A DNA stretch of 40,011 nucleotides from an uncultured Prevotella sp. (GTDB taxonomy: Bacteria; Bacteroidota; Bacteroidia; Bacteroidales; Bacteroidaceae). Shown in pieces: positions 1 to 40,011 of this stretch. The notes below the pieces were generated by a model, which saw only the letters and a list, made by a program, of their open reading frames with translations, searched no databases and was not told where the DNA came from. Made by a program: the position numbers and the translations under genes. Position 1 is the stretch's first letter; each line of letters opens with the position of its first letter. The DNA is taken from the NCBI GenBank assembly GCA_944319945.1, contig CALUFN010000021.1, forward strand, positions 1-40,011, written 5' to 3'.

Positions 1-47
1 CCGCCTTCCGTCATCAAAACAGATACGAAAAAGACGGACGCATCGAA

Positions 48-196
48 TTAATGGAGTTATCAGTAGTTAACAGAAGTTAGGCTCGTTTCACTCGCCGAAG
101 TTAACGCACAACACCCTATGTTACAACAACTTGGCATTTGTCCGTCAACTTCAGTTAACTTCGGCGCTAAGCGTCTAACTCCTGCTAACTCCTTTT
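48..196. repeat. Short-word inverted repeat region downstream of the EnvC-like gene
   Basis: The 266 bases before the EnvC-like gene's stop codon hold no convincing gene. They carry variants of the word AGTTAAC/AGTTAGG on the left (about 52-105) and the complementary words GTTAACT/CTAACTC on the right (about 145-195). One exact pair is an 11-bp inverted repeat, 95-105 against 154-164. The same design with other words recurs in several gaps of this window. It could form a long imperfect stem in transcripts leaving the minus-strand operon, but there is no clear T-run to call a terminator. Confidence 0.5.
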
Positions 197-266
197 CAGA
201 ACATTCTCAGTGTCATTCCGCCACCAGAACGAGGCTTACCGCTCTCATTTTGTCTTATGCGGGCGG

Positions 267-1847
267 CTATCTCCTGAGCCATCTCTCGGGGTTCAGGGCG
301 GCCGTCATGTTCCTCAGCTGGAACTGCATCGTGTTGTCCGAACCCACGCTGCCGAGCCTTTGTCCCGTGCTTACCTTCTGGCCCTTGCGCACGCTCACGG
401 CTCCGAGGTTGCAGTACACCGAGATGTAGCTGCCGTGGCGCACCATTACGACCATCGTGCCGCCGAGGTTGCTCACGGCGCTCACTTCGCCGTCGAACAC
501 CGAGCGCACCGCCGCACCGCTCTGCCCGAGTATTCTTATGCCGTTGCTGTTGAGCCTTACGTTGCTCAGCCCGGGCACGTTGTACTGCCCGAAGTGGGTG
601 ATTATCTTGCATTGTCCGGCCACGGGCATGGGCAGCCGCCCCCGATTGCGCTCAAAGCTGCCGCTCAGCTTGCGGTCCTCGGTGTCGAGCGTGGCTGCCG
701 CAGCGGCCTTCTTCTTAGCTTTGGCCACCTCGCGCTCGCTCCGCTCCTTGTCCACCTGCGCCTTGCGCTCGGCCGCTATGCGCTCGGCTTTGGCTGCCTG
801 GGCCTTGCGCTCGGCCTCGGCCCGTGCGGCCTCGTCGCGCCTGGCGGCCTCTCGTGCGGCCTCGGCGGCCTTGCGCTCACGCTCCTTAGCCTCGGCTATG
901 CGCCGCCGGTTCTCGCGCTCTCGGGCCTCGGCCTCGGCCTTCTTGCGGGCCAGTTCCTCGGCCTTGCGCTTAGCCTCGGCGGCCGCTTGGGCCTTTCGTC
1001 GGGCCTCGGCCTCGGCGCGCGCCTTAGCCTTAGCCATCTCCTCGGCCACGAGGCGGTCTATCTGCGCGTTCAGCTCGGCGTCTTTCTTGCGCTGGTCGGC
1101 TATCACGCTCTCTATCGTCTTCTGCTGCCGGCGCAGGCTGTTCACCATCTTTTCCTGCTCCTGCTGCTTGCCCTGCAGGGCCGCGTGCTCTTGTTTACCC
1201 TTGCTGAGCAGGGCGTTCTTCTGTCCGCGCACACGCTGCAGCTCCCTGCGCTTGTCTTCTATCTGGCGCTGCTTGGCCTTGACCATCTCGCCCTGCGACC
1301 GCTGGTAGGCGGCGTATTCGCGCACGAAGCGCATGCGGCGGTACATCTGTGCGAAGTTCTTCGCGCTGAAGATGAACATCAGCTTGTCTTGCACGGTGCG
1401 CTTAGCGGCGAGGTAGCGCATCGACTTCACGTATTTTGCCTTGCGCTCTTCCAGCTGTTTCTCGAGCGTGGCGAGCTGGCTTTGCAGCATGCTTATGCTG
1501 CCGTCTATGTGGGTTATCTCGCTCTGTATGGTGTCGATGGCCTTGCGGTGCTTGTCTATCTCGGTGTTGAGCACCATCAGGTTGCCCAGTCGCTTCTTCA
1601 CGTCGGCCTTGTTTGCGCGCAGCAGCCGCTCCTGCTGCTTTATCTTGCGCTGCACTCCGGCACGCTGGTTGCGCAAGCCCTTGATTGAGCTGTTCGAGTA
1701 GTCGGCGGTCTTCTTTTTCTTCGTCGCGGTGCGTTTCTTAGTCACACGGGTGGTCTTGGCCTTCTTCTTCGCTCGCTGACGGTTGGTCTGGGCGAGCGAG
1801 GGGAAGGCTACGGCGAATGCCAAAAAGAGTATGAGGAGTCGTTTCAT
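267..1847 (-). CDS. EnvC-like murein hydrolase activator with degenerate LytM (M23) domain
   Basis: The 526-residue protein has a Sec signal peptide (residues 1-19), a Lys/Arg-rich stretch (about 23-46), a long coiled coil (about 55-390) whose second half is an Ala/Lys/Arg/Glu-rich charged helix, and a C-terminal LytM/M23 fold (about 402-526). Family knowledge: EnvC and NlpD proteins do not cut peptidoglycan themselves but switch on N-acetylmuramoyl-L-alanine amidases at the septum. This copy fits that role. The metal-ligand Asp expected in the NGIDI-type motif is Arg (NGIRI, near 437), and the HLH of the second zinc motif is replaced in TMQFQ (near 506). It is the last gene of the dut-TPR-DUF4292-envC cluster and starts directly after the DUF4292 stop codon. 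Its Ala-rich coding sequence creates a long meaningless antisense ORF. The family call is firm; the partner amidase is not in the window. Confidence 0.9.
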   Translation of the reverse strand: MKRLLILFLAFAVAFPSLAQTNRQRAKKKAKTTRVTKKRTATKKKKTADYSNSSIKGLRNQRAGVQRKIKQQERLLRANKADVKKRLGNLMVLNTEIDKHRKAIDTIQSEITHIDGSISMLQSQLATLEKQLEERKAKYVKSMRYLAAKRTVQDKLMFIFSAKNFAQMYRRMRFVREYAAYQRSQGEMVKAKQRQIEDKRRELQRVRGQKNALLSKGKQEHAALQGKQQEQEKMVNSLRRQQKTIESVIADQRKKDAELNAQIDRLVAEEMAKAKARAEAEARRKAQAAAEAKRKAEELARKKAEAEARERENRRRIAEAKERERKAAEAAREAARRDEAARAEAERKAQAAKAERIAAERKAQVDKERSEREVAKAKKKAAAAATLDTEDRKLSGSFERNRGRLPMPVAGQCKIITHFGQYNVPGLSNVRLNSNGIRILGQSGAAVRSVFDGEVSAVSNLGGTMVVMVRHGSYISVYCNLGAVSVRKGQKVSTGQRLGSVGSDNTMQFQLRNMTAALNPERWLRR

Positions 1848-2744
1848 TTACAGTTTCATGAGTCGTTTCATCAATTCTTCCACGCTGACTTGCTTGTATT
1901 TGCCCGACACGGAGGTAAACGTTTCCCAGTCGCCGTCGGCCTCGGGCTTGTCTATCGCAATGTTGACGGCCACGCCGTCGGCGCCTTTCAGGGCGGTGCT
2001 CTTCAGCGTCAGGGTGATGTCCGTGGGAAACTGCTTGTCGCCTAACGGCTCGAACCCGTCGTAAGCGCACCTCACCGTGGTCTTGGCAGACGGCGTGCCG
2101 GAGTACGTCATATCGACCGACGTAATCCGCCCGCTCGCCTTGTCGACTGTCCACAGATACTCCATGCCGCCCCGCTCGAGTGTGAGGCAGGGGGCTGCAG
2201 AAGCGTCTTGAAAGGCCACGGCGAAGCAGTCGAGGGCCGACCGGTCTACCGTTTGCCTGCCGGGAATGAAGAGTCGGTTCCAAAACAATGCTTGAAGCGT
2301 ATAGAAATCAAGCCCGTTAGCGCGCAGGAAGCCCACGTCGGCATAGCCGGCCTTGATGTATTCCTTGTTCATGCGGTCCATGAGGAGCACGTAGTCTTTA
2401 GTAAACTCGAGCCGACCTACCTCCATAAGGCCGAAGGCCGTGAGCTGTATGCGTATCACCTCGTCGCGCTTCATCCTCAGCGAGCCCGACACCGAGAGGT
2501 CTTTTTGCCCGCTGCTGAGCGTAAACCTTATCTTCGACGACATGCAGTCGGCATCCGTTTGGGCGGCAAGCACTTTGCCCTTCAGCTCATTAGCGTCGAC
2601 AACCGCCCTTTCCACTACGTCGCTGCGGCCGCCGGAGACTGCCGTCCCGTCGAGCGCGGCCTTCTTAGTTCCGCATGAAACCACTGCAAGCGACACCACA
2701 GCAAGCACTGCGGTGAAAAACCAACCGTTGCTATTTTTCCACAT
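1848..2744 (-). CDS. DUF4292 family lipoprotein
   Basis: This 298-residue lipoprotein has an N-terminal hydrophobic segment ending in a lipobox with Cys24 (VVSC), so it is probably lipidated and anchored in the envelope. The rest alternates in the way of an antiparallel beta-sheet protein, as in DUF4292 proteins found across Bacteroidetes. The biochemical role is not established. A LolA/LolB-like lipid or lipoprotein-handling fold is my inference from its size, lipid anchor and strand pattern, and is not shown by any motif. Its start overlaps the end of the upstream TPR gene by 14 bases and its stop abuts the EnvC-like gene, so translational coupling and one transcript are likely. Confidence 0.85.
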   Translation of the reverse strand: MWKNSNGWFFTAVLAVVSLAVVSCGTKKAALDGTAVSGGRSDVVERAVVDANELKGKVLAAQTDADCMSSKIRFTLSSGQKDLSVSGSLRMKRDEVIRIQLTAFGLMEVGRLEFTKDYVLLMDRMNKEYIKAGYADVGFLRANGLDFYTLQALFWNRLFIPGRQTVDRSALDCFAVAFQDASAAPCLTLERGGMEYLWTVDKASGRITSVDMTYSGTPSAKTTVRCAYDGFEPLGDKQFPTDITLTLKSTALKGADGVAVNIAIDKPEADGDWETFTSVSGKYKQVSVEELMKRLMKL

Positions 2745-4506
2745 ATTTCCTTAGTTTTATCTTACGGCGGAGCACCTTATCGTTCTCCGAACCTATCTCA
2801 AGGGCCTCCTGCCAGTATTTCACTGCGCCCTCGATGTCGCCGCTCACGGCATGGATGTCGCCTGCGTGCTCTATTATCACCGCGCTTCGGGTAGAGTCAT
2901 TGTCAACGGCCATGTCGATGTATTGCCGCGCCTCGGCATACTTCTTGCGCTTGAACAATATCCAAGCGTAGGTGTCGAGGAAGGTGCTGTTGTCCGGTTC
3001 GGCCTGCACCGTGCGGTAGCTCATCTGCTCGGCGTCGTCGAGACGACTGCCGTCCTCTGAGAGAAAATAGGCGTAGTTGTTAAGGCAGCCCAAGTTGTCG
3101 TCCTTCCATTGCAGGCAGCTGTCATAGGCGGCGTAAGCCTCTTCGGCGCGTCCCTTGTCGTGAAGGATGTCGCCCATGATGGCGTAAAAGTCCGACACGA
3201 GGTCAGGATTGCTCCGATCGTCTATCTGGCCTACACCCCTCTTGAAGGCCTCGAGCGCACTGTCGTCGTCGTCTTTCTGTACGTAGGCCAAGCCGAGGAA
3301 GTAATAAAAGGCTATCTCGTCGGGGATATAATCGATGGCGCGGCGCGAAAGCTCGGCCACGCGGTCGAAGTCTTGCCGGCTCCAAGCCGCCTGTATGAGC
3401 TGCAGGCTGGCGGCGGCGTTGTCGGGAGCTATCCGCAACACCTGCTCGAGCACGGCCGAGATGGAGTCTTGCGGCATCTTCTTCAGCGTTAGGTAGGCGG
3501 CGTAAAGCTCGGCCATGTCGGCCGTTTCCTGGGGGCGGGCGAGTATTTTTCGGAACAGGTCGATCACCTGCGTGCTGTCGCCTCCGTTCTTCTCGTTGTC
3601 TGCCACCACCTGTCGCATCAGCGTCATCTTGCCGTCAACGGGCGTGTCGGGGCTTAGCAGCATGGCTTCCTGCAGCGAGTCGGCACGCTGCAGCTGGCCC
3701 GACGAGCGGTAATAGTCTATCATCGACATGCGGGCCATGACGTTTTCGGGGTCGGCCTTCAGCACTTCGGCGTATTGGCGGCCGGCCTCGTCGGGCTTGC
3801 CGTTCTGCAGCAGCCAGTTGCCCATCATCACACGGTAGCCCAAGTCGTTAGGATGCTTCTCCGACATGGCCTTCAGCTCGTTGAATTCTTCCTGCTTCTT
3901 GCCCTGCAGCGAGTAGACCCTCATCTTGGCGAGGGTGATGTTCTCGTCGGCACCTTCAAGTGCTTCCATGCGCCCGAGCACGTCGAGCATGCTGTCATAG
4001 TCTTTCAGCTGGCCGTAGAGCTGGGCCAGTATGTCGAGCACGTCAGAGCGTTCGGGCGTGTTGCGCCACAGCTTCTCGTAGGCCTCCACGGCCTCGGCAT
4101 AGTCGCCCGTGCGGACGTATCCGCTGCCGAGCCGCTCGAGATAGGCGTTGTTGCCGGGGCTAAGCTCTGCCGCCTTCTTCACGTCTTCGAGGGCGGCAGA
4201 GTCACCCTTGAGCACTCCGTCATACGAGGAAATCATGAAGTAGGCCTCGGCTGCGGCGGGATTTATGCCGATGCAGTGGCGCAGCAGGTCGTAAGCGGCG
4301 TCGTAGTTGCCGGCCACCTGCTGCCTCACGGCCTCGTAGTAATACATCTTGAAGCGCAGGCTGTCGTTACGGCTCACGCCCGAGGGCGGAGCCGGGGCAG
4401 CCTCAACCGCAGCGGAAACGGCCGCAGCCGACTTCGTCCCGCCGCAGCCTGCGGTGAGCAGGGCTGCCGGCAGGAGCAATAGTATATGTAGAACAAATCG
4501 TCTCAT
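2731..4506 (-). CDS. Tetratricopeptide-repeat lipoprotein
   Basis: The 591-residue protein starts with a signal peptide and lipobox (LTAGC, Cys21), followed by an Ala/Pro-rich linker and then about a dozen tandem 34-residue TPR-type helical pairs to the C-terminus. Residues such as A-YxLLRHCIxINPxAAEAYF show the usual TPR spacing. It should be a periplasmic or outer-membrane-anchored scaffold for protein-protein contacts. Its position between dUTPase and the DUF4292/EnvC-like genes suggests an envelope-assembly role, but no partner can be named from sequence. It lies 27 bases after the dut stop and overlaps the DUF4292 start. No catalytic motif was seen. Confidence 0.85.
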   Translation of the reverse strand: MRRFVLHILLLLPAALLTAGCGGTKSAAAVSAAVEAAPAPPSGVSRNDSLRFKMYYYEAVRQQVAGNYDAAYDLLRHCIGINPAAAEAYFMISSYDGVLKGDSAALEDVKKAAELSPGNNAYLERLGSGYVRTGDYAEAVEAYEKLWRNTPERSDVLDILAQLYGQLKDYDSMLDVLGRMEALEGADENITLAKMRVYSLQGKKQEEFNELKAMSEKHPNDLGYRVMMGNWLLQNGKPDEAGRQYAEVLKADPENVMARMSMIDYYRSSGQLQRADSLQEAMLLSPDTPVDGKMTLMRQVVADNEKNGGDSTQVIDLFRKILARPQETADMAELYAAYLTLKKMPQDSISAVLEQVLRIAPDNAAASLQLIQAAWSRQDFDRVAELSRRAIDYIPDEIAFYYFLGLAYVQKDDDDSALEAFKRGVGQIDDRSNPDLVSDFYAIMGDILHDKGRAEEAYAAYDSCLQWKDDNLGCLNNYAYFLSEDGSRLDDAEQMSYRTVQAEPDNSTFLDTYAWILFKRKKYAEARQYIDMAVDNDSTRSAVIIEHAGDIHAVSGDIEGAVKYWQEALEIGSENDKVLRRKIKLRKYVEK

Positions 4507-4533
4507 CTAAGCGTCGTGAATGCTGGTTAGGGG

Positions 4534-4971
4534 TCATTCCACACCGGTGTGCCCGTAGCCGCCGGCTCCGCGCTCGGTGGCGTCAAGCTCGTCGGTCTCT
4601 ACGAAGGTTGCCGTCTCGTGGCGCGCTATCACCATCTGGGCTATGCGCTCGCCGTCGTTGACCGTGAAGTCGTCGGCCGAAAGGTTCACCAGCAACACCA
4701 TCACCTCGCCCCGATAGTCGGCGTCGATGGTCCCCGGCGAGTTGAGCACGGTGATGCCGTGCTTCAGGGCGAGGCCGCTGCGCGGGCGCACCTGGGCCTC
4801 GTAGCCCTCGGGCAGCGCCATGAATAAGCCCGTGGGGATGAGCTTTCGCTCCATGGGCCGCAGCGTAACGGGCGCGTCGATGTTGGCGCGCAGGTCCATG
4901 CCTGCGCTCTGCGGCGTGGCGTAGGCGGGCAACGGGTGGTGCCCCTTGTTGATAACCCTGACTTGTATCAT
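4534..4971 (-). CDS. dut: dUTP diphosphatase (dUTPase)
   Basis: Hydrolyses dUTP to dUMP and pyrophosphate, keeping uracil out of DNA and supplying dUMP for thymidylate synthesis; it acts as a cytoplasmic homotrimer. The conserved dUTPase motifs appear in order: SAGMDLRA (motif 1), [12 protein letters not shown] (motifs 2-3 region), [10 protein letters not shown] (uracil-binding hairpin), and the C-terminal Gly-rich [10 protein letters not shown] that closes over the active site. I chose the ATG at 4971 (145 residues, starting MIQVRV) over an in-frame ATG at 5022, because a -7 promoter box sits at 5000-5007, inside the longer version, and the extra 17 residues are not family-like. It heads the minus-strand envelope cluster and is divergent from the dGTPase gene. 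A uracil-DNA glycosylase is encoded elsewhere in the window. Confidence 0.95.
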
Positions 4972-4999
4972 CGTGTACGGTTGTAATATTATTAAGGTG

Positions 5000-5007
5000 C
5001 AAAAGTA
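5000..5007 (-). promoter_or_regulatory. Likely -7 element for dut
   Basis: Reading the minus strand this is TACTTTTG, matching the Bacteroidetes primary-sigma -7 consensus TAnnTTTG. Transcription would begin about 25 bases before the dut ATG at 4971. No good -33 TTTG is seen 19-21 bases upstream. Confidence 0.5.
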
Positions 5008-5071
5008 ACGAATTATATCCACATAACAGCTGTTTTACGTCTAAAAAGAAAGATTTTTGGCTTTTTTAGAC

Positions 5072-5079
5072 TACTTTTG
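5072..5079 (+). promoter_or_regulatory. Likely -7 element for dgt
   Basis: The plus strand reads TACTTTTG, a full match to TAnnTTTG. A TTTG occurs upstream at 5056-5059, but the 12-base spacer is shorter than the usual 19-21, so only the -7 box is well supported. It would give a leader of about 130 bases that contains the short-word inverted repeat. Confidence 0.45.
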
Positions 5080-5087
5080 CGACGTTA

Positions 5088-5210
5088 AATAATGCATAAT
5101 GCACAATGAATAATGCATTATTACAGCGAATAATACATAATGAATAATGGCACCATGAATTAAAAACGGCCTGATTATGCATTGTGCATTATGAATTATG
5201 AATAAAAAAA
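5088..5210. repeat. Short-word inverted repeat in the dgt leader
   Basis: Iterated ATAATGCA/ATGAATA words fill the leader of dgt. One exact 13-bp inverted pair is 5096-5108 (ATAATGCACAATG) against 5180-5192, with further imperfect pairing around it. In RNA it could form a long AT-rich stem just upstream of the start codon at 5217. No ribosome binding sequence is evident, which is normal for Bacteroidetes. Confidence 0.6.
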
Positions 5211-5216
5211 ACGATT

Positions 5217-6557
5217 ATGGACTGGCAACAACTGATATCCAACAAGCGGCTCGGGCAGGAGCACCGCCACACGATGCGCCACGACGACCGCTCCGAGTTT
5301 AAGCGCGACTACGACCGACTGATATTCTCGGCTCCCTTCCGCCGCATGCAAAACAAGACCCAAGTGTTTCCCCTGCCGGGCAGCGTGTTCGTGCACAACC
5401 GCCTGACACACAGTCTCGAAGTGGCCAGCGTGGGTCTGTCCTTAGGCAACGACGTGGCCCACGCCCTGACAAAGAGCCGCCCCGAGCTGAGCGGCACGCT
5501 GTTCGAGCAGATAGGCACGGCCGTAAGCACGGCGTGCCTGGCCCACGACATGGGCAACCCCCCGTTCGGACACTCGGGCGAGAAGGCCATACAGACATTC
5601 TTCACCGAAGGGCCCGGGACGAGGCTTCAAGGCGAGGTAAGCCCCGAACTGTGGGCCGACATCACCCACTTCGAGGGTAACGCCAACGCTTTCCGCCTGC
5701 TTGCCCACCGCTTCAGGGGGCGGCGCGAGGGCGGATTCGTGATGACCTACACCACGCTGGCCTCCATCGTGAAGTATCCCTACGCCTCTACGCTGGCCCG
5801 TCCGGGCCACTGCAAGTTCGGCTTCTTCCACACCGAGAGCGACACATACGAACGGATAGCCGCCGAACTGGGCATCAGGCGCAAGTCGGCCGACGGCCGC
5901 CCGATAGAGTACGCCCGCCATCCGCTGGTCTACCTCGTAGAGGCCGCCGACGACATCTGCTACGAGATAATGGACATCGAAGACGCCCACAAGCTGAAGA
6001 TAATATCTTTCGACGAGACGGCCTCGCTGCTACTGGGCTTCTTCGACGACGACGCGCGCTCGCGCATACTGCGGCGCATTGACGACGAGGGCATCACCGA
6101 CGACAACGAGAAGATAGTCTACATGCGCGCCTGCGCCATCGGCGCGCTCGAGAAGGCCTGCGTGAAGGCCTTCGTAGCCCACGAGCGCGAGATTCTCGAC
6201 GGCACGCTGGCAGGCTCGCTCGTAGCCCACATAGACGAGCCCCTGGCCTCGGCCTACCGCCGCTGCGCCGCAGTATCGGAAGAGAAGATATACAAGAGCA
6301 AGCCCGTGCTCGACGTGGAGCTGAGCGGATACCGCATAATGGCCACGCTGATGGAGGCCATGGTAGACGCCGTGGTAAACCCCTCGCGCTACTACTCGCG
6401 CCAGCTGATAAGCCGCGTAAGCAGCCAGTACGACATCGGCTCGCCAGAACTCGAGACGCGCCTCATGGCCGTCATCGACTACATCAGCGGCATGACCGAC
6501 GTCTACGCCCTTGACATCTACCAGAAAATCAACGGCATCAGCCTGCCGATAGTATGA
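5217..6557 (+). CDS. dgt: Deoxyguanosinetriphosphate triphosphohydrolase (HD-domain dGTPase)
   Basis: Cleaves dGTP (and, in related enzymes, other dNTPs) to the deoxynucleoside and triphosphate, adjusting dNTP pools. The 446-residue protein shows the dGTPase HD signature: His65 in the HNRLTHSLEV motif, then the His110-Asp111 pair in CLAHDMGNPPFGHSGE. The length is normal for the family. The early segment FRRMQNKTQVFP, also seen in family members, supports the start at 5217. It is transcribed away from dut across a shared 245-base gap with facing-away promoter boxes, so two nucleotide-pool enzymes sit side by side. A GH115 gene follows 91 bases downstream but is functionally unrelated. Confidence 0.93.
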   Translation: MDWQQLISNKRLGQEHRHTMRHDDRSEFKRDYDRLIFSAPFRRMQNKTQVFPLPGSVFVHNRLTHSLEVASVGLSLGNDVAHALTKSRPELSGTLFEQIGTAVSTACLAHDMGNPPFGHSGEKAIQTFFTEGPGTRLQGEVSPELWADITHFEGNANAFRLLAHRFRGRREGGFVMTYTTLASIVKYPYASTLARPGHCKFGFFHTESDTYERIAAELGIRRKSADGRPIEYARHPLVYLVEAADDICYEIMDIEDAHKLKIISFDETASLLLGFFDDDARSRILRRIDDEGITDDNEKIVYMRACAIGALEKACVKAFVAHEREILDGTLAGSLVAHIDEPLASAYRRCAAVSEEKIYKSKPVLDVELSGYRIMATLMEAMVDAVVNPSRYYSRQLISRVSSQYDIGSPELETRLMAVIDYISGMTDVYALDIYQKINGISLPIV

Positions 6558-6648
6558 CCGCCGACGGGCTTGCAGGCGGAAAACTTGACTGAAACGGCCG
6601 CTACGCAATGCAACGGTCATAACATAAAACCATTAAAATAAAACAATT

Positions 6649-9143
6649 ATGAACTACTGTATCAGACTCATTGCGGCGGTGTTATTGTACGCATGCCTGC
6701 CGGCGTCGGCCTTAGCGGCACCGGTAAAGGTGGTATTCACAAAGGCGAAAGGCTCCTTCGCCGTGGCGGCCGACGGCAGGGCGGCAACGGTAATCGTGGC
6801 CGACGGCGACGCCGACGTGGTAAGGGCGGCGGCCGAAATGTTCTGCGGCGACGTTGAAAACGTGTCGGGCGCAAGGCCCGAATTGTCCGTCGCCACGACG
6901 CTTCCCGACGGCGCGCCCCACGTATTGGCGGGAACGCTGGGACGCTCTCCACTGTTGACAGCCTCGCAAGCACTGGGAAAATAGACGCAGGCCGAGTGAA
7001 AGGCAAGTGGGAGACGTTCGGCATAGCCGTGATAGACAAGCCCTTCAATGGCGTGCCGCAGGCTCTCGCCATATACGGCAGCGACCCTCGCGGCACGGCC
7101 TACGGCCTGATGGAGCTATCGAGACGCATGGGCGTGTCGCCGTGGCAATGGTGGGCCGACGTGGCTCCGCGCAAACACGCTACCGTCTGCGTGACGCGCG
7201 GCGCGGCGGTGGTGGGGCCTCCGTCGGTGAAATACCGCGGACTCTTCATCAACGACGAGGACTGGGGGCTGCAACCGTGGGCGGCCAAGCATCTTGACAA
7301 GGACGTGAACGATCTCGGCCCGAGCACTTACGAGCAGGTGATGAAGCTCATGCTACGCCTGAAGGCCAACCTGCTGTGGCCTGCCATGCACCCCTGCACT
7401 AAGGCGTTCTGGTACTACAAGAAGAACCCCGAGCTGGCGCGAAGGTACGACATAGTGCTCGGCTCGAGCCATTGCGAGCAGATGTTGAGAAACAACGTAG
7501 ACGAGTGGGTGCACAACTTCCCGTTCGAGTTCGGCCGTCTGCCCGGCCCTTACGACTGGAAAAACAACCGCGCGACGGTGGAGATGTACTGGGACAAGCG
7601 CGTAAGGGAATCGAAAGACAACGACGCAATCTATACTCTCGGCATGCGCGGCATACACGACTCGGGCATGCCGGGCTACAATACTGACGAAGAAAGGCGC
7701 GACGCTCTCGAGGAAATCATATCCGAACAGCGCAAGATGATAGAGCGCGACTTGGGCCGTCCGGCTGCCGACGTGCCGCAGATATTCTGCCCCTACAAGG
7801 AGGCCCTGAAGCCTTACCGCCTCGGTATGCGCCTGCCCGACGACGTGACGCTGGTCTGGGCCGACGACAACCACGGCTACATGCGCCAGCTGTCCACGCC
7901 CGAAGAGCAGCGGCGCAAGGGCGGCGGAGGCGTGTATTACCACCTGTCGTACTGGGGCGTGCCACAAGACTATCTCTGGCTGGGCAGCACCCAGCCCGCG
8001 CTCATAGCCTACGAGCTGTCGAAGGCTTACGCCATGAACTGTAAGGACGTGTGGGTGTTCAACGTGGGCGACATTAAGCCCATAGAGTATGAGGCGCAGT
8101 TCGCCTTCGACTTTGCCTGGGACGTCAACTCAGTAGACCTCGCCGACGCCGACCTCTACGGCAGACGCTGGGGCGCGGAGACGTTCGGTGAGGACGCGGC
8201 TGACGCCATTTGCGTCATAAAGCGCGAGTATTACAACCTCGCCTCGGCAGGAAAACCGGAGCATGTGGCCTTCGTCAGATACTCAAAAGACGAGATGGAG
8301 GAGCGCATCGGCCGCTACGCCGCGCTTGAGCGGACGGTCGACAGCCTGCAAGCGCACATCGCCCAAGACCTGCAAGACGCTTACTATGAACTCATCGCCT
8401 ACCCCGTGAAGGCGGCGCGGGCCATGAACGAGAAGGTGCTCGGCTCACGGTTGAGCTACATCTACGCAAGTCTCGGCGACAATGAGTCGACGATGAGATA
8501 CGCCGAAATGTCGCTCCGAGGCTACGAAAGGATACGGAGCCTGACCGAAAAGTACAACAAGGAGACGGCCGGAGGCAAGTGGGACGGCATGATGGACTAC
8601 GCTCCGCGCGGCCTGCGCCACTTCTACGACTTCAAAACTGCCGGCGAGGCCGACGTGGCCGCACGGCAAACGGCCGAAGACGCCACGCGCGACAGCATCG
8701 TCATCGCCGCAGACAAGTACGCGAAAGCCGACAAGCGGCTGAAGACCCTGCGCGGACTCGGCACCGCCGGAGCCGTGATCACCGTATGGCCGACATCTAC
8801 GAAGAGCTACGGCGCCGACGCGGCGCAAGCCCCATACGCCGAATATAAGATTAAGGTAAGCAAGGGCGAAAACATCATAAGACTGAAGTTCATGCCAACG
8901 TTCCCCCTATTCCACACGTCAGACCTGCGCTACGCAATATCCGTAGACGGCACCGAGCCGCAAGTTACGAGCATAAAGCGCGAAGCCGAGACGGGCGAAT
9001 GGGGCGACACCGTGATGCAGGGATACATTGAGAGGTCGGCAGCATTCACGTCAGACGGCGACAAGACCGTAGCCGTGCGCATCTACTTCATAGACCCCTC
9101 GCTGGCGTTAAGCTCGCTGACCGTGGCCGGCAGTCGACGGTAG
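6649..9143 (+). pseudogene. GH115 xylan alpha-1,2-glucuronidase, split by a one-base frameshift
   Basis: Family members remove (4-O-methyl)-glucuronic acid side chains from glucuronoxylan. The first frame (6649-6984, 111 residues) supplies a signal peptide (about 1-23) and the start of the N-terminal domain, and stops at TAG 6982-6984. The next frame continues the same protein without a gap (IDAGRVKGKWE from 6981) to 9143 and contains the catalytic region, for example KYRGLFINDEDWGL, MKLMLRLKANLLWPAMH and VWADDNHGYMR, and a C-terminal beta-rich domain. One extra A in the A-run at 6978-6981 would restore an open frame of about 831 residues, normal for GH115. The break falls on a G_GGA_AAA heptamer placed exactly in the zero frame, with the stop next to it, so -1 recoding is conceivable. 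A real deletion or an assembly error is more likely. No SusCD pair lies beside it. Confidence 0.82.
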
Positions 9144-9186
9144 CGATGCCGGAAGATTAGACTTATTCATTCGTAAATATCTTAAA

Positions 9187-9312
9187 CATCCACGGTAGGG
9201 ACATAATTTATTATGTCCGCACGTTCTGAAAGAACGTTTTCATGTACAGAATCAACAAAATACGCCTCTTAAAGGCGTGCGGACATAATAAATTATGTCC
9301 CTACCGTGGATG
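9187..9312. mobile_element. MITE-like element with perfect 37-bp terminal inverted repeats
   Basis: The arms 9187-9223 and 9276-9312 are exact reverse complements over 37 bases and flank a 52-base centre. Each arm also holds a near-palindrome (GGACATAAT...ATTATGTCC). The centre contains two small hairpins (CGTTCTGAAAGAACG and CGCCTCTTAAAGGCG). There is no ORF inside. The size and structure suggest a non-autonomous transposable element or a very stable hairpin between two convergent genes. A clear target-site duplication was not found. Confidence 0.6.
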
Positions 9313-9359
9313 TATGTTTATGTTGAACTTACGATTCGTAAGATTTCCTACAATTTTCC

Positions 9360-9469
9360 CGAAGGCTACCTTTTGCGGCGCAAAAGGTAGCCTTTCGTCG
9401 TGTAAAAGGTAGCTTTTCGCAAGACGAAAGGTCACCTTTTACAACGGCATTGATTATCAGCAGGTTACG
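9360..9469 (+). repeat. 22-nt tandem repeat element A (5 units)
   Basis: Five consecutive 22-base units start at 9360, 9382, 9404, 9426 and 9448. Units 1-4 share (A/G)AAGG-NNN-CCTTTT(G/C) followed by about five variable bases; unit 5 is the distinct terminal type with TTGATTATCA and GGTTAC. Units 1 and 2 are near-perfect reverse complements separated by GGC, and units 3 and 4 pair with a few mismatches around CAAGA, so two hairpins can form. It lies 30 bases beyond the 3' end of the minus-strand barrel gene, and so between convergent genes. Confidence 0.75.
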
Positions 9470-9498
9470 CGGCAGCGACAGTTGCTGCCGCCGAAGGC

Positions 9499-10053
9499 TT
9501 AGAAGCCGAAGCCGAGAGTGCCGAACAGGCCGTTGTAAGTGCCTATGCCGGCCGTGCGCGAACTGACGTGGCGGAAGCCCACGCCTATGTTCACCTTGAG
9601 CGCCCCGCCAGTGTTCACCCTGAAGCGCAGGCCCGCGTCGTAGGCCACATGCTTATAGTCGGCGTCGCCCACGGCTGCGGTCACCATGCCGCGCAGGTCT
9701 AAGTCCATAGCCTCAGTGCGCCACAGCGTGTAGCCCAGGCCGCCGCCGAGCACGGCGCTCTTAGTGTAACGCCGGCCGTGATCCTTGTCGTAAAGGCCCA
9801 TCAGGTTGCCCCCGTGCACGAAGGCGTACATCCTCGGTATGAACCTATACCCCAAGTTGGCCCCTAATTCGAGCGGAGCCATGCCGTCGTGCTTGGTCCC
9901 GATGCTTGCGTCAAGCTCCAATACCACGTTGCGCCAGAATGCGGGCACGGCCTTCTGATACGCTACATCGCCAGCCGGCTGCGCCACCGCACGAAGTGGG
10001 ACGATAAACGCTATCACTGAAAGCGTAAACAAAACCAACAATAATTTTTTCAT
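9499..10053 (-). CDS. Small outer-membrane beta-barrel protein of unknown function
   Basis: The 184-residue protein has a signal peptide (about 1-24, ending AVAQ). After it come alternating hydrophobic/polar strands rich in Gly and aromatic residues (LELGANLGYRF, AVLGGGLGYTLW, LKVNIGVGFRHV), ending in a terminal Phe (LGFGF), as expected of an 8-strand outer-membrane barrel (OmpA/OmpW-like size). No ligand or enzymatic motif was recognised. It appears monocistronic, with its own promoter about 75 bases upstream and a repeat element downstream. The barrel class is well supported; the function is not. Confidence 0.75.
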   Translation of the reverse strand: MKKLLLVLFTLSVIAFIVPLRAVAQPAGDVAYQKAVPAFWRNVVLELDASIGTKHDGMAPLELGANLGYRFIPRMYAFVHGGNLMGLYDKDHGRRYTKSAVLGGGLGYTLWRTEAMDLDLRGMVTAAVGDADYKHVAYDAGLRFRVNTGGALKVNIGVGFRHVSSRTAGIGTYNGLFGTLGFGF

Positions 10054-10127
10054 AATCGTATAAATTTAGATGTTAAACAAATATTTTCTTACGTCTCGAT
10101 TCACCCTCGCGGATGAATCTTGTACCG

Positions 10128-10160
10128 CAAAGTTAACAACGGCTTTTGCTTAAATCCAAA
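10128..10160 (-). promoter_or_regulatory. Promoter of the beta-barrel gene
   Basis: On the minus strand a -33 TTTG (10160-10157) is followed, after 21 bases, by TAACTTTG (10135-10128), fitting the Bacteroidetes promoter. The predicted leader is roughly 70 bases. Confidence 0.6.
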
Positions 10161-10297
10161 TTTTCAAAGGATTTTTTCTCTTGGTTGTTACACTGAATAT
10201 TTACGATAATTATCTAATTATCAACACATTACACTACTATGTAACAATCTGTAACACCTAAAACTGTAACAATTTCAGCCGAATGAGAGCTGTTAAT

Positions 10298-10328
10298 TTT
10301 GCCAATTTAGATAATTATATTACTTTTG
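10298..10328 (+). promoter_or_regulatory. Promoter of the TPR/TM sensor gene
   Basis: The -33 TTTG at 10298-10301 and TACTTTTG at 10321-10328 are separated by exactly 19 bases, the preferred Bacteroidetes spacing. The leader to the ATG at 10348 is only about 15 bases. The surrounding 10180-10340 is strongly AT-rich compared with the neighbourhood. Confidence 0.7.
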
Positions 10329-10347
10329 CGAACAAATAATTTAATAT

Positions 10348-11934
10348 ATGAAAGCTATCATAACTTATCTGATCATACTACTGTTTTTTACTGCATGCGA
10401 TATAAGTAAAAACGACATTCAGACGAAATTAGAACATATTGACAGCCTTCTCATAAAAACAAACATAAGTGAAACCGAAAAAGAGATGGGCACAATACGC
10501 TTTGAGGAACTAAAAGATGATGCAGACAAGGCAAAATACTTATTACTAAAAGCACAATTATCACACGTCAAAGGGATACGGCAAAATGAGGATTCGGCAT
10601 TAGACTTTAGCATAAATTACTATAAGAATAATCATGATGCCGAACTTTTAGCACGGTCGTATTACTATAAAGGGGCGATAAGTTATGAAAACGGAAATAC
10701 GAAAAAGGCCTTGTTGCTATTTAAAGAAGCCGAACAAACAGAAAAAGAAGCAGGCGTACCGTGGCTGAGATTCTTAATATATGTCAACATGTCATACGTC
10801 AACTTCTCTCTGGAAGCTAACGAAACGGCCCTTGACTACGCTCATAAGGCATTACAGCATGCGATAAACAACGACAATGTTTCATGGGAATGCTTCGCGT
10901 ACAACAGCATGGCCATGAGCTTTTACGGCATGGGTAAGAAAGACAGCGCATTTAAATACATCAACAAAATAGAGCCGCATTTAAAAGAAATAACCGATAA
11001 AGAGGAATGTACTACCTACATGAACAATATCGGATACATCTATTATGAGAATAGAATGTACGACAAGGCGAGACTTCTTTTCACGCAAGCACTGAGCATA
11101 GAGCCTAATACTGATTTATTGGTAAACTTAATGAAAACCGACTATATGCTTGGAATGCATCGCGAAGCTGACTCCATTAAAAATAAAATTTGGGATCAGT
11201 CTAATGCTGGACAAAAAGCAGAGATACTGCTGTTTCTTGCCGAGAAGGCCGACAGGGAGAAAGACTTCAAGGCATCGGCAAGGTATTATCATGAAGCAAA
11301 AGTGCTTGAAGACAGCATAAAGAAGACGAAAGACACCGAAGGGGCGGTGACCACCCAGCGCGACTACGACAAGGCCCGATACGAGCAAGACGTGAACCGC
11401 AACGCCACGGCGGCCGCAATAGCCACGATAGCCGTGGTGGCGGCACTGGGCTGCTGGGGCGCGGCGTATCACCGCAGGAAGATAAACAAGGCGAAAAAGA
11501 CCATAGCCGACGCCGACAGGCGCATCAGGGAATACGAGGAAAGGATGGCCGCACTCGAGCTGGCAGACCGAAAGCACTCTGACGAGGCCGTAAAGCTGGA
11601 ACGCAAAATCAAGCGGCTGAAAGAGGAACAGAACGCCATAATCAACCGCGGACAGACGCTCTACAACCACATTATAAGCGAAGGCACCACGGCGACGTGG
11701 AAAAAGAAGGACTTCGACAAGTTCATAGAATATTACCGCGTGGGGCATCCCGAGACGGTGGAAGAGGCCGAGCAGGGCTACAATGGGCTCACGTCGACCA
11801 ACATCTTCTACCTGATAATCACCAACGGGATGAAATACGACGACGCGGCCGCACAGCGCATAATGTGCATGACGCAGGGAGCCATGAGGACTATGAAGTC
11901 AAGGATAAAGGCAAAAAAGACCGAGGCGGCGTAA
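10348..11934 (+). CDS. TPR sensor with one membrane helix and C-terminal HTH-like domain
   Basis: The 528-residue protein begins with a hydrophobic segment and a lipobox-like FTAC (Cys17). TPR-like helical pairs (about 40-310) follow, then one transmembrane helix (about 352-372), a charged coiled coil (about 375-435) and a C-terminal region. The last 60 residues (STNIFYLI...MTQGAMRTMKSRIKAKK) resemble the helix-turn-helix end of Bacteroidetes TPR-TM regulators. The likely role is a membrane regulator with a sensory TPR part outside and a DNA-binding part inside; this is inferred from architecture. Oddity: up to about 11330 (residue 328) the gene is AT-rich with A/T-ending codons, and from there on it is GC-rich like its neighbours. 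The change falls just before the membrane helix. It ends 3 bases from the convergent ftsW stop. Confidence 0.75.
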   Translation: MKAIITYLIILLFFTACDISKNDIQTKLEHIDSLLIKTNISETEKEMGTIRFEELKDDADKAKYLLLKAQLSHVKGIRQNEDSALDFSINYYKNNHDAELLARSYYYKGAISYENGNTKKALLLFKEAEQTEKEAGVPWLRFLIYVNMSYVNFSLEANETALDYAHKALQHAINNDNVSWECFAYNSMAMSFYGMGKKDSAFKYINKIEPHLKEITDKEECTTYMNNIGYIYYENRMYDKARLLFTQALSIEPNTDLLVNLMKTDYMLGMHREADSIKNKIWDQSNAGQKAEILLFLAEKADREKDFKASARYYHEAKVLEDSIKKTKDTEGAVTTQRDYDKARYEQDVNRNATAAAIATIAVVAALGCWGAAYHRRKINKAKKTIADADRRIREYEERMAALELADRKHSDEAVKLERKIKRLKEEQNAIINRGQTLYNHIISEGTTATWKKKDFDKFIEYYRVGHPETVEEAEQGYNGLTSTNIFYLIITNGMKYDDAAAQRIMCMTQGAMRTMKSRIKAKKTEAA

Positions 11935-11937
11935 GCC

Positions 11938-13209
11938 TTATGCCGCCTCGGCCTGCACGGGGCCGTCGGCCTCGTCTTTCTTCTTGGCCGAATAGCTCAC
12001 GCTGAGTATCACGCCGATATACGCGCAATTGATGATAGTAGACGTGCCGCCCTTGCTTATCAGCGGCAGTGGCTGACCCGTGACGGGCACGAGGCCCACG
12101 GCCACGGCCATGTTGAACATGGCCTGCACCACCAACAGCATGGCGAAGCCCATGATGAGCAGCGCGGGGAACGTGTTGGCGCAGCGGTTGGCTATAGTGG
12201 CCGTGCGGAACAGCAGCACCACGTAAAGCATGCAGACGAACGCCGCGCCGAAGATGCCCATCTCCTCGACGATGATTGCGTAGATGAAATCAGAGAAAGC
12301 CTGCGACAGGAAGTCGCGCTCCACCGAGTTGCCCGGCCCCCGGCCGATAAGGTTCGACGAGGCGATGGCTATGTTGGCGTGCGAGGTCTGCGAGTCTTTT
12401 CCATTGAGGTCAAGGTCCTCGGGAGCCACGTAGTCGCTGCTGAGGAACTTGTCTATCCTCGACTTCCACGTGTCAAAGCGGTGGAACACCTTCTCAACCA
12501 TGTTCTCGTCTTCCTGCTCCGCCTGCTGCACCATCACCTGCCCGGGCTTCGCCTCGTCGGCCCCGCCGTTGTCATGGCCGAACGCCATGACCGCCGTCAC
12601 CAGCACGGCGATGCTCAAGGCCACCACTCCGAGCAGACGGCCGAGCTGCACTTTGGGCACCTTACCTATGAACATCATCAGGAAAATCACCGTACACAGG
12701 AGCACGGCCGTCGACAGGTTTTCCACCAATATGAGGGGCACTATCAGCACGCACAGCAGCAATATCTCCTTGAAAGCCCGCTTATCGGCTCCCGCCGGGG
12801 TCTGCCTCGCGCTGAGTATCTGCGCCGTGGCGAGCACCATAGTGCCTTTGGCTATCTCAGACGGCTGGAACTGTATGCCGAAAATGTCGAGCCAACGCTG
12901 CGAGCCGTTGGTGGTCTCGCCCACGAAAAACACGATGACAAGCATCAGGACGGAGGCGAACAGGGCCAGCGGAGTGACCAGCTTGAAGTAGCGGCACGGT
13001 ATGTTCATCGTACATATCATCACCACCACGCCCACGGCCAGCAGCAGGCAGTGGTAAAGCACGGGGGCGAGATAGTCGCCGCTCTTGAACGACAAGTGGC
13101 TCGAAGCGCTGAAAACCTCGATTATACTGATGATGCACAGGAAGAAGAACACCGACCAGATGACGGCGTCGCCCTTTATCTTGCCTTCAGAAGTCTTGTC
13201 TTTTAACAT
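11938..13209 (-). CDS. ftsW: FtsW, SEDS-family septal peptidoglycan glycosyltransferase
   Basis: A polytopic membrane protein of 423 residues that polymerises lipid II at the septum together with FtsI. It has the SEDS pattern of about ten membrane helices, with recognisable segments GSQRWLDIFGIQFQPSEIAK, ENLSTAVLL, the large extracellular loop (about 210-285), and VTGQPLPLISKGGTS near the C-terminus. The cluster position argues for FtsW rather than RodA. I start at ATG 13209; a TTG one codon upstream is also in frame. It is the last gene of this part of the dcw cluster: downstream lies the unrelated convergent sensor gene instead of murG. The gap to murD contains an inverted short-word repeat. 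Confidence 0.92.
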   Translation of the reverse strand: MLKDKTSEGKIKGDAVIWSVFFFLCIISIIEVFSASSHLSFKSGDYLAPVLYHCLLLAVGVVVMICTMNIPCRYFKLVTPLALFASVLMLVIVFFVGETTNGSQRWLDIFGIQFQPSEIAKGTMVLATAQILSARQTPAGADKRAFKEILLLCVLIVPLILVENLSTAVLLCTVIFLMMFIGKVPKVQLGRLLGVVALSIAVLVTAVMAFGHDNGGADEAKPGQVMVQQAEQEDENMVEKVFHRFDTWKSRIDKFLSSDYVAPEDLDLNGKDSQTSHANIAIASSNLIGRGPGNSVERDFLSQAFSDFIYAIIVEEMGIFGAAFVCMLYVVLLFRTATIANRCANTFPALLIMGFAMLLVVQAMFNMAVAVGLVPVTGQPLPLISKGGTSTIINCAYIGVILSVSYSAKKKDEADGPVQAEAA

Positions 13210-13213
13210 CAAG

Positions 13214-13352
13214 AGAATTAAGAATTAAGAGTTTAGAATTAAGAAATAACGTATTGGTGATTCATGAGCTAAGAGTTAAGACTTAAGAAATAACGCCGGC
13301 GCATCCAAACCCACAAGGCAGATTTTCTTAACTCTTAATTCTTAACTCTTAA
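13214..13352. repeat. Short-word inverted repeat between murD and ftsW
   Basis: TTAAGAATTAAGAG-type words in the left arm and their complements in the right arm fill most of the 147-base gap. One exact 14-bp pair is 13218-13231 against 13332-13345. The repeat interrupts the dcw operon but has no T-run typical of a terminator. The words match those in the gap at 25330-25486. Confidence 0.65.
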
Positions 13353-13356
13353 CTTT

Positions 13357-14688
13357 CTACAGTCCCCTCACCAACGCCTTAAACTGTTCGCCGCGGTCTT
13401 CCATGTTCTTGAACAGGTCGAAGCTGGCGCAGCAGGGACTCAGGAGAACCGTGTCGCCGGGGCGGGCCATCTTGTAACAGGCCTGCACGCAGTCGCGCAT
13501 GGAGTGGGTGTCGCGCACGGGTATGCCCATTCCGTCGAAGAAGGCGTGCAGCTTCGAGTTGTCGGCTCCTAAGTAGACGAGCCCCGCGCACTTCTCCTTC
13601 ACCAAGTCCTTAATGGCGTTATAGTCGTTACCCTTGTCCTTTCCGCCGAGTATGAGTATAACGGGCGTCTTCATGCTCTCGAGCGCATACCAGCAGGCGT
13701 CTACGTTGGTGGCCTTCGAGTCGTTGACGTACTGCACTCCGCCTACCTTCGCCACCTTCTCAAGACGGTGCTCCACGCCGGGGAAGTCGCTAAGACTCTT
13801 GCGGATGAACTCCTTCCTTATGCCGGCCACGTTAGAGGCGATGCCGGCCGCGAGCGAGTTGTATATGTTGTGCTTGCCGGTCAGGCTCAGCTCCTCTTGC
13901 TCCATGTTGAAGGGCGTGGGCTTCTCTATCTTGTACTGCCCTTCCTCGATGTAGCCTATCGAACCTTTCTCCTTAAGCTCGGAGAAGGGGTAGCGTATGG
14001 CCTTGATGTCATACTTCTTGAGCTCGCGGGCTATGATGGGGTCGTCGTTCCAGTAGATGAACGAGTCCTCGCCGGTCTGGTTTTGCAGTATGCGCATCTT
14101 CGCGTCGACGTAGTTTTGCATGCAGTTGCCGTAGCGGTCAAGGTGGTCAGGGGTGATGTTGAGCAGTATGGCGATGTTGGCGCGGAAGTCGTACATGTTG
14201 TCAAGCTGGAACGAGCTAAGCTCTATGATGTAGTATTCGTGCGGGTCCTCGGCCACCTGCAGTGCGAGGCTGTTGCCTATGTTGCCGGCCAGTCCGGCGT
14301 CGTAGCCGGCGCTCTTGAATATGTGGTAGATGAGCGAAGTGGTCGTAGTCTTGCCGTTGCTGCCCGTGATGCAGATCATCTTAGAGTCGGTGTAGCGTCC
14401 GGCGAACTCTATTTCACTTATTATGTGGATGCCTTCGGCGGCGCACTTGGCCACCATCGGCGCGTCGTTGGGTATGCCGGGGCTTTTTATTATCTCGTCG
14501 GCGTCGAGTATCTTGTCCTCGGTGTGGCGGCCTTCCTCCCACTCGATGCCGTGCGAGTCGAGCACGGCCTTATACTTGTCCTTTATCACCGACATGTCAG
14601 ACACGAACACGTCGAAGCCTTCCTTCTTGGCCAATACGGCCGCTCCGGCTCCGCTTTCTCCTGCTCCAAGTATTACTATTCGTTTCAT
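13357..14688 (-). CDS. murD: UDP-N-acetylmuramoyl-L-alanine--D-glutamate ligase
   Basis: Adds D-Glu to UDP-MurNAc-L-Ala in the cytoplasm, using ATP. The 443-residue length is standard for Mur ligases. The N-terminal domain carries a Rossmann-like glycine motif (VILGAGESGAG), the central domain has the ATP loop ITGSNGKTTTT (near 110-120), then ITPDHLDRYGN, HNIYNSLAA and VNDSKATN in the ligase core, and the C-terminal domain contains LILGGKDKGNDY and LLSPCCASFDLFKN, which is characteristic of MurD. It sits between mraY and ftsW as in other dcw clusters. No unusual residues were noticed. Confidence 0.95.
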   Translation of the reverse strand: MKRIVILGAGESGAGAAVLAKKEGFDVFVSDMSVIKDKYKAVLDSHGIEWEEGRHTEDKILDADEIIKSPGIPNDAPMVAKCAAEGIHIISEIEFAGRYTDSKMICITGSNGKTTTTSLIYHIFKSAGYDAGLAGNIGNSLALQVAEDPHEYYIIELSSFQLDNMYDFRANIAILLNITPDHLDRYGNCMQNYVDAKMRILQNQTGEDSFIYWNDDPIIARELKKYDIKAIRYPFSELKEKGSIGYIEEGQYKIEKPTPFNMEQEELSLTGKHNIYNSLAAGIASNVAGIRKEFIRKSLSDFPGVEHRLEKVAKVGGVQYVNDSKATNVDACWYALESMKTPVILILGGKDKGNDYNAIKDLVKEKCAGLVYLGADNSKLHAFFDGMGIPVRDTHSMRDCVQACYKMARPGDTVLLSPCCASFDLFKNMEDRGEQFKALVRGL

Positions 14689-14691
14689 GTT

Positions 14692-14877
14692 ATTTTAGGT
14701 TATGAGGTCTTACGGTTTTAAGGTTATGGGGTTGGGTGGTTTTCAGGTCATAGGGATTGGGTGTGCGAGGGGGTGGCCTTGTCCGGGTTGTTCCATCATT
14801 ATAACCCTATAACCATATTACCCTATAACCGTAAAAGCCTTACAACCGCATGACCGTAAAACGGTAGGACCGTATTC
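14692..14877. repeat. Short-word inverted repeat between mraY and murD
   Basis: The 189-base gap has iterated GGTTATGGGGTT/GGTCTTACGG words on the left and their complements (ATAACCCTATAACC, ACCGTAAAA) on the right, around a unique GC-rich centre near 14760-14795. The pairing is imperfect but extends over much of both arms. No gene or clear terminator is visible. Confidence 0.6.
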
Positions 14878-16149
14878 TCATCTTATCTTCAATGTTATTA
14901 TCGTAAGCGCCGCAAGGATTATGGTGACAATCCAGAAGCGGATGGTGATCTTCGACTCGTGAACGGCCCCCTTGGGCTTCTTGAAAAGATACTTGATCTC
15001 GGGGTCGAGCTGCTCCTGCTGCGTGCGGAACGTGTCGTGCAGCGGGGCGCGCTTGAACATGCGCTGCTTCACTCCGCGGCGCGTGCCGGCCTTAGCGTAC
15101 CACACTTGCATGATCACGCTGAGGCTCTCTACGAAGAATATGCCGCACAGTATGGGCAGCATCAGCTCCTTGTGGATGATGATTGCGCACACGGCTATTA
15201 TGCCGCCTATGGTCAGTGAGCCGGTGTCGCCCATGAACACCTGCGCCGGATAGGCGTTGTACCAGAGGAAACCGATGAGCGCACCGACGAACGCGCACAT
15301 GAACACCACAAGCTCTTGCGACCCCGGTATGTACATTATGTTGAGGTAGGCGGCGTATTCTATGTGGCTCGACACGTAGGCCAGTATGCCTAAGGCCACG
15401 CCTATTATGGCGGAGTTGCCTGCGCACATGCCGTCCATACCGTCGTTGAGGTTGGCTCCGTTGGATACGGCCGTGACCACGAATATCGTCATCACGACGA
15501 ACAGTATCCAGCCGGCGGCCGTCTTATACTTGCCGCAGAAGCTCATCAGGTTGGCGTAGTCGAGATTGTGCCCCTTGACGAAGGGGATGGTGGTCTTCAG
15601 CGACTTCTGCGCCTCGGGCCTGTGCTTTACGACCAGCTCCTGACCGTCCTGCCGCTCTATGGCGAGGTTTTCGTTGATTTTAGCGTCGGGACTGTACCAC
15701 AGCATCAGGCCCACTATCAGGCCTATGCTTATCTGGCCCACTATCTTGAAGCGTCCGGGCAGTCCCTCCTTGTTGTGGCGGAATATCTTGATATAGTCGT
15801 CGAGGCCGCCGAGGAAGCCGAGCCACACGGTGGTGATGATCATCAGTATGAGGTAGATGTTGCGCATGCGGCCGAGCAGCAGCACGGGCACGAGTATGGC
15901 CACGATGATGATCACGCCGCCCATAGACGGCACTCCGATCTTGTTAACGCCGAAGGGGTCTATCTTGGCGTCACGCTGCGTCTCGGTGATCTGCTTGCTC
16001 TTGAGGTACTTGATGAACTTCTCGCCGAACCATGCCGATATCACCAGCGACAGTATCAGCGCCAGCAGCGACCTGAACGATATGTATCCCCACATGTGGG
16101 AGCCCGGGATGCCGAACTGTTCTAAGAACCGGAATAAGTAGTATAACAT
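14878..16149 (-). CDS. mraY: Phospho-N-acetylmuramoyl-pentapeptide transferase
   Basis: Transfers phospho-MurNAc-pentapeptide from UDP to undecaprenyl phosphate at the inner membrane, making lipid I. The 423-residue polytopic protein shows the MraY/WecA signature residues: the DD motif in GGLDDYIKIFRHNKEGLPGRFK, NLNDGMDGMCAGNSA in a cytoplasmic loop, and FMGDTGSLTIGG. The C-terminal segment ends in a membrane helix. Bacteroidetes MraY proteins are longer than the E. coli enzyme because of an insertion; here residues about 165-205 (KINENLAIERQDGQELVVKHRPE...) form such an extra loop. It follows murE after an unusually large 364-base gap filled with repeats. Confidence 0.95.
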   Translation of the reverse strand: MLYYLFRFLEQFGIPGSHMWGYISFRSLLALILSLVISAWFGEKFIKYLKSKQITETQRDAKIDPFGVNKIGVPSMGGVIIIVAILVPVLLLGRMRNIYLILMIITTVWLGFLGGLDDYIKIFRHNKEGLPGRFKIVGQISIGLIVGLMLWYSPDAKINENLAIERQDGQELVVKHRPEAQKSLKTTIPFVKGHNLDYANLMSFCGKYKTAAGWILFVVMTIFVVTAVSNGANLNDGMDGMCAGNSAIIGVALGILAYVSSHIEYAAYLNIMYIPGSQELVVFMCAFVGALIGFLWYNAYPAQVFMGDTGSLTIGGIIAVCAIIIHKELMLPILCGIFFVESLSVIMQVWYAKAGTRRGVKQRMFKRAPLHDTFRTQQEQLDPEIKYLFKKPKGAVHESKITIRFWIVTIILAALTIITLKIR

Positions 16150-16155
16150 TTTATA

Positions 16156-16215
16156 TTCAGAAGTTAAAGGAGTTAAAGAAGTTATCGCTCGCTCCGCTCG
16201 CTAAGAAGTTAAAGC
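16156..16215. repeat. AGTTAAAG word repeats upstream of mraY
   Basis: Several copies of AAGTTAAAG/GAGTTAAAG are followed by a CGCTCGCTCCGCTCGCT stretch and another AAGTTAAAGCCG. The same words form the arms of the hairpin at 31386-31439. Only one arm is clear here. Confidence 0.45.
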
Positions 16216-16272
16216 CGAATGCCATGCCCCTTGCAGCGTTGTTTACTTTTTAATTTTTAATTGTTAATTTCA

Positions 16273-16382
16273 GATATGCGGCCTTTTGCCTTGCAATCGA
16301 CGACTTTTTGCAGCCTAAAAGGCCGTCTTTTGCAGCCTAAAACGCGGCCTTTTGCAGAGCCGCTGATTATCAAGCGGTTAGC
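16273..16382 (+). repeat. 22-nt tandem repeat element B (5 units)
   Basis: Exact 22-base spacing gives units at 16273, 16295, 16317, 16339 and 16361. The first four end in CTTTTTGC/CCTTTTGC plus variable bases; the fifth is the terminal type (CTGATTATCAAGCGGTTAGC). Units 3 and 4 are reverse complements except at two positions. The element lies inside the murE-mraY gap of the dcw operon. The remaining 131 bases up to the murE stop (16383-16513) show no recognisable feature. Confidence 0.75.
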
Positions 16383-16513
16383 CGCAAGGAAATGTTTATC
16401 GGCCCAATGAGGCTTATCAGCCTGACGAGCCGCGACCTTTACGTTCCAGGCCTCTTCCGTTCAGGAGGGCGAAGGCGGGTGCGGCTTCCTCCCGTCGTGA
16501 GGGTTGTGGCAGG

Positions 16514-17971
16514 TCATTTATCCTCGGCGAATATCTCCCTGAGCACTTCCTTGTCGTCGAAGTGGTGCTTCACGCCGCGTATCTCCTGGTAGTTCTCGTG
16601 CCCCTTTCCGGCCACGAGTATCACGTCTCCCTTCTTAGCCATCATGCATGCCGTGCGTATGGCCTCGCGGCGGTCGACGATGCTGACTACCTTTTTCATC
16701 TGTTTCGCGTCAAGCCCGGCCAGCATGTCGTCGATGATGGCCTGCGGATCCTCGAAGCGGGGGTTGTCGCTCGTTATGATCACCTTGTCGCTCTGCCTTA
16801 CGGCCTCTTGCGCCATGAGCGGACGCTTGCCCTTGTCGCGGTTGCCGCCGGCCCCGCACACGGTTATCACCTGCCCCTTGCCGCCGAGCACCTCGTGTAT
16901 GGCCTTGAGCACGTTCTCGAGCGCGTCGGGCGTGTGGGCGTAGTCGACTATGGCCGTGTAGCCCTCGGGCGAGTGCACGGGGTCGAGCCTTCCGCTGACG
17001 CTCTTCAGCGTGCTCATCACTACGAGCACGTCCTCAGGCTTCTCGCCCAGCATCACTGCCGCGCCGTAGACGGCGAGCAGGTTGCTCACGTTGAACTTGC
17101 CGATGAACTGCACGCCCACCTCACGGCCGTCTATCTCGAGGTACATGCCCCCGAAGTGGCACTCGAGTATCTTTGCGCGGAAGTCGGCCATAGTCCTCGT
17201 AGAATACGTCTTGACCGTAGCCTTAGTGTTCTGCACCATCACCATGCCGTTCTTGTCGTCGGCGTTGGTTATGGCGAAAGAGCCTTTGGGCAGGCCGTCG
17301 AAGAAGGCCTTCTTGGCGTTGCGGTAGTTCTCGAACGTCTTGTGGTAGTCGAGATGGTCGCGCGTCAGGTTGGTGAATATGCCTCCCGCGAACCTCAGTC
17401 CGCCTATCCTCTTCTGCGCTATGGCGTGCGAGCTGCACTCCATGAAGGCGTATTGGCAGCCGGCCTCAACCATCCGGGCCAGCAGGCGGTTAAGCTCTAT
17501 CGGGTCGGGCGTGGTGTGGTCGGCCGGTATCTGCTCGTCTTCGATATAGTTGCACACCGTAGACAGCAGTCCGCACTTGTACCCCAAGCGGCGGAACATG
17601 TTATATAATAAGGTGGCGATGGTGGTCTTGCCGTTGGTGCCCGTCACGCCTACGAGCCTCAGCTTGCGCGAAGGGTCGCCGTAAAATGTGGTGGCCACCT
17701 GGCCGGCTACGTCCTCGGTCGACTTCACCTGCACGTAAGTCACTCCCTCGGCCGCGTCTTCGGGCATGTCCTCGCACAACACAGCGGCCGCCCCCTGCCC
17801 TACCGCCTTGCCTATGTAGGCGTGGCCGTCGGTCTGAGTGCCGCGCATGGCGATGAACAAGTGGCCCTGCCCCACGCGGCGCGAGTCGATGTCTACGCCC
17901 GTTATTTCCTTGTCTACGCTCCCCGTAACCTTCAGGGGGCTGATGTTATTTATAAGTTCTTTAAGTGTCAT
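16514..17971 (-). CDS. murE: UDP-N-acetylmuramoyl-L-alanyl-D-glutamate--2,6-diaminopimelate ligase
   Basis: Adds the third amino acid of the peptidoglycan stem peptide. The 485-residue protein has the MurE N-terminal domain, the ATP loop [14 protein letters not shown] (near 110-120), [31 protein letters not shown], and [14 protein letters not shown]. In the C-terminal domain the sequence [11 protein letters not shown] contains the DNPR motif associated with meso-diaminopimelate specificity, so this wall probably uses mDAP. It follows ftsI after 27 bases and precedes the repeat-filled gap before mraY. Confidence 0.95.
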
Positions 17972-17998
17972 TGTCGGAAAATTAAATGGTATCTAATG

Positions 17999-20161
17999 TC
18001 ACAAATCCAGCTTGATCAGGCACGTCTCGCCCTTCCTTATCGGCCGTCCCGGGGCCAGGCTCTGGCTCACCACCTTGCCTCGGCCGTCTATCCTCACCTT
18101 CACTCCGCGGCTCTCAAGTGCGTACACGGCGTCGCGCGCTCCCATGCCCTTCACGTCGGGCACCACGCCCTGCGGGTATCCGCCGCCCCGGGCCAGCACC
18201 ACGTCGGCCGTCTCACGCTTGGCCTTGCCCCATATCGGGTTGCCGTCGGCGTAGCTTCCGCTCCAGTTCCTGTTAGTAGGTATGCCGAGACGGCGCAGCA
18301 CGTAGTCGGCAGCCACGAGGTCGCCGTTCTTCACGTCGGGCACGAGCACCGACGTAGAGTCGCGCGCGTCGGTCACGTCGAGCTTAAGGCTCTGCGCCAT
18401 TATGCCCTCGGCTATGTTGTGGAACACCTGCGCGCTGAAGCCGCTCGAGGCCGGAAGGCCGGGCCGCTGTATGCACACTATGCAGCTGTAACGGGGCGCG
18501 TCGGCCGGAAAGAAGCCCACGAAGCTGAGCAGATAGTTCACCGTGCCCGACTTATATCCGCTCGCTCCTTTGGATATCTGCGCCGTACCGGTCTTGCCCG
18601 CCACCTTGAACGACGGCGAACCGGCCTTCTTACCGAGCCCCTGGCTCACCACTTGCTCGAGTATCGTGCGTATCTCGCGCAAGGTCTTCTCCTTGCATAT
18701 GCGCTGCTTCACCACCTGTACGGGAAACTCCTGCAGCACCTGCCCGTCTTTCACGACGGCCTTTACGAACCTCGGGCGCACCATCGTGCCGTTGTTGGCT
18801 ATGGCGTTGTAGAACGTCAGGGTGGATATCGGCGGCACTTGGGTCTCGTAGCCGATGCTCATCCAGGGCAGGGCGGTCTTGCTCCAGTTCACGTATTGCC
18901 CGTGCTTGTTCTTCTTCGGCATGCGTATGCGGGGCGGAGCGTAGCCCACGATGGGCAGCTTCAGGTCCTCGCGTATGCCTACGCGGTCGAGTCCTTCGAC
19001 GAATTTCTCGGGGTTCTTGCCGTAATACTTGTCGATTATGCGGCTCACTCCTATGTTTGAGCTGTACTGAAGCGTCTGCGGCAGCGTGAGCACTTGGTAG
19101 CCGCCGCGGTGCCAGTTGTGGTCGCGCATCTTGGCTCCGTACATGTCCCAGATGCCGCTACCCGTGTCTACGGTGTACGTAGTGTCAACAACGCCGTCGT
19201 CAAGAGCCACCATGAGCGACGCCGTCTTGAACACCGAACCCGGCTCGAGCAGGTCTGACACGGCGCTGTTCTTTATCTCGTAATACCCTCCGTCGGCGCA
19301 TTTGGTCATGTTGACAATGGCCTTCACGTCGCCCGTGGCCACCTCCATGACCACCGCCACGCCCACGTTGGCGTTGATCTGCTTAAGCTCGTTGAGCAGC
19401 GAACGCTCGGCCAGGTCTTGCATGTTGACGTCTATGGTGGTCATGATGTCGGCCCCGTTCACGGGGTCTATCTGCGTGATGTTGAGCTTCTTGCCCCTGA
19501 TACGCTGGTGCCTTATCTTTCCCGGCTTGCCGCGCAGCACCGAGTCGTAAGACAACTCGAGGCCGAACTGCGCCGTGTCCTTAGCCCCGAAGAGGTCGCC
19601 TATGGTGCGCTTGGCCAACGAACCGAAGGGGCGCTTGCGTGCGTTGAACTTCTCTACGTGGAAGCCTCCTGCGTTGGCCGAGAGGTTGAAGAGCGGCAGC
19701 TTCTTCACTTCGGAGTACGTGCTGTAGTTCACGCGGCGATTCCACACGGGCCAGTGGCGGCTGCCCTTAGCCTTGCCCTTGAGCAAGTGGGCCTTAAACT
19801 CGGCCGCTGTCTTCTCGGGGAATATCTCGTGTAGGCCCATGCAGAGGCTGTCTATCTTGACTGCCCAGAGCGAGTCGCGGTCCTCGTTCTCGTCGCCGCC
19901 GGCCTTGAAGTCTACGAACAGGCGGTACTCGGGCAGCGAACCGGCCATGAGGCGGCCGTCGCTGCTGAGGATGTTGCCGCGCACGGGCTTCACCTCCACG
20001 CTGTCCTTAGTGAAAAACGAGGCCACCTCCATCCAATAGCTGCGCTCCACCGTGGCTATGTAGACCACCTTGCAGAGTATGATCACGCCCACCGCGAGCA
20101 TGGCATAAGCTACTATCTTATACCTCTTGATCATCTTTTTCCTATCGAACATGCTGCTCAT
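17999..20161 (-). CDS. ftsI: FtsI/PBP-type septal transpeptidase with two PASTA domains
   Basis: A class B penicillin-binding protein of 720 residues that cross-links septal peptidoglycan with FtsW. It has a short cytoplasmic tail, a membrane anchor (about 14-35), a pedestal domain beginning near VKPVRGNILSSDGR, and a transpeptidase domain with the three active-site motifs: SxxK as Ser309-Val-Phe-Lys312, SSN (YSSNIGVSRI), and KTGTAQ. Two C-terminal PASTA-like repeats follow (VLVPDVKNGDLVAADYVLRR and GVVPDVKGMGARDAVYAL). The start overlaps the end of the ftsL-like gene by 20 bases; an ATG three codons later is possible. PASTA repeats are common in Bacteroidetes FtsI but absent from the E. coli enzyme. 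Confidence 0.95.
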   Translation of the reverse strand: MSSMFDRKKMIKRYKIVAYAMLAVGVIILCKVVYIATVERSYWMEVASFFTKDSVEVKPVRGNILSSDGRLMAGSLPEYRLFVDFKAGGDENEDRDSLWAVKIDSLCMGLHEIFPEKTAAEFKAHLLKGKAKGSRHWPVWNRRVNYSTYSEVKKLPLFNLSANAGGFHVEKFNARKRPFGSLAKRTIGDLFGAKDTAQFGLELSYDSVLRGKPGKIRHQRIRGKKLNITQIDPVNGADIMTTIDVNMQDLAERSLLNELKQINANVGVAVVMEVATGDVKAIVNMTKCADGGYYEIKNSAVSDLLEPGSVFKTASLMVALDDGVVDTTYTVDTGSGIWDMYGAKMRDHNWHRGGYQVLTLPQTLQYSSNIGVSRIIDKYYGKNPEKFVEGLDRVGIREDLKLPIVGYAPPRIRMPKKNKHGQYVNWSKTALPWMSIGYETQVPPISTLTFYNAIANNGTMVRPRFVKAVVKDGQVLQEFPVQVVKQRICKEKTLREIRTILEQVVSQGLGKKAGSPSFKVAGKTGTAQISKGASGYKSGTVNYLLSFVGFFPADAPRYSCIVCIQRPGLPASSGFSAQVFHNIAEGIMAQSLKLDVTDARDSTSVLVPDVKNGDLVAADYVLRRLGIPTNRNWSGSYADGNPIWGKAKRETADVVLARGGGYPQGVVPDVKGMGARDAVYALESRGVKVRIDGRGKVVSQSLAPGRPIRKGETCLIKLDL

Positions 20162-20612
20162 CTTCGGGTATGTTTATTATGTAAGGGGGCTGCGTGGGTA
20201 TCTGCAGCACACTGTCCTCATTGTTCTTAAGCATCTCGAGCACGTTGCTCTCGCGGCACATCTCGGTCAGCTCGCTCGTGCTGGCCAGCGCCTTATACTT
20301 GGCGTCCTTGATTTTCTCCTTAAGGTCTTCTATCTCCAATAGGTCCTGCTGGCAGCTGTACCTGTTGGACACGTAGACCATGACGAAGGCGGCCACAAGC
20401 GTTATCAGGCCTATCTGCTTCCTTATGACGGCCGCCGTGAGGAAGTCGCCGCCCAATATCTTGCGCAGCGTGAGGCTGGCCGAGAGGGGCGCGTCTTCCT
20501 CGGTGACGCTGTTCTTGAGCGTCTCCCTCAGCCCCTGCCGCCCGGTGGGCTCCATGCCTGCGGGCTCCTCGTGCGGAGTCTGCCCGCCGTTGTCTATGTC
20601 TTTATCGGTCAT
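20142..20612 (-). CDS. FtsL-like bitopic cell-division protein
   Basis: The 156-residue protein has a polar N-terminal cytoplasmic tail (about 1-60), one transmembrane helix (about 64-84, VIRKQIGLITLVAAFVMVYV), a heptad-like stretch LLEIEDLKEKIKDAKYKALASTSEL predicted as a coiled coil, and an acidic tail. Size, topology and placement between rsmH and ftsI match FtsL, which bridges FtsB/FtsQ and the FtsWI synthase. Sequence similarity in FtsL is always low, so the assignment rests on topology and synteny. It overlaps rsmH by 4 bases and ftsI by 20, indicating coupled translation. Confidence 0.82.
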   Translation of the reverse strand: MTDKDIDNGGQTPHEEPAGMEPTGRQGLRETLKNSVTEEDAPLSASLTLRKILGGDFLTAAVIRKQIGLITLVAAFVMVYVSNRYSCQQDLLEIEDLKEKIKDAKYKALASTSELTEMCRESNVLEMLKNNEDSVLQIPTQPPYIINIPEDEQHVR

Positions 20613-21535
20613 TGTGCGTCGTCTTTCCTTTCAGCTATTCTTAGTTTTGCGCTCCGGCTGCGCGGGTTGTCCTCCAGCTCGGCCTCGCCGGGCGTCACCA
20701 CCTTGCCGTTGACGGGTGCGAGCGGGGCTTGCGTGCGGCCGAAGAAGTCTTGCCGGGCCGCTCCCTCGGCGTTGCCCGTCCTGATGAAGTTTTTCACCAT
20801 GCGGTCCTCGAGGCTGTGGTAGGTTATCACCGAGAGGCGTCCGCCGGGGCGCAGCAGCCGCGTTGCGGCGGCCAGCATCTCCCTGAGTGCGCTCATCTCG
20901 CGGTTTACCTCGATGCGCAGGGCTTGGAACATGCGTGCCATGTCTTTCTTGCCGCGCTCGCGCCTGAATAGCGAAGAGGTGGCGTCTACGAGGTCTTGCG
21001 TGGTGGCCACGGGGCGTGCGGCCCTCGCCTTCACCACGGCGGCGGCCAGGCGGCGCGAGTTTTTCAGCTCGCCGTACAGGTAGAACACGTCGGCCAGGCG
21101 GTCTTCGTCGTAGCGGTTGAGCACGTCGGCGGCGGTCATGCCGTCGCGCTTGTTCATGCGCATGTCGAGCGGGACGTCGAAGCGGAACGAGAATCCGCGC
21201 GATGCGTCGTCGAAGTGGTGGCTTGACACGCCGAGATCGGCCAGCAGGCCGTCTATCCGTTCCACGCCGTAATAGCGCATCCAGTTGGCCAGGTACCTGA
21301 AGTTGCTCCTCACGAAGGTGAACCTCGGGTCGGCCGGGATGTTGGCCTCGGCGTCTGCGTCCTGGTCGAAGCCGTACAGGCGGCCGTCAGGCCCGAGCCT
21401 CGAGAGTATCTCGCGGCTGTGGCCTCCGCCGCCGAAGGTCACGTCGACGTAGACGCCCGAGGGGTCGATGTTAAGTCCGTCGACGCTCTCTTTCATGAGC
21501 ACGGGCACGTGGTAAGTGTCTGCAATAGTAGTCAT
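20609..21535 (-). CDS. rsmH: 16S rRNA (cytosine(1402)-N(4))-methyltransferase
   Basis: Methylates N4 of C1402 in the 16S rRNA decoding centre using S-adenosylmethionine. The 308-residue protein starts HVPVLMKESVDGL, followed by the SAM-binding loop VDVTFGGGGHSREIL, then GLLADLGVSSHHFDDASRGFSFR and, near the C-terminus, LSVITYHSLEDRMVKNF, all typical of RsmH (MraW). It overlaps mraZ by 4 bases and the ftsL-like gene by 4 bases. Length and motifs are complete, with nothing odd. Confidence 0.96.
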   Translation of the reverse strand: MTTIADTYHVPVLMKESVDGLNIDPSGVYVDVTFGGGGHSREILSRLGPDGRLYGFDQDADAEANIPADPRFTFVRSNFRYLANWMRYYGVERIDGLLADLGVSSHHFDDASRGFSFRFDVPLDMRMNKRDGMTAADVLNRYDEDRLADVFYLYGELKNSRRLAAAVVKARAARPVATTQDLVDATSSLFRRERGKKDMARMFQALRIEVNREMSALREMLAAATRLLRPGGRLSVITYHSLEDRMVKNFIRTGNAEGAARQDFFGRTQAPLAPVNGKVVTPGEAELEDNPRSRSAKLRIAERKDDAQ

Positions 21536-22035
21536 TCTCCGTTAATGGTTTCAACGCACGCGCCGCCGACGGGTCCCTGCACGGCCGCTCCGCCCGATCC
21601 CATCAGGGCCTCGAGCGCGCGGCCGAACTCCTCCTGCCCCATGAACGAGGCCTCGGCACCGCCGCCGGCCCATATCTCTATGGTGTCGTCCATGCCGATA
21701 AACCTCACTGTGCCGTCGGCCGACAGCGCGTCGAGCCGGCGCTTGGAGAGCAGCAGGCGGCCGTTGGAGTCGAGCAAGGCGGCCTCGGCGTCGGCCATGA
21801 ACTGGCGGAACAGGCGCTGGTGGGCGGCGTCCCATCGGTTGAGCCGCAGGCGCAGCGCGTCGAGCCGGGCGTTCCACACGCTCTCGGGGTAAATCACAAG
21901 GCAGGGCTGGAATATGTCCTTACGCAACACGAGGCGTTCCTCGCCCGCCGCTTGCAGCTCCTTACGGAACGCGGCAGGCAGGAAAACCCGTCCCTTCGAG
22001 TCGGTTTTCGCTTCGATGTTGCCTAAAAAACGCAT
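21532..22035 (-). CDS. mraZ: MraZ, transcriptional regulator of the dcw cluster
   Basis: A double-AbrB-like DNA-binding protein that autoregulates the division and cell-wall cluster; in E. coli it binds TGGGN direct repeats upstream of its own gene. The first repeat is seen in FLGNIEAKTDSKGRVFLPAAFRKEL and the second in ALLDSNGRLLLSKRRLDAL. I start at ATG 22035 (167 residues, MRFLGNIEAK) rather than at 22107, because the longer version would include the promoter box at 22063-22070. The C-terminal tail beyond about residue 125 (Gly/Ala-rich) is low in conservation. It is the first gene of the operon. Confidence 0.93.
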   Translation of the reverse strand: MRFLGNIEAKTDSKGRVFLPAAFRKELQAAGEERLVLRKDIFQPCLVIYPESVWNARLDALRLRLNRWDAAHQRLFRQFMADAEAALLDSNGRLLLSKRRLDALSADGTVRFIGMDDTIEIWAGGGAEASFMGQEEFGRALEALMGSGGAAVQGPVGGACVETINGE

Positions 22036-22062
22036 AGTCTTACGGCGCGTTGTTCTTTGCGG

Positions 22063-22104
22063 CAAAGGTAAGTAAAATTCCCCACAACGCACCACTTTTC
22101 CCCA
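22063..22104 (-). promoter_or_regulatory. mraZ promoter with three-box MraZ operator
   Basis: On the minus strand TACCTTTG (22070-22063) fits the -7 consensus, giving a leader of about 20 bases. Upstream, 22104-22080 reads TGGGG, 5 bases, TGGTG, 5 bases, TGGGG. This is the known MraZ target: TGGGN direct repeats separated by 5 bases, with one imperfect middle box. The boxes cover the -33 region, where no TTTG is present, so bound MraZ would compete with RNA polymerase. Autorepression is an inference from that position. Confidence 0.7.
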
Positions 22105-22107
22105 CAA

Positions 22108-22389
22108 AAGTGATATTTTTTATTTTACCCAAATCGTAAACTTCCGGCGGCGGCATTACATACGTACATTATAAAGGCGCATGCGGTCGTCGCCTTTTAA
22201 TGCATATTTATGCGTTTTTACGACAGGCGGATACGCCTTCGTCCGACAGTTTAACGCGCCGAGAAGGCCGTCGGCGGCTACGGTGGCGGCCGAGGCCGTG
22301 AAAACACGGATTTTAGAGTCGTTTCGTAACGCCCTATTTTTCAACGGCTTAGCATCAAACAAAAGAAAAATTCTTGCGAAAAGGCATTC
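22108..22389. other. Gene-free spacer between mraZ and repeat element C
   Basis: I see no convincing gene, RNA or promoter in these 282 bases. Short ORFs here lack start context, motifs and codon bias. Two loose palindromic words (near 22199 and 22612) of the form TGCATNTTTATGC are the only structure noticed; the second lies beyond this interval. Confidence 0.4.
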
Positions 22390-22499
22390 AAAACGCCATG
22401 TTTCAGGGCCTGATTCGCCGTCTTTTGCAGGCCGAGAGGTTGCTTTTCACAAGCTGAAAGGCTGCTTTTTGCGAGACAAAAAACAGCATATTGCGTTAC
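22390..22499 (+). repeat. 22-nt tandem repeat element C (degenerate, 5 units)
   Basis: Units start at 22390, 22412, 22434, 22456 and 22478. Units 2-4 keep the CTTTT(T)GC or GCTTTTC core and units 3-4 keep GAGAGG/GAAAGG; units 1 and 5 are weaker. A further 22 bases (22500-22521, CATTGAC...) occupy the place of the terminal unit but lack GATTATCA. Pairing between adjacent units is poor, so this looks like a decayed copy. It lies between the divergent mraZ and glsA genes, unlike the other four. Confidence 0.55.
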
Positions 22500-22752
22500 C
22501 ATTGACGACCAATAGCACAAAAAAACGGCAAAACCGCGCGCGCAACAGGCGTTAACATGCCCTGAAGTTTCTATTCCGCGAAATTCTATTGTCAAAGTTT
22601 TTGAATCACGCGGATGCATGTTTATGCAAGCAGATGAATAAATGCGTGCCATTTATACGCATTATATAAAGAGACGGTTGGGATTTTGTTACAAAAATAA
22701 AGTTTTTCAAATATTTTTCGGAAAAACGGACACGATTTCGGAAAACTTGAAT

Positions 22753-22760
22753 TATTTTTG
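22753..22760 (+). promoter_or_regulatory. Likely -7 element for glsA-glsB
   Basis: The sequence TATTTTTG matches TAnnTTTG and lies in the AT-rich stretch just before composition turns GC-rich. No TTTG is found 19-21 bases upstream. The predicted leader to the ATG at 22848 is about 85 bases. Confidence 0.45.
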
Positions 22761-22847
22761 CACTTAAGATATTGCGCCTACGCCCCGACGGCGCGCCACG
22801 GCACGCGGAGCGCACGCCCCGCACGACGCAACGACAGCATAGAAAAC

Positions 22848-23675
22848 ATGAACCAAATCACGGAGAAGACCATCGACGTAAGGGAGATACTGAAAAGCAA
22901 GATGGGCGGCAAGGCACGCTACGTGCCAAGCCCCGTCGTAAAATGGCTCGAACACATACTCCACCAAGACGAGGTGAACAAGTATCTTTGGGACAGCCGC
23001 ACGCTGACGGGCGTGGAATGGCTCGAGGCTACGGTGCGCTACCTCGACATGACGCTCGAGGTGGTAGGCCGGGAGAACCTGCCCGACAAGGACGACGGCC
23101 GCCTGTACACCTTCGTAAGTAACCATCCGCTGGGCGGCGCAGACGGCGTAGCCCTGGGCGCGGTGATAGGCCGACACTACGACGGGCGGTTCCGCTATCT
23201 CGTTAACGACCTGCTGATGAACCTGCCCGGACTGGCCCCGCTCTGCATCCCGATAAACAAGACCGGCCACCAGAGCCGCAACTTCCCGGCGATGATCGAG
23301 GCGGGATTCCACGGCGACAACCACATACTGATGTTTCCAGCAGGCATCTGCTCGCGCAGGACGGGCGGAAGGATACACGACCTGGCCTGGAAGAAGACCT
23401 TCATAACCAAGAGCGTGGAGACTCGGCGCGACGTGGTGCCGATACACTTCGGCGGACGCAACTCCGACTTCTTCTACAACCTCGCCAACGCATGCAAGCG
23501 CTTGGGCGTGAAATTCAACGTGGCCATGCTCTTCCTGGCCGACGAGATGTACAAGAACCGCCACAAGACGTTCCGCGTAGCGATAGGCAAGCCCATACCG
23601 TGGCAGACGTTCGACCGCTCGAAGACGCCAGCCGCATGGGCGCAATACGTGCAAGACATAGTGTACGCACTGTAA
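22848..23675 (+). CDS. glsA: O-acyltransferase of glycine-lipid synthesis (GlsA-like, PlsC fold)
   Basis: The 275-residue protein belongs to the lysophosphatidic-acid-acyltransferase-like superfamily. The catalytic motif appears as SNHPLGGADG (near 90-98), the spaced His/Asp form used by ornithine/glycine-lipid enzymes. The downstream block MFPAGICSRR corresponds to the substrate-binding FPEGTR-type motif. In Bacteroides thetaiotaomicron, GlsB N-acylates glycine and GlsA O-acylates the product to form glycine lipids; the same two domains are fused in OlsF of flavobacteria. The partner follows after 59 bases. I chose ATG 22848 (MNQITEKTID) because the upstream in-frame extension overlaps the promoter and has a low-quality Arg/Ala-rich sequence. 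Confidence 0.8.
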   Translation: MNQITEKTIDVREILKSKMGGKARYVPSPVVKWLEHILHQDEVNKYLWDSRTLTGVEWLEATVRYLDMTLEVVGRENLPDKDDGRLYTFVSNHPLGGADGVALGAVIGRHYDGRFRYLVNDLLMNLPGLAPLCIPINKTGHQSRNFPAMIEAGFHGDNHILMFPAGICSRRTGGRIHDLAWKKTFITKSVETRRDVVPIHFGGRNSDFFYNLANACKRLGVKFNVAMLFLADEMYKNRHKTFRVAIGKPIPWQTFDRSKTPAAWAQYVQDIVYAL

Positions 23676-23734
23676 GACGGCGCGACACGACACAACGTTA
23701 CACATCATCAACAACATTCAATACATCCGGAATC

Positions 23735-24724
23735 ATGGAACAAGAGATAATCCAGCCGATAGACAAACAACTGCTTAAAAGCGAACTTACGCCCGACCGA
23801 CAGCTCAGGATGACCAACAAAAGCCACAACGAGATATACATAGTGACGGCGCACAACGCGCCCAACGTGGTCAAGGAAATAGGCCGCCTGAGGGAGATAG
23901 CCTTCCGCGAGGCGGGCGGAGGCAGCGGCAAGAGCATGGACCTCGACGAGTTTGACACCTGCGACAACTGCTACAAGCAGCTCATCGTGTGGAACCCCGA
24001 GGAGGAGGAGATCATCGGCGGATACCGATATCTCCTGGGATGCGACGCCGAGATCGACGCCGAAGGCCAGCCCGTGCTCGCCACGAGCCACATGTTCCAC
24101 TTCTCGGAGAAGTTCATGAAGGAGTACCTTCCGTGGACGGTGGAGCTGGGACGCTCGTTCGTATCGCCCGAATACCAAAGCTCGCGCATGGGCGCAAAGA
24201 GCCTCTTCGCCCTCGACAACCTGTGGGACGGCCTCGGGGCGCTCACCGTGATACGCCCCGACATAAAATACTTGTTCGGCAAGATGACGATGTACCCCTC
24301 ATACGTGCGCAAGGGGCGCGACATGATACTGTACTTCCTGAAGAAGCACTTCAACGACCCCGACAACCTGATAATACCGATGAAGCCGCTGAAGATAGAG
24401 ACCGACACGGCCGAACTCGACAGGCTGTTCTGCGAGGACTCGTTTAAGGACGACTATAAGATACTCAACCGCGAGGTGAGGAAATTAGGATACAACATCC
24501 CGCCGCTGGTCAACGCATACATGGGACTAAGCCCCACGATGCGCATGTTCGGCACGGCCATCAACTACGGATTCGGCGACGTCGAGGAGACGGGCATCCT
24601 GATAGCCGTCGACGAGATACTCGAGGAGAAGCGCATACGCCACATCGACTCGTTCATAAAAGAGCATCCCGAGGCGCTGAACATCACCTCGGGCGCAAAC
24701 AACGTGATATACAAGGAGAGCTAA
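23735..24724 (+). CDS. glsB: N-acyltransferase of glycine-lipid synthesis (GlsB-like, GNAT/hemolysin-like)
   Basis: The 329-residue protein has the N-acyl-amino-acid-synthase fold seen in OlsB-type enzymes: VVKEIGRLREIAFREAGGGSGKSMDLDEFD, then GGYRYLLG, the ELGRSFVSPEYQ motif, and a C-terminal region with DPDNLIIPMKPLKI. It should transfer a 3-hydroxyacyl chain to the amino group of glycine, upstream of GlsA in the pathway although downstream on the DNA. Acidic residues dominate the N-terminal third. Its TAA stop (24722-24724) interleaves with the TAG stop of the convergent DUF3109 gene, leaving no spacer. The substrate assignment rests on the pairing and on the family. Confidence 0.8.
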   Translation: MEQEIIQPIDKQLLKSELTPDRQLRMTNKSHNEIYIVTAHNAPNVVKEIGRLREIAFREAGGGSGKSMDLDEFDTCDNCYKQLIVWNPEEEEIIGGYRYLLGCDAEIDAEGQPVLATSHMFHFSEKFMKEYLPWTVELGRSFVSPEYQSSRMGAKSLFALDNLWDGLGALTVIRPDIKYLFGKMTMYPSYVRKGRDMILYFLKKHFNDPDNLIIPMKPLKIETDTAELDRLFCEDSFKDDYKILNREVRKLGYNIPPLVNAYMGLSPTMRMFGTAINYGFGDVEETGILIAVDEILEEKRIRHIDSFIKEHPEALNITSGANNVIYKES

Positions 24725-25323
24725 GCAGGCTGCGGACCGTCCCAACGCTTGCGCAACTCGGCGGCTACGGCCGCAAGCTCGTCGTACCAAGCCTGCCCGA
24801 AGCGGCGCACGAGCGGCTCCTTGAGAAACTCGTAGACGCGCAGGCCGAGCTCGGCTCCCTTGCTGCGGGCAGGCGCGCAGACGCTCCACTTGTGGTAGTT
24901 AAGGCCTACGAGACCGCTGCCGAGCCGCTTCTCGCGTATGGGATAGAGGGCGCAGCTCACCGGTTTGCAAAACTCCGTAAGCCCGGCGCGGTAGGCCTTC
25001 TCGAGCAGGCAGAGGCAGCAGCCGCCCTCATGGCAGGTGAACACGCAGTCGCGGCCGTCGACGATGCTCGTCACGAGGTCGCCCTCGGGGTCGCCGTAGG
25101 CCACTCCCTGACGGTCGACCACGGCTTGGGCGCCGGCCGACATCTGCGGCCACACCGTGTCTAACGAGTCTTCAATAGCCGCTATCTCGTCGAGATCGAC
25201 GGGTGCCCCGGCTTCTCCCTCTACGCAACACGCGCCCTTGCACGCGTCAAGGTCGCAACAGAAAGTCTCGGTTATGATGTCGGGCGACACGAGTACGTCG
25301 CCCACTTGTATTATAGGTAGCAT
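24721..25323 (-). CDS. DUF3109 family cysteine-rich protein
   Basis: The 200-residue protein contains two Cys clusters, FCCDLDACKGACC near residues 23-35 and CVFTCHEGGCCLCLLEKAY...CKPVSCALYPIR near 94-128. These are typical of DUF3109/YkgJ-type proteins and likely coordinate an Fe-S cluster or zinc. The function is not established. It starts with MLPIIQVGDVLVSPDIITE, a conserved opening for this family. It shares its 3' end with glsB by 4 bases. The 172-base gap to ung contains a short-word inverted repeat, so the two minus-strand genes may not be co-transcribed. Confidence 0.88.
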   Translation of the reverse strand: MLPIIQVGDVLVSPDIITETFCCDLDACKGACCVEGEAGAPVDLDEIAAIEDSLDTVWPQMSAGAQAVVDRQGVAYGDPEGDLVTSIVDGRDCVFTCHEGGCCLCLLEKAYRAGLTEFCKPVSCALYPIREKRLGSGLVGLNYHKWSVCAPARSKGAELGLRVYEFLKEPLVRRFGQAWYDELAAVAAELRKRWDGPQPA

Positions 25324-25329
25324 CTTTTT

Positions 25330-25486
25330 TTTAATTAAGAGTTAAGAAACAAAGTTCAGCGTTAAGCTAATTAAGAGTTAAGAAAATACTCCGATTAAGA
25401 ATTAAGAGCTAATGACTTAGAATACATATCATGGCGTTTTATTATGCACGCAACGCATATTTTCTTAATTCTTAACTCTTAATTCC
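25330..25486. repeat. Short-word inverted repeat between ung and the DUF3109 gene
   Basis: TTAAGAGTTAAGAA words occur twice in the left arm. The 16-mer at 25333-25348 and again at 25369-25384 is an exact reverse complement of 25469-25484. A unique centre (about 25415-25458) separates the arms. The same word family occurs between murD and ftsW. Confidence 0.65.
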
Positions 25487-25495
25487 CAATTCCCT

Positions 25496-26158
25496 TCACC
25501 ACTTTATAGGCTCCATGCCGTATTTTTGCAGAAACTGGTTGGCCAAGCTGAAGTGGTGGTTGCCGAAGAAACCACGATGAGCCGACAGCGGCGAGGGGTG
25601 GGCCGAGCGCAACACGAGGTGGCGCGAGGCGTCGACAAGCTGCGCCTTGCCCTGCGCATAGCTGCCCCAGAGGATGAACACGAGATGCTCGCGACCGGCC
25701 GAGAGGGCGCGTATCACGGCGTCGGTAAACTCCTCCCAACCGTGGCGCTGGTGGCTGCCGGCGGCATGGGCGCGCACGGTGAGCGTGGCGTTGAGCAGCA
25801 GCACGCCCTGCTCGGCCCAGCGCACGAGGCTCCCGCTCTGGGGCACTGGCGTGCCGAGGTCGGCCTGTATCTCCTTGAATATGTTGACAAGCGACGGCGG
25901 GAAGGGCACGCCCTCGTTCACCGAGAAGCACAAGCCCTGGGCCTGACCGGGCTCGTGGTAGGGGTCTTGACCGATGATCACCACCTTCACCTTGTCGAAC
26001 GGACACAGGTTGAAGGCGTTGAATATCAGCCGCCCCGGCGGATAACACGTGCCCCGGCGGTACTCCTCGCGCACGAACTCGGTAAGGGCGGCGAAATACG
26101 GCTTGTCAAACTCCGCTCCGATGTGCCTTTTCCAGCTTTCCTCTATCTTTACGTCCAT
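25496..26158 (-). CDS. ung: Uracil-DNA glycosylase, family 1
   Basis: Removes uracil from DNA to start base-excision repair. The 220-residue protein has the water-activating motif IIGQDPYHEPGQAQGLCFSV with catalytic Asp65, LLLNATLTVRAHAAGSH, and the Leu-loop HPSPLSAHRGFFG near the C-terminus. The start is set at ATG 26158 (MDVKIEESW). An in-frame upstream ATG at 26197 would place the -7 box inside the gene. Together with dut it covers both prevention and repair of uracil in DNA. It is transcribed divergently from the toxin-antitoxin pair. Confidence 0.95.
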   Translation of the reverse strand: MDVKIEESWKRHIGAEFDKPYFAALTEFVREEYRRGTCYPPGRLIFNAFNLCPFDKVKVVIIGQDPYHEPGQAQGLCFSVNEGVPFPPSLVNIFKEIQADLGTPVPQSGSLVRWAEQGVLLLNATLTVRAHAAGSHQRHGWEEFTDAVIRALSAGREHLVFILWGSYAQGKAQLVDASRHLVLRSAHPSPLSAHRGFFGNHHFSLANQFLQKYGMEPIKW

Positions 26159-26183
26159 GTCTGAATGAAAACTTAATATCCTG

Positions 26184-26214
26184 CAAAAATAAACCATTTT
26201 CTCGTAAATGCAAA
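26184..26214 (-). promoter_or_regulatory. ung promoter
   Basis: On the minus strand a -33 TTTG (26214-26211) and TATTTTTG (26191-26184) are separated by exactly 19 bases, a full match to the Bacteroidetes promoter. The leader is about 20 bases to ATG 26158. Confidence 0.7.
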
Positions 26215-26224
26215 AATAAATGCC

Positions 26225-26245
26225 TATCTTTGCGCAAAACGGAGG
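26225..26245 (+). promoter_or_regulatory. -7 element and ribosome binding site of the toxin-antitoxin pair
   Basis: TATCTTTG at 26225-26232 fits TAnnTTTG. A GGAGG stretch at 26241-26245, 8 bases before the ATG at 26254, resembles a Shine-Dalgarno sequence, which is unusual among the genes of this window. Confidence 0.45.
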
Positions 26246-26253
26246 ACTGAATT

Positions 26254-26502
26254 ATGAGCAAGACTATCAGTTTACAGCAATCTGTAATGCAAGACGTCGT
26301 TTCGCTGATGAACGACAATGCCGCCATGAAGAAACTGCAGACGTTTCTCAAAGACTTGAAAAAGGAGAAAAAGAAGGAGGCCGACACGATAAGCAAGGAG
26401 GAGGTGCTTTATGACCTTAAGGAGGCTTTCGACGAGCTTAAGTTGGTGAAAGAAGGAGAAATAAGCCGCAGACCGGTAAAAGAATTGCTAAATGAACTTT
26501 GA
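26254..26502 (+). CDS. Putative type II antitoxin (RelB-like)
   Basis: The 82-residue, strongly charged and helical protein is predicted to be the antitoxin because it precedes a RelE/ParE-like toxin frame and overlaps that frame's ATG by 11 bases, the standard coupled arrangement. Residues 29-42 (KDLKKEKKKEADTI) are very Lys-rich; the C-terminal half (LYDLKEAFDELKLVKEGEI...ELLNEL) would wrap the toxin. I do not recognise a specific DNA-binding fold. The assignment depends mainly on context and on resemblance to small proteins that accompany this toxin type in Bacteroidetes. Confidence 0.65.
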   Translation: MSKTISLQQSVMQDVVSLMNDNAAMKKLQTFLKDLKKEKKKEADTISKEEVLYDLKEAFDELKLVKEGEISRRPVKELLNEL

Positions 26503-26829
26503 CATACATACTATTTCGCATTTCGACAAGCAGGTGAAAAACTTGCAAAGAAATACAAGTCGATAAAGAAAGACATAGCCGACTTCTGCCGGGAGCTGGC
26601 CTCCAACCCATACGTTGGCACAGACTTGGGCGGCGGCATGCGCAAGATACGCATGGCCATCAGCGACAAGGGCAAGGGCAAAAGCAGCGGCGCGCGCGTC
26701 ATCACTTATACGATTGAGATCGACGAGGAGAGCGGACGTGTGACGTTGCTCACCATTTACGACAAGAACGAGCAAGAGCCGATATCGGCGAAAGAGATAG
26801 CCGAGCTGATGGGCGAAGCCGGCCTATAG
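26492..26829 (+). pseudogene. RelE/ParE-family toxin, frameshifted in an A-run
   Basis: The ATG at 26492 overlaps the antitoxin stop and encodes MNFDIHTISHFDKQVKN before running to a stop in that frame. The -1 frame resumes exactly there with LAKKYKSIKKDIADF and continues to TAG 26829 through NPYVGTDLGGGMRKIRMAIS, KGKGKSSGARVITYTIE and LLTIYDKNEQEPISAKEI, the usual body of this RelE-like toxin. One more A in the run at 26536-26540 would give an intact protein of about 112 residues (VKKLAKKY). As read, the toxin is inactive. Whether this is a true mutation or a sequencing error cannot be told from the window. Confidence 0.72.
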
Positions 26830-26876
26830 GCCGCGACGGAGCCTATGAGGGCCTACGCCGCGCGTGGTCACGCCGC

Positions 26877-26986
26877 AAAGGGCGGCCTTCGGCGTCGTGA
26901 AAGGCCGCGTTTCATAAGATAAAAGGTTACCTTTTGCAAGTCAAAAGGTAACTTTTTATCATATCGTTGATTATCAATGAGTTACC
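26877..26986 (+). repeat. 22-nt tandem repeat element D (5 units)
   Basis: Units start at 26877, 26899, 26921, 26943 and 26965. Units 1-4 carry AAAGG...CCTTT-type dyads; unit 5 is the terminal type (GTTGATTATCAATGAGTTAC). Units 3 and 4 are reverse complements with one mismatch around a 5-base loop, and units 1 and 2 pair over GCGGCCTT/AAGGCCGC. It ends two bases before the stop codon of the minus-strand activase gene. The bases 26830-26876 are GC-rich without a recognisable feature. Confidence 0.78.
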
Positions 26987-26988
26987 AG

Positions 26989-29900
26989 TTACTTATCGCT
27001 ACGCTTCAAACTGTCGGTGAAGAGCAGCAGGCGGTTGGTCACGTTAACGTCGCTCACGCCGCTGTCGAAGTCGAGCGAGAGGATGTTCATGTCGGGGAAA
27101 AACGACTTTATCTTCTTCTCCATGCCCTTAGACACTATGTGGTTGGCTATGCAGCCGAAGGGCTGCAGACTTATCACGCTCCTCACTCCCTGGCGTGCGC
27201 ACGACATGATCTCGGCCGGCAGCAGCCAGCCTTCGCCGAACTGGGCGCTCAGGGTGATCACCTTGCGGGCCTCGGCGGCCTCGGCGAAGATGTCGTTGAA
27301 CGGCGTGAAGTAGCGGAAGGGGGAAGCCGCGTTGTTCACGCGGTCGACGCATTTGCGTATGCGCTTGTACATCATGCCGTAGACGAAGCCGGCCAACGAC
27401 CTGCGACAGAGATGCGCCTGCTCGTCGGTGCGCCTGTTGACGAAGCTCTGCATGAAGAAGTCTAAGAGCAACGGTGGCACTATCTCGACGCCCTGGGATA
27501 TGAGCCAGTCGGTCACGTTCTTCTGGGCGAATGGATTAAACTTTAGGAATATCTCGCCCACCACGCACACTTTGGGGCATCGGCGGTCGGTGCAGATGCG
27601 GTCGAACTCGGTGGCGGCCATCGTAAGATAGCTCACAAGGTCGTCGTGGCGGCCTTCGAGTATGAGGCTTTCGCCGGACTGCAGGTAGAGGTCGCGCAGC
27701 CTTGCGGCCTGCCCCGGCTCCTTCTCGCGGACCACCGAGGCGTAATAAAACTTGGCGATGCAGTCGCTGTAAAGTATCGAATGGAGAGCCACGGGCAGCA
27801 TCTTGCGCCAGTTGACGCGGAATCCGGGCTGCCTGTTCCTTATCGTACTGCCGAAGGTGAAGGCAATCACCGGCACTTCGGCATAGCCGGCGTCTACCAG
27901 CGCCTTCTTGATGAGTGCCACGTAGCTGCTCGCGCGGCACTGTCCGCCAGTCTGGGTCATGGCCACTGCCGTCTTAGCGGGGTCGTACTTGCCGCTCTTG
28001 AAGGCCTTCACTATGTCGCCCACGATGAGCGTCGCGGGGTAGCACACCTCGTTGTTGGCGTACTTCAGGCCCCATTCGCACGACTCGGTGTCGCTCAGCG
28101 GCAGGTTGTCTACGTCGTATCCGGCCACTCGCATGACGGCCGGTATGAGCGGAGAGATGAACGGCGTGAAGTAAGGCACGAGTATCTTGCGCCCGCGGCA
28201 GGCCTCGTCGAACGTCCGCGTGGTCTCAAACTCATGAATAGTTTTATCCTTTCCGCCGCCGTCTCCGGCTATCTTCAGGCTTTCGACGAGCGAGCGCACG
28301 CGCAGCTTCATCGAACCTATGTTGTTTATGTCGTCGAGCTTCAGCAGCGTGAGCACCCTGCCCCGGCGCGCCAGCATGTCGCGAACCTCGTCGGTGAGGA
28401 AGGCGTCGGGGCCGCAGCCGAACGACGTCATCTCGACGAACTCCATGCCTTCCTGCCCGGCACTCCACTTCGCCGCCTCCAATATCCGGTTGGGATAAGC
28501 CCATTGCGACAGGTAATGGGCGTCGGCCACAGGCACGTTCTTGCCGCGCACTATGTCGTCGGTCACTACGTAGATGCCCATGTCGGCCATCATGTCAGAC
28601 ACCTTGTGCTGTATCAGCATGTCGGTGTGGTAAGGCCGTCCGGCCAACAGTATGGTCAGCGCGCCTTGCCTGCGGGCCTCGCGATAGACGCTCTCGTCGT
28701 AGTCGGCGACGGCTTTCACGTAAGCGTCTTGCGCGCTTAGGGCGAGTCTGAAGGCGCCGGCCACGGTCTTTCCGTCTATCCCGAGCCGCCCGAGATACTC
28801 GCGACACTGCTTCAGGAGCAGGTCCTTGTCCTTGAAACTTATCGTTGGAGAGTCGATCGGAACGCCTCCGGCCTGCACGCTCTTCACCACTTCGGCGTAT
28901 CCGGTCACTATCGGACAGTTGTAGCTGTTTTGCTCCTTGCCCTGCCGTTCGTAAACTACGAAGGGCATGAACACGCGGTCAACGCCGCCGTCTACCAGCT
29001 CTTGCACGTGGCTGTGCACCAACTTGGCAGGGAAGCAGATGTTGTCTGACATCACCATGCAGGCGTTCTGCTCGTAAGCGGCGAACTTAGAGGGCGACGA
29101 AAGGCGCACGCCGATGCCGCAGGCGGTGAACAGCGCGTGCCAGAAGGGATAGTCCTCGTACATGTTAAGGCAGCGCGGTATGCCCACGGTGAGGCGCGGC
29201 GTGCCTTCAAGCGGCGGCCGGTCGAAGAGCAGCGAAGACTTACGCTCATAGGCGTTGACGCCCTTCGATGGGCGGTCGGAACCGCCGTTGCTGAACACAC
29301 GCTCGCATCTGTTGCCCGAGAAGTACTCCTGCCCGTTGCCGAAACGGTAGCGGACTACGAGGCAACTGTTGTCGCAGCCTTTGCAACGGAGCTGCTTCTG
29401 CGTGTAGCCGGCCTTCGCGAGCATGTCGCCGAGAGCCAAGCCGCCGCCCTGGTGGCGGCCGGCGTAAAGGGCGCAGCCGTATGCTCCCATCAGTTCGGGA
29501 GCGTTGCTGCGGGTCACTTCGGCACCCGTCAGCAGCTCGAGGGCGCGCACCACGGCGTCGTTTCTCATCGTGCCGCCCTGCACTACCACGTGTCCGCCGA
29601 GCTGCGAGGCGTCCCTCAGCTTAAGCACTTTATACAAACAGTTCTTCACCACCGAGTAAGCCAGGCCTGCGGCGATGTCGCCAACGGAGGCTCCTTCGCG
29701 CAACGCCTGCTTCACTTTCGAGTTCATGAACACCGTGCAGCGCGTGCCGAGGTCGCAAGGGGCGGCCGCGCGGCACGCGGCTTCGGCGAACTCGTGGGGC
29801 GTGTAGCCGAGAGTCTTGGCGAAGGTCTCGATGAACGAGCCGCAGCCCGACGAGCAGGCCTCGTTGATCTCGATGCAGTCTATCACGCCGCCGGTCACGA

Positions 29901-31242
29901 ATATGGCCTTCATGTCTTGCCCGCCGATGTCTAAGATGAAGGTGACGTCGGGGTCAAGGTGGCGCGCAGCCGTGTAGTGGGCTATGGTCTCGACGATGCC
30001 CGAGTCAAGCCTGAAGGCCGCCTTGATAAGGTCTTCGCCGTAGCCCGTAGAGCAGCTGCCTACCACGCGGAGGCTTACGCCGCGCCCGTCGCACTGCCGT
30101 TTCAGCTCGGCGAGGCCTTTCTCAACGGTTCCTATCGGGTCGCCGTTGTTGGGGTTGTAATATGAATAAAGTATGTTAAGGTCCTTGTCGGTGACGACTA
30201 TCTTGGTAGTGGTCGAGCCGGAATCTATTCCAAGAAACACGTCTTTTGTCAGTTGACCGGCAGACAAGCGACCGGCAGACACGGCCTCGTCGGTATTTTC
30301 GTCCGTTTGTCCGCTTGCCCCTTGTCCGCCCGAAATGCGTTCGCGCCACCGGGTGTATTCGTCTTCGTCGGCGAATATTGGCCGGAGAGCCGTGCCGCTG
30401 CGGTCGGCGGAAGCACGGCCGGCGGTCATTTCGGCAATTACTTCAGACAACTTGCGCGGCTTTTCGCCGTCCACTTCGGCAAGGGCGGCACCGAGCGCGG
30501 GCAGCAGAGTGCCGTCGGAGGGCAGTATGATGTCGGCGTCGGATAGCGAAAGATAGTCCTTGAAGGCCTTGCGCAGCGACGGCAGGAACGTCAGCGGACC
30601 GCCGCACATCAGCACGGGCGGCTCTATCCGACAGCCGTGGGCCAGCGTCACTACGGTCTGCACGGCCACGGCGTGGAGTATGGAGGCGGCGATATCGGCG
30701 CGGCTTACGTTCTTGGCGATAAGATTCTGTATGTCGGTCTTGCAGAATACGCCGCAACGCGAGGCTATGGGATACACCTGCGAGGCGCTCGCGGCGAGGC
30801 CGTCAAGCCGGTCGACGCCCACGTTGAGCAGCACGGCCATCTGATCGATGAAGGCTCCCGTGCCGCCGGCGCAGTTGCCGTTCATGCGCAAGTCGGCAGC
30901 GCGGCCGTCACGGAAGAACACCACCTTAGCGTCTTCTCCGCCGATGTCGATCAGCGAGCGCGTGGCCGGATAGTATCCCTGCACGGCTTTGGCGGCGGCC
31001 ACCACCTCCTGCACGAAGGGCAGGCCGCAACTCTCGGCGAAGCCCATGCCCACCGATCCGGTCATCCTTACGCCGGTCTCTACGTCGCCGATGCAGGCCG
31101 AAAGCCTGCCCAATATGCCGGCCGCCACGGCCTTAGCGTCGGCGTTGTGCCGCTCGTAGCGCGAGAACAAGACGCTTCCGTCGTCGCCTACGGCTACTAC
31201 CTTAGCCGTCGTAGAACCTATGTCGATACCTATCCTGATCAT
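26989..31242 (-). CDS. Giant acyl-CoA dehydratase activase-like protein (two ASKHA domains plus DUF2229/HgdB-like region)
   Basis: About 1,417 residues. The first ASKHA ATPase domain (IGIDIGSTTAKVVAVG at 3-18; DIGGEDAKVVFF; NGNCAGGTGAFID) is followed by an Ala/Gly-rich linker near 300-330. A second ASKHA domain follows (GIDSGSTTTKIVVTDKD; DIGGQDMKAIFV; NEACSSGCGSFIE, whose Cys residues fit the [4Fe-4S] ligands of HgdC/BadF-type activases). After it come a Cys-rich KGCDNSCLVVRYRF segment, a DUF2229-type region (VGIPRCLNMYEDYPFWHALF...DNICFPAKLVHSHV) and a C-terminal HgdB-like part. Activases inject an electron into 2-hydroxyacyl-CoA dehydratases by ATP hydrolysis. No dehydratase gene is nearby and the substrate is unknown. 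I start at ATG 31242 (MIRIGIDIG); a TTG two codons upstream is in frame. Confidence 0.88.
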   Translation of the reverse strand: MIRIGIDIGSTTAKVVAVGDDGSVLFSRYERHNADAKAVAAGILGRLSACIGDVETGVRMTGSVGMGFAESCGLPFVQEVVAAAKAVQGYYPATRSLIDIGGEDAKVVFFRDGRAADLRMNGNCAGGTGAFIDQMAVLLNVGVDRLDGLAASASQVYPIASRCGVFCKTDIQNLIAKNVSRADIAASILHAVAVQTVVTLAHGCRIEPPVLMCGGPLTFLPSLRKAFKDYLSLSDADIILPSDGTLLPALGAALAEVDGEKPRKLSEVIAEMTAGRASADRSGTALRPIFADEDEYTRWRERISGGQGASGQTDENTDEAVSAGRLSAGQLTKDVFLGIDSGSTTTKIVVTDKDLNILYSYYNPNNGDPIGTVEKGLAELKRQCDGRGVSLRVVGSCSTGYGEDLIKAAFRLDSGIVETIAHYTAARHLDPDVTFILDIGGQDMKAIFVTGGVIDCIEINEACSSGCGSFIETFAKTLGYTPHEFAEAACRAAAPCDLGTRCTVFMNSKVKQALREGASVGDIAAGLAYSVVKNCLYKVLKLRDASQLGGHVVVQGGTMRNDAVVRALELLTGAEVTRSNAPELMGAYGCALYAGRHQGGGLALGDMLAKAGYTQKQLRCKGCDNSCLVVRYRFGNGQEYFSGNRCERVFSNGGSDRPSKGVNAYERKSSLLFDRPPLEGTPRLTVGIPRCLNMYEDYPFWHALFTACGIGVRLSSPSKFAAYEQNACMVMSDNICFPAKLVHSHVQELVDGGVDRVFMPFVVYERQGKEQNSYNCPIVTGYAEVVKSVQAGGVPIDSPTISFKDKDLLLKQCREYLGRLGIDGKTVAGAFRLALSAQDAYVKAVADYDESVYREARRQGALTILLAGRPYHTDMLIQHKVSDMMADMGIYVVTDDIVRGKNVPVADAHYLSQWAYPNRILEAAKWSAGQEGMEFVEMTSFGCGPDAFLTDEVRDMLARRGRVLTLLKLDDINNIGSMKLRVRSLVESLKIAGDGGGKDKTIHEFETTRTFDEACRGRKILVPYFTPFISPLIPAVMRVAGYDVDNLPLSDTESCEWGLKYANNEVCYPATLIVGDIVKAFKSGKYDPAKTAVAMTQTGGQCRASSYVALIKKALVDAGYAEVPVIAFTFGSTIRNRQPGFRVNWRKMLPVALHSILYSDCIAKFYYASVVREKEPGQAARLRDLYLQSGESLILEGRHDDLVSYLTMAATEFDRICTDRRCPKVCVVGEIFLKFNPFAQKNVTDWLISQGVEIVPPLLLDFFMQSFVNRRTDEQAHLCRRSLAGFVYGMMYKRIRKCVDRVNNAASPFRYFTPFNDIFAEAAEARKVITLSAQFGEGWLLPAEIMSCARQGVRSVISLQPFGCIANHIVSKGMEKKIKSFFPDMNILSLDFDSGVSDVNVTNRLLLFTDSLKRSDK

Positions 31243-31274
31243 TAACAATACAACTGAATCACGTTTTACCGCTG

Positions 31275-31282
31275 CAAAGTTA
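31275..31282 (-). promoter_or_regulatory. Likely -7 element for the activase gene
   Basis: The minus strand reads TAACTTTG, matching TAnnTTTG, about 33 bases before the ATG at 31242. A consensus -33 TTTG was not seen at the usual distance. Confidence 0.5.
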
Positions 31283-31385
31283 CTAATTTACATTGTTACA
31301 ATATTATTTTTTAAAAATTAAAAATGTTCAAAAATCCACATTCATGTAGAATGACAGAGAAGTTGAAGGCGTTAAATAAATTAGA

Positions 31386-31439
31386 GAAGTTAAAGCCGAT
31401 AGCATTGCGTGATTCGGGCAATGCCTCGGCTTTAACTTC
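31386..31439 (-). repeat. Long hairpin built of GAAGTTAAAGCCG words downstream of gpmI
   Basis: 31386-31399 (GAAGTTAAAGCCGA) is an exact reverse complement of 31426-31439, and inside it GCATTGC pairs with GCAATGC, giving an interrupted stem of about 21 bp with an 8-9 base loop. It lies 100 bases past the gpmI stop and upstream of the activase promoter. It may act as a terminator or transcript 3' stabiliser for gpmI, although the following bases are only moderately T-rich. The rest of the 291-base gap shows a second loose inverted word (CCACATTCATGTAGAATGACA near 31336, GAATGTCAGCAAAGCCCACATTC near 31453). Confidence 0.55.
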
Positions 31440-31539
31440 CCTAAACTGCGTATGAATGTCAGCAAAGCCCACATTCATTACATTAATAATGTATGGCGGC
31501 TGTGGTCTCCCAGACCTCCCAAACCTCACAGCCCTCACA

Positions 31540-33063
31540 TCAAATATTATCCTCTATGAGGTTTTCGCCCGTCATGTCGGCAGGCTGCTCGAGGCCCATG
31601 ATGTGGAGTATCGACGGAGCCACGTCGGCCAGACGGCCGTTCTTCACCGTGGCGCTGTTGTTGTCGGTCACGTAGATGAAGGGCACGGGGTTGAGCGAGT
31701 GGGCCGTGTTAGGCGTGCCGTCGGCGTTGATCGCGTTGTCGGCGTTGCCGTGGTCGGCGATGATGATGGCCTCGTAGCCGTTGGCCTTAGCGGCCTCTAT
31801 CACGTCTTTCACGCAGTGGTCTACGGCCCACACGGCCTTAGCTATGGCGTGGTAGACGCCGGTGTGGCCCACCATGTCGCCGTTGGCGAAGTTCACCACG
31901 ATGAAGTCATACTCCTGCGTGTTGATGGCTCCCACCAGCTTGTCCTTCACCTCGTAAGCGCTCATCTCCGGCTTAAGGTCGTAAGTGGCCACTTTGGGCG
32001 ACGGCACGAGTATGCGGTCCTCGTTGTCGAAGGGAGCCTCACGGCCACCGTTGAAGAAGAACGTCACGTGTGCGTACTTCTCCGTCTCGGCCGTGTGCAG
32101 CTGCTTCTTGCCCTGCTTGCTCAGGTATTCGCCGAGAGTGTCTTGCACATTCTCTTTCGGGAACAGCACGTGCACGCCCTTGAACGACGCGTCGTAAGGC
32201 GTCATGCAGTAATACTGCAGGTCCTTTATTGTGTGCATACCCTCCTCGGGCATGTCCTGCTGGGTGAGCACCTGCGTAAGCTCCTTAGCGCGGTCGTTGC
32301 GGAAGTTGATGAATATCACCACGTCGCCCTCGCCTATGGTGCCGTCTACCGTAGAGTTGTTGATCGGCTTAACGAACTCGTCGGTCACGCCCTCGGCGTA
32401 GCTCTCCTCCATGGCGCGCACCATGTCGTCAGCCTGCTTGCCCTTGCCCTCCACGAGCAGATCGTAAGCCTCCTTCACGCGGTTCCAACGCTTGTCGCGG
32501 TCCATGGCGTAGAATCGGCCTACGATGCTGGCCACGTGGGCGCCGTTCTCGCGGCACACGTCCTCAAGGCTGCGTATGAAGCCCGCGCCGCTCTTCGGGT
32601 CGGTGTCGCGGCCGTCCATGAAGCAGTGCACGTAGACGTCCTTAAGGCCGTACTCCTTGCCTATCTCCACTAATTTAAAGAGGTGGTCGAGCGAAGAGTG
32701 CACTCCTCCGTCGCTGGTCAGGCCCATCAGGTGGAGCTTCTTGCCAGTCTTTTGGGCGTAGCCGTAGGCGTTGACTATTTCGGGATTCTTCAATATCGAG
32801 CCGTCCTTGCAGGCGCGGTTGATCTTCACGAGGTCTTGATACACTATGCGGCCTGCGCCGATGTTGAGGTGTCCCACCTCCGAGTTGCCCATCTGTCCGT
32901 CGGGCAGACCTACGTCTTCGCCCGAGGCCTGCAGCTGCGAGTGCGGGCTTACCGCGTTAAGATAATCAAGATAAGGAGTAGGCGTGTTGTAGATTACGTC
33001 GCCTTCGCCGTGTTTTCCGATACCCCATCCGTCGAGTATCATCAATAATGCTTTCTTTGCCAT
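31540..33063 (-). CDS. gpmI: 2,3-bisphosphoglycerate-independent phosphoglycerate mutase
   Basis: Interconverts 3- and 2-phosphoglycerate in glycolysis and gluconeogenesis with a two-metal (Mn2+) centre. The 507-residue protein belongs to the alkaline-phosphatase superfamily. It has the N-terminal metal site [10 protein letters not shown] (Asp11), the phosphoserine nucleophile Ser61 in [17 protein letters not shown], the substrate-binding stretch [14 protein letters not shown], and the C-terminal metal ligands in [16 protein letters not shown] and [12 protein letters not shown]. Length and motifs are complete. It appears monocistronic, with a strong promoter at 33091-33121 set in a duplicated repeat. 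Confidence 0.96.
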
Positions 33064-33090
33064 AATCTTTTAAATATAAAAAACCTGATG

Positions 33091-33121
33091 CAAAGTTAGT
33101 GCAAGTCGAGCGAAATGCAAA
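33091..33121 (-). promoter_or_regulatory. gpmI promoter inside a repeated element
   Basis: On the minus strand the -33 TTTG (33121-33118) and TAACTTTG (33098-33091) are separated by exactly 19 bases, a perfect Bacteroidetes promoter. The leader to ATG 33063 is about 20 bases. The spacer contains TTCGCTCGACTTGCAC, which is repeated in the upstream copy. Confidence 0.75.
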
Positions 33122-33258
33122 ATAAATGTGCGTGAAACGCACATTTATTTTCATTTCCGAGACGCAGCCTGACTTATGTAAAGTTAGTGCAAGTCGAGCG
33201 AATTGAAAATCGCCGTCAGGCAAATGCAAAATAAATGCGAGAGAAACGAGCATTTATT
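33092..33258 (-). repeat. Tandemly duplicated promoter-bearing repeat upstream of gpmI
   Basis: A 23-bp block at 33092-33114 is repeated exactly at 33181-33203, and a 16-bp block at 33113-33128 is repeated exactly at 33223-33238. In the distal copy about 21 extra bases separate the blocks and the -7 box is changed to TAACTTTA, so the proximal copy should be the active promoter. Each copy ends in a hairpin: the proximal one is a perfect 15-bp stem, 33119-33133 with 33137-33151, and the distal one is a 10-bp stem around 33229-33258. Confidence 0.7.
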
Positions 33259-33350
33259 TAAAGGTAAAAAGGTAAAGAAATCTCTACACATTGGTTGGGA
33301 TTTTCATAAAAGGCGAAGGAGGCAAGACAAGCATTTTACGTTGCCTATAC

Positions 33351-33438
33351 AAAAGGTTACCTTTCGGCGTGCGAAAGGTAACCTTTTACGGCATGAAAGG
33401 CCGCCTTTTGCGGCGCAAAAGGCGGCCTTTCGGAATTG
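33351..33438 (+). repeat. 22-nt tandem repeat element E (4 units)
   Basis: Units start at 33351, 33373, 33395 and 33417. It is the best-preserved copy. Units 1 and 2 form a perfect 16-bp stem with a 5-base loop (core GGTTACC against GGTAACC). Units 3 and 4 form a perfect 17-bp stem with a 3-base loop (core GGCCGCC against GGCGGCC). The GATTATCA terminal unit is missing; a rho-independent terminator of the neighbouring lipoprotein gene occupies the next bases. Confidence 0.8.
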
Positions 33439-33445
33439 GGCCGGC

Positions 33446-33484
33446 AAAAAGAAATCCCGCAACGGGCCGTTCGACCGTTGCGGG
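33446..33484 (-). terminator. Rho-independent terminator of the SusCD-lipoprotein operon
   Basis: On the minus strand a perfect 10-bp stem CCCGCAACGG/CCGTTGCGGG (33484-33475 with 33465-33456), with a 9-base loop, is followed by ATTTCTTTTT. It lies 38 bases past the stop of the last gene. Confidence 0.8.
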
Positions 33485-33521
33485 ACGTTCTTTTATCATT
33501 GTCAGCCTTGCCGACTGCGGA

Positions 33522-35408
33522 TTATCGCTTGCCTATCAGCTTGGCATTCATCCGCTTACCGTTGAAGCCCGGCTTCATGGCCTTAAGCCTCTTGTCGATG
33601 TAGTTGGCCTTAGTGTTGAGCCTGTAAGGAGCCTTATTCAAGCCCTTCAATGCGCTCTGGCCTGCACCGTCGGGAACGAATGCGTCCCACTCGCCGTAAA
33701 TGGGTGACACCTCACCGTTCCTGATGGCGTAATAAACATTTGCGAAGTAGTAGGTGTTCTCGCTTGGTTCGTAATAGCTGTTAGGCCACTGTCCGTTAGA
33801 CAACGTGTAGGCGTCGGCTGCATACAGAGTGAAAACGTTGTGCTCGGTGTCTTCAACCTGGTAGCCCGTATATACGCCGTCAAACGAAATCATGTTGTTT
33901 GCGTCCATGGTGAAGTCGAACGAAAGCTCCTCATACGGGTTGTTGCTCCACGGAGAAATTCTGTAGCGCGTCGGGTCTTCGGGATCCTGATACAGCGCAG
34001 TAGTGTAACTCATCTCCTCGAACAGAGGACCTGCATCCGAGAACAATTCGCTTATCACGTGATAGTAAGTACCGTTGCATACGAACTGCCACTCGGTATC
34101 ATCCTGAACGGTGCCCGAATTGAACGTGAACGGGGTGGCAGAGCTGCCCTGCATATTGCCGGCTGCATCGTAAGTGATGATGATGAAGTTGTAGTCGCCC
34201 GACTCCGACATCGGTATGCTCACCTCGCCGCTCTCGGTAATGTCGGTGGCCTCGATAGAGCCGTCGTTCACGGCCTCGATGATTGCGTCAACGTCGTCGC
34301 CGTTTGCCGCTATCACGTACTTGGCGCTGGCCACGTCGTCGCCGAGGGTTACGGTGCCCTGTATGTAGCTGTTACCCATGATGTCGATGAAGCAGCCGCT
34401 GTAAACGAACGACGATGAGTAGTCGCTGATCACGTAGCCGGGCAGGGCCACGGCGAGAGTTGCGTCGTTGCCGGGATATACTCCGACTTCAGGATCGAAA
34501 TCGCCGAAGGTGAATCCGACATGGGCCGCCGGGAACCTGATAACTCCGTCCTTCATCTGTCCGAAGGATTCGGGAGCCTGCTGCTTGAGCTGGTCAAGAG
34601 AGAATCCGTAATACTCCATATTGATGTCGACGATGCTATAGAAATGCGGTGCAAAGGCTTGCCCCTGAACAGTGGTGGTTAATCCAGAGTAGAAATCATC
34701 CATAATGTAAACAAAGTCGGGGTCCCTTGCATCGATGATGAGGCTCGTGTTCTCGCCGCCCGTCCAGCTGAAGTAGGTAGCGTTGTTTACAACTACGTCG
34801 TTATAGAAGTCGGTCCCTTCGGCGTAGGGATTGAACACACGGTACACGCCATCAGTCAATACGTTCTTTTGGATTTCAACGGGATAGGTCATCGGGTCAA
34901 GCGTAAGTCCCACCTGCGGCAGGAAATAAGACATGATGCCGTCGCAATAAGAACCGGTGCCCATCGTCACCCACTCAGACAAGCCTGCGGCGAACGTGTA
35001 AGAGGTGTTACCGTAAGGCGTTGTGAGGCTTGCGTCGTTGAGAGCCACGGTGATCGTGTCGTACTTGCCGTACTCAATGGCGTTCGGGTCGTAGCTGATG
35101 GTGATGTAAGCCACGGAGTCGCCGTCGGCGAAGGTGGCCGTGTTAGACACTGTGAGCGGGCTACCCTCGGGCACGCTGACGTCGAGGTTGACCGTCAGCT
35201 CGCCGCTGCGCTGGATTCGGTTCACCGGCACGGTGACGCTGTTGGCCGTGGCCGACAGCTCTACCGTGGATGAAAGTGCGTTGCTGAAGTACACCTGCTC
35301 GCCGCTTACGGAAGTGCCCGTGTACTCGTACTCATCGGTACAAGAGCCTAACGTGAGGCCCAATACCGAGAAGAGCACGGCTGTGCAATAATTGAATATT
35401 CTCTTCAT
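33522..35408 (-). CDS. Surface lipoprotein downstream of SusD, unknown ligand
   Basis: The 628-residue lipoprotein has a signal peptide and lipobox (LGSC, Cys23). A beta-sandwich region (about 40-145) follows that resembles Calx-beta or DUF1735-like domains (VPVNRIQRSGELTVNLDVSVPEG). The remainder is beta-rich and acidic, with repeated Asp/Asn/Tyr stretches. Third genes of SusCD operons usually encode surface glycan- or protein-binding lipoproteins (SusE/F-like), which is the best guess here. No glycosidase motif was found, so the nutrient cannot be named. It begins 23 bases after the SusD stop, and a terminator follows it. Confidence 0.75.
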   Translation of the reverse strand: MKRIFNYCTAVLFSVLGLTLGSCTDEYEYTGTSVSGEQVYFSNALSSTVELSATANSVTVPVNRIQRSGELTVNLDVSVPEGSPLTVSNTATFADGDSVAYITISYDPNAIEYGKYDTITVALNDASLTTPYGNTSYTFAAGLSEWVTMGTGSYCDGIMSYFLPQVGLTLDPMTYPVEIQKNVLTDGVYRVFNPYAEGTDFYNDVVVNNATYFSWTGGENTSLIIDARDPDFVYIMDDFYSGLTTTVQGQAFAPHFYSIVDINMEYYGFSLDQLKQQAPESFGQMKDGVIRFPAAHVGFTFGDFDPEVGVYPGNDATLAVALPGYVISDYSSSFVYSGCFIDIMGNSYIQGTVTLGDDVASAKYVIAANGDDVDAIIEAVNDGSIEATDITESGEVSIPMSESGDYNFIIITYDAAGNMQGSSATPFTFNSGTVQDDTEWQFVCNGTYYHVISELFSDAGPLFEEMSYTTALYQDPEDPTRYRISPWSNNPYEELSFDFTMDANNMISFDGVYTGYQVEDTEHNVFTLYAADAYTLSNGQWPNSYYEPSENTYYFANVYYAIRNGEVSPIYGEWDAFVPDGAGQSALKGLNKAPYRLNTKANYIDKRLKAMKPGFNGKRMNAKLIGKR

Positions 35409-35431
35409 TGTAGTTATTTTTTACGTTATCG

Positions 35432-37036
35432 TTATTGTCCGGTCCACGGAGTGTATTGTCCGGTCGGGTCAGGATTGTTGAAGCCTTGAGTCGCAGGGTT
35501 GTTGTTCTCCTCGGTTAAGACGATCACGTAGTTCATCCATGCCGGACGGGTGGTGGTGTTAAGTCTCTGCAGTTCGAGGAAGTTAGTGCCTGAGTAGCCG
35601 CGGGTTACCGGGTAATTGAGTCGCTTGTAGTCGAAGAACACTTGTCCCTCGCCCCAGAGTTCTATTCTCTTTTGGAATATAATCTCCTCAACCACGGCGT
35701 CGGTGTCGCTCACCTTGCAGCTGTATTCCGGGTCGCGGTAGGTCTGCATGAAGCTCTCGATGAGCTGCTTGCCGCGTGCGGCGTCCTGATGGGCGGCAGC
35801 TTCGGCCTCGATGAGATACATTTCCTCGATGCGCATCAGCGGATAAGCGCTGGCCGAAGCCGTGAGGAACGATGCCATGTCGCCCTGGTTGGGGCGGAAC
35901 TTCAGCGAAGCGTAAGCGCCGAGAGTAGCTCCGAAAGCATCGTCGATGTAGATGTTCTTCCCTTCGAGGGGAGAGCCTGCGGGTGCCTTCCACTCCAGTT
36001 TGCGCCAGTCGGTGTCGCTTATGCGCTGATAAGTGGCTGCGCTGATGTAGAGTCCGGCAACGCCCGTGTATCCGTAAGTGGCCTCGTTGCTCATCCACGA
36101 AGTCCAGTTGAGCAGTGAGTTCTGCAGGCTTGACTCGGTGTATTGAGAGCCCCACATCCACTGGCTCAGCGTGTTGTAACCCGAGATGGGGTCGAGAGCC
36201 TGTGCCTCGGTCAGCGGCGCAGTCGAGTTGTTGTCTATTGCGAGGCGTGCGTAGCGCTCTGCCTCGGGATAGTTTTCAAGCCACATGTAATAGCGTGCGT
36301 AAAGTCCGTAGACGCAATCCAAGTGGGGCAGTGTCTTGTCCGCTGACGAGAGGTAGCCTATGTTCTTCTCTGCGTCCTGAAGGTCGGCAAGGATGAACGC
36401 TGCCATCACGTCTTTCGTGGCGCGCGGGTTGTTGCGTGCGCCTTCCTCGGTGGTGTTCTCGTCTACGATGGGCACTGTCAGACCTGTGATGTCTGCGCCC
36501 TCGGGGCTTTTGCCTTCGGTCTTGTCGTTAGGCAACCACTCGTAGCAGCGTGCCAAGTCCAAGTAGAGCATTGCGCGGAAAGCCTTTGCCGCCGCAAGGT
36601 TGCCGAGCTGATCCTCGACTTGCGTCTCGGGGTCGATGGCCTTGATTACGTTGTTTGCGGCGTTGACGTCCTCATACAAGGTGTTCCATATGAACTGGTT
36701 GTAAATGTAGTCGCGGCCCATGTATTCGTTTTGCGCCCACGGTGCGAACCAGTCGTAGCCCACGCCGCCGTCGTCGCACACGAGGTCTTCGCACTGCACG
36801 TCGCGGATGCGCATGAAGGCTCCGTAGCCCCAGGCGAAGGCGCGGTCATGGCTCCACACGTTGTTCAGTGACGCCGGAATAGCCATGATGAGGGCGGCGC
36901 CTGAGTTCGGATTTTCGTTCACTTCGTCGAGTGTTGCCCCCTCAGTCATCTCCACTTCGTCGATACACGACGTAAGCGAGACCGAGGTCGCGGCGGCCAT
37001 TAGAAGCCCTAATCCGTATATCAATGTTTTTTTCAT
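35432..37036 (-). CDS. SusD/RagB-family nutrient-binding outer-membrane lipoprotein
   Basis: The 534-residue lipoprotein has a signal peptide with lipobox (SLTSC, Cys24). Its helical TPR-like core is typical of SusD: NPNSGAALIMAIPASLNNVW, AKAFRAMLYLDLARCYEWLP (the conserved ARxYxWL-like helix) and AYPLMRIEEMYLIEAEAAA (the RIEEMYLIEAE signature). The C-terminal segment contains FQKRIELWGEGQVFFDYKRLN, also diagnostic. It caps the SusC channel and binds substrate at the cell surface. Only 11 bases separate its start from the susC stop, so the genes are co-transcribed. The ligand is unknown. Confidence 0.92.
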   Translation of the reverse strand: MKKTLIYGLGLLMAAATSVSLTSCIDEVEMTEGATLDEVNENPNSGAALIMAIPASLNNVWSHDRAFAWGYGAFMRIRDVQCEDLVCDDGGVGYDWFAPWAQNEYMGRDYIYNQFIWNTLYEDVNAANNVIKAIDPETQVEDQLGNLAAAKAFRAMLYLDLARCYEWLPNDKTEGKSPEGADITGLTVPIVDENTTEEGARNNPRATKDVMAAFILADLQDAEKNIGYLSSADKTLPHLDCVYGLYARYYMWLENYPEAERYARLAIDNNSTAPLTEAQALDPISGYNTLSQWMWGSQYTESSLQNSLLNWTSWMSNEATYGYTGVAGLYISAATYQRISDTDWRKLEWKAPAGSPLEGKNIYIDDAFGATLGAYASLKFRPNQGDMASFLTASASAYPLMRIEEMYLIEAEAAAHQDAARGKQLIESFMQTYRDPEYSCKVSDTDAVVEEIIFQKRIELWGEGQVFFDYKRLNYPVTRGYSGTNFLELQRLNTTTRPAWMNYVIVLTEENNNPATQGFNNPDPTGQYTPWTGQ

Positions 37037-37047
37037 CTTGTCGTATT

Positions 37048-40011
37048 TTAGAAAGTTAATGTTATGCCGCCCGAGATTGTGCGCACGGGTGAGTAGTATT
37101 CGTTAGACGTACCTCCCGATATGCTCTGGCGCGGGTCGAGACCCTGGCGCTTTGACCACAGCCAGAGGTTGTCGCCGGTGGCGTAGACGCGGAGGTTCTC
37201 AAGGCCTATCTTCTTGACGAGCTTCTTCGGCAGGTTGTAGCCTAAGGTGATGTTCTGCAGGCAGAGGTAAGAAGCGTCCGTCAGGAAGCGGTCTGACGAG
37301 TAGGCCATGTAAGTGTAGTTGTACTCGAAGCGGGGAATGTTCGAGCCGGTGTTGGTCGGGGTCCATGCGTTGAAGAGGTCTTCATGCAGGGCCGATCCCT
37401 TTTGTGCCGACATTGCCGAAGCGTAGCCCGAGTCTTTGACGAGTCCGCCTATCTGGTAAGAGAAGTCTACAGAGAGGTCGAAGCCCTTATAAGACAGATG
37501 GGTGCCGAAGCCGCCGTAAAGGTCGGGCAGGGCCGAGCCGCAGAGGTAGTTGGAGGCCTCGCTGGCGTTGGTCGTAGTCTTCTGGCCTATCACGATGGGG
37601 TATCCGTCCTCGCCCATCACCTGGTCGCCGTTGGCGTCAAGCTGGTATTCGTTCTGCCAGTAGAGGGCGTCGCCGGTCTCGGGATCCACTCCTGCGAACT
37701 TAGGCATGTAGAAAGTGTACATGGGCTGGCCTTCTCCGTAGTAGTAGCCGCTGCCCTGGTAACCGTAAACGCCGTCTACCTTCATTGTCTTGTTCTCGTC
37801 GGCGATGTAGGTTATCTTGTTCTTATAGGTGGTCAGGTTGAGGTTGATGCCCCACTCGAAGTCCTTCGTGCGGATGACCGATCCGTCGAGCACGAGCTCG
37901 AATCCGGTGTTGGTCATGTCGCCCACGTTGTCGTAGTAGCCCATGAAGCCGTAAGAGGCGGGCAGCGTAAACCATGCGAGCATGTCGGAGGTCTTGCGGT
38001 AGAAGAACTCCGCGCTACCCGAGAGGCGGCCGCGGAAGAGTGAGAACTCTACTCCGGCGTTGAAGTTTCCGTTCTTCTCCCAAGTGATTTCCTCGTTACC
38101 CATAGTTGAAGGCACGAGCGAGATCTGTCCGTTTGACTCGGTGATGCTGAACGTGTCGATGTAGCGGAAGTTACCGATGTTGTCGTTACCCTGCTCTCCG
38201 TAAGAGGCCTTTATCTTAAGTTCGTCTACCCAGGGAGCGTTGAACCAGCTCTCCTTGCTCAATATCCAGGCTCCGCCGAACGAGTAGAAGTTACCCCAGC
38301 GGTGGTCCGGGTGGAAGCGTGAGGATGCGTCGCGGCGGTAAGAAGCCGATGCGAAATACTTGTTGTCGAAGTTGTATTGTGCGCGGCCGAAGTATCCCTC
38401 GACGTTGTAGTCGGTAGTGTAAGAAGTGGCCGAGCCGTTGGTCACGGCGCCTACGAGTTCGGTGTTGCTGATTGAGAAGATGTTGCTCTTGTTGGCTCCG
38501 AGCAGATAGTAATACTCGCGGTAGTACTCGTGGCCGAGCATCACCTCAACGTCGTGCTTGCCGAAGAGGCGGTGCCAGTTCAAGAGCTGCTGGTAGTTGT
38601 AGCTCCAAGCGCGCGTGTGGTATTTCGAAATGCCTCCGCCGCCTGCTGCGTACTGGCCGAAGAAGGGGTTGGTGGTTTGCGTCTGGCGGCTGTCCTGCAG
38701 CATCACGTTGTTGATCGACGAGAACTTGAAGTCCTTCAGGAAGCGTATCTCGGCCGAGCCTACGGCGTTGAGCGTGTTGCCCTCGAAGCTGTTGTCCTCA
38801 AGCTCGAGCGCGCTGAGCGGGTTGGCCTGCGTGTAGATAGGACGCGTAAGTCCGATCACCGAGCCGTCACCCCAGTCGTATTCGGCCTTGCCGGTCTCGG
38901 GGTTGGTCATGATGTTGCCGTACTGGTCGCGCACGTAGAGCGGATATATCGGTGCCATGTGGATCACGGAGAAGAGGTTGCCGTTGTTGCCCGACTCACC
39001 GTCGCCGCTTACGTATTTCGAGTTGAAGTGCGTGTAGTTCATGTTCCCGCTGAACTTCAGCCAGTCTTTCACCTGGTAGTCGGCCTTCAGGCGTGCCGAG
39101 AGACGCTTGAAGTCAGACGACTTCGTGATACCCTGGTTGTCCAGATAGTTCACCGAGCCGTAGAACGAGCCTTTCTGGTTAGAGCCGGTGGCCGTCACGG
39201 TGTACTCCTGGCGCAGGCCGTTCTGGAAGGCTGCGTCTACCCAGTCGTCAGGATACAGCATGTATTGGTTGCCGTTGTAGCTTATTATGTTGCCGAGAGC
39301 GGCATTGGGGTTGAGCTTGCCGTCGGGTCCGATGAGATACTGTCCCTCGGGCACGTTGTAGACGTTGTAGCCCAAGCCGAAGCTGTTGTTCGCGGTGAGG
39401 TTTTGGTTAGCCCACAGCCAAGCGGCGTTGCCGTCGCCGGCGGTGACGTTGTTCATAGCGTAATTATACAAGCCGTTATACCACAGCTCGTAGTATCCGG
39501 CGGGGTTGTTCACGTACTTATAGTCGGGCAGGGCGCGAGAGTTTGAGCCCCACTTAGCGTCTACCGTCACCTGCGATATGCCCTGCTCGGCGTTCTTCGT
39601 AGTGATGATCACCACGCCGTTGGCTCCGCGCGCTCCGTAAAGGGCGGCCGAAGCGGCATCCTTAAGCACCGTCATCGAGGCTATGTCTTGCGTGTTGATG
39701 GTGCTCATGTCGCCGTTGAACGGGGCGCCGTCTACTATGATAAGCGGACTGTTACCGGCGTTGATCGAGCTGATACCGCGGATGTTCATCGAGAAGCTCT
39801 CCTGTCCGGGCTGGCCCGTCGCAGAGCTGATCTGCACGCCGGCCACCTTGCCGCGCAACGCTCCCACGGGGCTTGCCACGGCGCTTTGGCTGATGTCCTC
39901 AGACTTCACCACGGCCGCCGAGCCCGTGAAGGCCGACTTCTTGGCCGTACCGTAGGCTACGACCATCACCTCGTCGAGGTTCGTCTGGTCGGCCTCGAGC
40001 GTAACGGTCAC
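37048..40011 (-). CDS. SusC/RagA TonB-dependent outer-membrane transporter (5' end outside window)
   Basis: 987 residues are visible, including the C-terminus; the signal peptide and most of the N-terminal carboxypeptidase-regulatory-like domain lie beyond the window. Visible parts are the TonB-box-like DEVMVVAYGTAKKSAFTGS region, the plug domain (GKVAGVQISSATGQPG, NIRGISSINAGNSPLIIVDGAP, LKDAASAALYGARGANGVVII), and a 22-strand-type barrel rich in aromatic residues ending in GGITLTF. It imports the substrate captured by SusD using TonB energy. The first codon printed here is not a proven start. Regulatory genes such as an anti-sigma factor or hybrid two-component system would lie upstream, outside the window. 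Confidence 0.93.
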   Translation of the reverse strand: MTVTLEADQTNLDEVMVVAYGTAKKSAFTGSAAVVKSEDISQSAVASPVGALRGKVAGVQISSATGQPGQESFSMNIRGISSINAGNSPLIIVDGAPFNGDMSTINTQDIASMTVLKDAASAALYGARGANGVVIITTKNAEQGISQVTVDAKWGSNSRALPDYKYVNNPAGYYELWYNGLYNYAMNNVTAGDGNAAWLWANQNLTANNSFGLGYNVYNVPEGQYLIGPDGKLNPNAALGNIISYNGNQYMLYPDDWVDAAFQNGLRQEYTVTATGSNQKGSFYGSVNYLDNQGITKSSDFKRLSARLKADYQVKDWLKFSGNMNYTHFNSKYVSGDGESGNNGNLFSVIHMAPIYPLYVRDQYGNIMTNPETGKAEYDWGDGSVIGLTRPIYTQANPLSALELEDNSFEGNTLNAVGSAEIRFLKDFKFSSINNVMLQDSRQTQTTNPFFGQYAAGGGGISKYHTRAWSYNYQQLLNWHRLFGKHDVEVMLGHEYYREYYYLLGANKSNIFSISNTELVGAVTNGSATSYTTDYNVEGYFGRAQYNFDNKYFASASYRRDASSRFHPDHRWGNFYSFGGAWILSKESWFNAPWVDELKIKASYGEQGNDNIGNFRYIDTFSITESNGQISLVPSTMGNEEITWEKNGNFNAGVEFSLFRGRLSGSAEFFYRKTSDMLAWFTLPASYGFMGYYDNVGDMTNTGFELVLDGSVIRTKDFEWGINLNLTTYKNKITYIADENKTMKVDGVYGYQGSGYYYGEGQPMYTFYMPKFAGVDPETGDALYWQNEYQLDANGDQVMGEDGYPIVIGQKTTTNASEASNYLCGSALPDLYGGFGTHLSYKGFDLSVDFSYQIGGLVKDSGYASAMSAQKGSALHEDLFNAWTPTNTGSNIPRFEYNYTYMAYSSDRFLTDASYLCLQNITLGYNLPKKLVKKIGLENLRVYATGDNLWLWSKRQGLDPRQSISGGTSNEYYSPVRTISGGITLTF

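Follow-up and report, generated by a model that had tools for sequence, protein, structure and literature searches.

What are the five short intergenic repeats that recur along this piece of an uncultured Prevotella genome, and what are their 22-nt units for? A preliminary description of the window (the whole stretch of 40,011 nucleotides analysed here) had taken them for one dispersed intergenic family whose 22-nt period is constrained, and this was borne out: all five elements lie where they had been placed and show the 22-nt phasing. The 24 units then counted become 20, some of them degenerate, at four per element. Of the 'four or five units' allowed for each copy, four held; the fifth is mostly a separate 22-nt tail (YTGATTATCARNNNGTTAC), as at 9448, 16361 and 26965. 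The parts are as follows.

9360..9447, + strand: element 1, four 22-nt units (R1 score 106.3 bits), with hairpin 1 at 9360-9396, a spacer, and hairpin 2 at 9404-9440
9448..9469, + strand: tail of element 1, with an exact WATCARNNNNTTR inside (TATCAGCAGGTTA); tail score 15
16273..16360, + strand: element 2, four units, hairpins degenerate
16361..16382, + strand: tail of element 2, with an exact WATCARNNNNTTR inside; tail score 14
22390..22411, + strand: extra degenerate unit ahead of element 3
22412..22499, + strand: element 3, four degenerate units (R1 90.5 bits)
22500..22521, + strand: weak tail of element 3 (score 9, opposite side 8)
26877..26964, + strand: element 4, four units forming two hairpins (R1 102.3 bits)
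26965..26986, + strand: tail of element 4, with an exact WATCARNNNNTTR inside; tail score 16
33351..33438, no strand assigned: element 5, four units forming two near-perfect hairpins (R1 105.2 bits on +, 89.3 on -)

The five copies had also been said to point the same way, on the plus strand. Tails back this in three of them (scores 15, 14 and 16), support for element 3 is weak, and element 5 has no detectable tail (scores of 7 and 7 on its two sides). Outside the window, copies in this genome (G000) occur in both orientations, 46 minus and 34 plus.

Folded as the + strand, elements 1-5 give z-scores of -9.05, -2.66, -0.95, -8.06 and -8.06, and element 3 taken alone is no different from its own shuffles; the signal is beyond chance for the family, not for each copy. 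A core-independent finder returned four matches in the window at a threshold of 40 and five at 38, and none in one first-order random resampling of it. We read 17 of 66 stretches, 16 of which carried a call at threshold 38.

Paired units and covariation

The 22-nt units are hairpin halves. Units 1 and 2 are complementary, as are units 3 and 4, giving two 37-nt hairpins that are usually followed by the 22-nt tail. The whole element, about 110 bp long, thus consists of two tandem palindromes, each with a stem of 15-17 bp, set at a 22-bp phase and tailed in most copies. The preliminary description had the period right; it overlooked the complementary pairing, the IHF-like tail and the fact that many of the differences between copies are compensatory.

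Successive units are 22 nt apart in 185 of 190 distances measured over 68 copies, the remainder being three of 44, one of 14 and one of 16. Unit statistics used 66 of 69 copies, with L006:176 (three units) and L033 and L059 (mis-registered) dropped. The centres of units 1 and 2 are perfectly complementary in 34 of the 66 (shuffle mean 9.0, maximum 19) and those of units 3 and 4 in 35 (mean 8.2, maximum 17), while complementarity in the pairs 1-3, 1-4, 2-3 and 2-4 is at chance level in the same copies. In a 48-row alignment (A4, with 20 of 68 copies left out, ten because the tail score was <10 and ten because the tail or the register was offset), 148 cells had changed on both sides of a pair, against 74.6 in shuffles, over 37 pairs including three in the tail. 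In 39 distinct copies from several lineages there were 233 against 93.2, and none of 500 shuffles reached the observed value in either set. Covariation is therefore strong and confined to the paired units. Palindromes can, it should be said, also come to covary by templated mutation without selection.

No consistent covariation was found for an outer stem joining the head to the sequence after unit 4 (10 positions, five sets). Isolated z-scores of up to about 2.6 occurred among the many tests made of it.

The hairpin design is not universal, as units 3 and 4 are non-complementary in the core in G017 and G131, which keep four position-specific units, and the units of Leyella are uniform.

The tail

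The tail YTGATTATCARNNNGTTAC matches, by sequence only, what we take to be the IHF consensus. On the tail side, 57 of 85 copies in G000 and 40 of 61 in G058 have WATCARNNNNTTR with no more than one mismatch, against 2.8 and 1.1 in shuffled tails; the head-side control (3/85 and 0/61) is biased low because orientation was picked by tail score. In most copies the IHF-type site lies 94-95 bp from the element start, and a minor class in G000 (seven matches) has it at 106 bp, or 11 bp further out. The DNABII family (PF00216), to which a docking protein might belong, is represented in the genome by six matches, of which four are nearly full length.

We considered the tail as a free-standing acceptor site and rejected this: a scan of 400 kb of G058 gave 23 tail matches at no more than two mismatches, every one of them adjoining an element, and no solo tail. 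The window has one solo tail, at two mismatches.

Distribution, lineage cores and site occupancy

A genome-wide search found further copies, and their spacing is as non-random as given above. The copy number is a lower bound, with 150 scored matches (of 879 candidates) at at least 118 distinct places. Of the copies set against the calls of a simple gene finder, none lies inside a gene (0 of 62 in G058, 0 of 68 in G000).

The '(A/G)AAGG...CCTTTT' form first ascribed to the units holds for the window and its lineage; other Prevotella lineages share the frame and have a different 7-nt core, with a similarity of 0.89 within lineages and 0.54 between them. The core begins GG in G000 and G125 and CG in G058, G136, G180 and mostly G242, and is GCATAGC in G039 and CCTACGC or CAGCCGC in G017 and G131. 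The spread of the family is lineage-restricted, with the core uniform within each lineage and the tail common across lineages. Among 200 Prevotella genomes, 24 have at least 10 matches and 142 have none; Xylanibacter rarus and Marseilla massiliensis are examples of cultured carriers.

Element 2 sits between two cell-wall genes on the same strand, a Mur-ligase gene and a glycosyltransferase-4 gene, which are probably murE- and mraY-like. The same gap holds an element in G053, G065, G004 and G058; element 2 would be the model case for cassette exchange, with one gap occupied in five species and G058 bearing its own CG core there. At site 3, G053, G065 and G004 each carry an element or a remnant (48.8, 26.0 and 21.2 bits). 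At site 4, none was detected in G053 and G004, and G065 has a remnant. At site 5, the element of G065 and G058 reads on the other strand, element 5 itself having no orienting tail. This variation in occupancy among relatives at sites 3 to 5 indicates real turnover of elements.

Of 23 flanks matched between G000 and G058, 12 have an element in G058, compared with 8.2% of random windows; of gene ends next to a gap of at least 110 bp, 28% have an element, and against that rate 12 of 23 gives a P of 0.012. Matching by unique neighbourhood gave 10 of 21 (P 0.044). Only two loci are syntenic on both sides, and each of them has an element. We regard the positional conservation between the two genomes as suggestive.

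Cassettes in unrelated flanks

Four pairs of near-identical hairpin cassettes lie in unrelated flanks, which suggests movement or cassette exchange. In three of the four, identity runs from -4/-6 to +86/+90, spanning the hairpins only, and in the fourth from +5 to +108. Shorter matches in G058 cover unit 4 and the tail (nine, of 45-54 nt) or run from the head into unit 1 (two), so that hairpins and tail appear to be inherited together as well. By eye, the flanks of the near-identical pairs contained no target-site duplication, and no clean empty site was found.

We left out of the four the pairs (L004, L052 and L065) that have in common the end of a putative insertion sequence, and a 59-nt match between L051 and element 5. 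Across 71 genomes, a 76-base end of this insertion sequence occurred in this one alone, apart from a single 24-base match, and viral contigs gave no match to the 25-bp end. In G125, one near-identical pair (L311) lies on either side of an insertion of about 6.6 kb that is missing there in G000, G004, G053 and G065, and for that reason we did not take the pair to show transposition. Another pair in G125 (L313) also has a common flank and looks like a longer duplication.

A link to the RAYT transposase (PF01797, RAYT/Y1) was considered and dropped, as PF01797 in 119 genomes showed no association by eye. It was not found in six of the 10 copy-rich genomes (at least 23 R2 matches each): G000, G012, G017 and G039 have no match, and the list of 78 genomes with one includes neither G058 nor G060. 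It was found in the other four and in many genomes without elements. Completeness is 91% for G000, 81% for G039 and 80% for G058.

What kind of element?

We give about an even chance to the reading that this is a REP/BIME-like non-autonomous intergenic DNA element with a putative dock for IHF/HU. A putative trans-acting factor would recognise the cassette, probably in single-stranded or extruded-hairpin form, and would either copy it to new places or swap it into resident elements. A protein of the IHF/HU family may bend the DNA at the tail; with phasing so strict, the units and the tail would all face the same side of the helix. A role for the host is putative and would be secondary: the elements might organise the nucleoid or supercoils, or offer a landing site to recombination or insertion sequences.

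More tentatively, the element may be one of two parts, a conserved frame with an IHF/HU dock that remains where it is and a hairpin cassette that is exchanged, whole lineages switching jointly to a new 7-nt core (GGnnnCC, CGnnnCG, GCATAGC, CCTACGC and others) by way of a putative sequence-specific enzyme that co-evolves with it. If true, Bacteroidota would have a mobile system of a new class, based on cassette exchange.

It is unlikely that the elements are instead operator arrays bound by a DNA-binding (nucleoid) protein specific to the lineage, with a dimer site in each 15-bp unit, 22 bp amounting to about two helical turns and hairpin complementarity being a by-product of palindromic sites. 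Such arrays would account for a 22-bp phase that is nearly invariant across loop and spacer alike, for the minor tail class displaced by 11 bp, for cores that are uniform lineage-wide, and for the four position-specific units of G017 and G131, which lack hairpin 2 complementarity. Yet free sites need no matched centres, and only units 1-2 and 3-4 covary; in addition, near-identical cassettes in unrelated flanks imply copying.

Rather less likely still is that the elements act as RNA hairpins, as bidirectional intrinsic terminators or 3'-UTR stabilisers. Folds are very stable in three of the five window copies, A and T runs flank the hairpins, and a terminator-like match overlaps two of the four elements scanned (element 5 being outside the scanned stretch). 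Copies in G058 lie closer to the 3' ends of genes, at a median of 154 bp, than to the 5' ends, at 322 bp, and 17 of those in codirectional gaps run along the genes and seven against them, a hint of transcript orientation; the figures for G000 are 14 along and 18 opposed. Moreover, the accessible text of PMC8040213 labels 230 of 250 palindromic candidates as terminators. However, the T runs are mostly only four long, and the gap between same-strand cell-wall genes that holds element 2, and a counterpart in each of four relatives, would be an odd position for a strong terminator. Among G058 gaps of 110 bp or more, elements occupy 19 of 40 divergent, 14 of 33 convergent and 29 of 101 codirectional ones (raw counts). 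Divergent gaps, which have no 3' ends, are not depleted, and we therefore rejected a 3'-end terminator.

Strand bias in wobble pairs bears on the same question. When copies are oriented by model score, GU outnumbers AC by 173 to 126, favouring RNA on one strand; when they are oriented by tail, the counts are 161 and 156 (by context, GU/AC 39/32 for ++ and 49/50 for --). We trusted the tail orientation above the model score, which is a choice, and because wobble pairs then show no strand bias, DNA structure is favoured over RNA structure. Selection at the RNA level was dropped on this ground, with the model-score bias standing as counter-evidence.

The least probable reading is that of a neutral relic, in which old repeats that no longer move or serve any function have had their palindromes maintained by templated quasi-palindrome mutation: it suits the degenerate copies (elements 2 and 3), the lineage-restricted spread and the equal GU and AC mismatches of tail-oriented copies, but leaves unexplained the 22-bp phase across spacers, the cross-lineage tail and the core that is uniform within lineages.

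Comparison with known systems

Few components of bacterial genomes are as common, or as little understood, as small palindromic repeats, the best studied of which depend on RAYTs. The preliminary description knew of no named family with this design, and Rfam covariance models gave no match in the window above the gathering score; nor did the literature searched, outside which fell most subscription papers, figures and supplements, yield an earlier description of the paired hairpins. The claim that the copies are not CRISPR-like also stood, with units that vary within and between copies, about four per copy, and at least 118 scattered copies. A MITE fits poorly (no covarying outer stem, no target-site duplication by eye), as do CRISPR and terminator readings. 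The Correia/NEMIS elements of Neisseria, compared by description only, are likewise short and intergenic with an IHF site, and differ in having terminal inverted repeats.

The nearest published Prevotella repeat that we found is PINSR, compared here by description only. It is high-copy (177 copies in one strain and 184 in another, which share about three quarters of their sites; PMC4755523), intergenic, clade-restricted and, in its accessible description, without terminal inverted repeats. That our family is a form of it is improbable: PINSR, from the P. intermedia/nigrescens group, is 188 bp long vs about 110 bp, and that description mentions neither 22-nt units nor paired hairpins (PMC4755523). 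An overlap is possible with the palindromic candidate RNAs of human microbiomes, which in the accessible text include Bacteroidetes and Prevotella-only ones, are found on both strands and measure about 80-132 bp in named examples; unlike our elements, they are called RNAs or terminators, and this comparison too is by description only (PMC8040213).

Like REP/REPIN-RAYT systems, whose REPs serve as insertion-sequence targets (PMC1525189), the family consists of many short intergenic palindromes in inverted pairs with lineage-specific sequence. Unlike them, it has a fixed 22-bp phase, two tandem hairpins and an IHF-like tail, PF01797 was not found in this genome or in five other copy-rich ones, and by eye the element consensus has no GTAG/CGTC tag.

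The E. coli BIMEs of RIB/RIP type, reportedly palindromes with an IHF site as described by Boccard and Prentki in 1993, also combine two palindromes with such a site (here a consensus match only) between genes. The Prevotella elements differ in having the tail outside the hairpin pair, a lineage-variable core, another phylum as home and a placement that is not limited to 3' ends. What they add is a high-copy family of unusually rigid design, with an IHF-type site and a core that differs by lineage in a constant frame, which provides markers of genome plasticity for Prevotella and makes testable what copies and homogenises such repeats without RAYT.

Element structure and abundance

The five elements numbered along the window lie where the preliminary description had placed them and have the 22-nt phasing it reported. 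Its ‘fifth unit’, on the other hand, had to be given up for three of the five, which end in a different 22-nt tail. When the elements were folded and paired, units 1 and 2 tended to be reverse complements of each other, as did units 3 and 4, so that the 88 nt form two 37-nt hairpins with 7 nt between them. Element 5 is a pair of near-perfect hairpins. Both element 2 and element 3 are degenerate; taken singly, the latter folds no better than its own shuffles.

The further dispersed copies, and the fixed spacing outside the window, that the preliminary description implied were both found in the window's own genome (G000; 2.58 Mb, 88 contigs, 91% complete). A covariance model built on the five window copies (R1) gave at least 150 scored matches (150 of 879 candidates were scored) at no fewer than 118 distinct places; the palindromic element is often matched on both strands, and it is places that we count. 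Across 68 copies, 185 of 190 successive unit distances were 22.

For unit statistics, 66 of the 69 copies first read were kept. At their three central bases, units 1 and 2 were perfectly complementary in 34 of these 66 (shuffle mean 9.0) and units 3 and 4 in 35 (shuffle mean 8.2), proportions that the selection of copies and their layout in a 22-nt frame favour more than they do double-sided changes. The remaining four unit combinations stood at chance level in the 66 copies, and pairing was lost when the register was slid by one base. Double-sided changes filled 148 cells versus 74.6 shuffled in 48 oriented copies (three tail pairs included), and 233 versus 93.2 in 39 distinct copies from several lineages; none of 500 shuffles attained either value. 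In tail-oriented copies, would-be GU mismatches numbered 161 on the plus strand versus 156 on the minus strand, a balance little affected by gene context. We read the palindrome as a feature of the DNA, with the reservation that an earlier count, with copies oriented by model score, gave 173 versus 126 mismatches for plus- and minus-strand GU.

An IHF-like tail

The IHF consensus is WATCARNNNNTTR, and the tail, YTGATTATCARNNNGTTAC, fits it. With at most one mismatch, this consensus is matched by the tails of 57 of 85 G000 copies (shuffled tails, 2.8) and 40 of 61 copies in the related genome G058 (shuffled tails, 1.1). A tail score of at least 10 on one side was reached by 58 of 68 copies versus 40 of 1162 random windows. 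The tail match lies nearly always 94 or 95 bp from the element start, and seven G000 tail matches lie at 106 bp, one helical turn further out. G000 has six DNABII (HU/IHF-family) matches. We infer the tail to be a putative IHF/HU-family binding site.

Lineage-specific cores in a constant design

A further model, R2, found matches in 24 of 119 relatives (G000 included), ten of which had at least 23 matches each (best 31 per genome scored). In the copies read from other lineages the four units are kept, often with the tail, and the 7-nt core differs by lineage. This lineage-specific core within a constant design was the main surprise. G058 has CG..CG cores, with 62 copies in 400 kb (61 at a finder threshold of 38, and none in one random resampling), and such cores recur in G136, G180 and, mostly, G242. 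The core is GCATAGC in G039, and CCTACGC, CAGCCGC and CAATAGG in G017 and G131. Best-match core similarity was 0.89 within lineages and 0.54 between them (3 to 83 copies per genome); for the A/T frame it was 0.87 and 0.84, partly by construction, as the finder favours the frame.

Within the genus, the general model R3 matched 58 of 200 genomes. In a sample of 151 from the family, four genomes belonging to other genera had a single weak copy each, and none of 148 other genomes sampled from the order was matched; R2 gave one match, a weak one, in G101, a genome of another family. A strict three-unit pattern found 66 stretches in 84,980 species genomes, from which the records closest to G000 are possibly absent, and 64 of them are labelled Prevotella or relatives. 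These include cultured Leyella stercorea, Xylanibacter caecicola, Xylanibacter rarus, Marseilla massiliensis, Palleniella intestinalis and Prevotella histicola. Three L. stercorea stretches (L130, L143, L167) carry a simpler form that lacks the usual tail, in which the unit AAAAGGACTCCTTTT is repeated four or five times with little variation. Unit arrays also occur in a MAG labelled Bacillota (L165, L175); given the flank that L165 has in common with a Palleniella locus (L180), it may be wrongly binned Prevotellaceae DNA.

Possible movement or exchange, and site conservation

In four usable pairs, copies that are nearly identical (94.6 to 97.9% over at least 90 nt) stand in unrelated surroundings. 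In three, identity spans only the hairpins (-4..86, -4..90 and -6..86), and the tails differ or sit elsewhere than usual; in the fourth it covers hairpins and tail (5..108). The hairpin-only identity suggests that the hairpins can move, or be swapped, as a cassette separate from the tail. Against such a rule, nine shorter G058 matches cover unit 4 plus tail, and two cover the head and the start of unit 1. Every one of the 23 tail matches found in 400 kb of G058 adjoins an element, which makes exchange among resident elements one simple reading. No target duplication and no exact empty site were found.

One position is occupied in several relatives:

Site 2 (element 2 of the window): flanked by genes for a Mur ligase and a glycosyltransferase-4; element in G000, G053, G065, G004 and G058

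Here G058 has an element with its own CG core, and G044, G016, G012, G017 and G060 have a shorter gap and no element. Support for conserved positions beyond site 2 is modest, and at sites 3 to 5 relatives have remnants, losses or a copy in the opposite reading direction. In G125, two near-identical elements (L311, 8285 and 14834) flank a segment of about 6.6 kb that is absent from the corresponding place in G000, G004, G053 and G065; elements may thus serve as recombination sites.

Genomic context

None of 62 copies in G058 and none of 68 in G000 fell inside a gene predicted by a basic codon-usage finder made for this analysis. Among G058 gaps of at least 110 bp, elements occupy 19 of 40 where the flanking genes diverge, 14 of 33 where they converge and 29 of 101 where they are codirectional (raw counts, uncorrected for gap length), which argues against a pure terminator role. 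In codirectional gaps, elements run with versus against the genes 17 to 7 in G058 and 14 to 18 in G000. At contig ends of G000 (L232, L234-L244) lies a multi-copy sequence bounded by 25-bp ends; it is probably an insertion sequence that the assembly left incomplete. Eight of 12 ends of this putative insertion sequence adjoin element units, six next to at least one whole unit and two next to a half unit only.

Other dispersed repeats were seen in the window and in G125. One (window 33089-33209, about 115 bp; partly tandem in G065, in steps of about 88 bp) and another adjoining element 2 (16156-16222, about 67 bp) have many matches in G053, G065 and G004. At 5088-5200, 13214-13354 and 25332-25485 of the window, 7-nt units such as TTAAGAG/AGAATTA form arrays. 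A long palindrome of similar letters (G125 L311, 10281-10372) is matched, in many cases on both strands, in G000, G004, G053 and G065; these four genomes also have matches to a further dispersed palindromic repeat, based on GCAGACAAG/CTTGTCTGC (L311, 12902-13044).

Comparison with known repeat families

The elements are a real, dispersed, structured DNA family with lineage-specific cores. Their repeats are not CRISPR-like, as the preliminary description had noted; a classical MITE was likewise rejected, and Rfam had no match in the window. The nearest published Prevotella repeat found, PINSR (PMC4755523), and the palindromic RNA candidates of PMC8040213 were compared by their published descriptions. 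The family behaves as REP/BIME, yet dependence on a RAYT was rejected as far as PF01797 shows; it appears to be a new form of the REP/BIME kind. According to PMC1525189, REPs serve as targets of insertion sequences, a parallel to the putative insertion-sequence ends beside element units here.
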